Positions 1-64,000 of a DNA stretch of 64,000 nucleotides are shown here, in pieces. Position 1 is the first letter of the stretch, and each line of letters begins with the position of its first letter. Location: positions 26,239,611 to 26,303,610 of the forward strand of contig NC_092576.1 of assembly GCF_037975245.1 (NCBI RefSeq). Reading direction: 5' to 3'. A program made the translations under genes and the position numbers. The stretch is from Apostichopus japonicus. Its lineage: Eukaryota > Echinodermata > Holothuroidea > Aspidochirotida > Stichopodidae. The notes beneath the pieces are model-generated. The model was not told the origin of the DNA and ran no database searches. It saw nothing but the letters and a program-made list of their open reading frames with translations.

Positions 1-348
1 TTCAAGGGTGTGGTGGCACGGATGTCCGATATGCTTTGACGAGGACACAATACATCCGTATCATCAAATTACAATGGGGGAGCTCTACAATCGGACTGAA
101 AAAGGAAAGCAATAATTTCGTGATGTTTATGCGGGTCATGTTTACATAGAAATGTGGGGGAACCGGTGGAATCAATTCAAACTAGCTGTCCCTCGACAAA
201 ATGTGCATTGGACAGGTACCAAGAAACCTCGAGCCATTGAATCCTCGAGAAGCATTTTTCGGGGAAGAACCAATGGAGTCAATTTACTTCATGAAGTTCA
301 AGGGGGTGAAAAAATCAAACATGTCGATTTTGGTTCTCTGTATCCGTA
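1..348 (+). mobile_element. Fossil protein-primed family B DNA polymerase (left part), Polinton-like element
   Basis: The plus strand encodes a stretch that resembles the region of protein-primed family B DNA polymerases around the SLYP catalytic motif, including an FFGGRTN-like block just before it. Such polymerases are carried by Polinton/Maverick and related virus-like elements. The similarity stops at 348, exactly where EnSpm-1 begins, and polymerase-like coding resumes on the far side of EnSpm-1 at about 24032. This is an old, broken copy that served as insertion target. No capsid or integrase part is recognisable, so assignment to Polintons rather than another PolB-bearing element is open. 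Confidence 0.6.
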
Positions 349-394
349 CCCTTACTCAAATTCCATTTCTGGTTTCATATCTGGCTATATCTGG

Positions 395-930
395 ATATAT
401 AAAGACTTGATGGTCATATAAAGCCAGAAATACCTTCATATAATTGTAAACCAGATATCCATATAAAGTTTGATATGGCCATATAAAGCCAGATATATCT
501 TGATATAATTGTTAGCCAGATATGTATATAAAGTTTGATATGGCCATATAAAGCCAGATATATATTGATATAATTTTAAACCAGATATCCATATAAAGTT
601 TTATGTGGCCATAGAAAGCCTGTTATATCTTGATATAATTGTCAGATTTACATATGAAGTTTGACTTAGCCATATAAAGCCAGATACAACTTGATATATT
701 GGTAATGCAGATCTCCATATAAACTTTGCTTTAGCCATATAAAGCCAGATATAACTTGATGAAATTGGTAATCCAGATATCCAAATAAAGTTTGATATAG
801 TCATATAAAGCCTGAAATGCTTTGATAAAATGTAAGCCAGATACCCACGTTAAGGTTGTTATTGTCATATAAAGACAGATTCAACATGATATAAATGTTA
901 TCCAGATACAAATATTGATACCATTCTAAT
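395..930. repeat. Subterminal tandem array of EnSpm-1, left side, 65-bp unit
   Basis: About eight head-to-tail units, with the landmark ATATAAAGCC at about 416, 481, 546, 611, 672, 737, 803 and 867, giving a period of 61-66 bp, mostly 65. Each unit combines GCCATATAAAG, GCCAGATAT and CCAGATATCCATATAAAG. The same vocabulary in inverted sense appears at the other end of the element (23600-24025). Position and composition fit the subterminal repeats known from plant CACTA elements, where they bind an element-encoded protein. Confidence 0.8.
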
Positions 931-1046
931 GTCTCAATCTGATTTTTGATTTCTCAAGTCAATATACAGCTCTGCCATTATGCCTTTACTTCCACATGTA
1001 CGAATTATATCCGTATGTGTCTGGCAATTTTCCGACAATGACCTTG

Positions 1047-3383
1047 TTACCAAGTTCCATCCAGATTCCTAACACAAGTCAATTGTTCCATTTTACTCTT
1101 TGACTCTTGATGAATAAACTTCTGTAACGAAGAGTTCAGCAGGGTTTCAACAGCGTACCCTCGGTCATGGTCTTCAAAAAAGTATTGAACTTTACCAAGT
1201 TTCAACTGGGGCCCATCTTTGAAAAAAACTGTACTGTTGTTACGCTTGAGTTGCTGAGCCTCCCCCCTCTCTTCATACCTTCTGCTTTGAACCATTAATG
1301 AGCCAAATACTGCTCGTTTGAATACACAAACTTCATGGATAATCGGTGTTCCAATGTGCCTAAAAGCTGCTTCTGAGGCAGGGCCTTCAAGTACTTCCTT
1401 TGAACCTTTGTCTACAAAGGAAAGGTCAGCTGACAATCTCTCTTGAGTTCTACGTGTCTTTTATTGTAGCTGCTAAATGAAGTTCTTCCTCATCACCCTC
1501 TACCTGCTGCTTAAAATTCTTCAAATTTCTAGTGACTGCCAGTGCACCAACAACCTGAACAAGGGAAAATACGAAAAATCAGGTTAACAAATTTTTAGCA
1601 GGCAGCAAATATTATACATTATGTTTGCAATACTTAAGTATTTAAATGAGTACCCTACATTCTGGCAATTGACATTCATACCTATAAATGAGCAGCTTGT
1701 GTGCCATGTATCATTTTCTTCAATATCTGGTTGGTGTCCTCCAAAGAGAAGGAGAATGGACCCAAAGAGGCCCCCAACGCTGCACTGTCAAAGGATGCAC
1801 ATTGAAGGAGCAGTGCTCAGTCCCATACAGAGTTTGGACATCCTCCACAAATGAATCCAGCAAGTGCCTTGTGAGTTGGACATTTCTCTTACTAACTGAC
1901 CTCGATAGCAGTAGAAAAATGGAAATGGAAAGTACCATGAAATGTTGTAGGTAAGGAGTGGGCATTATCCCCTGGAGCACTGGTATAGGGTACCACAAAA
2001 GCCATGTTCTGTATTCGGATGCCGTCCAATACTTTCTTGTACTTAAAGAACGTAGTGTGCGAGTTATGAAGTTTGGATGCTGGATGGAAAACAATCTCTG
2101 GTCTATATCTTTAACTCTTGTTCCGATGTACCAGGGGCTTTGGTGATATGAAGAGGCAAACCTCAAGTTCAAAATACTTCTAACCACTCCCAAGAGCACG
2201 CAATGCATATAATCTGGTACAAAGCTCTTTGCCACAGAAAATAAAGGTATCGAAGCGACAGCAGATGGTCCTTTGACTCCCTTCTCCGAATTGCCGCTTT
2301 CAGTTGCTTGTTGTGCAATATCACAATTGCTCCTGATCTTGGCTGGAGGATTTGCAAAAGGAAAAACACGTACAGTTCCATTTCCTTTTGCTACAGTAAT
2401 TGCCTTCTTCTCAGAGTCCACAACCATAAAAACTGTTAAATTGCACCATATTTTGAATGGCACAACGTGCAACAGCATGACATGAACTAACACAAGTGAA
2501 AACTTTGGAGACAATATCCATGTGTATCCCTGGGTGTACCCACTACAAACCATTGGTATACAGATTACGGCAGCTGTTCACAAACGGCTTGAAAAAACAT
2601 TCATTATAGGCTTCTTGTAGCCAAACCAAAGACCTGCAATAATTGTGAACTCGTTCCTTAACAGTGGTGGTTCTTTAACAGCACTGAATAGGCCACAGCT
2701 GATATGATGATGACTTAAAAACTGGAAGACCACGACAATTCCACAACAGAGATCTTCAAAGGCATCATTGTCTTCATTGGTTCGTTCTTGCGGATATCCC
2801 AGGTGTTCATATAGTTTTTCATTTTCTAAAAAAACTCTTGATTGAACTCCCTAATGGGATTTCTACAAAAGTGCCAGAATATATACGCGAAGAGTCCGAT
2901 ATTGCTTGCATACAGTTTGGATATTCTCTTACAATTATTTCAGATTTTTTCCGTAAATAATGGTCACAATTTTCACAGAACCTGTGAATGATAGCTGATA
3001 CTTCACCACTCTCGAACAGTTTGACAGTTTCAGTTTTTTGGTACGTGCTGGGTAGTCTGTGTCCAGCTGGGAGAAGAAATCCTACAACCAAGAGCAGATG
3101 TTCAATGAACGAGTTGGACACAGAATATGTTGGACGAGTTGGACACAGAATAAAGAATGAACGAGTTGGACACAGAATATACAAACAGACATTAAGAAAA
3201 ATGCAGCTGCTCTAACTGTAACAGCAGCTTCATCATAGAGCTTATCATTTATGTGATCGGCAAAATCTTCATCACATTCTCCTTCACGCCTATTTTCATC
3301 ATCACCAAATGTGTTATCATCATCTTCGCTGTCGTCATTGCATGAGCTTTCCTCCTCGTGAGGTAGTCAGTCCGACTGCTTCA
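1047..3383 (-). pseudogene. EnSpm/CACTA transposase of EnSpm-1, degraded
   Basis: Read on the minus strand, an acidic N-terminal block at 3200-3370 leads into a DEAAVTVRAAAFFLMSVCI-like segment, then a cysteine block (IHRFCENCDHYL) at about 2990. The main body lies at 2450-1720, with VRVFPF, GVKGPSA, VPDYMHCVLLGV, YIGTRVKDIDQRL and a YGTEHCSFNVH-like block, all typical of animal EnSpm transposases. C-terminal pieces are at 1553-1446 and 1436-1047. A small tandem repeat interrupts it at 3104-3182, several frame changes are present, and an in-frame stop is visible near 3370. The 5' end is separated by the Kolobok insertion; a further exon continues at 13309-13347. It is a non-functional copy unless the sequence has errors. 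Confidence 0.75.
3104..3182. repeat. Short tandem repeat inside EnSpm-1 transposase
   Basis: Three copies of a unit containing CGAGTTGGACACAGAATA, with variable spacers, lie between two recognisable transposase blocks. On the minus strand it translates to repeated CPTR-like residues not expected in this family, so it is a local expansion rather than original coding sequence. Confidence 0.7.
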
Positions 3384-3387
3384 TTAA

Positions 3388-3402
3388 AGCAGCATTTTGC
3401 GT
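3388..3402 (+). repeat. Kolobok left terminal inverted repeat
   Basis: AGCAGCATTTTGCGT, directly after a TTAA target copy, matches the inverted sequence at 13290-13304 at all 15 positions. Confidence 0.88.
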
Positions 3403-4249
3403 CATTTTCCCATGATTTTCTCAACCTCATTGACCCCACCATGCCATAACGACATACATAATAAGCTTATTTATTCAACTCTAACTTCAAATCGTGGAAT
3501 AAAAGTCGCAAAATTTAGAACTTTCAACGTTGTTTTTCTCGAAGGTCTTTTCCGTTAGGATCTCAGTAAACCCCGCCTATATATGAATATTCAAACACGA
3601 TGAACGTTATTGCATAACGTGGTAAATAATAAACAATGATCAGCTGATTGCAAGGCATCGCGAAGCGACAGATAGTGTAGGCAGGCTACATAACGTTACT
3701 TCAGCCTATACATCTACATCGTTACCAGGCTTGTCCATCTCGCATGACAGTGTGCTGATATTCGCTACTGCAAAAGAAGAATTTCGCAAAAAGAAATTTG
3801 CTCACCCTTAGCATGGAAACAAGAAATACCAATGTAACTTCCTATCATTTACCAACACTGTCGGAAAATTCTTCATCTTTGTAGATGTACTCTCCGTTTT
3901 CCGCGATCGCTAGATCGCGGTATACACTAGACTATGCCTATACACATGTGTGACCAAACTACTCTACTGTACCGATGTTAGGGTAACTTTAGGCCTAACA
4001 ACAAACCCATATCACGACGAACTTAACGTAGTGTAGTGACGTTTGCGAATATTTGCTTAGTTAAAATGAATGTCGTCTAGTGCAGTGAGTAGTTAGATTT
4101 AATGTTAGCTAGGCTTCAGGAATGTCAGTTTGACCCATGAATTATGATGGATCATAAGCAAATATGCTCCAAAGGTTATCTCTAAAAGAAAAACAAACAC
4201 TATCAGTTGGAAAGTAAATAACTATCTTATTTCTTCTGTCATAATGTAG
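3403..4249 (+). promoter_or_regulatory. Kolobok left subterminal region and likely 5' region of the P2X7-like gene
   Basis: No clear coding sequence. It contains a symmetric AACGTTATTGCATAACGT at about 3604 and a hairpin CCGCGATC-GCTA-GATCGCGG at 3901-3920, and ends in a splice acceptor at 4249. A first exon is expected here, but I cannot fix it. Confidence 0.35.
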
Positions 4250-5577
4250 CAGTCCTTAGGTGATTCACCAGAAACACCATCAAGGAGGACATCTGGGAGA
4301 AGGGGAAGGAGGGGTACAGGCCGTGGAGGAAGGGGCCGTGGTGGAAGAGGTGCAGGTACGCCTCGGTTGACAGCAGCTGCAGCAAGACAGCAAGTTGCTA
4401 ATCAACAGCAGGAGAGGACAGAAAATATCAGGGTACATAAAGTGGCTATATTCTCATTTACTATGTTTCTTTGCTTTCATTACAAATCCTCTCAAGAACA
4501 TGTACTCAAACACGGGAGTCTCTGGGTGTGTAAAAAAAAAATAGTTTGGTGTGGAAAGGGTACCAATACTATTTCTTAACTTCTATGAAATTAACTTTTC
4601 GAGTTATGAGCATCTTTCTATGTGAACCAATATGACAAATGCCCATGACTGTAAAATTGTCACTGATAATTTATCATGGAAGGAGTGGGAGAGGTGGTTG
4701 AGAGAGGATAGGAATATAAAAAAACATAAGCTTACAGTTTTTGTCATAAGGTTATTTTGGGTATTACATTTGAAATGCAACATAACGTTTGTGGCCTCTT
4801 TCAGGAAATGATACACAGAGTGGACTCTGAACAGCTGCGAGAGCTCGTTCTGCAGTTGATGAACAGCTACCCTGCTCTCTTTTTGATATTTGGGAACGTC
4901 AGCAGCACCCACAGCGTATGACAATCCCAGACTCACCTGGCTGGTGCACTTGTGAGAGGTGCAGAGAAATGCCAACAGTAGAGGAACGGGTGTGCTGTCT
5001 AGGGACAGGTGACAACTGTCTCTCTCTTAGACCGGTCAGTACTGTTTTCTTAATGTTTTATCTGGAACCCAAAATTTGCTTTGTGGCTAGCAATAGTGCT
5101 CAGTGATGACAGCATAGACAAATTAAATTTCTTTTACAACTCAAGATAACAAAATATGTTGTTGACATAACCTTCCGTGACTAAAGTGTTATTTTCAGCA
5201 ATCAGTTTAAGAAGTTTATAGCATATGGCGTCAGTGACAAGAACTGAAAGACTATAATGGGTGTTTTAATAATTGGACATAACTTTCTACAACTTCAATG
5301 TCATAATTTCCAGGAAATTGATACTGTGGTGATTGACCCTTTGGTCCTTGGTGTCGCCCGAGAACTAAGAAGAGCCATCTGTGGCGGTAACAGAGGAGAA
5401 GAGCCCAACAAAGCCAATAGACATGCTGCATACAGACAATTTGTACTGTGGCATTATGGTCGCCTTGGCAACAGAAATAGGAGAGCAGTTCCCAGTTGTG
5501 TTGTCTGGCGGATCAGGTCCACTTTTCCTGACCCACATGATAACTATGTTGGGTACATTCCAGGTAGATTGCTTTAA
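4250..5577 (+). CDS. RGG-rich protein with P2X7-like cytoplasmic zinc domain, Kolobok cargo
   Basis: Three exons are visible. Exon 4250-4432 encodes an RGG/GRGG-rich basic segment followed by a glutamine-rich stretch. Exon 4805-5034 encodes EQLRELVLQLMNSYPAL and then the cysteine pattern WCTCERCREMPTVEERVCC. Exon 5314-5577 encodes a tail with YRQFVLWHYGRLG, PSCVVWRIR and FPDPHDNYVGY and ends at a TAA. The last two exons match the C-terminal zinc-binding 'ballast' domain of P2X7 receptors; no transmembrane channel part is present. The frame slips by one base in a T5 run at 4879-4883, where T6 would keep it open, so a sequence error is possible. It lies inside the Kolobok, on the opposite strand from the transposase. 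The first exon is not identified. Its function is unknown; nucleic-acid binding is plausible from the RGG part. Confidence 0.7.
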
Positions 5578-7009
5578 TGTTTTCATTTATCTTTGTTAGC
5601 TATTCTTGCCGGTATTAAATTTTTCTTCACATTTTTCTATTTACTTACATATATGTTTTTATACTTGCCATTAATCAGACTATTTTTTCACTTCTTTATC
5701 TTTCATTTGTTATGCCATCAAAAACTGTCATTCCAAAATCATCTTTATTTTTATATCACATATTTTCTATTTACTGAAAAGACTTTAATCCAAAACAGTT
5801 TTTCACTGCTTCACTCACCCACCCTTCACTTCTTTCAAACAGTAGTTTATTTTTCTAAGATGACCATCTCCATAGGTTAATATAACAAAAATCATATAAA
5901 TGTCTACACACAAAAAACCTAAATTAAGAACTTTTATCAGTACTTAGTATCCTACACAGCTGCAGATTTCACCTTGACTCTACGAAGACACATTCCATGG
6001 AAACTTCTGTTTCTTCTTAAACATACTTTACCATTTGTTACCTTGCTCTTTTGAATTACTTGTTTCTTTCTTTTTTCTAAGAGTTCTTATCAATTTGTTG
6101 TTGGAAGTTGCATTGGCCTTTCATTACATGTGGTACTACAATATAGTATTTTTGGTCTTTCATAATTTTTTTCTCACATATGCATGCCCAGCCTTTCTAT
6201 GTATGTGAAATATATGAACAGTATTTATAAACTGCATTGAGTTTTTTGCTTTCTGTGCTATTTTGTTACAAAATATACCATTAGGCTGGAAAGGAAAAGT
6301 CTACATCGCTTGATAATGATGCCTACTTTTATGGAATGGGTCAAAGTTCATTTGGGATTAAAATTGTTAAAATTGTGAAACTTGTTAACATACTATCTCA
6401 AGGAGTAGAAGTCAGGACAGATGACATATGTGGTAGTAAAGTGTAAAAACATAAGGAGAAGAAGCTTATTGTTTTTTGGGGAGATCAAAGTTGAGTTCAG
6501 GTCATGAAGGTTACACAATGAAAATCCTTTGAAGATTCCTAATTAAGGGGAGCTTTGCTGTCATACAGTTGTAACACACTGCATGCACAGGAAGGTGATT
6601 TTTCTTGGGGGAGGTAAAATGGTTCAAAATGAGAGCATATGCGCAATATCTGCAAAAATCAGGAGGGGGGGAGGGTGGGAGCTGAACGATTTAACATGGT
6701 GATATATTACATTAACTTTAGGCCAAGAACGGCCGAGAATGCAATGCTGGTCACATCTCAGTATTCTAATACTTTTTCCTGTACATATATTACATACTCT
6801 TATTACAAATAATGACAGATTCGTAACAAACTATGGTACAGTAGAACCACAATGCATTTATTTCCCATAACATTTGAGCATAAGCTTTGGGAACCATATT
6901 CGTCCACTACAACAACATGTAACAATTCCCCCCCCCCACCCCAACCTGAAAAAAATAAAACATTTGAGTGATGGCTAAGATTAAAGAGATGAACTTGCTT
7001 CCATCCTGC
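5578..7009. other. Kolobok interior between the two gene 3' ends, no gene seen
   Basis: AT-rich sequence between the converging ends of the P2X7-like gene and the transposase. It has a C9 run near 6930 and pyrimidine-rich stretches; I see no conserved coding. Confidence 0.5.
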
Positions 7010-10000
7010 TCTTGTGATTTTCAAGAAGTTGATGGACAGATGATGGTTGGTTTGGGCGTATAGTCCCGGAGATGCGCCTGGGGTCATCTTCTGCCAAAAC
7101 CACATGACTTCGTTGGGACTTATTATCAATGAGCCTCCTTCTAAATACATCTTTCATTAGTTCTGGCATGTACTTGAAGGTTTTTTTTTTGCATGACTGG
7201 GACACAGGTCCATCTACCTGCAGATTTGGAATAATTTCTTGTGAAACTGCAAGAGAAAATGAAACAAAACATATCAGTTCATATTTCTGTACTTGCAGGC
7301 CTTAATAAAGGAGAGTGATGTGATGATAGTACAGTATGTAACTTACACAGGTTCCCCATCTCTTTCTGCTTGTCGTCTTCCTTTGTGGTGTTGGTAGTCG
7401 ATACCAGCTAACAAATTTCTAGCCTTATACGAAGGAGGGCTGAAAAAAAATTTACGAATTGAAACATTACATGATTTCATACATGATTATTACATGATTT
7501 CAATGAGATTTCATAATAAATGAGCAGAAATCAAAATCTTGGACAACATACTTACCCATAGGCAAACCGCTTGGCAGCATAAACTAGCACATGGCTCTGG
7601 AAATTTTCTAGTGCTGATGTGTGTCTGAAAGTGATATGAAGGAATATTCCATAATTTAAGGAGAAATTTCCACTGCAACTAGCCTGAAAGTATTTTCATA
7701 CTTCTAGCTGCTCATCATTGATTACTTCACCACGTGGCAGGGCATGTGCAAGATATCTACCAATATCCTAACAAAAGGGTAACATATATTCAAGATTTGT
7801 GCACCAAAACCAGTACCTGAACTTCGTGTAGTATTTGATGTTTCTTATAAGATTCATGTCAAGCACAATCTCTCTCAGTGCTGCATGTGCAGGAGAGTCT
7901 AGTTCAAGGTCCTTCTGACTAGCTGGTAAAGGTCCATGCTGGCAACATGCTGGACTAACTCCATCACCTAGAGCCCATTCATGATCTCCATCAACGTGGT
8001 GAAGAATTCCTCTCCAGTTTGCCTTAAAAGGAAAGAAGAGATCATGACATGACAAGGATAAAGGTGAAATAGAAAGTATAGCAGAATTCCATCACAAGAA
8101 GTATTTATACTGGCTGCCTAACTTAGTTAAAACGTTTATGACTGAAGTGCATGTTTTGAATGTAATATTATTAAGTCACAAGAACATATTTAACTTACAA
8201 AAAATGTGTCTGCACTTCCATCTGCATGCTGTGAGCAGTACCAAAAGTGCCTTGTTATGTCACTAATCCATGGCATGAGTGGCCTGTTCCTTGCCTTTTT
8301 TGCTGCCTGAAGAGAAAACAGGTAACAACAGGATGTGTTTAAGGTACATTATTTTTAGATCAAAAGAGAAAAAATAATCATGTTGACATATGAAACACAA
8401 GGCAATCGGACTTACCTCACTCAATTTCTTGCCAATATTTTTTGGCCCATGCCAAACGTCAAACGAATGAGTGGTTCCTTCAAGACCCTCTGTACAGTAG
8501 ACAGAAAAGAAAAATTTCAAATATACCATGTGGGTGACAATGGAATCCGTGTCTTGGTAACTCAGTATGATAAAGAATTAAAAAATCTGCAAATGAACAT
8601 TATTCTAAATGAAAGCTTACAAAGCAATATTATTTTTCCTTGTGTTTAGTACAACCAGTCATAAGACAAGTATATGTGAACATACACACACACATGAAAA
8701 ATATTGTGCCATCAACAAGCCTACGAAAGTACATCAATTGCTTACTTAGGTAAGATTTAATTTGTGGGTGAGCATCTGTAACTACTTCCTCAACCTTTAC
8801 ATCGCTCTTCTCTAGCGTCTCCAGTGCTCGTAAGAAAGCAATTTTTCCATGTTGGTCGACTTTAAGTCAGCTTCCCTCTTGTCAACAACCTGAATGTCCA
8901 GTATATCGCAGGTTTCATAATCCATTACACTGTAGGTGCAGTATTGTGCACAGTGCCCAGGACTGTCGTTCCTTCCGTCACCTGTTGAAGAAGTACCACA
9001 TAATCATGAACACATATCTAAACAGTAAAATTATGTAAATCATGAAAAAATTGCCATTATATATGCCCCTGACATGCAGGGCTGTAAAATATTAATTACA
9101 CGACTTACCAGCGATAATTACTGTTTTCCCTTTCCTTGCAAGTAATAGCTCAGTCTGAAGCTGTTTCCAGTGCGCCTCAATTGCCGGAAAGGTGTAAGTC
9201 CTCTGGCTATAACTGTGGAGAGCAGAGTGGCACATACCAAGGTTCATAAACCTAAACATCATTTTGATTTTTGCGTAGTTATTTCCAGACAGTATAATTG
9301 CAGCTGGGACTGCTATGTCTCCCGCATTATTCCCTTTAAGCTTTGGCTGAGAATGCCAAATCTTGCTCACGTGTCCATGAGCACAAATCTGGAAAAGAGA
9401 CAAAAGAAGTAGTAATAAAATAAGTGAGAACTAAATATATATAAAAAAAATATTAACAAGCAAATAAGCCTCTAACTACCGAGGGCTACAGTAGTACCAA
9501 GGTTTTTTTTGGAAGGTCAAGCAACTTTACCTGCTTAAGATATCATGTTCACAAGGTTTAGGGACTCTGACCTCAGTTGCCCTTTGATCTCCATGAAAAA
9601 CAAAAGGGATCATCTACTGACCAGGCACTTAAAGATGTACCAAGTGAAGTTTCAGTTTTATGATACAGTATTTACAGAGTTGTGTAATTTTGACCTCAAA
9701 TGACCTTCGACATCCATGAAACTTACTAAGGATCACCAACTCACCAAGGGTTACACATATACCAAGTTCAAGTAATGTTTACTTTTTTAGTTATCTTGTC
9801 TATAAGCAAGTGTCACCTCCAAGGCAAAGATGCTATTTGCCTTTGGTGAGAAATAATTTAAATTGAGGGATAACTTAAATATAGTAGCCAAATCTGGACT
9901 GACACGAACCCATTTCACACCAACAGCAGTTCCAACAAATTTTGTGACCTCTTGCGGAGGAGACTGGCAAGATTCTCTAACACAAGACTTAGGTCTACAA

Positions 10001-12884
10001 TCCTTTAGTAGTTGCAAAAGGGACTCCTTGTAAGTTATGAATAGAGTATCTTCTGCACATGCCTCAGAACCTGTCCCATCATCTACATCCTGATCTTTAG
10101 ACTGATCAGTCTCTGCAAAGGAAAGAATGGTGTCCAGGTCCAAATCTGCTGGTTGTTCTGGATGACTGTAAGAGAAAAATAAAATTGACATGTGCATTTA
10201 ATAAAGGCATTAATTTAGCCCTGATTCTCTTTTATTCCAACAAAAAGGAGCGGATATATATCAGATTTGAGGCTGAAGTCAAGAAGCAGACATACCTAAC
10301 GTTGAGATCAACACTCATGTCAGAGGAGTCGGCATCTTCTTCACCAGAATCCCAGTCAGGGTCAGAGTCCCTGTCAATTGAGCCTGGGGTATCATGTGGA
10401 ATGATGTAGTCCCCAACATCAGTGTAGTCAAAACTGAAACTGAAAAAAAAGTAATATCAATTTAAATTCTCTGACACATATTGGAATCATCTAAGGTAAC
10501 ATTTTTATATCCATATATTTTTTGGGTGTAAAAGTCACAGTCTTACTGTGAAAAGCTTGACCCAGGGCTAAGACGTTTGCATATGAAAGCATTTGAAACT
10601 GTTTTGTTACACAAGCAAGATATGTAAAAGCAATGAATGTAAATGTGAATATCTGTCGTAATGAGTGACCCCAAAGGAGTTGAAAATACAAAACCAAGGG
10701 CACCAGGTTATTGAAAAAGGATTACATGGACCCGAAAATTTGAAATGTGGGAGACTGAACCACATCGCCTTTGGGTATAACTTGACAAGGCTTAGGTACT
10801 TGATTGCAGCACCACATAAACTGCAAAATGTTCAAGAAAGGTTTCTGCATTTTTCATAACTATCCAAACATGCATACTTAAGTTGGTCAGCGGATGATGT
10901 TTCTCGAGATAAAAATGGTGTTGTAGCTGGCAGTGCATCTTCACTTGAAGCAGACATACTTGACCACAGGTGTTGATGTCATCAGGCCTATGTTTGGTGT
11001 TTTGCAAGGAGAGTATGCAGAGTCAACTCTGAAAGTAAAAATACATGTACAGATAACACTGCAGCGAAAGCAATATATTGGAGTATATGAATAATACATT
11101 AGAGAATTCAAAGAAAAGTCTGGCAAACTCAAGCACCACAATAAATCATTTTAACTGGAGTGTGTAATTTTTACATCATGAAATTTGATTTCCTTGTTAT
11201 CATTTATTGTTGGATTAATTCAGCTTTTGTGTGACATATTAGAACAATACAAGCAAGTGCACTTGTCTTAACTATATCACAATATCTAAAACATAATGCA
11301 ATGAGATGTATCTATGAAGAGATTGCTTCAGCAAGCTATTAATACAGATATAATAAAGATATTTGTGAGTAAGTGACTTTGTTGTTTGGTCTTGCCGCTC
11401 AAATTGCTAATTAGTTGTAGATATCACCGTTGAAGCCACTGCGAGGGAGGATGTATTTATAACTGGAACAAAGATATTAGGATATGGGATTTGTTGAATA
11501 ACTGGGAATATACAGTCAGCTTAATGGGACACTGCTTCGTTCTTCTATGGTAAATTCTATTACAGTATATTGTCATGCTTTCTCAAAACTGAAAATAATA
11601 AATCTGAAACCACTATTACAACTTTCACAGGCTTGAAATTAACCTGGCTTATTAAACAAATGGGGAAAAGGGTACAAAGCAACAATGAATGGCCACAACA
11701 TCCTGTTTAGAGCTGACAATGATGACAAGACTGTAAACATACTGTAGTGTACAATCTCAAACCACATAAAGAGAGACTCAATCTCTTGAATGATATCCTT
11801 GACCACAAGAGTTACTGTGCATTCATTATGCAATGCTGCTTATCAACAGGGTGGTTTCATGAATAAAGACCTTTATTGTTACATTTCCCTTCTCTTTGTT
11901 CTTGCTATGATTCCCTATGTTGATACCACGGTTTGGAGTCAATAACCAAACACTTTTACAAGCAAATACTATGGCGATCCTTCACTGATCTTGGGCACTG
12001 AAACACAATTTCTCATAGCACTTAAAATTGAATTTGTTACCAATATTATAGGCAATTGCATTACATTGTTCTGTGGCTGCATTGAGGTAAAGTTAACTGA
12101 AGGTCTTCATATGAGGATTATGAGTACAAAATTCGTAGTTGCTGGTGAGAATAATATATCATTTTGGCTGTTAACATTCTCACCCTAGCTTCTAAGATCA
12201 ATAAGATGTTAAAGGATTCTAGCCTAGCCCAAAGTGCACCTGCTTTTGTCAACTTCCAAGCATGAAAAAACATGGTCACCATGCATAGGCTATGTTCCTT
12301 TACGAAACAGAAAGGTAACTAGCCTATACCAGGACACTTCTTCTTTTACTTTTTTATTTTTCCTTGTTTCTGAAGAGAATATCCTTCTAAATTTTTGGTA
12401 GAAATTCATTCCGTTGTCGAGCGTGCGTATAAACGTTCAAGCATAAACGGTCGTAACAGCAAATACTAAACCTAAACTGCTCTGTTCACGTTCTAAAGTC
12501 GGGTTAGGCAGGCGTAGCCTAGGCCAAAGGCTTAGGTCTAGTAACGAAGTCGTATGAATACACCGGCAGTTTGATATTCTTTTCTTGTTTCACCAATCAA
12601 GAATTTGCAGGTATGCCTTAGATTCAATGAATTCTAGAACTTTTATGTCGTAGCAAGGAAGAGATTACTCACCTATCTAGCAAATATCGAGCGACCTCTG
12701 TGTCGTTCTTCAGCCCCAACTTCTCCTTCAGTTCGGTCCATCTTTCTACTTGATTCCCTAGGTGAATACGGGTGGCTTCATACCTTTGCTTTTGAGCCTT
12801 CCGCCACTTTCTCTTTTCCGGTGAAGTAAGGTTCTTCAAACTCTTGTATTTTCCTTTTGCGCGCTTCTGTAAGTTCGCTTCCAT
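7010..12884 (-). CDS. Kolobok transposase, spliced, about ten exons
   Basis: Exon 1 (12884-12673) starts with ATG and encodes a lysine-rich N-terminus ending at a GTGAG donor. Acidic exons follow at 10437-10294 and about 10170-9890. The catalytic core is spread over exons at about 9387-9109 (SGNNYAKI, then ending ...VIIAG), 8981-8760 (GDGRNDSPGHC and VTDAHPQ, the two aspartates), 8492-8417 (FDVWHGPKNIGKKL), 8310-8205 (WISDITRHFWYC), 8022-7790, 7770-7560 (HTSALENFQSHVL, probable catalytic Glu) and 7440-7350 (ARNLLAGID). The last exon is about 7252-7010. This motif order is that of Kolobok transposases. A one-base slip at the T5 run 8842-8846 (plus strand) breaks the frame in one exon; T6 would restore it. 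No THAP domain is seen in the N-terminus. Exon borders are approximate and the 10.5-12.6 kb part may hide small exons. Confidence 0.75.
9500..9780. repeat. Degenerate dispersed repeat with TGACCT half-sites
   Basis: An intronic stretch in the Kolobok gene with repeated phrases such as GACCTCA...GACCTTCGACATCCATGAAA and 'accaagt' blocks, similar in style to sequence at 17.6-17.8 kb. TGACCT at 9691 and 9701 form a direct repeat with 4-bp spacing. It looks like an old short interspersed family; I cannot name it. Confidence 0.35.
10440..12672 (-). other. Long intron region of the Kolobok transposase
   Basis: Mostly AT-rich non-coding sequence between the N-terminal exon and the acidic exons. A minus-strand block at about 10876-11030 may hold a small exon, but no frame is convincing. 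Confidence 0.4.
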
Positions 12885-13289
12885 GATAGAATAAGTTTTC
12901 ACTTTGCCGGAGTCGAAAGCAACCCAGTATATCGATACGTACTACAATGCAATGCTTTAGTTTGTACAGTGTATTTCCAGGGAGTTGGTATGTCTGTGAT
13001 ACCCACGCACACGCAACTTTTTCGGGTTGTTGTGAATGAATCTATTTTAAGCAACGGCTCAAGAATATACATACTATTCACTGATTGGTGGAATTCAAAC
13101 TAGTGGATTTGGAGAAATGAAAACTTTGTCGTGGACACTCTTACTCGTTATCGACATAAATCGTTAATTACTCGCTAATTAACGCTCTTGGCATGGTGAA
13201 ACTTGGATGGTATCTTAGTTGACTATTTTATGATTGATACATGTAAAAAAATCGATGCACATGTTAAAAAGGTGGGAAAAAACGACCCA

Positions 13290-13304
13290 ACGCAAAATGC
13301 TGCT
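13290..13304 (-). repeat. Kolobok right terminal inverted repeat
   Basis: ACGCAAAATGCTGCT, inverse of the left terminus, followed directly by the second TTAA copy at 13305-13308. Confidence 0.88.
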
Positions 13305-13308
13305 TTAA

Positions 13309-13347
13309 GCTCAGACATGTCACTCTCTTCTTCCAACTGAGTATCCC
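13309..13347 (-). pseudogene. EnSpm-1 transposase N-terminal exon piece beyond the Kolobok
   Basis: On the minus strand a splice acceptor (TTTTCAG) at 13348 opens a short acidic exon GDTQLEEESDMSEL that runs into the TTAA target site. On the other side of the Kolobok the acidic N-terminal region of the same transposase continues. This places the Kolobok insertion inside a coding exon. Confidence 0.6.
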
Positions 13348-13352
13348 CTGAA

Positions 13353-14703
13353 AATAACAAAGGAATTGAATATTTACAACAAAATTAGCCAATAGCATAT
13401 TAAAAGAAACTGCTATTTTATGACAACCATTGTCAAGTTGTCCAAGATATCGATAGTTTCTTAAATCTGCCTATGATTGAGCCACAACACCACTGCACTT
13501 ATAATGTCTTTGAATTTATTTGCTGTGGGGAATGTTTTGATGGCTGAGAGTGCACGTTACGAGTCATGAACTTTGAGTTCAAAGTCAAATCACAATCCCT
13601 TTCAGCCACGAAAACAGGGACATCAGTTATCAACCTAACACTATATACAGCACACTCCTTCCATAAGGGTTCTTAACAGTACCGCAAATTCTACCTATAT
13701 GTTACAACACATGAAGTTATTTTCTTCATTCAAGACTTGAAAGCAATGCAAAGGGAAGCACTTCCATCAAAAAGTCCAGTATGTCAGCTGAAATGTCTTG
13801 CCAATGACATTAAAAATTGTACAGAAGACTGTTCATTTTAAATCTAAAACATAAAACAATTTTGCACTACCAGTCTTTCATTAATGTTCAAAAATGTGTG
13901 AGTTTTTGGAGAAACTGATGAAATTGGATAGATATATTCCAAATAAGGTTCAAATTGCAATCTTGGATTGCCTACATATGACATATATAACTATGCTCCA
14001 CTTGTGCAGACTAACTGGCCATGCAATGACAGAAACACTTCTGTGCATGAACTTAAGCTCAGGTCTGTGCACACACACACACTGTGTAAACCACATCATA
14101 TACGAAAGTTGAAATGTTTGGAACTATTAATAGACTTGAGTTTCATTTCAAAATAAAGCTTCAGTGCTTAATTAGTATAACTCCTAATTCAAGTTAAAGT
14201 CAACTCTATAATGGCAGTTGAAGATTTACATTTTTAATTAGAAAGAGGTATTTGTTAGCCACTGACTCAACTCCCATGGCAGCCTACTATGGGTAGGGTC
14301 CGGTGATGTAAAAAGAAATTTGTCATCCCTTATTCCCTTTACATCTTTTATTTTTGCTCTCTGTCCACGGGAGTATTGGTTTTGAAATAAATGGATAGTT
14401 TACGAACTAAGACTTGGTATGAGTTATAGGAAAGTATAGGTCTATATAAGGCCTAGAATTGGCTTTTGGATGGCAACTTCACTATTACTCTGCAGGTCAA
14501 GGGCTGTAAGCCTAGTAAGGCTTCAGGGTTATTATCACAGAATAGCTGGCAATATCGACATCTAAAAATACAAATTGTGGCAGCACTAGTATGTACACAA
14601 TGCAGGAATAAACATGATTGGATAACTGACCAACAAATTCTTCCGAACTTTCGGAAGCAATTGAATTTTCGTTGCTACTGTCGGCCACATTTCTCTGAGC
14701 CCA
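13353..14703. other. EnSpm-1 interior, no gene recognised
   Basis: AT-rich sequence upstream of the transposase, expected to hold its first exons. I could not find a counterpart of the EnSpm-2 first exon (see 33604-35765). A short CA run lies near 14070. Confidence 0.4.
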
Positions 14704-15173
14704 TCTCTTGGTAGGGATGCACCGGATATCCGGTCCGGCCGGACTATCCGGCCGGATAGTGAGCAATTATCCGGTTCAGGTTTCGGCCGGATATTTGTCA
14801 AAATACGGCCGGATCTTCTTCAAAATCTGGCCTGAATTATTGCTTCAAAAAAGTGTTGGTATTAACTTAAATCAATGTAAACTATTTCCAAAAGTAATAA
14901 AAACATTCAAAATAAGGAAAAATTAGGTCTAACATGTTGAATTTAATTTTCTCAATGGTCTGACGCACTAAATGGGGTCTTAACTTCCCCTTGTTTATAA
15001 CATGCGTATACCTCACCTAACATTTCCTCCTTGTTTCATACTTTTACTTCTTATTAGTGAGTTTCTTTTGTGTAAGGAAAAAATCCGGTCCGGCCGGATT
15101 TCATGTACAATCCGGCAAAATCCTGTTCCGACTGGATCCAAAAATTTGGATCCGGTGCATCCCTATCTATTGG
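14704..15173. mobile_element. Non-autonomous hAT-type element, 454 bp, with 8-bp target duplication
   Basis: The termini TAGGGATGCACCGGAT (from 14712) and its inverse ATCCGGTGCATCCCTA (to 15165) are typical of a hAT subgroup with TAGGGATGCACCG ends. Flanks TCTCTTGG (14704-14711) and TCTATTGG (15166-15173) agree at 7 of 8 bases. Both arms carry repeated TCCGGCCGGA motifs. There is no coding sequence. Confidence 0.85.
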
Positions 15174-17340
15174 CAGTTTCTCTGGGAAGCTGAAATGAAT
15201 TTTTTTTTTAATAAGACTCAATGAAATATGGAATATTGAATTTTACTCTTTTAGTCATTACATGTTAACAAACACTGTGTGGATTTATGACATCATCTTT
15301 GTATAAAGTGGTACTAGATATAACTAATATTCAGCTGTTACAATCATCGTCCTATTTGCTGGGTAAATACTCCATAATGAGTAAATGATATAAAAACACC
15401 AACATTTCACTAAAAATAGTGAGAAGTACAGCCACAGTTCATATACGCAAACAGGAGCTTGCTCCAAAGCTTTGCATTGACATAGCAGCTGAAATAGTTG
15501 TCATTCGTACCTTTTGTACATGTACCAGTTCTGCTAATTATTACCGTGATAAATATGTATGATTTGGTGTTATGATTGCACAGTGTATTTCTATTAAATA
15601 TTGCGGTACACTACATTGCCTACAAAATATATGTAAAGCAATTACAGTACTCAACGTTATGTTCAAGGGATACATATAACATCTAATACATTTTCCAGTT
15701 TGTTCAGGTGTACCACTTAACATAATAACAACGAACATTGCTGCAGTGTATTGACAATTTTCACAAAATGCACTTTTCTGTTCATTTGTTAGGGGTATGA
15801 TATGAAAGAGGGTCCCACGTGGAAGAGGCGTGATAGTCTGCTGTAAACTGTGGGGGAGCATTCGGAAAAAAATTACAGAAAAAGACACTGGATCGATTAT
15901 TAAAATTTCCAATGTAGAAGTACATGTCTACAACGACAGGCATCAGCTGAAGTCTACCACATAAATATTTATACATATCTGTTCTCAATTATCGTTAACA
16001 TGAATGAATCTGACAGTGTTCACACTACGTTAAATTTATTTTTAGGAATTTGATAAATAGAATACACCAAAGGGGAAATATTGTATTATGATAAAAAAAA
16101 AAAAAAATACATAAACACAGTGGAATATTAAGAGGTATCAAGGGGAGGGTGGAAATTTCCGCAGACAATAGAACAGTTGATCTGACTTTACAACTATTTT
16201 GCATTTAAGCCACCCACCTATGTAAACATAAATTTCTCAGAGAAGAGAGGTACATTCCTGAGGCGACATGGCATCCTGGCACTGTTACAATGTTAAAGAT
16301 AGACAAAAATTTCTCAAGGGGGAGAACACCAGGATGACATTCCTTGCAGAAATGACAAACAAAGATTTTGTCCCAGAGGTCAACTATTTTAGATATATGC
16401 CACTGTATAAACATACTTAAGTTGATTGCATAATTTAACATCTCAAGAACAGAAACCAAAGGTCTCTCACTGATTTTTGTAAGCTGCTATGATATAATTT
16501 TTATTAAGTGGCCTATTGCCTTTTTTTCTATTCTTTGAACCACACAGATTGCGACATATCATTCTAGTCATATCTAAGTACTAATTTCTGCTCTCTCTAT
16601 TGTGCACAACCCTAAAAACTGCATTCTAAACCATGTCAAATGACCCTACATATTTCAGTATCAAAATTCAATTGTGTCTTTCAGCTTCTGTCTATAATGT
16701 AAAGATAACTCAAGATTAAAAACCGGAGAAACCATAAACCAAGTATGAACATAAATGCTCATGACAACTACTTTCCAATTTCTTCACAGATAACAGCAAA
16801 ACAGATTTCAGCTGAGGCAAGCTACACTATCATTGGTATAGATAACGAAGAGTAAGTTCAATTGTCATGTATAATTTTATCATGACACATGAGCATTAGT
16901 GTTCTTCTTTACAAGAAAATTGACATCCTCACCAATCACCATATTTAATAGAAATTTGAAGAAGGCACCACCATACTATCAAAGTTGAATCTGTTATGGA
17001 TGAAGTGTAGTTTCAAATTCGTATTCACATGTTATTAACAATGACTCTAATGTTCAACAATATTCTGTGAATTGTTCTCAATCTGGTGACCTCAAATTCA
17101 CTTAGATTTAACCATTAAATAAAGGCTCTGTAAACCAAGATTCATGTGTATGATTTTTACTGTATACCTACAGATTCCATGGTACAATGATGAGAATTTG
17201 TCACAATACTATTGTGAAAGTGTTACTTTAGGTTGTTCCAGAATTTAGAATAAAGGTCAACTAAGGGTCTTATGTGGCTCAGACCATTGCCCTATATTTT
17301 CAATAGACTTTTAATTGATGACCACCAAATTAACTTCGAA
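15174..17340. other. EnSpm-1 interior, possible single small exon
   Basis: Mostly non-coding. The best coding hint is a 52-base plus-strand stretch at 16800-16851 with acceptor (TTCACAG) and donor (GTAAGT), reading ITAKQISAEASYTIIGIDNE. It could be an upstream exon of the BEN-domain gene, but nothing proves it. An A-run lies near 16092. Confidence 0.35.
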
Positions 17341-17680
17341 TTAGTTGTGTTAATTCACGATGCCTAGTAATTTGCTTCTGGTGACCTAAAAATTAACCTG
17401 CAAAACTTTCAGAACAAATATTAAGTTTCATGTTAATTCACGATGCCTAGTAATTTGCTTCTGGTGGCCTAAAAATTAACCTGCAAAACTTTCAGAACAA
17501 ATATTAAGTTTCATGTTAATTCACGATGCCTAGTAATTTGCTTCTGGTGACCTAAAAATTAACCTGCAAAACTTTCAGAACAAATATTAAGTTTCATGTT
17601 GATACGACGATGTGTGGTAATTTGACTCCTGATGACCCTTAGAATCTCCAGCACAATATGTGAACTTTAGTACCATGTTT
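17341..17680. repeat. 83-bp tandem repeat, three nearly identical copies
   Basis: The landmark TAATTCACGATGCCTAG starts at 17351, 17434 and 17517, an exact 83-bp period. The copies differ by essentially one base (GGTGACC versus GGTGGCC). A fourth, diverged copy follows to about 17680. Downstream text with accaagtttgcttcaatcc style phrases suggests that the unit derives from a dispersed repeat family. Confidence 0.85.
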
Positions 17681-19480
17681 CATGTTCATCCAACAATGTC
17701 TTGTTTGAACCCCAAAATACCAAGGACCAAACACTTATAAGGCCTAAGGAATTTTGATCTATGACACATACCTAACATATGTACCAAGTTTGCTTCAATC
17801 CCATTCGATACTCTTTGAACTATGAACGTTTGTTACGTACAAGAACAAAAGAACAGAATAACGGACGGAGAAATATGATGATTTCTGAGCTGCTCTCATG
17901 CAACTGAAAATGTACCCTGGTTCACATTATATCTGCTCTGAATTTCAACTTGAGACTTCTCAAAACATGCCTGTGTCACCTTTTGGTGATCGCTGATTAT
18001 CAGTAAACATGCAAGTGTACCTTCCAACTGTGTCCAACACTTCTCTTCAAATTGTCCTGAGAAAGAGACACATTATCTTGAGTGCTTTCCTGTACCGATT
18101 AAACAAATTCATCTGCCCTAGTTAATTTCCTTTTTTTGGGGGGGGGGGAAATTTCAGACTAGACAATATCTCCGTGATCACATAGTGTGAGAACACCTTT
18201 GACATACCTTCCAGTCTGCTGGAAGTCACCGGCCTTGACCTCATCGACATGACTCCATTTCAATGTCAATTGACAGTGGAAGGGGGTAAGGTGAAGGAAA
18301 TTCACATGGAGTATCCTGGTACTACGGATGTATAGAGCAAAAAACAACAAGTAAAACACTTTATATTTGGTGGATAGGTCCACAATGATATTTATCCACA
18401 GGCAACCAACCAGATGGGAGGGAGGCGGTTCAGGGCTTTTACCTTTACGACATATCATTTTATGCTTCCAGTCTTCTCAACCGGTTCTTTCCCCCTAAAA
18501 TAAAATTATTTATCCTAAATCATATTTAACCTATATTTAAACTAAAAAATTTATATCACCTTGCCAACATATCACTATACAACACATTCCTGCCATTTTA
18601 GTCTTAGCTTCTTTTATATTCCTTTTACATCCTTGTTCTTTATTTGTTATGTTTACAGTTCTATCAGGCATTTGTGAATGATGTTAAGTAAAACGAGCCT
18701 ATAAAACAAAACATTACCACTATGTCATCTCTGTGCATTTTATTATGTTCAAAATGTTGATAATTTGAACACACTTTTTTGGATCAACATGAAACTTGGT
18801 ACCTATAGCCAACATTTCGTGCTGAAATTGGGAGGTCCTTTTACTAGACATTCATACTTGAATAGAATCCTCAAATTTCATTCATCTTATCGTGATGTAA
18901 TCTAAGGAATAATCAACGCTCTGTGTTTAATGCTATCGCTGGATGCACTCTGGCTTCGCTTGTATTAAACCCAGAGCATTGATTATTCTATATATAACCT
19001 CACTCTAGACAGTGAAATAAACCCTAATTGTTAGAATCAACATGAAACATGGTACATAAGGTCATTGGAACAAATTTGGTAATTATCATCAAAGTTCACA
19101 GGAAGTATATCTTATTAACCGCAGCAGATATATTGACGTGGTTTGCTATATAGTTGTAGGCTCATTTGCTCTGGAACTGGTGATTTGCATGGAAAGCGAT
19201 GAAAAAACCACTGATAGCTCAACCAGGCGAGATACTTGAGACGCATCACCTTTATTTACTTCTCAAGAAATATTTCAATAGCATTTTACATCGGTGGAAA
19301 TAATATAGATGGAGATACAGCTGCATTGCTGCCCTTGTATGCTTTCGATTCATGATTGCTTTTTCATTGTGTGTGTGTGTACTGTGTGGGATTATAAGGA
19401 AAACAAAGCCCCAGTTACGTTGTACATGGTGGTTATTGTGGTCATTTGTGACTTTTATGGTCTTTTTATACTATATAGAA
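17681..19480. other. EnSpm-1 interior upstream of the BEN gene, no clear gene
   Basis: Non-coding sequence with a T/G homopolymer junction near 18132-18150 and a short hairpin element (18907-18988). Open frames here look random. Confidence 0.4.
18907..18988. repeat. 82-bp hairpin, foldback MITE-like
   Basis: Arms GAATAATCAACGCTCTG and CAGAGCATTGATTATTC are inverse with a few mismatches, followed inward by further paired TTTAAT/ATTAAA bases, around a loop of about 30 bases. This fits a tiny foldback element or stable stem-loop. Confidence 0.6.
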
Positions 19481-22400
19481 AAGAAAATGCTGTTACAACA
19501 ATCTGGAAGAGACTACCAACTCGTCAGCCTCCCCAGTTCCAGCAAAGCGAGCACGAAAAGCATCGAGGCACCTTCAGAGCTACCTAGTGAAGGATGCTAC
19601 TGCTAGCAACGTGGCAACTCGCCAGTCTCCAAGGGTATGTTAACCATGGTTTTTTTGTATCATTCATAACTTAACTTTAACCAGGTAAGAAGGAAGTCCT
19701 TGATCTATCAAGCAACATTTCATGATCAGACAATCTTGCGAAAGAAACCGCTACTGGGCAACATCCATATTTTATGTTATTTGTATATCTTGTTAATGGA
19801 AGGCTCTTGAAGGGCAATGATTTACTTACAAGTGAACCATGGAGCATTGTATGGGCCTAATATCCTAAAATAATCTTTTCAAATTTATATCCTGTTGAAG
19901 AAGGCCAAACTTTACAGCATACACCGGTCTTTTCTATTCAATGAAGTACGCTTTTGCTTTGTTCATGTTTTCTTTTCCGTCTCCTTTAAGAAAGGAAAGA
20001 AGAAGGCCTCCTCTTCTATTAGCCTGGCCAGGAGGACCTTGGATGATTCTATTCATCTTAGGCCGCTAAGCGATAGCGAGGATCTGTTTGAAACTGTAGA
20101 TATTGAGTTTGACAATATCAGACTCAAACAAAAAGTACAGAAGCTAGAGGAGGAGATGAAAGCTCTGAAGGAACAGCTGGGTAAGTCAGGGTTGGCTGCA
20201 CAGGGTTACTAGGGTACCTGCCCAACCAATTGCCACACATATTGAACGTTGCTAGCTCCTTGTTCTAGCCTATTTGCTGATTTTTCATATTTTGTATTAG
20301 TTGATCCAATATCTGCAATGGCACTAAGCTAGGCTCTGGTGAACTACATTTGACAATTGATGAACATTGTCTTATGCTAAGAAGGCTGTAGTACATCACT
20401 ATAGTAAACCACCTTTGGTGTTTAAAAGAAAGAAAAAGAAGCTTGTTTTTATAACTTTTTAAAATACATGGAAAATGATATCCTAAGATATAATGCAAAT
20501 AGCCTGACCACCCTGATCGCTATGTATTTAACGTTTCTATAGACAGACAATTTATCATAATTAAGTTGATTTATTAATTTGGCATGGAATGACCCTTTCG
20601 ATACATGTATAAAAGTGCCCACATGTCTCAAATTTACCACGGTAAATTCACTTTGTTGTGGGGAAATGGTATTTCAGGTTACAAAATTTAAAAAAGCGTT
20701 ACACTTGCTCCATGTTCCTCACTCACACACTCTTTACTGACTCCAATGTGTTTAATCTTATTCTTGTGTTTTATCTTCATCAGACATACAACAAGACACT
20801 GTAAAGCAGTTGAAGAGGGTTGAGAAGAAGCTGACCTCTGTTTCTTCTCTGACACCAGCTCTCAGGAGGCACCAGTTGCTGGAGAAGAAGAGGTCAGCAG
20901 GATTGAGCAGACACAGTCCTTTCAACATCTGCGGAACAAGCCATCTGATGTCGGTGTAAGTTCATTGCTCACTGTACTGTTTTTAAATTTTTTTTTTCCA
21001 TTCTCTATTGCAAGGGTCCTCTCTTAATGTACTTAAGGCATAAAAAACTCAGTAAGGTTACCCTGCATTTGCATCATCATTATAAAATGAAAACTTGTAG
21101 CCAATAACAATATGGCAAACCAATTAGAGGATAGAGTTTTTAACTTAAAGAGGATAGGTAGTTGAGAGATACAATTTTACATGACTCTCTGTACAGATTC
21201 CTTACAAACCCATCTGTAAATATGCATCCTGCAAAGATTTCCATAATAAACATGCCTCAGCAGTTGCAATTTCCATCAGCAATTTCTTTCATTACAAGAA
21301 AAACATTTTATATTTTAATTTTTCTTTAGTTCACATTCCAGTCATAACTACATATCCACCTGAAAGTAGGATAGGTAATTTTGAGAAAGAAACTAAAATC
21401 ATAACTTTCTGTGCAGTATCCTTCCACCAAATCAGCTAAGTTTAGGACTCACATCCAAAAAGTCTATGAATTGCAGATATTATGCAAGTAGTGACAATCT
21501 AGAGGAATTTTGTTTCATTTTTGTATCTTTTATTTCTTTTTTTTTCCAATGCCCTTTAATATGAGAAGTCAAAATAGTATGTGGTGTTTGAAATGCTCAC
21601 AATGATCCTCTAGCAAACTTTCACCAAGAGGAATGATATGTATTTGCTGTCCCATGCTGTCTTTTGAAGTTTTGTTCCGGTCAGGATGTTTGCTGTTGAT
21701 TTCATTGAATTTTTAATTTTTGCCAATGTCTCTCTGTAGGTTGTGGAAATAATGAAGGGAAGTCATGTGTACCTCACAAAAATTGAGTTAATGGCTGCCA
21801 TGACTTCCAAAACTGACACTACCATGGCCAGAAATTCGATGTGCCGGGTTTTCCTCCAAAAGGCCATGTTGGCTTGTTCAGTTAAAGGAAAAAAATGAAA
21901 AGGAAAGGAGAAGACGGGCACCATCAAACCACCTCTGAATCCACGTGGTGTAAATGCCATTGTAAGTCAGTAACTCCCGACTCCTTTAAAGCCCCATTAT
22001 GTGTTTCAATATAATATGCGCCATGGTGGCGCATGTGCACAGAATGTATGTGTGTTCTTGCAATGCCAAGCTTGTGAACACAATATCTCAAAAGTTAAAG
22101 CCTTAACAGATCTCATAATGTAGAAGTACCAGATTTAGTTCATTTAGACATAACCGTTGTGTTTGGTATGTAGACGTGCCACATTGATAAGAATAATCAT
22201 ATTGTCGTTGCCTCGTGGTTCAAATCAAGTAATTCCAAAACAATAATATGTTAAGAAGTATAGCTTTGGGAGATAACAAGTTTAGTATGCCGAGATATAA
22301 CACTGAGTACAAGAGGACTTAAGTCCACTTCAATCATCAGCTGTTATTGCAAATATTGTTTGTCACATCTCACAGATTTTTGAATTAGATCAAGAATGTC

Positions 22401-22760
22401 GTCCTCCCTTGTTAATAGCCGAAATAATGTCACAATCATGGTTTGTTCTTTTTCAGTCAAGAAAACAAACTAACAAAAGTAAAGCAGTGAATTATATCAT
22501 GGCCTGTGTATGCATGTACAAGTGTGATACACAATAACTCACGAAATTTAACTTTTGTTATGCCACTTTGTGATAATGCAGCTTTGATATTTCAACGTGT
22601 TTTCATTTCTCCAGCTTGTGTACTGAACCAATTTTTTGAAGAGTTTCTTTTGAGGCAGTAAGCTCATAATGATGTCTTAATTTTTTCTTTTATCAGACAT
22701 TGCAGAGACTGAAGAGTCAGCAGAATGATGGGCAATTTGAAAGACCCAGGATTTCAAGTG
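19481..22760 (+). pseudogene. BEN-domain gene of EnSpm-1
   Basis: Exons follow acceptor/donor signals at about 19481-19634 (basic, PVPAKRARKASRH), 19991-20179 (acidic stretch, then a leucine-rich coiled coil), 20784-20955, 21739-21960 and from 22697. The 21.7-kb exon reads VVEIMKGSHVYLTKIELM...CRVFLQKAML...KPPLNPRGVNAI, the layout of a C-terminal BEN domain (VxIxxG start, L+xxxF centre, LxPxxVxAI end). A coiled coil before a BEN domain is usual for this family, whose members bind DNA as dimers. An in-frame TGA in the BEN exon and a likely frame slip in the 20.8-kb exon suggest decay or sequence error. It lies on the strand opposite the EnSpm-1 transposase, with its 3' end toward the right terminus, as in EnSpm-2. 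Confidence 0.6.
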
Positions 22761-23599
22761 ACCTTTTTTTTTTCCATCTTTTTAAACCTACCATCTACTT
22801 TTGCTTGAATTTCTTATTTCATCCTACTTTTTACTTGGCACCTTTTTTAACAAATATAACTTTCTCCGGAATGCCTTCAAAAGTTTTCCTTTCATTCTTT
22901 ATTTTGGATCCTTCTTTTATCGTACTTGTTCACTAAGGTATACTTGCAGCCTGCTATAGTGAAATTCAAGTAAAGTTTATAATGATTGTTTTCTGTATTT
23001 TGCCAAGTTTTCTCAGGTTTTTCATAGTTTATTTTATAGTAGTAAGGTCATTCCAAATTTCAACTCCGTCCACCAATTGTTTTTTAATTATTCTTCTGTG
23101 TGTGTTTTTATCAGTGTGTGATCTTCACAATTTTGCAATATTACATACATACATCTTCCTCAAATATAGTCTTTTTCATAACCTTTTTTTCTTAAATATT
23201 TAAAGTCACATTTTTTACATAGATTTATTCTTCTCTCTTTGCCAATAGTACTGTTATTCAAAACTCGCCTTTGTTTCTTATTATATTTAAGCTGCCACAT
23301 GAAACAGGTGCTTGCCTTAATAAACATTTCAACAGAACATCCTTTTTTAGTATTAGTATTTTATTTCTTTAGGCTTTAACATACTGTCGGTACAATGAAA
23401 CAAGATTTTTTTTTATATCTGCTGATAGATCAAACAGGAAGTGGCCAGATAATTAAGCAGTATATAAAGAGTTGCTTTATCTGTGCCATATATTGCCTTT
23501 AGTTGGTTTCAAATTATATTTCTTTACATCGCCAGATTAAGATCTGGCAAAGATGTAGCCATTTTTATTAACTTGTTCAATCTTAAACATAATATGGGA
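22761..23599. other. T-rich spacer before the right end of EnSpm-1
   Basis: Strongly pyrimidine-rich plus strand with low-complexity open frames (FFF/LFL-type); I see no gene. Confidence 0.5.
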
Positions 23600-24025
23600 C
23601 AGTAATGGATTTGCCAAAGGCAATATATGGATGTGACATATATGAGCCAGATATGGAATTGCCATACATGGCCCAGATGTGGATTTCTTATTAATGGGCC
23701 AGATATGGATGTGCCAGATATGGATCTGCCATATATGAGCCAAATATGGATTTCTCAGATATGGATTTGCCATATTTGGGCCAGATATGGATTTGTCATA
23801 TATGGGCCAGATATGGATTTGACATATGTTAGCCATATATGGATTTGCCATATATGGATCTGCTATATATGGGCCAGATATGGATTTGCCATATATGGGC
23901 CAGATATGGATGTATATCAACTTATATCTGCCCAATTCTTTATATGGCCAGATATAAATTCCATATATGGCACAGATATGGGCCAGATACAAATTGCCAT
24001 ATCTGGGCCATATCTGGATTTTGAG
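23600..24025. repeat. Subterminal array of EnSpm-1, right side, with CCATATATGG palindromes
   Basis: Dense repeats of GCCAGATATGG and GCCATATATGG in irregular order; long frames on both strands are by-products. Perfect CC(A/T)6GG sequences occur at 23770, 23833, 23848, 23889 and 23961. The motif vocabulary matches the left array (395-930). Confidence 0.8.
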
Positions 24026-24031
24026 TAAGGG

Positions 24032-24506
24032 AGTGTTGCTCTTATCCAATGTAACACCCAAAAGTGGTGACTGATGATTTATCAAATGATATGTCTCAGT
24101 ACTATGGATTAGTGCGGTGTAAGATACTGCCCCCAGAAATTTATTTCACCCAGTACTCCCAGTCAAAATACATAAGAAACTCCCCTTTGAGTTGTGTTTG
24201 AAGTAAATGTCAAACCCCTTGTACACATTCTGATTCAGAAAGAGCACTCACCTGTACATGGCTAACACTTGAAGCTCAGAAAGCGGTTGCAAAAGGCTAC
24301 AAAATTTTCAACGTCCAAGTTGTATGGCATTTCGAAAAAAAGGGGGGAAGTATGATAAAGAAAAGAAAAGGGGGGGGTGGGCTTATTCACTTACTATATC
24401 AACACGTTCTTGAAAGTCAAACAGGAAGCCTCGGGGTGGCCTTCATGGTGTTTCACTGCAGACGATCGAAGCAATTACATTGCAGACTGCAGCAAACGAG
24501 GGCAAG
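24032..24506 (+). mobile_element. Fossil protein-primed family B DNA polymerase (right part)
   Basis: Immediately after the right end of EnSpm-1 the plus strand again resembles protein-primed family B polymerase, in the section that follows the SLYP motif in this family, including a GLVRCKILPPR-like block. The stretch ends near 24506, where a U2-headed repeat abuts it. With the part at 1-348 this marks one old, broken Polinton-like copy interrupted by EnSpm-1. Confidence 0.6.
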
Positions 24507-24681
24507 AAAGATTAACTATAATCCTGGGCTCGTATCCAAACCCTCGCGCATGCGTGTTACTCATAGACACGCGTTACTCATCGATCGCCGTAATGTGGGC
24601 CCGGGTGTACGTGGGCAATATGTTCGCTGTACAAAGCACATGATCTTAGCCAAAAAGGCCGAGAAGCGATATATGATGGTG
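24507..24681 (-). mobile_element. Short element with U2 snRNA 5' head
   Basis: On the minus strand from about 24677, ATCGCTTCTCGGCC followed by TTTTTGGCTAAGATCATGTG matches the first 35 or so bases of U2 snRNA, with one extra T in the T run. After that the sequence leaves U2 completely and continues as CG-rich unknown sequence to about 24507. It is not a U2 gene (no branch-recognition or Sm region). It may be a U2-headed SINE or a U2 5' fragment joined to other DNA; no target duplication is evident. Confidence 0.55.
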
Positions 24682-24792
24682 ATATATGATGAACTAATAA
24701 TGAAAGAAATAATGTAGAATTATATATTAAAAAACAATTATTACAGGGCTTCCCATTTTATATTCGGGCGGGTGGGTCCTTCAATTGGTGCA

Positions 24793-25056
24793 TACCCAGC
24801 AAACACATAAACGTTTTCAAAACGTTATTCAAACGTTTCGTCTTTTGTTTTGATAACTTTATTTGTGGTGTAATAAATATGTCACGAAAACGTTTTGAGG
24901 CTATAATTTCAAAACATTTTTTCGTTAAAACAGTAATATAACATTAATATCCCATAAAAACGTTATGCCGACGTTTTTCTAACACCACATTTAACGTTAT
25001 AAAAACATATTTTAGAGGCTCTTTTCAAAATGATGACGTTTTGTGTTTGCTGGGTA
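24793..25056. mobile_element. 260-bp MITE with AACGTT-rich interior, TA duplication
   Basis: Termini CCCAGCAAACACA (24795) and TGTGTTTGCTGGG (to 25054) are inverse, flanked by TA on both sides. The interior is built from many AAACGTTTT-like words (AACGTT is itself a palindrome). It is non-coding. The TA duplication points to a Tc1/mariner-like or similar mobiliser, which is inference. Confidence 0.75.
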
Positions 25057-25059
25057 CAT

Positions 25060-26590
25060 TGTCGCCTTGTTATATTTCCGACATAAGGTTCTGGAATATT
25101 GATTGTCATTAAACCTATTATAATCTGTTGCAACCCAATAAGATTAAAATCTTTACGCGATTGTAACAAATCGAGGATGAAGTCGGTGATGTTAGAACCG
25201 ACTACTGAATTACCCTCATAGATTAACTCCCCTTTTAAAGTCCAGTCGATAGTGCTTTACGTGACCCGCCATGCGGGATACAAAACGTCACGGCCAAACG
25301 GCACTACCAAACCATCCCATTCTTACAAACGAAACTACAATTTACAAAAGTACCAATAGCCTAACTTATTCCTATACCATTTCAGACATGTTTGCTTAAT
25401 CTTAGTAGGCTTAATCTAGTAGTAGCCTGTAGGAGTAGGCATGTTATTGGGTTAATTTGTAAAGGTCGGCCATTAGCCTCCTGTGTGCTGTAGGAGTTGA
25501 GGGCAGTTCTAGCCAGGTTTGGGGTATGGACTAGGAATAGGACACAGGCCTACATAGCCTGAGAGGGATTCAAATCTTGAAATTGTCATAGCCTTGCCTA
25601 TCTTAAGTTAGATGCAGACCAAGTATTAGTACTACGCTGGTGCTTGCTGTTTACATTTTATATAGGCTAGTCCAAACTCATAAAGTTTTATATTTTACTT
25701 TGTTATAATCTTAGTTCTTTACTCTTTAGTTATTTAGTTATTGTTGTAGATAAGCTTGTAATTATCCATTGTCATGCCTAAGGAGAGTGCATGCTAAACT
25801 CTGCATCGTAGTAAAACAAGTGGGCCATGGCATATTGGTCAGGCACTTCCACACCATGTTCAGTTGGTCATCAACTTCATATCAGAAGAAATATTCCAAA
25901 CCCCAGGAAATGAACTACCCTCTCAGAGAGCACACAAAAGGTCCCATGGAAGAGGATGTACTGTCGTTGGAAGTTTTAGTCGGCCGACAAAATTCATGAA
26001 ACTAATTTACTTTCATTTTCCGAAGAAGCTCTAACATCCATTGGTTTTGTAGCGAATTCGCATTCGGCTCTTACAACCCCCTGTTTTTCGGCAGAATCGT
26101 AGCTACAACGTTTCTCCGGAAGCAAGATACAAACGTTTCTTTCGTTTAATCGTCACGACAACTTGGAAGAATCGTAGAAGCAACGTTTTCCTCGTTTAGT
26201 TTAGTTGTTCCTTATGTTTCACTACACTCGCCGCCTCGCTACGTTGGTACGATTCGCTCAGCTTGGCCGTAAATTTCACTGTTTCGCTTTTTCATTCGGA
26301 TTACTCTTATCCATGGTTTTATTTTTTTCTATGGAGATTTATCTATACGGAACTTTTATATACCATTTAGTTTTTTCTACGGAGATTTCGGGACTGGTTT
26401 TATTAACGGATATTTTTTATTAACGGATACTCCAGTTTTAATAACCGTTTCAACCTATGCCAGCTAATTAACTTACTTGGGTGAGTTAAAATTTACTCAT
26501 TTTTACTTGCCCTAAAGTTTAACTGCATTAATCATTGTTTAGTTTGTGTCATAAACATTATTGTAACATAAACAACAGACAAAATTATTC
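25060..26590. other. Upstream region of the CXC gene, mostly non-coding
   Basis: Apart from the inverted-pair segment (25252-25336), this holds AT-rich sequence with repeated CGTTT words at 26.1-26.2 kb. The minus strand at 25060-25235 has a weak coding look (an ITDFILDLLQSRK-type stretch) that resembles fragments seen in virus-like elements; family not established. Confidence 0.35.
25252..25336 (+). repeat. Dispersed segment, left member of an inverted pair
   Basis: GTGCTTTACGTGAC...ACAAAACGTCACGGCCAA... to ...GAAACTA recurs inverted at 56802-56877 with few differences; this copy has an extra internal CCGCCATGCGGGAT block. ACGTGAC and GTCACG make the unit partly self-complementary. Confidence 0.7.
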
Positions 26591-26591
26591 A

Positions 26592-29500
26592 CTGTGCCAT
26601 TCAAATCAACAGAACCTTTTTCTTTACCAAACTATCGATGCTGCAAGAAAATATGGTAGTGAAATTCTTCAACAAGAACAAGTGAGATATTTGAACTTGT
26701 ATAGATTCAGTAAGGAACAGTTCTTAAATAATGTTCAACGCAGTTCTTTGCAATATTTGTCACCACATCCAAAAGTATTGAAAGGGCTACAGATAAATTT
26801 GTCTCCATCTCTCTTTTTGCAGAAGATATCAACAAGAACATTTCTTCCACAGCTAAGAAAATAATATCTGAAGATAAGTGTACATCTTTTTCTTAAGACA
26901 CATTTGATTTTGTAAGAGAGATTGAAAGAGTTGAGCTTCTTTTATGGAACTTTGTTGTTGCTTGTACATTGAGTGCCACTGAAGATAGGCAGATGTTCTT
27001 TTCTGGTAGTTTTGATTGGAGTGTGCATTATATAGGTGATACACATATTTGTACTCAGGTAAGCCGTTAAAAATTTCTAAAGAGGTACTTTTTAACATTT
27101 AGCTTTGTCTGACATTGTTGACAGGTTCAATGGTTCCTCCATATCCTGCTTGAACTTTTGTCAAAAATTGGAGTAACAGTGTCCAAGAGTACATATCTTC
27201 GTTTCCAAACATCTGTCACTAAGAGAAGAATGATTTCAAAACCTCTAACATTAGCGAAAAGTTTCACAATTGCCTCTGTAGATAATATTGACAGGAGTAC
27301 AACATATGCCTCAATCAGAGGTGGCCAAGACAGTAGAGGCTTCCATGGTACCTCTGTTCAAGCTGTTGAGTCATTACCCATTTCATTGATGTCTGGAGAT
27401 TCTTCTAGGGATTTGCCATCGACAAGTAGAGGGATTGGTAGGGTTGACACACGGCAAAATGTAACGTCAGAGGAAGTAACCACCTATCACTGTTTCTAAC
27501 CCACTGTGCTCAATAGATGTATTGAGCACCCCTTGTCCGCCTAACATTTTTAAGCAAGCTCTTAATATTGGATACTTTGCCCTAACAGATGCAGAGAATT
27601 GTGCATTAGATGCTTTTGAAAAGAATTTTTTTCTTTATGTTTGTGAAGCAAGTTTGTCATAGCAGTCAGCCAGGTATAGTACTGCCTGCAATCAAAACAG
27701 CATTCCCTAATTCATCATCATGTGTGGAACAATCCAATGTTGACTTTACATCCATTTTAGCACAGTCAGCAGATAATCAGGATACATTATTATCTGTCCT
27801 TGATCTTCTCCATGAAAAGCGGTAAGTTAGTTGACCATTTGGTGGTAGTTGGGGATGCTAAAACCTATGCAATTCTCCATAACCTTAAGAGGTTGTAATG
27901 TGATGAGTTAGAATGGATGATTCCATATCTTGGAGAATGGCATCCACCTATCATTTCAAGCTGTGAGCAGTGCTCGTGGCTTCCAAAAGAGCCACTATTT
28001 CCCCATGCAGTCATGGGAAGCATGCTACAGACACCTTATATCATGTTATGAAGCATTTATTATTTCAAATGTGACTGAAGTAAATTCTTTTACAGCTGTT
28101 AAGCAGGATGTGGAAACTATTCTGAAGAAGCATGGAATTAATTTTTTTCACCAGGCTTGGACTGGGCAACTTAAATCATTATTTGTTTCTTCACAGTGCA
28201 CCAAAATGTTAACTTCAGATTTTGATATGGTTTATTTCACGTGACATGTTGTTCTTTGCTGGTTTGTACATGGCCATTAGAAGCTGCTTGTATAAGATCC
28301 TTTGCACCTTTGTTTCATGCCTTGGACAGACCTAACTACTTGAAACTTCTGCCTTTGCATATTGCCACGGTAAAAGTATGTCCACAGGGTATATTTGAAA
28401 AGCTCCAGCAAGGTGCTTTTGCTGTAAGCATTACTGGACGTAAAACACAGTGTGTTGCTCTCGATGAAGCCCAAGAAATGCTTATCAATTGATAAGGAAG
28501 TGAAGATGGCAATGAACGCCAATGACATGGAGGGTCTTTCTAGATTAGTGCACTATTTGCCATATCGTTGGAAAATAACAAAGAATAAATCATCACAAGT
28601 GAAGGGTTGAGATGATCCTGAAGTGGAAATCCTTCATGTTGCCTTTTTCAGGAAAGTTGAAACAAATATCAGGTCTTACCTCTCTAAATCAACTCTTTTC
28701 TTTTCCAGTGAATGCCAATTGTTAAAACACATTTTCATTGGCAAAGTTGCCAGTGAGGGTATTCAGTATGACTTAATTCATTTCTGTTCATTGGGAGAAG
28801 CTGATTTCCAAGCTTTTGTTAAGTGTTTTCTTCTTGGTGACATGACGGTTAGGCAGACTCGTCATAAGAGAAATTTGCAAACCTTCACAGAACAAAAAAC
28901 TATCACAACAGAAGAAGAAACAAATTTTTCTCAGTTCTTGCCGCTGCCACACGCAATTTGCGATGTCAACGGATTTCCAAAGAATGGGAATAAAGCAGTA
29001 TCTACCACTTTTTTACAGTCCAGGTACCCACAAGCTTTTCTTGAATAAGCCAGTCATATTCAGTTTAATAGTGATATGTGTGTGATATTAGAAGGTTTGT
29101 TTATGATTATTGAAACAAGGCCACTTGATGGGCACAAAACATTTGGAGATTATGCTTCTTTCTTATACAGGCAATGCGTTAACACATACGTTAGAATTTT
29201 CAGTGCTCTTGAGATTCATATTATTTTTGACCATCCTGGTAGACATGGCAATATGCCGAAAGACATCGAGAGGGGAAGACGGGACAAGCTTTGTTCAAAA
29301 AACTGTGATGATGCCACAGTGTACATAGAAATCACGTCTGCTACTCCTCAACCAAGCAATTGGTCTAAGTTCATTGGCAACCGTCATTCTTATCTAACCA
29401 AATGTTATTTCTTGCAAGAACGGAACAGTATTGCCCAAATGTACTTGTCACTGCTGGGGGGTTTTGATGGTTGTAAAGTAGATAAAGCCAAGCAGTTTTC

Positions 29501-30560
29501 AGATGGTTCCATTAATGAGAACCCTGCCTTAGGTTCTAATCACGAAGAAGGAGACTCGAGAGTCTGGTTTCATGCAGCCAAAAAAAATTCTCATGTGCAG
29601 TCCAGACAGGGACACTTTCAACATCGGACTACCGTTCATCCAAACCTACTTTCATGACAAGCAGTTAATAACACAGTATACTAATGATTTGTTTCTATTC
29701 ATGAACAGACTAGTTGATTGTCTGTGCAATGACTTTGATTTGCAGGTTTTAGGTGAGAAAGTTTCATTGGTTTCTTCCTTAATGCAAATGTTGTTCATAT
29801 GTTGTGATAATGTCTCTTTCTTTAAGGGCCACACAAAGCATTCACACTGGTTTATAACATCAGGCTGATTCAATACATGATGAAGGCTTGTATTCATTTG
29901 ATCGATTTGTATGGTCTGTGTACTTTGTGGAACATGCTGGCGCTTTCTTGCAGGAAAGTCCGGAGGAATTGTTTCGTAGTCTTCAGTCACCACAAATGAG
30001 TAAAAATTGGACCACCATAAAGCTTTTATCTCTAAAATTCGTTCACCTCACTTCCACAGGATTTCAGATGAATCTCAATGGATGCCATCATCAGATGCAT
30101 TAGACTTTCACTGGCAAAGATGTTGTTGGACATTCAAATTATGGTCACAAGTATGTAGTGGCCAGATAGTCATGCCAGATCCTTGTTGTTATGGTTGGCA
30201 AATTTACAAGGTGCACTTATGCCTATTTGGGATACTCCGGAGAATTTAGCTAGTATTAATAAAATTACTAAATTTATCAAGAAGGGCTTCAAATGTGAAA
30301 CGGGTTGTAATTCTAAGAGGTGTATGAATCAGAAGCATGACACACTCTGTGGCCCTTCATGTATGTGCTTAAACTGTGTAAACACAGGCCAGGAAGCACT
30401 TGTGTCACTTGAAATTGATAGTTCATCAGAAGGTTCTGCTAAAAGTTCTAAGAGTGGGTCAGATGTACAGGACTTGGAATCTGATGGTGAAAATCGGTCT
30501 GATGCTGATGGTACGGCATGTGAAGGGTTCAATAGTATCACGTCTGCAGCTATTCAGTGT
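26592..30560 (+). pseudogene. Tesmin/TSO1-like CXC-domain protein of the invertebrate PIN-like type
   Basis: Successive plus-strand blocks share one protein family. An N-terminal block lies at 26592-27059 (ending at a GTAAGC donor). A block at 27123-27497 contains SFTIASVDNIDRS and HGTSVQAVESLP. Around 27830-27960 is a VVGDAKTYAILHNLKR...LGEWHP region. At 28623-29050 is a segment with RNLQTFTEQK. At 29076-29657 is a nuclease-like region with IIFDHPGRHGNMPKDIERGRRDKL-type residues and NHEEGDSRVWFHA. A CXC zinc domain is at about 30290-30400 (FKCETGCNSKRC, LCGPSCMCLNC). Members are common and multicopy in marine invertebrate genomes, and an acidic nuclease fold followed by the CXC motif suggests a DNA-acting role. 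The blocks shift frame several times without clear introns, so the copy looks broken. The mobility mechanism of the family is not known to me. Confidence 0.6.
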
Positions 30561-30799
30561 GAAGCAGAGAACCTTTTAGACCAGGCCCATCTAAACAGAT
30601 CTCTGCGCAGAGCACTGACTGGAGCAGAATTCTCTTCTGACATGATTCCTGCAAAGACTATGACGAAGAAGCGCCTGATACAAAAGCGCTTTGCCGAGGA
30701 CTTGACCTACCGTGTACAGGCAGAGGTGACTGCTTGCAGGAAAGTGCTCAAATATGTCCACTGCAAAGCTGCAAAAGCTTTGTCAACATGTCTGGACTG
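30561..30799 (+). pseudogene. C-terminal part of a Mutator-like-transposase-type gene, left of EnSpm-2
   Basis: In the same frame as the CXC block but of different character: SSDMIPAKTMTKKRLIQKRF, then YRVQAEVTACRKVLKYVH and a cysteine pair (STCLDC). This matches, from memory, the C-terminal region of animal proteins annotated as Mutator-like transposase domain. EnSpm-2 interrupts it at 30800, and coding resumes at 42794 if one TG copy is removed. The N-terminal domain of the family is absent upstream, so the gene is truncated or fused to the CXC gene tail. Confidence 0.5.
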
Positions 30800-30835
30800 C
30801 CCTTACAGAAAAGCTAGCTTGCATGATGATTGCAG

Positions 30836-31105
30836 CTGGTTGCGCACGCTTACATACGCTTGCCTAAGTTTGCGTCATGCTAGCAAGTGATTGCGCAAGG
30901 GCAGAAGTCAATTAATGCTTAGCTTACGCAAACATGCGCAAACTAGTTTAAAACCGCGAAAAGTTTTCTTAAACTTCTGCAAGCATGCAGAAGATCGCAA
31001 AGAGTTTTCTTCAACTCCTGCAAGCTTGTAGAAGATTGCGCAAACCTGTGGAATATAATGCAAGCTTGCGCAAGTACATACAGTTAAACAGGATTGCAAG
31101 CTTGC
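30836..31105. repeat. Subterminal array of EnSpm-2, left side
   Basis: Words of the type AAGCTTGCGCAA and TGCAGAAGAT recur. The perfect palindrome TTGCGCAA is at 30891, 31036 and 31066. Confidence 0.8.
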
Positions 31106-31706
31106 ACAATAATGTCTTTGAGCACATGTAAGAAATTACCATATTGACTTCTAAAATACATTAAACAAAGCCAAAGGGCTTTCTCAAAGAAGATACATGC
31201 TTAATTCTGAAGACTCTGTGTGCAAAAGATTAGAAAGACAAAAACTAAAGCATGAAAGAGAACCAACAAGATAAGATGTGTGTTATAGCAAGTATAATTC
31301 ACTCTAAAATGCAAAATACAAAAAGTAGACACTTTTCCGTAAACTGCATTCGCTACACTTAAAAAATGTTGAACACTTGCTTATTTACATACTGAATATT
31401 TTCCTCTTTGTCAGTCCTTTTTCCAAAGTGTTTGGAGGTACTGCAATAAATACCTCACGATTTGATTGATCAGTATCTATTAATACACAAAGATGCAACA
31501 GGGATCACGTCAAGAGAGGCTGCATCACCTGCAAGTAAAGCTTTGAGTAAGACACAGAAAGGAATTTCCCAAAGGAATCGAGTAATATATAATGCTGTAT
31601 TTGACCAAAGGCCTGTTTATCCCCTGACATATAGCACACCGTTAATGAACTTCTTTTTTGACATTTGAAAACTTCTTGAGTGGTAAATTATTTTACTGGG
31701 CATAAC

Positions 31707-32116
31707 TCATTTATATACCAAGTGACTATTACCATCCAATTGTGGAGAGCATCTTTTCAGGAGGATGATGATATCCCTATCCAGACACATAATAGTTGGA
31801 GTGCCAAGGACATAAACACCTGGAGAAAGTAACTTCTTCTTCTGAGGTGAAATCCTCTTATTTGACACACGATAATAAAATTCGATAATAGGTGCGCTGA
31901 TGTTGCTTACGCAGGATGGAAACTTGAGCATTGCTCCAATACTATTAGCAATCTGAAGTTCTGGTCGCTGAGTACCATGAAAAAAAGTGGAGCAGTTCTC
32001 CAATGATTCCCTCAAAATGAAAACAACTAGATACCCAAAGTGGTCCTAGGGTCTCTGACACTGTCAGCTAAGTGGAGAAGGAGGTGTAAATTAGCACTCA
32101 TATCCTTTTCATAATA
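31707..32116 (-). pseudogene. EnSpm-2 transposase, C-terminal part
   Basis: A minus-strand frame (ending near 31707) with CSTFFHGTQRPELQIANSIG and IEFYYRVSNKRISPQKKKLL resembles the C-terminal tail of animal EnSpm transposases. The tail's position near the left end matches EnSpm-1. The central DYMHC-type body is missing; a BEL/Pao fossil lies where it should be. Confidence 0.5.
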
Positions 32117-33603
32117 CAGTGTTGCAAACATACATACAAATTGCCTCAACATTTGCTCAGAGGGAGGTACAGTCAATCAACAATGCTCTAAAGTGTTGTC
32201 TCAAAGAACGAGTAGTACCGGAGGCAGTCCTTCAAACAGTGTTGGTGGAAGTTGAAGGTCTGATAAACTCAAAACCATTGGGCTATGCGTCGTCAGATAT
32301 TGCAGATACAGATCCAATAACACCAAACATGTTGTTGATGGGGCGGCGAGACCCTATGTCTCCCCCTGCTGTGATCAATCCAAAGGAGGAAATCAGAAGT
32401 AGGAAACAGTGGAAGCACTGTCAGGTCATAGTTGATATTTTTTGGAGGAAATTTGTCACCGAATACCTGCCAGCCCTGCAGGTTAGATCAAAGTGGGTGA
32501 CGGACACACCAAACTTGGAAGGGCAGAATAAGGTATTGGTAATAGACAACCAGGTCCCAAGAGGTGAATGGCTAATTGGGGAAGTGGTAGAGTCAGGATG
32601 GAAAAGTTAGGGTTGCTGACGTTTCTGTCAATAATAAGATATAGCGGCCAGTGGCAAAGCGGCCAGTGGCAAAGCTCATAAAACTACAGAAGTTTGTTGA
32701 TTGAGACATCTCAGTATGATGTTCTGTTTTTTCCTTATTCTTATTTACTTAGTAATGAGTTTCCCTCATTAAAGGGGGGAGTGTAAGATTAGAGCCATCT
32801 TCTTAATTTGCGAAGTGCGCCACCACTTCACATGGCAACGCTGACTTATCAGACTTGTTGTTCGTTCGCCCAAGTAAAGCGAAAAGCCGTTTAGTTTCGC
32901 TCTGTTCTGCTAACCTGTATGTATTTTAACTGAAACATCTGATGAACGTAAGTTTATAGATCATTTTGGACCATTTGTTGTAGTAAGATGTTGTATAAGT
33001 GTCGAGTATTATTGAAATTAGTTTGATTACGTGTGCCTGGTTATTTTGTGCAAGTCGCCATTTTGTTATCATGTGTTTACTTATCAGGCCTAGAGTCTCG
33101 CGTATTTGGTCCATGTAGTTTGCAGTGTTAATTTTGCGCCAAGAACGTATGTTAAGGTATTCGACGAATCAAGAGTTGTTTAGATCAGTGTAAATTGTAA
33201 TTCCAGATCCATGTAAGTAATGTTACGGCCCAAGTGAGAGATTGTTTACTTATGCTGCGTAGATTGCCTGTATTCTTTATATCCAACATCCAGTGCTTCA
33301 TGAATGATTCGTACTGACTGCTTACCTGGCTAAACTGGCTAACCTGTAAATGGGGACAGCAGTCGCCGGCAAAGTGGTAAGTGTCTCCAACATTCTGAGA
33401 ACGCTTCGAATAAACGATTACATGACATATAGACTGACACTTGAGTATTACGTATAATTATCTTACCAGTTACTTATTATATTTTATTATTTCATGTTTT
33501 ACCATAGATTCGAATGAGACTACCAGAGAATAGATTCATACGAACTTTATAGCTGCTGCTGTCCTACTGTACTTATTTCTGTGTCGTCTGACCCTTTCTT
33601 ACA
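32117..33603 (+). mobile_element. BEL/Pao LTR retrotransposon fossil, 5' truncated
   Basis: The plus-strand coding at 32119-32610 matches the C-terminal part of BEL/Pao integrase, with a LINSKPL block and a MLLMGR-like block. A purine-rich tract (AAAGGGGGGAG) follows and then the 3' LTR. No 5' LTR, gag, protease or reverse transcriptase is seen, so only the 3' end survives. The flanks on both sides are EnSpm-2 transposase sequence, so it inserted into that gene. It is broken and incomplete. Confidence 0.75.
32782..33603 (+). repeat. 3' LTR of the BEL/Pao fossil, 822 bp
   Basis: It starts TGTAAGA right after the polypurine tract and ends TCTTACA, a perfect 7-bp terminal inversion with TG...CA boundaries. 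Confidence 0.75.
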
Positions 33604-35765
33604 CTCTCCATTATCAAACTCTGAAAGCTTTGAGCCACAAACTTTACAGTCAGAAGGAATTTCACCCTTTAATAAAATATTGCATCCACCACAAAATTTG
33701 TGAAAAATGATAGGTGACTTTAAAAAGATGAACTAATGTCTTACAAAGGTTTGGCATGCAACAGTGTAGAGATATTAACACTAAAAGGTCCTGGAGACAT
33801 TCTCCAGACAATTGGTACCTCATGGTAAATGTTAATATTAAAAATAAACTCTCTGCTACACTAACTGGTGCTCCTGAGTAGAGAGGTTCATTTTCTGAAG
33901 TAACCTCAGTATCAGTAAGGTTATCCTCAAAGTCAAACCATTCTGTGTCATCACCGCATGGTTCTGCAGAATCCAAGCTATTGTCGCAACTATCCTGTTC
34001 CAACTCTAGTTCTGTTTCATCAGCAGGCAGTAGCAAGTCTTCTGGAGTTTGGTTTTTCCATGCCTCTGGAATATTCTCAACTACTGAATAGCTGTTATAA
34101 AAGAAAAAGCAAAAACAATATTAAGGAAAAGTTCAACAATCTGAATTCACAACAGATCCTAAAATTACTTCTAATGAAAGATTTTTATAGGAGATATTAT
34201 GATCAATGTGGAATTATGCTAAATACTTCACAACAGTATGTTTTACAGACAATTGTCAGACATCAAGAGAAAGCTAGAATTGAATTGCAGGACTATCAAC
34301 CTAATCAAGTGACTAACAGATTTGCTCAGGAGCTTTAAGGATTGTCAATTTCTGTAAGTGCAAGGTACAGTACACAATATGACAGTCACACAGAGGAACA
34401 GTGAAGAATAACCCAATTGTGATGAGCATCTAAGCCTTCTAAGGATTCATTTGCAATGGCAGTTCGAGAAGAAAGAAAAGAAACAAGTAAGATCAACTAA
34501 GTTTGAACAGTAATATTTATTAAGTAATATCAGAACACACTGCATATTTTCTTACTGATAATTTGTCGCCTTGGCCCTATACAGTGTAAAAAACCTAGGA
34601 TCGAAAGCCCCACGTTGGCCCACAATGTCAACAACTTTAACCTAGTAGTAGTAACACTGACTGACAGTTGTTACTCCATTCATTCGGCCTAGGCTATAGT
34701 TCAGCCTAGGCTAGACTACAGGTAGTTCCTATTAATCATCATGCAGGAGTCGATTCACTGGTTTGTGGTTGGTCTTGTAACTATACTGCAATACTGTAGG
34801 AATTTCTGAACAGAATTTAGACTTTTTCAAATACAGTAGCCCCGAAGTGATGTAAACGAGTGCGCCGTCACAAACCTACCTTACCGTTAGTACTATACTA
34901 ATAGTACTAGGCCTATATGCTGGTATTCTTAGGCTACATGCTGATACTGTAGGCTAGGTAGAGTAGGGTTTTTTCAAGTTGCATGCGATATTTATCACAA
35001 AATTGGTTTTATAAAATGGATATAATCAACTTTTAATCATACCAAAGTTATTGATCTGCTTCATTGTACCCATGCAAGAAGGGAAAAAAACTCAGGCGTA
35101 TTCCTAACTTGTACTTCCTTCGAACCATTCACGAATCTCACACACTAAATAAACCACAAAACTTCAATCAATGAAAAATAGATAGCCTACTCAGCTACTG
35201 GGAAACACGGTGAATACTCCTCATATTGAAGTTGTGTTTTCTTTTGCTTTGCTAGTGTCGTTTTTAAAAATGACAATAATATTTAAAAAGTAGAAAACGC
35301 AGTTTGCAGAGTCAATTCGTTCTCTGACATCATAGTAAGCTACTTTGTTAGCTGACGTCTTAGAAACACGTGACTAGCTTAATATTTTAGAGAAGTTACG
35401 TTAGGTAGTAGGGAATAAAAGAAACATGGAAGAAAATAAGTTACAGTAGTAGAAGGCAGTTTCAAAACTGGATGTGACTTACCAAGAAACTGTTACATTT
35501 TCGTTAACTTCTGTTTGCGAGCCGTCGAGTCCCCGACTTTCAAACCACGTTTCTTCAGAACATTCGCCATCTTTTTGGCATTCACTGTCGTCGTAAGAAT
35601 TAGTTTTAAGCCTCCAAGAAGTTGTGCGAGGTACTTCAAGATATGGATCTTCGGAGCGCAGATAATCCGAAGCTGTTTTTCTTTTTCTTTTCTGTCCGAC
35701 ATTTGCTTTTCTTGTTTATTAAGACACAACTTAGAAATAAATCCCCTTCGAGTCTCAGAATAAAG
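33604..35765 (-). pseudogene. EnSpm-2 transposase, N-terminal exons
   Basis: A first exon at about 35700-35486 encodes a basic start followed by TASDYLRSEDPYLEVPRT and ends at a GTAAG donor. A second exon (34095 down to 33604) encodes an acidic block (DNSLDSAEPCGDDTEWFDFE), ENEPLYSGAPVSVAESLFLI, a hydrophobic LQDLLVLISLHC block and cysteines (FCGGC, CKVCGSKL). This is the usual order at the N-terminus of animal EnSpm transposases, where a zinc-binding segment follows the acidic region. The gene stops at the BEL/Pao LTR. Its start faces the BEN gene. Confidence 0.65.
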
Positions 35766-36314
35766 GTTTACTCTTTCGGAAGTCAATGCTACATTTGAGA
35801 AACTCACGCTACACTACTGATAAACCCGGCGACCCCGCTCTCATCATAGTACATAGGAGATGCGAGAGTGTGTTTATTACGTCATCATTAAGACCCGGCA
35901 AAGTTTGAAAATACGCAATGCGGAAAAGGAAGGCCAATACGGAACTGATTTTCAGTTTGTCCATGGATTTAGCTTAATAATTTTGTCCTTTTAAAAAAAA
36001 AAAAAAAAGTTGTTCAGTATGAGGAAAGAAACTCCAGAGAAAACGACATTCGGTGTTTTATTTTGCTATTAATAAATGGTACCGCCTCAGATATGCGTGA
36101 TCGTTAAAACCACAAACACTGTTTCTATGCCTGTAATACAAAGCCATCTATTGTCTTAACCGCCAAATTTTTAATCCATGAGCAGAGTTACTTGGTATTC
36201 AGTGCTGGCTATCGTAATATTCAACAAACTGACTACAGTCATATACGCTCACACAAAATAATTACTTTTCAGATGTATCTATTTGTTACGATTACCAGAG
36301 CAAAATTGTGAACC
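35766..36314. promoter_or_regulatory. Divergent promoter region between EnSpm-2 transposase and BEN gene
   Basis: About 0.5 kb separates two outward-facing first exons. It contains a CRE-like TTACGTCATCA around 35877 and an A-run near 35995-36008. Joint control of transposase and BEN protein from this space is a reasonable inference. Confidence 0.45.
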
Positions 36315-39300
36315 ATGTCTGGAACAAAGTGTCTCTTATTTTGGACGGAGGATCAAACGATGAGCATCGAAAATATAACCGCCATCGCCAATATTTCGAA
36401 AAGAACAGTCGGGGCCTGCACAATTGCTAAATGGGCAGGAAAAAAAAAACTACAACGCCAAAGTACTGATGATTAGCGGTAAGTTTTTTCATAAACGATT
36501 TACACACCTCAATTTTACAAAATGAAAAAAATACTAGCTCTATCCTCGCAATTCTTTAACTTAGTTTTAAGTTAAGGCAAAAAAAACAACTTCACTTCGT
36601 TCATAGTAAGGCGTAAATGCGCAAGATATTTGACTTCAACTGATATTGACTTACCCTTTAGGCCTAACAGTAACAGTTGTTGTACACTAAACAAAGCAAA
36701 CGTCATAGTTAGGTCACATGGGCACATTTTCGACTAGATTTCTTACAAAAACTTTCAATTGTTCTGAGTTGGGGAGGGAGGTACATAATCCAGTGCTAAT
36801 CCATATTATTATGCCCCTAAAAGCAGAAGGGGGGGGGGCATTTATGAAAAATTTGTGATCAAGAGACAAGAATAAATATGTAAACTAAGAATAATTAGGC
36901 GTTTGAATGTGATAGTTATGTCTTATTCATAACTTGATAGGGGAATGCCAGATGTTCATCATATTCATTGTACGTTGATGCAGTACGATAGTTGGTGTTT
37001 ATATCATGAATATTAATGAGGTCACAGGGTCAAACCTGAAAATCTGCTCTTAAAATGTTGTTCAGTCTACAACCTCAAGTCCGATTGAAATAAAACTTGG
37101 TATAATTAATGTTGTGAGGTGATAAGAGCCTACATGTACAGTATGTGTTGATGCATGTTAAATTTGAAACATTTTTATATTGATAAGGGGTGTGGCTTCA
37201 TATAATTTGCTACATTTAGCTTCTAAGGTTAGCCATAACTCGATAAGGGAATGCCGAATGTTCCATTGTTAATGATAGTCACAATGTACGTAGACATGTA
37301 TTATAGCGAGCACTGAGCAGTTGTTGGTTATAACGTTATTATTAATGAGGTCATAGGGTCAAGCCTGAAAATCTGCAATTAAATACTACTCTACAACCAA
37401 AAGTTTGATTGTACTGAAACTTGGTATGATGTAATAAGGTAATAACAGGTATGTGTAGATGTATGTTAAAATTGATATATTTGCATATTAATGAGGGGGT
37501 GTGGCTACATATAATATGGCAACATTTAGCTTAGCCTTTGGTAATGGGTTATCAAATGTTCATGATCGTCACTACCTGAAGATGCTCTATACTGAGTGAA
37601 GAAACCCATTTGCTGGTTATATCATCTATATTAATAATGTGATAGGGTCAAAACTTCAGGCATTCGTCAGAACTTTGTTTCTTAAGAATTAATATGAAAT
37701 CCATCATTCATCAAATTCAGCAAGGAACCATTCAATTCATTGCAATGATTACATTTGTTTTGTTTTTAAATTCGCAGTGTCTTCACTGTTACATGAAGGC
37801 AAAGCAACTCTATAAAAGTATCTTTCAACAAATTCTGTTAGCAAGCCAAAATTTTGTTGTAGAATTCATTTTAGACAAAAAGACAAAACTAGTAGCTTCA
37901 TAGCTTTAAAAGTGAAAATTGTAAAAATCTCACATTGTTAGCACAAGACATAATACGACTCAATTGTAACTTTTATGGTGTACAGTAAAAAGTTCTTAAA
38001 TAGGCGAAATTATGGAATGTGAAAACAGTTGTTCTCTCCCAAATTGTTTAATTGTACAACTACTAAGATAATTAATGTTTGGAACTTTTGATATGTTTTG
38101 TTGACAGAAAACCTTGCTGAACTACGCCAAAAACAGAGGGCAATTAGCAAAGGACTAAGGGAAAGTCAGTTGTCACCTGTTGATCAACTGACTGAGGAAA
38201 CTCCTCAGTGCCCGGTTCAAAAGAAGGATGGACGAAAGGTAGCCTCAAAGGCAAACCTAAATGTAGCCCTTGAAGCTCAGAGGCAGACTTTTGCTTCCAG
38301 TTCAAAGGATTGCACTCAATGTGGGCAGAAGACGGAAGAGAGCCGGGAACTGAAAGAGCAGTTGGATGAAGTCAAAGTAGAGCTCCTTCTAATGTAGGAT
38401 GAAAGGGATGAGCAGTCTGTTAGATTTAAGGACATGATGGACATGCATCAGAAGGAGGTACATGACCTTAATGTGAAACATGAAAAAGAACTTGCCGCAG
38501 CAAAAAGGACATACTTAGAGAGGGGTGCAATTTAGATGCATCACCCAGCAGCTCAATATTTTCTGGAGGTAAGTAAGCTTGGCTTTAGTTACTTTCTATT
38601 CTTTACAACTCTGCCAGAGGAACTTGAATTCGGAAGGCGCCCGAACATCTAGACTTTGCAAATGATGAAAATTAAGTTTGTTGGTCACAACTTACGGATT
38701 TGTTGGATTGAGTTTTTACTATCAAGCCCAAGGTTGTGTTTGATTGTAAAAACTTTTAAGAAGATCAAATTGTCCTAAGGAACAGTTGATTTAGACCACA
38801 ATCACAATAATGTATTTCTTTCATATTTTTTGGACTATTTTTGCAAAGTATGATCAAATTATAAAATTTGACCAAAACAATGCGTAACATCAATCAGTTT
38901 GCTTTGGTTGATTTTGACCTTGGTGCAGGCATATAGCCATTCTATCCGCAAAAAGATCAACTGTGTTTTCGTTGTTCAGTTTTAAGTCTTTTGAACTAGA
39001 TTGCACTTTGCAAAATGGTAATAAATTATTTAATAGAAGTACATCAGTGCAAGGCTGTGATTGTAGGATGCTTATCAGGACTGGAAAAAAGGATTTGGTT
39101 TATGAAAACTTAGTATAAGAAAATTTGTTATTGAACTAGTTCAGGTGTGACAAATGTTTATCTTCTATGAAAGAGGACAATAAAAGAAACCCAATAGTGA
39201 AAAAAAAGTATTCAAATATCTTGTTCCGTTTAGGAGATATTCAAGTTTAAAGTTCTTTCTGATTGTGTAGAAACTGCTGAAATCAGACTAGCTGTAACGT

Positions 39301-42087
39301 CATATCCTCACATTCCTGATAAGTCTTTGTTATTTTATTTCAAATATTTTGTAAGATTTGACTTACAACCAAAAGATACGTCAGGAGATCTCATATGTGT
39401 CAAGGGAAGTATTTGAGATTTAACATCTGAAGAATGTTTGATTACATTTTATAAGATTTGTGAAAAAAAATTAAATTATTTTTTAATGAAATATATTGAC
39501 ACATGTTAAGGAAATTAGGATGTGACATCACACCCTCACAGTTAGTCTTTCTACATCAGTCATTTCCAAAGAAATTTTGAAATCTTCGAAGAGTGATATC
39601 TCCTTAACAGAGAATGCTATCTCTTTTTAAGCTCTTTCATACAAGATAGACATGTCAGACACCTGAACCAATCCTTTAAAGGTAGTCTTGTGGTGGGATC
39701 CATAAATGATTATCTTTTATTCTTACTCTGCCATTTTCCTTTCGCTGACACTTAATGTCAATATCACTTGGTTCTGGCTATTGAATAATCTACAAGTTTC
39801 ACTACCTTTACAATATGGTAAATTTTTATCTATTTCTCCACTGTAGAATTGACACCAAAGAAAGTAAAGTTGTTGGGAGACATTGCTTCGATGGCTCAGA
39901 AGAGCTTCAATTCTTCATCTCCAGTCCAGAAGGAGGCGAGTCTGGAGTCATGCAGTCCTGTTGAAAGAACATTAGAAGTAGATGTCTCCCCACAGCGTGC
40001 AACCACATCAACCACCACATCATCTACTCCAAGTTCATCTCGTGGACTCTTTGCAGGAGTGAAGCTCGGAGATAAACCAGTGAGTGCTCTTTTTTATGTG
40101 CTGAATTCGCTGCCTTCTTTCACTTTCACATTTTTTCATAGGGACACTGTGATGTTATTGCAGTTGGTTCTTTCCAAAGCCTTTGGATGGTGTTCTATTC
40201 AATTTATGAAATTTGGGTTCATCTGTTCATTATGCAATACAGAAAGCATTTGATTGTAAAAATACATTGCTGACAAGATCCAGACATCAAAACGATCAAT
40301 GTGTTCTTTTTGTTAACATATGTGGTTTTGTTTTGGTTTTGAACTTGATCATACTTTGTAGAGCAGTCATCACTTTGAAATACTGTGATTATAGCTACAT
40401 GTGTATCAGCACAAAAGAAGATTGGGTTTTGCTGTCGGTTTTCCTGGAAGTCAAATGTCATTTTGAGGTCAAACTTGGCAAACCATGTAAACTCTACAAA
40501 ACGAATGTTAATTAAAGTTTGTTTATGGTATTAGATGATTGGTTGTCATGCAGTTGAGCCAAGGTCTTTTGATGTCACAGTCAGAAAATCTTTAAAAATA
40601 TGCAACCATGAGAGGTTAAGAAGGTGAGTGAACATTAAACTTGGTCTGTATATTGTTACTTGGACTTAAAGACTTGTTTGTAGCGGGTCTCTCTTGTAAT
40701 TAGTTTAGCTCGGAGGTTTAACTTCAGAACCAATGATATACTGCAAGAGGAACTGATCTTTTGAACCAAGTTCAGTATATTTTTATATTTCAACCACATA
40801 GATTGCATGTACTCAAATAATACTTTCTTTGACTCCTCAGAAAATGATTTTTCTTTCGGGGATGTCATTCTTCAAATTGTTCGAAGGACATGAGAATTGC
40901 TACTTTCATTGTAAGGAAATGAGCTGCAGGACTTTGACCATGACAATGACAGATGGCGCAATACAGAAAACATACAAGCACCACTTAAACTTGTGTTCTT
41001 TCTGGTTGAAATCAAATATCAGGTTATGTCTTTCCATTGCATGTCTTTGACTTTGTCTTTTTTTTTTCCAGCCTCTGGTTGAACTTTCCAAAGGAAGTGG
41101 AATTACAGTAACAGCAATGCAGCTGTCGTTTATTCATCGGGTTTCTCGCCAGAAACCAGAATTAATGCTGAGGAAACTCCTACAGGCAGTGTTCACACCT
41201 CAGGAATTGCCAAATGGATGTGCCATGGGTGCCAGACTTGCAGCAAACAAAAAGAGTGAGGGCACTTCCACACCACTGGACAGTGAGAAGCTTTCAGCAA
41301 TGAAGGGTTAGAACTTTGATGTATTATTGGTCAAAAAAATGTTCACTGATTTCCTTTAGTGTATTCAAAGAAACTACATGGGAGGGGAGCATGGGACTTA
41401 AAACCCACACAGTAAACTCGATGGTGGCTTTAAAATTAGGGACTGCCTTTTTTTGGAGGGTTAGGGTGCTGGTTGTTTCCACAAATTTAAGGTTCTAATC
41501 ATTCCAATTGTGAGGTTAGGAGTTAGAGGGGTGGAGAGAGACATATAAGGCCTTATGAACAAGGGGCATAAATAAATAGGACCTTGAACCACATACAATA
41601 TGCATGTAGTTTACTTTTAATGGAAATAGATCATTTTACCCATTTCCTCAATTAGTTTACAAGATTTATTTGTGGCTTAAAGATATTGGTGTATGTGATT
41701 TTGGGGAGGGCTTTCAGGTTAGAGGTTCTCTTCTGAAGGTCAAGGAATTTAGATTGCCATGTTTTACCATTTTTTCCATTTCATTTGTCTATTTAATTCC
41801 ACACCTTTTAAGCACAAGTTCTTACACCATTTTTTTTTTGGATAACTATGAGGGACTTGTTCAGTAAGTCGTTTCTGTTATTTGAAGATGTTATGTTTAG
41901 TGTTTCTCTTAACGGACTAAAAAATTATACATTATTTTTCTTTCTTCGTCTCTTTGCAGATTACATTTTGAAGAAATTCAAACAAACAAATGGGAAACCT
42001 GCCCTTATAGAAAAGGACATGAATGCAATAATTAACGGCAAATGTGCAACAGTTAGAAGGGGGTTGAACTCCAAAAAGGCTAATTAG
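36315..42087 (+). CDS. BEN-domain gene of EnSpm-2
   Basis: Exon 1 (36315-36478) starts MSGTKCLLFWTEDQTMSIEN and carries a W-x-GKK motif seen at the start of BEN-type proteins; its frame is kept only if the A10 run at 36440-36449 is read as A9 (then YNAKVLMISG before a GTAAG donor). Exon 2 (38108-38568) is a charged coiled coil with an in-frame TAG at 38395-38397 and a frame change near its end. Exon 3 (39847-40079) is Ser/Thr-rich and low in structure. Exon 4 (41072-41307) and exon 5 (41960-42087, ending TAG) form the BEN domain: PLVELSKGSGITVTAMQLSF, LLQAVFTPQELPNG and AMKG, then DYILKKFKQ. AATAAA is at about 42294. BEN domains bind DNA. The gene is divergent from the EnSpm-2 transposase and ends just before the right subterminal array. 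Its defects may be decay or base-count errors. Confidence 0.72.
36885..37660. repeat. About 306-bp tandem repeat, 2.5 copies, in the first BEN intron
   Basis: CATAACTTGATAGGGGAATGCC at 36928 recurs as CATAACTCGATAAGGGAATG at 37234, and a third partial unit begins near 37536. Each unit also contains ATTAATGAGGTCA(C/T)AGGGTCAA and AAACTTGGTAT. The units are clearly diverged. Confidence 0.75.
38569..39846. other. Second intron of the EnSpm-2 BEN gene
   Basis: AT-rich sequence with no recognisable coding or repeat structure. Confidence 0.45.
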
Positions 42088-42132
42088 TTCATGTTTCTTT
42101 GTTTTTTTTTCTTCTTTTGAGCTTGTCTTGAG

Positions 42133-42156
42133 ATTGTATTGTATTGTATTGTATTG
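42133..42156. repeat. TGTAT microsatellite
   Basis: Four to five tandem copies of TGTAT in the 3' region of the BEN gene. Confidence 0.8.
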
Positions 42157-42289
42157 AAGACTTTTTTATAGCAAAGAGACTTAAACAATGTCGTTTGTCA
42201 TGTCTTAACTTCTGTGTAAATTTAACAACACATGGAAGAGTTAAAAAGAGCATCTAACACTGTGCAGTTTGACAAGTGCAGTTTGACAG

Positions 42290-42790
42290 CCAAATAAAAA
42301 CATGCTTGCGCTAGCTTGCACAAGCTTGCGCAAATCCTTTATGAGATTGTCCAGTGCGTGCAGAAGATCGCAACATAATGTAAGCATGGCACGCTTGCGC
42401 TAGCTCACACAAGTTTGCGCTTGTGTGCATTTGTGCCAACTGCAAGCTTTCGGTAAGCTTGCAATCATCACAAGCTTGTTTCAACGTGCAGCAGGAAAAT
42501 GGCCAGCTTGCGCAACTTTACTACAAGCTTGCATGACCATCCTATTGGCAAGCTTGCGCAACTATACTGCAAGCTTGTGCAATCATACTGCAAGCTTGCG
42601 CAATCATCCATTAGCAACTATGATGCAAGCTCGCGCACACATGCGTAAGCTCAATTTGTTAGTCCATTGCAAGCATATTGCCATTGATTCAAGCTTGCAA
42701 TTGTTCCAATTGCAAGCATGCTGCATGCTTCCAACCAGCATGATTCTGCAAGCTCCCTTCAAGCATGCGGCAAGCTCGTCTTTTCTGTAA
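42290..42790. repeat. Subterminal array of EnSpm-2, right side
   Basis: Dense AAGCTTGCGCAA-type words in both orientations; perfect TTGCGCAA at 42326, 42508, 42554 and 42596, plus many one-mismatch forms. TGCAGAAGATCGCAA is shared with the left array. Confidence 0.85.
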
Positions 42791-42793
42791 GGG

Positions 42794-43330
42794 TGCCTTA
42801 CTAAATGCTACAGTGGAGATCATTCACATTGCCCAAAGCAGTCATTTGTATGTAAGAGGGGCAGATACTACAAATTTCCATTTATGCCAAATGCTGCATA
42901 GGGTTCTCTGATAATATCAAACACTGACAACGCAAAACTTATCCAATAACTTAACTTAAAACACGCACCTGATACAAACGATTATGGTCCACTCGTTTAC
43001 AGACTTCCACTCAAAAAGCAGAAGCAGTCAATAATGCTTTCAAGATGACTAATCCAAAACATAGCACCACATTTGCACGCAACAGTTAGTACTGCAGGGA
43101 CCACAGTGCCATACACATCACAAACAATGGGCGTGGTGAGTCCATAGCCAAGAAGATGGAAGCTGCTGGGTTAAAGTTAAGCACAAATAGTCCATGTATC
43201 CAGACTCTGAAACAGATGCAGAGAAAACAACAGTATGATAAATTACGCAAGAGAGGCAGAGCCTACCGAAGGAGGAGAGCACAACTCAGAGAGAGAAAGT
43301 ACAAGATACATGGTAGAATGAATTATATAA
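42794..43330 (+). pseudogene. C-terminal part of the Mutator-like-transposase-type gene, right of EnSpm-2
   Basis: Directly after EnSpm-2 the frame left at 30799 resumes: CLTKCYSGDHSHCPKQSF completes a cysteine/histidine cluster, and later RDHSAIHITNNGRGES and MEAAGLKLSTNSP lead to a very basic tail (KRGRAYRRRRAQLRERK) ending near 43330. The order and the basic tail match the end of this invertebrate family. Stops and frame changes show decay in addition to the EnSpm-2 insertion. Confidence 0.55.
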
Positions 43331-43989
43331 ACCAGCACAGTTGTTATAAAAGAGATGAACTGATTCATGACCAAAGTTACTCCAAAGTCATAATCCAAAA
43401 TAGTATCACTCACTCACTCAGGGAACCCTAAGCAATCAGGGTGATGAGCATGACCCTGGCAAGCACCATCAAACTTGCAGGACCTGCTGCTGTCGTTGAT
43501 ACTGCGGAATTCTGCAGAGAGGTGTGACACCTCCACACATGCTATTGTGGGAAATGTCAAATGATTTGCTACTAGGACTAATTATAACAAGTTTCTGAAA
43601 AGTATGCTGAAAAGCATATGCCAGAATGTGGACCCTGATGGCTCTTCTCTTAGCTGCCAGGGGTAGGCATTGTGCGGATAATGCCATATGCTGGTGCCCC
43701 TGGCTTACTGATGGTGTAGGCACATGTCCACATTCTGCATCCCCTTGTGCCACTTGCTGTTTGTTTGGCCAACTTTTCATTAATGCCATCAGCCCATGCC
43801 ATCCAATCTTGGTCTGACATCGTAGAGAAGTTTTGATATAACCAGTACTGTATACAGGGCCTATGTTTTATCTCAACGTAGCCTATGCACAGTGCAACAG
43901 CCACATCGAATACTAATGTATATATAAATTTTGAATGTCGCTTTTTTTTACACTGTATAAAAGTATATGCTACTCAGTCCAACTTCAGT
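43331..43989. other. No gene recognised
   Basis: Open frames on both strands lack family features. A short plus-strand stretch with DPGKHHQTCRTCCC at about 43450 has clustered cysteines but cannot be assigned. Confidence 0.35.
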
Positions 43990-44185
43990 CCGTCAGGTAC
44001 TTTTTAAGAAAAAGTCACCCAGGAAAGAACCTGGGCACGAAAACCAAACTACCAAACGACTGATCCGCTCTCAGCCCCAGTCCCCTTGCATCGGGACTGT
44101 GACTGTGTGATCATCGTCAGGTGTGTATCACCATTCCCTAAGGGAACAGATACTACACATGATCTTAGCCAAAAGGCCGTCAGGT
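43990..44185 (-). mobile_element. U2-headed SINE with 9-bp target duplication
   Basis: The body (43999-44176) is flanked by CCGTCAGGT on both sides (43990-43998 and 44177-44185). On the minus strand it begins CTTTTGGCTAAGATCATGTG and continues TAGTATCTGTTC, i.e. U2 snRNA bases about 15 to 46. It then leaves U2 for an unrelated body of about 130 bp. Near the 3' end is a stem CCCAGG-TTCTTT-CCTGGG followed by TGACTTTTTCTTAAAAAGT. An snRNA-derived head, anonymous body, 3' hairpin and direct flanking duplication fit the SINEU type of short retroposon. The family is not one I can name. Confidence 0.72.
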
Positions 44186-45320
44186 TTTAGTTGTTCTCTA
44201 TAGCCTAACATCGAAATTAGTGGCTCCTTATACCAGCCTTTACTTTCACTAGTACTATATACATCTCAGTAGCAGACAGCTGAAAACAACATACACAGCT
44301 GGTAGTGTGGCCTATACAAGCCATTCAGATGTTCTTAAAGTACAATCATTACTCAGTGCATTTTGGAGCACACGGTGTAGCAATTTATTTTTTTCTCGGC
44401 AGTTTCATGCCCTTTTTTCGATATTTTGATGACATTTCGCACAAATGGAGCTCGTAATCGCATAAGAGTAATATTTGTACACGTTTTGTCATATTTCATT
44501 GTTACACATCATACCTGACACCTAAAGCTATAATTAACGCTCATAGAGTCTAAAACGGCAATTTTCAAATTTTTGCTTAAGGTAGCATACGCCCATTAAA
44601 AGCCCATTGACTTACACACTAAATCATAAAAAGTAAAGCCTGCTCTAAGTCTAGATAGAAGTTTACACTTGCTAAATGCTACCCACCACTGGATAGCTCA
44701 CAAGTTGGCCTTTTATGGCACCATAAATTTTCCGTACCATGACCCTGAACATTTTTTGCTACGAGAGTCGAAACTTTTCTTCACTTGTAACCACACCTCT
44801 TTACTCGGCCGTAAACAATCTTCGTCCGCTGCTCCTGGGAGGGCTTAACTGGTCTAAAATTGTCTCAATTTTCCAAGCCATAAAAAAAGCTCATCCTAAT
44901 TGAAAAAGTCCTTCTCCTGCTCATAATTGGCGCTTTTCCTGAACACTTGCCGCGGATTGATATAGACGCTAATAGGAGTATGCCACCCTAACGAACGCAT
45001 AATCTGGTTGTTTTGAAAAGCCGTCTTAAGATGTTTGATGTTCTGAATGCGACAAAATCCAAAGGTATTTCACTTTACGTAATATTCGGCTGACTTTCGA
45101 GTTATTTTCAGGCTTAATCGTGTTTTAGGGAATGATATTTAAGCATCCTCGACAAGATCGTGAAACTGCTGTCGAATTTTGTTGGCCTAATTTCTCCGGC
45201 AATATTTACGAAATTTCAACATAACATTCAACCCATGCATTAAATATTGTTTTTCTGCGCGTATGTGTTTATTTGGCATTATGAATCATATTTGGCAATA
45301 TATGGTTATCGGAAAACTCT
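44186..45320. other. Spacer upstream of the EnSpm-3 transposase, no gene seen
   Basis: No conserved coding and no CCCTTAC end are seen, so the left part of EnSpm-3 is absent, diverged or replaced here. Confidence 0.4.
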
Positions 45321-45439
45321 TTGCGTGTAGCCTTACGCGACCGCCGAAATTCAAACGTACTGATATGCAAAATCGGTAATAAAACCGGAGGTCACGGGGG
45401 CAGATCTCCGACTGTATATATGATTAGAAATGAACTATT

Positions 45440-46990
45440 CATTCCAGAAAGGAAGGCGAGAGAAAACATGTTAATGTATGGAATTTGGATCTCTCCAAAG
45501 AAACCTATACTGTGGAGCTTTTTAAATCCTCTTTTCTTTGAGTTGAGTTGCAAAGTGGTGTAAAATTAACCAATTCTTCTGCAGAAGAACTTCTATGCAA
45601 GGCTGCCTTACTGTCATGTACGTGTGACTTACCAGGTAAGTCTTTTGTGACAAATGGCATTCAATTTAGCGGTAAACATGGTTGTTGGCATTGTTTGCAA
45701 TCTGGGGAAACATACAACAGAAAGTGGAGGCAATTGTCATGTTTTCCCCTTCAACACTGAAGAACCTGTTGGTCGAAAACGCACCATGGAAGAAATCTTG
45801 AAATATGTTACAGAAACTGTCAGTAAAACCAGGACAAAGCATATGTTACCAATGGATGTAAGGGGCCATTTTAGTTTATGTATTTGAAGTACTTTAATTT
45901 TGCGGATGGCATGGTCATCAACTACATGCACTGTGTTTGTGAAGGTGTAATGAAGCTTTTATTAAAGCTTTGGTTTGGATAGAGAATCGTCACAATATGG
46001 TTTCTTTCAATCGTGCAAAGTCTCAAGTGATTCTATATCTTATATTAAACCAACAATCAATATAACAAGAGTGCCTCGATCTTTCAATGATCTAGCTTAT
46101 TGGAAAGCTTCAGAGTTCGAAATTTTCTACTGTATTGGGGAATACCAATTTTGTCACAGGTGTTAACTCGTGATTATTTCATTCATGTTTGTTTACTAGT
46201 AAGATCAATTTACTTGTTATCTGAAGATAATGTATCAGTTAATGAAATGTGTATGTTAGAATTTTTGAAAAAATGTCAACACTTGTACTCACTAAGGTAT
46301 ATGACCGTGAATGTACATCAGCTGGTTCGTTTAATTCACTGTGTTCGTTGCAATGGACCTTTGTATGTAAAGAATTGTTTTCTTTTTGAAGATATGAACG
46401 GATCTATTGTTTCCTTTATCCATGGTACTTAGGGTGTAGATACACAAATTATTCAGTCATTTAATTTTTTACATTTGGTTCCAATATTGAGTCAGAAGTT
46501 GTGTTTAAATGATTTTGAAGCATTGGAATATTTAAATAACCTTAAAACTTAAGTTTCTTTTCAAAGTCATGGCAAACTGTATTTCCAGGGATTTACAGAA
46601 TTTATGGTTTTAAAGAAGCATGCTTATCTGCCAGTGAATTTTCTGCAGTAAAGCAAGTTGTTAACATTTTCTCAAATAACATTGAAATTTGCTTACGACA
46701 TTTTTTCAAGGCTAGTAATTCATTTGTTTATGGGAGTCCATACAAAAAAATGGTAAGAAGAAATCAGAGTGTCATCAAGTACCAGTACAAAGATTCATAC
46801 AAGTTTGGGTCTGTGAAGTATTTGGGCAAAGTTGGATCTAAGGAAAACCCACTGTTTATTTGTACAGTTGCCCCTTTTCCGTTGTTTGTTTCGGAGAGCA
46901 ATGATCACATTCATAAAGTACAGATGGAGTTTAAAAGATATGAGGTAATCGATGTTCAAAGTATATTCTGTACTCATGTATTCTTGTTGA
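45440..46990 (+). pseudogene. EnSpm/CACTA transposase of EnSpm-3, degraded
   Basis: Blocks in order: CGIW/YGIWIS-like start at 45470, cysteine segments (CTCDLPGKSF, GKHGCWHCLQSGE) at 45620-45710, TMEEILKYV at 45785, ADGMVINYMHCVCEGVMKLL at 45900-45965, RVPRSFNDLAYWKASEF at 46070, then LTRDYFIHVCLLVRSIYLL, YMTVNVHQLV and GPLYVKN to 46430, and a C-terminal part to 46990. NYMHCVxEG corresponds to DYMHCVLLG in EnSpm-1, the hallmark of these transposases. Several frame changes and stops are present. Confidence 0.7.
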
Positions 46991-47166
46991 ACTTCTTATA
47001 AGAAGTTCATTTGTGAATTTCCAAACAAAATTGAAAAGGATTGAAAGTCATTTTGTGCATTATAGTTATTCATTATCCATGCAAATAAACACCCTTGTTC
47101 ACATAAAGTATGAAAATTCCAAATGGAATGGCTCCTTGACAGAAGAGGCATGTATATAGTAAAATA

Positions 47167-47278
47167 CAGTGGCGTAGGAACGGGCGGATTTTTTTTTGGG
47201 GGGGGGGGGGGAATCGCGAGTGAAAAGTCTGAATTTGAGAATTTCGCCCCCTTGAAAAAAAGTCTAGCTACGCCACTG
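47167..47278. mobile_element. 112-bp MITE with CAGTGGCGTAG termini
   Basis: CAGTGGCGTAG at 47167 and CTACGCCACTG ending at 47278 are exact inverses. Flanks GTAAAATA and GTTATATA agree at 6 of 8 bases, compatible with a hAT-type 8-bp duplication. The interior holds a T9/G12 run. Confidence 0.78.
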
Positions 47279-47889
47279 GTTATATACTGTGAATATGTTT
47301 GGTCCTAGAATGAAAGAAGGTGATTTCAATACCAGGCAGTTACATGTCATGCAAATCATTAACCTCAATCTTTGTTACTATTGTTGGTTGCTGGCCAGAT
47401 AATGTAGTATATATTGTAATACCAATTAAATATAATTCAACGTTTTGTAAGTATCAATGTAGATTTTTAGTTTTAAGTCTTTGACTTGAAATTTGTGTAT
47501 TTGACTGGATATTTATCAACAAAAATACTTGAACATTTCTAAAATATATTTACAAAACACATATCAGTTGAAAGCTTGTCTTAACTTCTTCCACTTCTCA
47601 ATTCAATATACATTAAATTCATCAATATACTCTTCCATTCTTCTTATGGAATGCATCCCTCTTTAATTGCAATTAAAATTGAAATAGTTGTTGTTTAAAC
47701 TTAAAATACATTGATCTTCACAAGCAAGAGATTTCAAGTCCACAATCAACTGAAATTTGTCTCAGTCCAAATTGTTCTGAAAAAAAATCATAGGTCCTGT
47801 CTCCTCCTATACCTTTGTACAGCAGAACAGGATGTAAAAAGTTTCAGTTGAACATTATAGTTGAGTATATATAATAGAACATGTGCATT

Positions 47890-48211
47890 TTGGAATAAGA
47901 ATTCGTCTTAGTATTCGAATAGATGTTCAAAAGTTCCTTTAGTATTCCAAAAATATGTTCAAAGGAGATAAGTTGTTGAATAGGCATTCCTTAGGTATTC
48001 AATCAAATAGGTATTGGAATACTTTGTATAGCAATATTTAGTATTCGATTACGCATTCATGGAAAGAAGTATTCGAATACCTATTGGAATAGTTATTTTA
48101 AGTATTCGATTCGGTATTCTCAAGTCTGAATACTTGAAATTTTGAAATACCATCTATATAGCTATTCGAATACTTAGCGAATACTAAATAGTTATTCGTG
48201 TTGGGTAAGGG
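47890..48211. repeat. Subterminal array of EnSpm-3, ATTCGAAT words
   Basis: Repeated GTATTCGAATAC and TATTGGAATA words; perfect ATTCGAAT at 47913, 48071 and 48164. It ends with GGGTAAGGG. Confidence 0.75.
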
Positions 48212-48910
48212 TATTCATACTTTCCAATGGAACAAAATAACAAATTATACTTCGCCAATTTGAATCCACCAAGTTCTGTACTATTCAGTGTTTGCTGTTT
48301 ACCAAGGCATGCACTGTTACAACAAGAGGTGAATGAGTATTAGATTTGGTCTATTTGCATGGAATACCATACTATAATTGTTGTAATCTTTCGAGTAAAA
48401 CAGTGTATTTAAATTCAGGTTTTCCTTCATCGCCACTTCACCCTGTACAACATCTGCGTTGAGAGCATTGACAGGAAGTCATCCTACATAGGACCTACCT
48501 TCAGTACATAGAGTAACAGTAGTCTCTTGTCAGCAGTATAAATTCATGTTAGCTTATTTAATATATTATATGGGATGGTGAGAAACTTCCTGGACATCCA
48601 GCCCAGGTGGCCCTTTATCAGAGTGAATTAAGAGGGTCAGGACAATACATCCAGAAGTAGCATTGCTTCATGCCTAACCTAACAGCCCTTTCATGGCAAC
48701 AGTGGTTTGCATGGACATCCTTCAACTAACCTGCCAGCTGACATAATAATTTTTTAGATTAACGGCTCATGAAGGTCTGTGAATAATTGTGTATTTGTGT
48801 ACATGGTAAGACATTAGACAATTCCTAGCAATCACAAATATATTCTGGCAAAGTTTGCATAATCAAACTTAATACTTAACATATTCCCCCAAACTTCATT
48901 TTTTCACAGG
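48212..48910. other. No gene recognised
   Basis: A possible plus-strand exon at about 48419-48505 (FLHRHFTLYNICVESIDRK) has splice-like flanks but no family match. Confidence 0.3.
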
Positions 48911-49490
48911 TATGTTGAATTTGTGGCGAGAAAGTACTTGGCAGCCATCGATTTTAACTATGACAGAAACCGTCCCAAAGAAAGATGGAGATGTGAATGA
49001 TCAGTTAGTGTTTCTGTATGCCCTCATTATATGCTTATTTAATATGTGTAGTGAATGGCATTAATTATACAACCCATTTCAAATACCTTTTAGGCCCCAA
49101 TCTGACTCACTTCACAACAGATTATTAATGCAATTGGTGGTTTGTGGATTCATTTATGTCTTAAACCAGAGGTTAAATGTATAACTGAATTGAAACACTT
49201 TGAAGGTATTTACCTAGTACATGAACATTTCACTTTGATGATGTCAATTGTTTCTAGGTAGTATTTCATAGTGAAAACAATAAAGATTTAATTCAGAGCA
49301 GCCTTAGAGCTTTATATGTAGATATTTGTAACAATACCATGTGTGTTGATTATCTGGAGGTGCACAAAGGAATATGCAAATCACAACCACCTGTTATTGT
49401 TTCTTTTCAGGGTCAAGGTGAAGTACTCCACAGCCACCAAACAATGGCACCCGGTTCCTGTGAAAGAGCCCCAAACCTATGGATACATTC
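48911..49490 (+). pseudogene. Kolobok-like transposase C-terminal fragment
   Basis: After an acceptor (CACAG) at 48910 the plus strand reads YVEFVARKYLAAIDFNYDRN, and after a second acceptor near 49411 RVKVKYSTATKQWHPVPVKE then PQTYGYILHF. These match in order the end of Kolobok transposases (ARxxLAxIDxN, then KxWxxxPVKxPxxYxYI). No TTAA-flanked termini were found, so it is a fragment or an old copy. Confidence 0.5.
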
Positions 49491-51600
49491 TGCATTTCAG
49501 GAAAACATTGTGAAAGTTCTGGTAGTTAATCTACGTTCATCCAAACAGGCTGGAAAAACCCTACTTGATGAATCCAAAAATTATACCAAGAGTGTCCACT
49601 GTCCATAGGCCAACAATGGAAGACTTACAGAGCCAATATAAGAGTGGGTTTACACATAATCAATGCTTGTAGATTCTTAAGCTCATTTCCACAAATATAT
49701 GATATGATTAATCAAACATTAAACGGGTGGAAGTAAAATTATTAGGCAGTTAAATGATGGTAGAATGTTTGACAAAAGAACATTCAAAACCGGACTAGAA
49801 TTTGCTATTATTTGATCCTATTCATTATCACTGCTTGCATTAGACCAAATGTTATGGAGATAAGCTTTATAATTCACAAGAGATAAAATACTGCAAGCAA
49901 ACATCGTTAAGTTCATGCCCATATAATTTAATCTCACCAACTTAAGTCACCACGATGGTATAAGAACTTCTGAAATTGCGTATAGTACATTCCTGATGAA
50001 AGTGAGACACGCGAGGCATTTTTGTGTGTGGATATATCGGCGAGGTATGGATAGTTGCTTTCCTACATTTTCAAAGTTGTTCATGCATATGACATTGAGA
50101 AGTGTAGCCTCTTTAGGTAAATATATAAAGGCCTACATATGTCAAAATAAACATGTCTAGCATGTTTTGTTTTTTTCTTAAACAATACTTGGTCCTTTCC
50201 GTACCCTCAAAGAAAGTTAGTTATAATCCATGATATGCATTGAAAAACATAAAAGTTTTTAATTTGAATATGTTTTACCTAAAATATGCCAACTTTAATT
50301 CCTGTGTAGTGACAATCCGCTGATGGAAACATGTTCCTTATGCACCAAACTGCACAGGATGACTACACGATTGTAACGTCCAGGCACTATTACATGTCCT
50401 GTGTCCCAGTATCAGTAGGTCATATCTTTGGATCATCGCCTGATTCAAAGCTTCAGGTCCATTGACCGAAAATGAACGTTTGTTAAATGTAGGAAGCAAA
50501 CATCTGAACATATATGATCTGCTTGTTTCTCGATTTCTAAATGAATGTTATGAAGGGGCTCTTGCAACCCTAATCTCAAATATAGATTAGCATGTAAAAG
50601 TAGCCAAATTATTGCAACCAGTATAATAACATTTACCAATTATTGTCAGCCGATACTCATTAGCTAATGCAGTACCTCGTGATTTCAAGTTCACACCTCT
50701 CTTTAAATGACTCCAATTCGTCACGAAGATAACGAAGAAAGGCCATGTTAGGGTATATCCATAGACCTACTTATAGCAAAAAATAAGTAGATACTTCATT
50801 TTACAATCGCGTATTAAAGAACTCGCACTCAATCATTGGATACAGCAACTACTCTCCCACAACAGTGCATCAGTAATTACTACTTTGTATTCTTAACATG
50901 TGTATCAGGACATGAACAGTAGGTACTTACTCTAAAATTATACTTCATAAAATGAAATGTTTTTGTAAAATGATGTCCACTCTATAAAATAAATAAATGA
51001 AGGGAGTTATTTTCTGTATGGCTGATGTGATGAATTCGCTCACAAAAACTCACATTGGTGTTGCCATATACATAAGATCACTCGAAAATAAAATATGATT
51101 GATGGATATTGTTTGCAACATATGCCTACAAAAAATATATGGCGAGTTGTTAAATCAATCAAAAATATCAGCCTCGTCTTCATTGTAAAATGTTTACAAA
51201 ATAAGATAAATACCCTTAAATAGAAGGTTATTGACCTTGTGCTGGGAAAAGTGGCCATTGAGGGTAAAGGTCAGTTTATAACAAAGTCATTTCACTTAAA
51301 TTTGTCTTCTTCCTAGCCGTCGGGCCTATCTAACGTGTGTATATCAGAGTCGATATTTAAAGATTTCATCCGCTTAACCATTAATTCCCTTTATAAGACA
51401 CTTATTAATCTTGAGCTGAGAAAAATGACCATTGAGGGTAGGGTTACCATGTCCGGATTTCATGAATTTCACACAGAAATTGACAGGTTTTCCCTAATTT
51501 AGCCTCACGAGTCACGAGCAAGTGATTTCCAACTAAATTTATACGCAATAAAATCTAACGTAATGTCAGTTTTAGGCAGAGTATCACGCGCCAATCCAAC
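49491..51600. other. Non-coding stretch
   Basis: AT-rich, no coding family seen. The phrase CCATTGAGGGTA recurs at about 51254 and 51431. Confidence 0.4.
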
Positions 51601-52300
51601 GTGTAAAGTGTTGTGAATCTGTGATTGAACATCGGCGGCTGAGATGAACGTACACGTACGTCCGGGTACGGTGCAGTTTCTCTATTCTTTAATTCAAGTT
51701 CTTCTGGCTCGGTCCATCGTAATAGTTACATTGAAAATATTCATCGTCGAAAATCGAAGACATCGTTTGCTCACTGTCGAGAAGAGATAATCTGCATCTT
51801 ATGTTGGTCAATTCGGTAAGTATTGTGCGATATTTTTCAGAAAGCCGGTCGTCAGCACATATTATATTACGGTACCGAGCACTGAGCGTTGGTTGGTAGG
51901 CCTACGTGAGCTGAGACATTTAAATTTACGGATCCTCGGCCCTTGCTGTGCGCGAAGTCAGAAGTTTCTGACACAGACTGTCATGGTGCGTCCTCATCTT
52001 TAATTATAGGCCCTAGTCGTTCTCGAAATGCACGCAGCGTACATAATAGTAATGGTTGAATTTGTCACCGTGCGAATAGGTCCCGGCCACCATTCTATCA
52101 TGTCCATTTTCGCGGAACTGATACTAGTTTACCGGTCTGCTGATCTGTGATGCATGATGTGTCAATTGACAACTGCCTTCTTCTGTGTACTTGGTGAAGG
52201 ATCGCGACAGCAGTGAACGTTTGCCTACATTCAAAACAGAATTATGTTCCAGGCATATACCGTCTGTTACACAATATTCTTTTCTGTTCGGTTCACAGAA
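51601..52300 (+). promoter_or_regulatory. CpG-containing 5' region of the hAT-like gene
   Basis: Noticeably richer in CG pairs than its surroundings (for example near 51650-51680, 51830 and 51930), ending at a splice acceptor (TTCACAG) at about 52298 just before ATG 52301. It is likely the promoter and 5' leader. Confidence 0.4.
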
Positions 52301-52983
52301 ATGCCTAAGTGCCAGATCACAGATGAACTCCAGAGGAAGCGCTGGGATACACGTGTCTGTGGCTCACATGGGAGCGCTGGATCTGGAGCACCATCTGAAG
52401 ACAACCAAGCATCAGATGGGTGTCCGTGGTGTGGAGAACTCGGGTAGTCTGTCTGGCTATTTCATACAACCAGGCTCCCGTATTCAGAGTAATGTCACTG
52501 CAGGTGAGGGTACATTACCTTTTCACGCGGTCAAGCACCACTTTAGCTATCTGTCTATGGATTGCACGCCAGGCCTGATGAAGCAGATATGTAGTGACTC
52601 TGAGATCGCCCGGAAGATGACCTGTGCTAGGACCAAGACCGAGGCCATTGTGATAGCTCCCCATGGCGTGGAGATGGTCATGGAAGCAATGAGGAGCATC
52701 TCTCACTGTGGCGTCTCAACAGATGCCAGCAATCACGGATCGGTGAAAATGTTTCCATTGCTGATTCAGTACTTCGACTGGAAGAGTGGAGGGCTGCAAA
52801 CCAAAGTGATCGACCTGCAGAGCCTCGCCGATGAAACAGCTGCAATGATTGCGTCCTACATCACGGGTATCCTGGAGGACAAAGATATCCTACAGAAATG
52901 TGTTGCATTTTCGGGGGACAATTGTAACACAAACTTCGGTGGGCTCCGACGTGGTGATGGTAATGTTTTCGCCTACCGGAAAT
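52301..52983 (+). pseudogene. hAT-like transposase or domesticated relative, interrupted
   Basis: ATG at 52301 opens MPKCQITDELQRK, which fits a BED-finger-type start. The main body is in another frame (DLEHHLKTTKHQMG, then KHHFSYLSMDCTP, ARTKTEAIVIAPHG, CGVSTDASNHGS, KVIDLQSLADETA, AFSGDNCNTNFGG and NVFAYRK). The STDASN and DNCNTNFGG blocks are typical of hAT-like proteins whose catalytic core begins here. The frame change near 52330 removes part of the zinc finger. A long-inverted-repeat element begins at 52984, right after NVFAYRK, and I do not find the rest of the gene downstream. Confidence 0.6.
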
Positions 52984-54320
52984 GCCGAATTAAATCGGTA
53001 AAAGTCAATTTCCGTGGACTTATAACAGTTTATAGCAACACAAATTGCAATATACCTATTTAAAACGACATATCATCGATTTAGCTCATATTCCAAATCC
53101 CGATTTCGGTGATGATTGACATGTGAAGTTACATCACGTGCAGTCACCTGACAAGGCGGGCGAATAATTAAATAGTTCCAAAATAACTAAGCTAATAGGC
53201 TAGCAACGGTGTTCATCATGATTATGTCAATGGTAATTATGAACAATTACTTGCAAAAAGATTTCGGTGTAATAATAAGGCTGAAAAACTGATAAGCAAA
53301 TGACGTACAATTATCTCAACGCAAACTGGGCATGTCTACTCAAACACGTGGAGCTATAGTATAGGAATACACACACACAACTGCATAAGCCTACAGAACG
53401 TAGAACAGACACAACTGCCTACTCCAGTTACTATAATACAGACCCGTCAACTCTCCCAGCCTCCCGGTTTCATATTCTATTCTCCCGGTTTTTTAATGTT
53501 TCCTTACTTCCGACATTTCTGAAAATAGCCAACAATTAGGCCTATGCCTCCCCACAGTAACGCTGATTAGTGTTATACCCTGGATTAATGGAGGATTATC
53601 CTGATTCCTAGCGATATAACAAGAAGACAAATGCTAAGTGTTTACAGCACATGCGGCCATATTGAACTGTTTATTTTCATCAGGTCACATGCAGGTCACA
53701 ACAACTTTACCAAAATAGATGGCGATATACTGATATATAACAATTAGGAAAGGCTATTCAGTGTAGTTCGCAAGAACAAGACGCAGTCGGTTAAGTCTCA
53801 AGCTTGATGGGACTCTATCTAGCATACTAGCCATGAAGTCACGGTACCCACAGTCCACTGTTCCCTGTTTCAAATAGAATCCTACTAAAGAAACCCTGTA
53901 GAAAGCGAAGCTGTAAACTACAACAAAAAACACTGATTGGATAATTCTCTTATGCTCCCTATTTTGGGGACAAACAGGTTGACAGGTCTGCTATAAACAA
54001 AGATGATATTGTTCTGCAATGAGGCCTACTGTAATGTTACGTTTTACTCTAGCTAAATATATACCCATGGGGATAACCATGACAGTATTCAAGCTCAAAC
54101 CATGCATTCCACTGTGGTCGTGTTTTGTTTCAATTATTCGCGCGTCTTGTTGGGTGACTACACGTGATGTATCTCCACATATCAATCATCACCGAAATCG
54201 GGATTTGGAATATGTTAATAAGCTAAATTTAGGAGCTAAATTATATAGGTATAGGGTATATGTCAATTTAAAGAAAGTGGTACAAGTCCACGGAAATTGA
54301 CTTGTGCCGATTTAATTCGA
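52984..54320. mobile_element. Long-inverted-repeat (foldback-type) element
   Basis: The arm 52984-53169 is repeated in inverted form at 54132-54320. The best-conserved part is CATATTCCAAATCCCGATTT continuing through TCGGTGATGATTGA. About 960 bp of non-coding sequence separates the arms. It is inserted in a hAT-like gene and has no coding capacity. The right arm merges into a simple array (54300-54655), so the right boundary is uncertain. Confidence 0.75.
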
Positions 54321-54655
54321 CATATGATCGATTTAAACTGGTAAGATGATATATCCCGATTTATTTTACATATCGATTTAAATTGGTATATGTCGATTGA
54401 AATCGGTATTTATGTCGATTTAAACTGGTATAAGTCGAATTAAATTGGTATATGTCGATTTAAATTGACATATACCGATTTAATTCGACATATCATGGAT
54501 TTAAACTGGTATATGTCGATTTAAATCGAAGATATGTAGAATTAAAGTGGTATATGTCGATTTAAATCAGTAGAAGTCAATTTAATCTGCTGGAAACTGG
54601 TATAAGTCGAAGGAAATTGGTATATGTCGATCTAAATCGGTATATGTCGATTCCC
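54300..54655. repeat. Array of GTATATGTCGATTTAAAT words
   Basis: About fifteen units of roughly 20 bp in both orientations, for example TATATGTCGATTTAAAT and its inverse. Fully palindromic CGATTTAAATCG occurs near 54509. Confidence 0.8.
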
Positions 54656-55439
54656 CACGATTTGAGACTGATGGCCCGCCATACTGGCCGCGCCCATAAA
54701 TTTGTTTCCCAGGACGAACGAGGCCAATCGAATCTTCAGGAATTAACCCCAAAAAAAATGCAAATTAGGGTTTTGGTTAGGGTAGATCTCTTGGGGTAGT
54801 AGAGCATGTTTTTCATCATCCGGGTCAAAATTAGGAAAAAAGATTCAAACTTAGTTTTTGAAAAAGCGTCAGATGTATGAATTCCAATGATTTTATTGGT
54901 CATTGGCCTCGTTGGTCCTGGGAAGAAATCAGGCGCCGTGAGTTGTCGCTAATAATCGCTGTCATCATATAATTTCAGAGCCGTATATAGAGAGAGTTCG
55001 GCCAACTGGCGATTTGTGGCGTCACACGCAAACCATGGGCATCAAAATAGGTCCACATGTCGTTACCGGTTGCGCGAAACACGAAAAACATCACACACAA
55101 TAGTATATCAGCTTTGCACACTGTGCTCGTTGCGAACAAACGAAGCTACTCAGAATGTGAGATTTTGACAGGCATACGAGGAACAAAATAGATATCAGGT
55201 AATGAATTAGAGTATGCGTTGGTTAATGACATTTACGTTTATCTTCACGCCTGAATGCATAGAAAAGTAGCTGAAAACCTGTCATTACACTTGTTTATTT
55301 TACCTCATACTACTAGTTCTACTTACAAATGAAAAGCACACACAGTCCTGGCTAGATTACAGACGCACAACTATAGCATTAGGCCTACATTAATAGATCC
55401 TTTAATTAAATAGAGTAGGCCTACACATAAAATGACAAT
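54656..55439. other. No gene recognised
   Basis: GGCC-rich start near 54670-54730, then ordinary AT-rich sequence. Confidence 0.4.
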
Positions 55440-55690
55440 TTATGCTTCACTGATCTTTTCAGGTTTGCCAAAAGTAGTTGTACCAGAGGTCATTGTCTTA
55501 AACTCCAGAAGTTACAAAGTAGGATTAATATTCGGCATAACTTTTTCTCTAAAGTCTAATACAAGGGTTGTGAATGGATGGAATGGTTTGCCTGAGAAGG
55601 TTGAATTGCAAGTAGCGTGAATGGGTTTAAGAATGCTTTAGATGAGTACATTAAGCATTGTAATTGGGTATGACATTTCATGTCCTCGGA
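55440..55690 (+). mobile_element. LINE fragment, end of ORF2
   Basis: The plus strand encodes TRGHCLKLQKLQ-like residues in one frame, then FSLKSNTRVVNGWNGLPEKV and SVNGFKNALDEYI after two frame changes. RVVNxWNxLPxxV followed by SVNxFKxxLD is the common C-terminal signature of the reverse-transcriptase ORF in CR1/L2/RTE-like non-LTR retrotransposons. Only the 3' end is present. Confidence 0.65.
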
Positions 55691-57177
55691 TTTATTCCTC
55701 TCACATAGCCGTAGGGTCCTTAATGGGGACTTGAGTGTCTCTCCTGGTCCCTTTTTTCTACTAAACTTAAGTATATACTTGAGTGTAGCTTATGTATTTT
55801 CCATTAGCAAATATACTATACGGTCATGTCCTTAATAAGGTTACATGGATCACACTGACAAAGTGCGCCTATTTGTCAGTTTCTGTCAACTGAGCACAGG
55901 GCTGATGACATCATTCAGTTTGTTATTATGCAGACAGCAAATGGCCATAATAATAATTATTAATAGTTACTTATTCTTCATACTGCCCTTACTGGCCTAA
56001 CCTGAACAGTGATGTATCGAAATGCAAGAAGTCGTTAAGCTTTTCATTTAAGAATCGTTTCAGCCTGTCCTATTTCAAACATGATTGGCAGGTTTCCACG
56101 TTACATAGCTTATCAAAATGGAGCTGTTCTCCACAGCAAGAAAATCACACATATGCATGCATACAAACACACTCATATAACAATTTCTGAATAACTTTTC
56201 AGGTGCCCAAAGGTACTGGAATGCAAGCTCTGTTGGGTGAATTAAACAACCCTCATTGTACTCTTTTATTATGGTCGGCTTAGCTGGAACCAGCAATAAT
56301 GGTGATGTGGATTTGACAGTACCTAGACAAGAATTCAATAGTTGCTTTGTGTTGAACTGGGTTCAATTTGCTGAAGGCCGTGACAGGATGACGACTCGAC
56401 ATCAGGATGAATTATCTGTTGCAGAGCTCTATATACTAGGCAGTTGTTAAAACATCCATTGGGTGACCCTCACAGTCTATCAGGCACTGCATCGCAGAAG
56501 CAAAATGAAGTGTGTGTGATACCTTCATCTTATGAGAGTGGAATGGTATAAGTGTGGCCTCTGTCAATTTGGCTTCAAGTCTTTGTTTTCTTGAAAGGTG
56601 AGAAGATCTTTCAGTGGTTTCATGCTGACCTCTGTACTTGACAATTCATGTGTATTTGCCAGCTCAGGAGGAAGCCAGATTTTAATTACATTAACCAATG
56701 GTGACTTTTTTTGGACATGTGGTACATCTGCAAGGAGGTGAAGGAAGCAGTTGGAGGTGCATGGATGTGGAATCTTGTTGTTTTTTTGGCTCGCTAGGCC
56801 TTAGTTTCGTTTGTCAGAATGGGATGGTTCGGTAGTGCCGTTTGGCCGTGACGTTTTGTACGTCACGTAAAAAGCACATCTTGTTGATAGTCTGGCAGTC
56901 TTATCCACAGATTATCCCAAAGTTCTCCACATTGCCACATTCAGAACTTATTACATTGAGCTATAAACTTGAAAATTGCAGGAATCTAACCAAGCACCCA
57001 TCAAGGGAGTTTGTTTGTACAATTATTGAAAGCTTGGACCTTCTGATGTGACAGATTAATGTGAAATATAGGGCAGAAGATTACCTTGTAAATGAACCTT
57101 GTCATTTGTTTGATTGTATCTAATGTTTGAAAAATTTAAACTTGCATGCTACCAATTGAAACATAATTCTTTCTCTA
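55691..57177. other. Mostly non-coding, holds the right member of the inverted pair
   Basis: Open frames here show no family features. It includes the repeat at 56802-56877. Confidence 0.4.
56802..56877 (-). repeat. Dispersed segment, right member of an inverted pair
   Basis: The minus strand matches 25252-25336 nearly base for base outside one internal block; see that entry. Confidence 0.7.
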
Positions 57178-57204
57178 TAAGCCTTTTCGGAATAATAACA
57201 AGGA

Positions 57205-57330
57205 GCTCGGTGACGTCATTGGTCAAAGGTCAAATGAGACCCTTTTCAGCTCTATGGCGACGAAATATCAAACAAACCTACACACAACAATAGCGTAGAT
57301 CCTATGTAGAGGTAAGTGGTAGTTGACCCT
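57205..57330 (+). promoter_or_regulatory. Likely promoter of the YqaJ gene in the left end
   Basis: It contains a perfect CRE palindrome TGACGTCA (57211-57218) overlapping an inverted CCAAT box (ATTGG), and GGTCAAAGGTCAAA just after (an AGGTCA-type half-site). The first ATG of the YqaJ gene is about 250 bp downstream. Confidence 0.45.
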
Positions 57331-57471
57331 ATACCGTATATAGGTCCCGTTTATACACTGTGGTAAAGAAACTTTCACCCTATCGATTGAGATCACCTGT
57401 TAATTCGTTTGATTATCGCCTTAATTTTACGAAGTTCTTATCATATTTTATTACTCCATTTTCGCAAGATT

Positions 57472-59712
57472 ATGGACGAGAATGATTTGTCTATTGACGA
57501 AATTCGGTTGTGGAATGTTGGACGTCTCAGGGACTTTTTCAGAATGCGAGGAAAGTTTCCTATCGTAAGGACGAACTGGTTGCTTTAGTGTTTGCGGCAA
57601 TGAAAATGCCTGAGTTAGTGCGTAAGCCTAGGCCCCAAGAAACTATCGATGAAGAGAAGGAAATACAGTACCAGAATTTGTTGAAAATCGGTGAAGAAGC
57701 AATACCCGATCCTCTTCAACTTACAGATGGGTGGGAAAATGAAAAAAGTGGGATAACGAAATGGCCCCCAACAATGGCTTTCGACATTGGGAGATACTTG
57801 GAAAACATTGATGACGTTAGCTTAAAAAAGCGTCTCATGAGTGACTACAAAGATGGAAAAGGTTATAGTTAATTTGCGTCTGGCTGGTTGAAAGAAGTGT
57901 CCTACCACCCGTTGAGTGATTCAAGTAACCTGTGCCTACTAAGGGCCAAGTGCAGGCCTTCGCAAAATGTTAATAACATTCCATGGAATGTGTGGGTGTG
58001 CCTTGGAAAAACGTCTGGGGAAATATATGCAGCTTTCTGTACTTTTTTATCCTTCTACTAGAAAAAAGTGAGGACAGCTTAACCTCAGTAAACCAAACTA
58101 ATATTTTACTTCACTATATCATATATGGTATTTGCAATTTAGGCAACTCACCAAGAATCACAGATAGAAGTCTGTTTCAATGTCTTTGAAGTAAAGATAA
58201 GGCTGTATCATTTTTCCCACATCATAAACTTTTTTCCTTGATTTTCACCCTTTCAACAGCAAATACAGGAAAAAATGTTGTTGAAATTCTTTTCACCCAT
58301 TTTATTCTTTTATTGTCAACAGATACAGCAGTACCTGTAATCATATTGCTGCAGTATTGTTTAAGGTGGATTTCGCTTGGCGAAATGGATTAACCAATCC
58401 AGCCTGCACGTCACGTGAATGCGGATGGAAATCTTTCGGGATTAAACACAGTGTTCAGCCGAAGGGAATATGTGAAATGACTTGGAGTCAACCCAAATTT
58501 TCCAAACAGGCTGGTCAGTATTCTAACAGTTAGACAGTAACTTAGTTGTTTTAAGACATAATAATAGCAATTAAACTTAGTTGTATCTTCAAGTTGATGC
58601 TACCTGTAACTGATAAAAAAAAACTGCATACTCTCCAGATATGAAAAACATGATATTTACTTGATAGAATTAATAACAGCTTTCATTTATCCCCTTTCTA
58701 CCTTGCTTAGCAAAACCATCATAGAGGGAATCAACCCTGCATTCAGGCAACTATTTTTACCTGGAGCCAGTACTTCACTTCCTCAAAGAAAAAGTCTTCC
58801 AAGCCTAGAGGGCTTGAAGACACTCCAACATGCTTTTTCAGATGCCTGTGTCTTTGCATATTGTTCAACAGGTGAACAGATGCCCATTACAACAACAGTG
58901 GAACCCTCTGATGATATCAACTTAGGACAAACGGTTGAAGTGGAAACATCTATACCTACTTCACTTGTTGCTCTAGCAGACCTGTCAAGAAGCATACAGG
59001 AATTCCTTCTCACCATCCCAGTATATTCATCCTCGACAGTAACACTTATAGAGAAGAAAACAAGAGGCCAGTACAACAACTCTATTGCTTCGAAGAAAGG
59101 AAAGGTCGTATCACAGGATCCATTGTCCACTCTGTCTTAACTAGAGCTCGTAGGCTTGAGAAGGGTGAGGATGTGGATAACACATGTTTACTAAAGAGAA
59201 TTCTCTACAGCGATGTCAATCCAAACATCCCTGCCTTGAAGTATGGGAGGGAAATGGAGAGCGAAGCTCGGGATAAGTACATATCCACCATGAAAGATGA
59301 GGGCAATAAATTAAGGGTAGAAGAAAGTGGTTTACTGGTGTGTGCAGACCATGTGTTCCTGGCAGCAAGTCCAGATGGCATAATTTCTTGCGAGTGCTGT
59401 GGAAAAGGAGTGTTGGAGATTAAGTGCCCCCTCTCAGTCTCCCACACAACACCAACTTGTAACAATTTGGATTATATATGTGAAGTAGAAGAAAAACCAG
59501 CTTTAAAGAAATCACATGCGTACTACTCCCAAGTAACTTTAGAAATGGCAGTTTCTGAGACCAAATGGTGTGACTTGTTTGTCTATTCAAGGCATGGATC
59601 CTTAAAAGTTAGAACATTTTTTGATCAGGATTATTGGCTGGAAATGAAGAGATTTAGTGATTTCTTGTTCAGAAACTTCCTGGCAATGGAACTTTATCTA
59701 AAGATTTTCTAA
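57472..59712 (+). CDS. SWIM zinc finger and YqaJ-like nuclease protein
   Basis: ATG at 57472 begins MDENDLSIDEIRLWNVGRL, a SAP-like helical start that continues in the next frame as VSYRKDELVALVFAAMK. The exon runs on (FASGWLKEVSYHPLSDSSN, IPWNVWVCLGKTSGEIYAAF) past an in-frame TAA at 57870-57872. The next exon (about 58315-58503) gives STCNHIAAVLFKVDFA and LTNPACTSRECGW, completing a SWIM-type C/H zinc site, and ends at a GTCAGT donor. The last part (about 58690-59712) encodes the PD-(D/E)XK YqaJ domain: ERKGRITGSIVHSV, LKYGREMESEARDKY, CADHVFLAASPDGI, VLEIKCPLS and YYSQVTLEMAVS, with the catalytic D and E-x-K visible. There are two frame changes (about 57550 and 59095) and one stop. Likely role: nuclease partner of the transposase in the nucleus. 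Confidence 0.72.
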
Positions 59713-60478
59713 GTCTAAAAATGCATGAGTTTCTCACACAGTAGTTTTTAGTTTTCTTTCAATTGTGAGACATTCCTTATTTGATGTTGTGAGCAAATAT
59801 AAGTACTGCTTTGAAGTTGATATTACAGTTGAATTTCTTTTGCATTCTTTTCTTCCTTTTTTTGGGGGGGGGGTGACAGTTTTCTCCGTATTGTGGTCCC
59901 GTTACAGGATAGCTATTTGCCAATGTTTCATAGAGCCTCAAGCGATACATATTTTCCAGCACTTGCAGTGAATCTTTTAGGTAAAGATTTGATAATTACA
60001 GAGTATACAACGTTTCCATATATTTCAATGCTCACTTCTTTACTTTCTTTCACACTGTTAGTACTGTACAATTATTATTATGCTTTTTGTTTTCATGTGG
60101 CACTTGGCAGCTCATCTGCAACATTTATTAAATATTCCAGGAGGAATGGGGGCACTGGGAACAGAAGCTGAAAAATGGGGGGGGGGGGGGGTGAGAGACT
60201 GGTGTTGGTACACTATGCCAGAAACTGAATGAAAGTAGCCATGGAAGTTTCCTCTTTTATATTTATTGTATTGGGCCGTAAGTAAGTTGTTCAAAAATCA
60301 ATTGTAACAAATGGTTATGTGCTGCAGTATTAAAAAAAAAACAAGAAATGACATGAATATTGAAGGTGAAACTCATAACAAAGAGATATTTAACTTTCTT
60401 GAACTTTAATATAACATTTTCAACCCTGGACAAAATTGACGCTAGAAAGTTTATGGAGCCTGACTGAGAAAATATGGC
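59713..60478. other. 3' spacer between the converging genes
   Basis: Holds two G-runs (about 59861-59872 and 60177-60190) and AT-rich sequence. No coding. Confidence 0.5.
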
Positions 60479-62062
60479 TTACAATGAAACCAAAGGAGAA
60501 CGTAGATTCATCAAAGCAGCGCAAACAGTATTAATGTCATCAACAAGAGGTATCAGAGTGATTGGTAAAGTGTCCTTCAGAATACGGAACCATTTCATGC
60601 GGCCAATGGCCCGCTCAACGTGAATCCGCGCATTAGCAATCTTTTTGGTGCGTCCAACTTCTTCTGGTGCCTGCTGTTCTTTTCCTTTGCTCGGGGGTGG
60701 GATTTCGAGGGAGGCTTGTTTGAGGAGAAGTTCTTCTTTAATTGTGAAACCCCCGTCTGCAAGGATTAAATCATGAGGATCAATAAGGTTCAAGAATCCA
60801 GACTCCTTAGTGATATGCACATCTGATGTTCTTCCACCCCATGCTTTTGATAAGAAGGATATCATTCCATTGGGGGGCTATTGCTACCATATATTTTACC
60901 GTATTGTGATGCTTATAGTCACTCCATGTTAATGCTTGCAGTTCCAAGTTCCTGGGACGTTCTATAAATATTTCAGAGCAGTCCAATGTGCATCGAAGAT
61001 TTGGGTACTTCTTTTTCAAAGACGGTGGCATGCTTGTCAGAACTTGCACCTTGTCAGGCCATAAAATGAGTGGTTTCAGTTCAAATGCAAGGAATTTGAT
61101 CCACGTAGTAAATATGTTCGAGGCTGTACCAATTGAAACAAAGAATAAACTTGCGAGGAATGCCATCGTCAACGACATTTTTAACTTCATTAGTACCATT
61201 ATGAGTTCTCCTTAGCAGTGAGATTTCTTGCAGGTCCTCGTTTCATTGGGGTCCTTTTACCCCTTGGTGTGTTCCTTGGAGAAGACTTCTTGCATCCATA
61301 CCAGTACCTCATTTTTGCAACTTTTGGAAGTAAAAAGTTATGAAAAGCAATGAACTTGTCCCTGCTTTGAATTCCTGTGTATGAGTTCACGCTTGAGTCA
61401 GATTTCAGTACAATGTTACAGATAGAGAAGTAACTCCTTGACGAGCATTTGCTGAGAGCTTTACTTTGTGTCCTTAAATTTAAATGGTTTAGTCGTTCTT
61501 TTAACTTTGAAATTCGGTACATTAATTTCCAAGAAAACCATACGAATGGTCAACTGCTGGATTGTACACTGGTTGATAATCTTCTGTCTCAGTTTTCGTA
61601 TGACATGAAGCAGGAATTGGCACCTTAGCTTCAGGACAGTCTCCATTTTGCTTCTTTGCCTTTTGTAGCTTTTCACTGGTGGATGGGGAACAACGCTTTA
61701 ATAGTGGTTTCCTTGGAAGTTTACCCTTTGAGGATGTAGAAATCAAATCGTATCCAAGCAATTCAGTGGGATCTGGATTGAGTTCTGTAGGTTCTCCATC
61801 CCTAAAATGTTTGGAACAAATCCTACAATACGTTTGTGGCTTCCAATTCTTGCCATCAGTTCCCTTTCTGTTAACCAACTTTACCCATGCTTGACGTCTA
61901 TATGGATGCTTCTTTTCTGATTGAAACGGAAAGAGGCTAAACGGTGGTTTGCATACACAGCTTCCTAACATTAGACCATGTACTTCGCACAGCTGAGCTA
62001 AACAATAGGTCTATATGTTTGGTACTGTTCCCACAGCCAAAATTTGCATATATCCTCACCAT
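60479..62062 (-). CDS. THAP-domain DDE transposase (DDE_Tnp_4 type)
   Basis: Starts at ATG 62062 (MVRIYANFGCGNSTKH). After one frame change the THAP zinc domain continues as KPPFSLFPFQSEKKH, RRQAWVKL, NWKPQTYCRICSKHF and DGEPTELNPDP. A linker with SFYTGI-like SYTGIQSRDKF, then an HTH region, leads into the DDE domain at about 61180-60479: FTTWIKFLAFELKPLILWP, LDCSEIFIERPRNL (first D), TWSDYKHHNTVKY, then after a frame change WGGRTSDVHITKESGFL, ILADGGFTIKEEL (second D) and ARIHVERAIGRMKWFRIL (E). The stop is near 60479. The layout is that of IS5/Harbinger-related transposases with an N-terminal THAP DNA-binding domain. About three frame shifts, some possibly introns or base-count errors. Confidence 0.75.
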
Positions 62063-63010
62063 AATAGATGAAATCTGAAAAAGACAAAGGGAGAAGTATT
62101 TAATATTTGATACTGTACGATCCATGAAACGTCTGATATTTTTGCTATAATTATGACTGCATTTTAAATTTTTAACAAATGTAAAATGGCACAGGTAATG
62201 GAAAGTCCTGAAGGATTCTCCATAATATTCTCCATAATATAATATTCTATAGATCTCAAGTGACATAAATGGAACTATGGGAAGGCTATCAAAAAGTAAG
62301 TCCATAGGAAGATTGAAAGACAGGTCCAATCTGTCAAAGAAACCTGAAAAGTTGTGCATGTGCAACTACTCCAGCCCCCCACCCCCTTCCTCTTTCACTC
62401 CAAACAGACGACTACATATGCAAGTAAGAATGGGACTGATATTCTCTTGACCCTAATTATCTTCGTCACTGTGCACCTGCAACTGCTAGCCTAAGTGAAT
62501 TAACCACAATAGGTCTAGCCAGTACTGTAGCCAACACCGTACAACAATGGGTTTTACTGAATCACTAAATTTACTGTTAGTGTTACATCGTTTCTCTTTT
62601 CCATTCTTATTGTATTGTAACTTGCAGATATGTTCTACGTACGAATGAGTTTTAACAATAGTTTGGCCAAAATCGAAACAACGTTGTGTACGCGACGTCC
62701 TAGCCTACGTCAATTTGGCGATACTCAGGCCTACCCACATTAGTCTCATTTCAAAGATTTTGTAAACAACTGTACTTCCAAATGACGTTTATGATTTCTC
62801 TTCTACTCACCAGTTAGCCGTTATCGTTGTTGAACGGATAAAAACGCAAAGAACAAATTGTTGAAAGTTCGGTTTATTTTGGTTCGTAGTGTAACTTACT
62901 CAGTGTTGATAATTGTCTATGACAGTGACACATACACAGTACAGCTGAGCAAATGCTGTGTTCTTATTTCACCTTTGGAGAAAGGTCACGCACATGCGCA
63001 AAAAGTAATT
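62063..63010. other. 5' region of the THAP transposase gene
   Basis: No clear upstream exon. It includes a C-rich tract near 62375 and reaches the right terminus of the element. Promoter expected here. Confidence 0.4.
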
Positions 63011-63047
63011 TCGAAAAGGCTTATTAATGGGATATAAATACTTCTCC

Positions 63048-63370
63048 TTAAAGGGTGTGAAGACTCCCGCACAAAGAAACGTCTCATGCCCGTTATCTGA
63101 CCTGGTTCCGAATGCGGTGTAACAGAAGTGTTAGACACCACCATTGATCCCAGAAAATACACACACAGCTTGCTACCATCTGTAAATAGCCATTAGTATA
63201 CAGTCAATACAAACATCACGGTCAATACTCACAACACAGTGCACATAGTATCAGGTTTCATTACTGTCTGCATTTTGTAGCGACACCAAAAAAATTCACT
63301 TGCAAGCAAGGGAAAGTAAACTTTTTCAGAGCGTGGCATGCGGTTTAGGGCGAGTCTTCAATACCTTTAA
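63048..63370. mobile_element. 315-bp MITE with TTAA duplication
   Basis: TTAA at 63048-63051 and 63367-63370 flank inverted ends AGGGTGTGAAGACTC (from 63052) and, inverted, AGGTATTGAAGACTC (to 63366). It is non-coding. TTAA points to mobilisation by a Kolobok or piggyBac type transposase; its ends differ from those of the Kolobok at 3388. Confidence 0.72.
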
Positions 63371-64000
63371 ATATACTGCATCGGTTGTTGTCACTTGATC
63401 ATTTGCTTGTGTGTGAGCTAAACAGCTTATATAATATGTAAAAAAATAATACAAACTTTCAAATTGCCAGATATTTACTTGCTAAAAATTATTATCCAAT
63501 CATGATTTGATGCTATCCTTGAGTCCATTATGCAGATGATGAGGCAGATTCCCTTCAACTCTCCATGATGAAGGTAAAACCTTAAATCTTAACCAACTGC
63601 CATTGAGTGTCCATTTGAAAGTTTCAAACACACAAGTGCATTGATTAAAGCAAAGACTTTATTGCTGTGGTTGCATGAACTGGATTTCAGTCTAATAGTC
63701 ACTCACCAGGTTCGTCTTTATCACAGTCTGCTAACTGTGGCTTTTTATGTTAGGAGGTTTTCTTCAGAGCACATGTCACCTTTGATTTGTAAAAATATCC
63801 TGAAATTCAGGGAGTTATAATTTACTGTGTAAAGATAATTGGAAAAGATTTTTTTTTAACTTCAATCGTCAATGTGGGTGTCAACTAGGGGAATAAGGAG
63901 TTACTGATGCAATGAGTTTCTGGCATAAGTGCATTTATAATGTGTTAAAACTTGAAAGGTGTATCATACTGCATCCCCCCCCCCCCCCCTCTTAATTTGA
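63371..64000. other. No gene recognised
   Basis: AT-rich sequence ending in a C16 run near 63974-63989. Confidence 0.5.

Follow-up and report, generated by a model that had tools for sequence, protein, structure and literature searches.

Two decayed EnSpm-like transposons lie in a window of 64,000 nucleotides of the holothurian Apostichopus japonicus (the whole stretch analysed, contig NC_092576.1, positions 26,239,611 to 26,303,610), and each has, opposite its transposase and towards its right end, coding sequence related to the BEN domain, together with end repeats that are private to it. That two BEN-carrying elements are present had been proposed in an earlier sequence-only reading and is partly confirmed, as the observation holds in outline. 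There is good support for the BEN gene being part of its element in EnSpm-2, and fair support in EnSpm-1. The reading preferred here, at a probability of roughly 0.47 and so tentatively, is that the BEN protein would be an end-binding factor of its own element. The two elements would then be decayed copies from two divergent animal EnSpm/CACTA-like families, each with two divergent genes, one read leftwards for a transposase and one read rightwards for a BEN protein with a coiled-coil-like stretch. The BEN protein would most likely bind, through helix alpha5 and in oligomeric form, the subterminal repeats of its own element, which are in part palindromic; its binding may help the transposase by drawing the two ends together, and perhaps also regulate the element. 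Such a role would be that of TNPA in maize En/Spm.

Features of the window (positions counted from its first nucleotide)
Feature	Position	Strand	Evidence or remark
EnSpm-1, whole element with nested insertions	349..24031		inverted ends CCCTTACTCAAA both sides
EnSpm-1 left subterminal repeats	349..920		~65-bp period; GCCAGATA x7
EnSpm-1 transposase, decayed	1050..3366	-	ORFs: N-terminal acidic, Cys-rich, YMHC region, HGTQ motif, C-terminal parts
Kolobok-like element nested in EnSpm-1, apart from the BEN pairing	3384..13308		19-nt perfect inverted repeat, outer bases TTAA each side
hAT-like MITE inside EnSpm-1	14712-15165		
EnSpm-1 BEN gene, upstream exons, decayed	19982..20956	+	ORFs, splice-like sites; coiled-coil-like stretch by eye
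EnSpm-1 BEN exon, one in-frame stop	21740..21961	+	Pfam BEN E 8e-4, below cut-off
EnSpm-1 right subterminal repeats	23590..24031		GCCAGATA x9, CCAGATATGG x9, CCATATATGG x4
EnSpm-2, whole element	30800..42793		14-bp inverted ends CCCTTACAGAAAAG; TG on each flank
EnSpm-2 left subterminal palindromes	30800..31130		CAAGCTTG x3, TTGCGCAA x3
EnSpm-2 transposase, C-terminal part, frameshifted	31710..32176	-	HLLLH and HGTQ motifs
BEL/Pao remnant and LTR-like stretch within EnSpm-2 transposase gene	32177..33605 (left border approximate)	+	DUF5641
EnSpm-2 transposase, N-terminal exons	33608..35715	-	resembles EnSpm-1 N-terminal pieces; start exon 35482-35715
EnSpm-2 BEN gene	36315..42087	+	splice-like sites, translation; five proposed exons
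EnSpm-2 BEN domain, exons 4 and 5	41072..42087	+	open, full length once joined
EnSpm-2 right subterminal palindromes	42250..42793		CAAGCTTG x7, TTGCGCAA x4
Third EnSpm-type transposase	45285-46998	+	absent from the sequence-only reading

The CCCTTAC ends ascribed earlier to both elements are present at 349, 24031, 30800 and 42793. Taken by itself, the heptamer occurs no less often than expected by chance (7 in the window against 4.56 expected, with 7 reached in 18 of 100 shuffles), but the inverted ends match beyond it, over 12 bp (EnSpm-1) and 14 bp (EnSpm-2). No target-site duplication is seen at EnSpm-1 (flanks GTA left and AGT right). The TG on both sides of EnSpm-2 has a chance of 1 in 16, and when its flanks are joined the interrupted reading frame is open for 34 residues beyond the junction, a result that fits a clean insertion but is not strong by itself. 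EnSpm/CACTA elements are expected to have a target-site duplication of 2-5 bp. Most cases in the EnSpm clade have termini 5′-CA..TG-3′ (PMC12730594; this and the other articles given by PMC number are cited from extracts), and as the ends here are instead CCCTTAC..GTAAGGG the elements are called EnSpm-like rather than filed as EnSpm/CACTA members.

Transposase-type coding is found on the minus strand at the left of both elements, just as had been claimed. The YMHC and HGTQ motifs are what we take as the basis for provisionally placing the transposases in animal EnSpm. The three transposases of the window are, by sequence, related to one another in parts: that of EnSpm-1 matches the third at E 4.9e-8 (z 15.5, 0 of 1,000 shuffles), piece 32030-32176 of the EnSpm-2 transposase matches the third at z 5.0 (0 of 1,000), and N-terminal pieces of the EnSpm-2 and EnSpm-1 transposases match with scores that 6 and 7 of 1,000 shuffles reach, among 74 piece pairs compared. 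Of the EnSpm motifs given in PMC12730594, C(2)C can be picked out by eye as CWHC in the third transposase, and H(3-4)H as HLLLH in that of EnSpm-2; in EnSpm-1 the second Cys position of C(2)C reads as a stop. A DUF4218 match of the third (E 0.048) is below the Pfam cut-off, and the scanned pieces of the other two have no Pfam match above it. The middle part of the EnSpm-2 transposase was not found; the gene is interrupted by a remnant, presumably of a BEL/Pao element, in which ORF 32095-32607 matches DUF5641 at E 5.6e-14 over residues 104-166.

When the 1,583 ORFs of at least 25 residues in the window were scored for BEN, the domain was above noise at two places alone, in EnSpm-1 and EnSpm-2, and no other ORF had an E below 1.5. 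The proposed exons for the protein of EnSpm-2 (BEN2; that of EnSpm-1 is BEN1) are 36315-36477, 38108-38567, about 39847-40079, 41072-41306 and 41960-42087, with a frameshift and a stop in exons 1-2. Its domain matches Pfam PF10523 at E 8.8e-7 (29.5 bits against a cut-off of 23.2, profile positions 2-76 of 76) and the structures of human NACC1, 8yzs and 7bv9, at E 4.2e-8 (over 112 residues) and 6.5e-8. In NACC1 the change R469A nearly abolishes DNA binding, R468A lowers it to below 5%, R429 is a third arginine whose loss lowers it to below 5%, and D462 and T465 are base contacts (PMC11472053). Read from the alignment, with the numbering of the same source, BEN2 has Arg at R400, R421, R468 and R469 and Lys at R401, and so keeps R468 and R469 of these three arginines critical for binding; at R429, D462 and T465 it has Ser, Gly and Ala. 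With these several contacts missing the target of BEN2 is not readable from NACC1. The BEN fold consists of two N-terminal strands and five helices. A single-sequence model of exon 4 alone (78 aa) has strands at 2-4 and 12-14 and three helices, and is weak (mean pLDDT 61.4); the top four PDB matches in a fold search with it are NACC1 BEN chains, at E 1.8-3.1 only.

What may point to a function at the ends is the distribution of their repeats. The two ends of EnSpm-1 have 21 10-mers in common and those of EnSpm-2 have 41, whereas no pair among about 2,000 random ones shares more than 14, and all four cross-element pairs of ends share 0, so the end repeats are family-specific. The EnSpm-2 ends hold all 7 copies of TTGCGCAA in the window, all 4 of GCAAGCTTGC and 10 of the 12 of CAAGCTTG. 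They are also the most palindrome-dense stretches of the window, those matching one or other of them in palindrome richness (4 of 1,261 and 2 of 1,249) all overlapping the opposite end. At each, the count of 8-bp palindromes is above shuffles (reached by 1 of 500), and that of 10-bp palindromes at the right end is not (96 of 500). The EnSpm-1 ends are not palindrome-rich: their 8-bp palindromes are not above shuffles (415 and 179 of 500), and 433 of 1,250 and 15 of 1,254 other stretches are equally rich. The NACC1 core, CATG, was considered as a BEN2 target; 13 of its 361 copies in the window are in the EnSpm-2 ends, about 2.7 times the average density, an enrichment not relied upon because these ends consist of related words anyway.

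The suggestion of a TNPA-like end-binding factor, already made from the letters, thus has in its favor the palindromes private to the two EnSpm-2 ends and the retained DNA-contact arginines, and against it the loss of other contacts. It is further to be weighed against the small number of elements, two, both broken and neither a demonstrated functional copy, against the missing recognition helix and lack of palindrome richness in EnSpm-1, and against the third transposase, for which the window has no BEN ORF outside EnSpm-1 and EnSpm-2. The end repeats could also serve the transposase itself. A rather unlikely alternative is that the BEN genes are indeed part of the transposons, with a role in chromatin or transcription, for instance in countering host silencing or in repressing the element, instead of in end assembly. 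In humans the functions of most BEN proteins are related to chromatin (PMC11472053), and an anti-silencing role has been proposed both for TET/JBP carried by fungal EnSpm and by other elements (PMC12730594) and for the VANC proteins of VANDAL elements (PMC10398659). An end-binding protein is nevertheless the simpler explanation of end-restricted palindromes, although the same sites could also be bound by a factor that controls silencing.

The BEN genes might instead be passengers, that is a host NACC1/BEND-like gene or fragment, taken perhaps more than once, and devoid of a role in transposition. The closeness of BEN2 to a host-type BEN, its introns, and a transposase in the same window that has no BEN are all in keeping with this. 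It is however unlikely, as BEN is at the same place and on the same strand in two divergent elements, and as the domain frame in EnSpm-2 is still open while other exons are broken. Both BEN copies are interrupted by stops or frameshifts, and their domains are 22% identical, bearing out the claim that they are not close copies; that the pairing does not stem from one recent capture fits this identity, but has a basis of two elements only. The same plan in both elements and the confinement of BEN matches above noise to them likewise uphold the gene as a part of the element.

That a BEN gene is present in EnSpm-2 only, the EnSpm-1 exon being a chance match, is distinctly unlikely, and overlaps the other readings. 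Both exons had been expected to score as BEN domains, and both genes to end near the right end on the plus strand; this stands in full for EnSpm-2 and for EnSpm-1 in part, where the exon, scanned with its in-frame stop entered as X, has 20 bits against the cut-off of 23.2, over profile positions 2-46 of 76. A PDB search with it gives no BEN match and a sole match to a ribosomal protein at E 4.3, the recognition helix alpha5 was not found downstream of the exon, and 19982-20182 has no Pfam domain above cut-off. Against chance, ORF 21740-21895 ranks third of the 1,583 by a BEN2 and NACC1 profile (E 0.0032), behind the two BEN2 exons, and the exon has splice-like sites and is colinear with BEN2 between the domain start and a PL motif, the motif included. 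Its score against BEN2 is reached by 0 of 2,000 shuffles and that against NACC1 by 1 of 2,000, over a 17-residue stretch; with BLASTP its match to BEN2 covers 17 residues only, at E 0.009.

EnSpm-1 clearly contains other elements nested inside it. One of them, 9.9 kb and TTAA-flanked, which we take to be Kolobok-like, has its own P2RX7_C gene on the plus strand with exons within 4831-5574, and this gene was rejected as a third gene of EnSpm-1 because it is inside the nested element. Rfam at the gathering threshold gives no match in the window. That the BEN gene too came in with an insertion into the EnSpm copies, as part of a different mobile element or a host locus, is very improbable: the EnSpm-1 BEN exons are enclosed by a 14-nt inverted pair of 93% identity (16486-16499 and 22490-22503) in an element that has no target-site duplication, but this pair is short, AT-rich, without flanking duplication (TGTAA left, CTGTG right) and probably due to chance, and the BEN gene of EnSpm-2 has no enclosing inverted-repeat pair with arms of at least 13 nt and fills the space from the transposase start to the right-end repeats. 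An inserted element with shorter inverted ends, or with none, would escape this criterion.

Searches with BEN2, with the BEN2/BEN1 alignment and with single pieces of the three transposases against viral or prokaryotic contigs confirmed no relative, and as these were the collections covered the nulls say nothing about animals. In the open-access papers searched, no description was found of a BEN domain with EnSpm, with Repbase or as transposon-derived, and the extract of PMC5704228 has the domain once, in its reference list. It is conceivable, though doubtful, that there is a lineage of animal EnSpm transposons with BEN as the end-binding second subunit, protein and palindromic repeats co-diverging in each family, and with some host regulators such as NACC1 and BEND proteins descended from or donated to such transposons. 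If so, palindrome recognition by host BEN regulators would be explained by transposon-end binding.

Human NACC1, which selects the palindrome ACATGT (PMC7764960), resembles BEN2 across the domain and in the four arginines; it is a BTB-domain host regulator, and BEN2 departs from it at the contacts named above and others. Nuwa-lineage Harbinger elements also have a transposase and a separate DNA-binding protein (PMC12730594), there of the Myb/SANT type and with a transposase of another superfamily. The fungal EnSpm with TET/JBP dioxygenase is like the present elements in adding a chromatin-related gene to an EnSpm-type element (PMC12730594), but the addition is an enzyme rather than a BEN-type DNA-binding protein, and the host is a fungus. 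A close parallel is maize En/Spm, where transposition requires both TNPD and TNPA, the latter recognizing the subterminal repeats (PMC2613891). There, as here, a transposase is accompanied by a second element-encoded product and the subterminal repeats differ by family; second, end-binding CACTA proteins have been described from plants and share little similarity while the transposases are conserved (PMC2613891). In maize tnpA and tnpD are alternatively spliced products (PMC2613891), whereas here the second gene is on the opposite strand. The ends there are CACTA and here CCCTTAC, and binding by the second protein is here predicted. To our knowledge there is no BEN domain in TNPA. Were a BEN domain to occupy that position in animals, the role would be tied to a DNA-binding fold of known structure and the recognition of transposon ends could be tested directly; it would also raise the question of a transposon connection for animal BEN regulators.

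The EnSpm-like element at 30800-42793, EnSpm-2, carries on its plus strand a gene for a BEN-domain protein, BEN2, whose exons 41072-41306 and 41960-42087 fuse in frame and, when joined, match the Pfam BEN profile along its full length (E 8.8e-7). A PDB search aligned BEN2 with the human BEN-domain protein NACC1 across 112 residues (E 4.2e-8). As read from the alignment, with residue numbering from the available part of PMC11472053, BEN2 has Arg at NACC1 positions R400, R421, R468 and R469, and R401 is replaced by Lys. The base contacts D462 and T465 are changed to Gly and Ala, and N466, S423, R429 and R472 to Thr, Ala, Ser and Asn, respectively. The same part of that paper reports that NACC1 binding is nearly abolished by each of three mutants, R469A, R468A and R429A, and two of these three arginines, R468 and R469, are retained in BEN2. 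The exons further upstream have, by eye, a coiled-coil-like stretch, with a stop and frameshifts.

The sequence-only reading placed a BEN-domain gene in both EnSpm-2 and a second element, EnSpm-1 (349-24031); this holds for EnSpm-2, whereas the EnSpm-1 exon (21740-21961, plus strand), which has one in-frame stop, scores below the Pfam cut-off (E 8e-4). That exon gave no BEN match in the PDB search, and BLASTP aligned only 17 of its residues with BEN2 (E 0.009); its alignment score was reached by none of 2000 shuffles against BEN2 and by one of 2000 against NACC1. When a profile of BEN2 and NACC1 was run on the 1583 window ORFs of at least 25 residues, a set in which shorter exons would be missed, the two BEN2 exons came top by construction and the EnSpm-1 exon third (E 0.0032), with no other ORF of the set below E 1.5. 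An alpha5 exon of the EnSpm-1 gene was not found. The two domains are 22% identical, in keeping with the view that the genes are not close copies.

The evidence comes from the window itself, from protein family libraries and solved structures, and from open papers. Introns and the types of element present suggest that the host is probably an animal. The common plan proposed for the two elements is seen in both, and CCCTTAC is present at both ends of each as described. The heptamer alone is not rarer than chance (7 in the window versus 4.56 expected), and support for the elements comes instead from the length of the matched ends, by reading 12 bp in EnSpm-1 and 14 bp in EnSpm-2, and from their private repeats: 41 10-mers are common to both ends of EnSpm-2 and 21 to those of EnSpm-1 (no pair among about 2,000 random ones shared more than 14), and none is common to the ends of the two elements. 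EnSpm-2 sits within an open reading frame starting at 30159 and, with its flanks joined minus one TG, the frame stays open for 34 residues beyond the joint, with cysteines on either side. A clean insertion that duplicated 2 bp would give this picture, but the evidence is moderate: two matching bases are expected by chance in 1 of 16 cases, and an open run of 34 codons is nothing unusual. No target-site duplication was seen for EnSpm-1 (GTA left, AGT right), and so it may be rearranged. Its left flank, 1-348, has an open frame that resembles a type B DNA polymerase motif; ORF 116-418 there had no Pfam match.

The scanned pieces of the minus-strand transposases of EnSpm-1 and EnSpm-2 (transposases 1 and 2) gave no Pfam match above cut-off. 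A third transposase, outside both elements, has a sub-threshold match (E 0.048) to DUF4218, a domain of plant CACTA transposases. It resembles transposase 1 (E 4.9e-8; z 15.5, 0/1000 shuffles as high) and transposase 2 (z 5.0, 0/1000), and the N-terminal pieces of transposases 1 and 2 are weakly similar to each other (6/1000 and 7/1000). Of 74 piece pairs compared, 11 had at most 20/1000 shuffles as high; at least two of these 11 are not colinear and are chance-like, so the weakest matches are not to be relied on. By eye, CWHC in the third transposase and HLLLH in transposase 2 would correspond to the C(2)C and H(3-4)H motifs that PMC12730594 states for the EnSpm clade. Because their termini are not CA..TG, EnSpm-1 and EnSpm-2 are named EnSpm-like. 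The middle of transposase 2 was not found, and its gene holds a BEL/Pao remnant (DUF5641, E 5.6e-14). The larger insertion nested in EnSpm-1 has a plus-strand gene with P2RX7_C exons (E 9.5e-7 and E 1e-13 in two Pfam scans) and may be a further case of an animal transposon that encodes a second protein. Rfam at gathering threshold gave no match anywhere in the window.

Coordinates of further features in the window
Feature	Position	Strand	Details
Nested element, presumably Kolobok-like	3384-13308		Inside EnSpm-1; 19-nt perfect inverted ends, TTAA outside
hAT-like MITE	14712-15165		Inside EnSpm-1; near-identical 8-bp flanks TCTCTTGG / TCTATTGG (by reading)
U2-like short stretches	24640-24670 and 44160-44184		Presumed resemblance to 5' part of U2 snRNA
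Third EnSpm-type transposase	45285-46998	+	CWHC and weak DUF4218 match
Dense repeats	52979-54663		About 20-bp period, inverted copies; like two ends of another short element
YqaJ recombinase-domain ORF	58939-59709	+	E 5.8e-17
THAP, HTH_Tnp_4 and DDE_Tnp_4 ORFs	60482-62010	-	Adjoin YqaJ ORF

Both ends of EnSpm-2 are packed with CAAGCTTG and TTGCGCAA, frequently overlapping, and hold 10 of the 12 window copies of the former, all seven of the latter and all four of GCAAGCTTGC. Their 8-bp palindrome count is reached by 1/500 dinucleotide-keeping shuffles at each end. For 10-bp palindromes, the left end exceeds the shuffles (0/500) and the right end does not (96/500). Windows elsewhere match the palindrome count of one end in 4/1261 and 2/1249 cases, all overlapping the other end. 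The ends of EnSpm-1 have their own repeats (16 of the 20 window copies of GCCAGATA) and are not palindrome-rich against shuffles (8-bp, 415/500 and 179/500; 10-bp, 136/500 and 90/500), with 433/1250 and 15/1254 other windows as rich.

We favour, at about even odds, the explanation that the BEN protein would be an end-binding subunit of its transposon, given the EnSpm-2 end palindromes, the binding of BEN domains to palindromes such as ACATGT (available part of PMC7764960), and the recognition of subterminal repeats by plant TNPA, which is needed for transposition (PMC2613891, likewise in part). The BEN proteins may instead serve silencing control. The BEN genes may also be a passenger capture: no BEN ORF accompanies the third transposase in the window, which counts against BEN belonging to the element, though the borders of that transposase's own element were not found. 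The EnSpm-2 BEN gene takes up the room between the transposase and the right-end repeats, leaving 0.6 kb behind the start of the transposase and 0.2 kb ahead of the repeats, and the search for inverted pairs found none that encloses it; the one pair enclosing the EnSpm-1 BEN exons (16486-16499 / 22490-22503; 14 nt, 93%) is probably chance, being AT-rich with flanks that do not match.

Searches of open papers, judged mostly by their listings, revealed no account of BEN proteins carried by EnSpm transposons. BEN2 is like NACC1 in the arginines at R400, R421, R468 and R469 and differs from it at D462, T465 and R429. Plant TNPA, the second protein of maize En/Spm, recognizes subterminal repeats, and the BEN proteins of EnSpm-1 and EnSpm-2 are candidate end binders.
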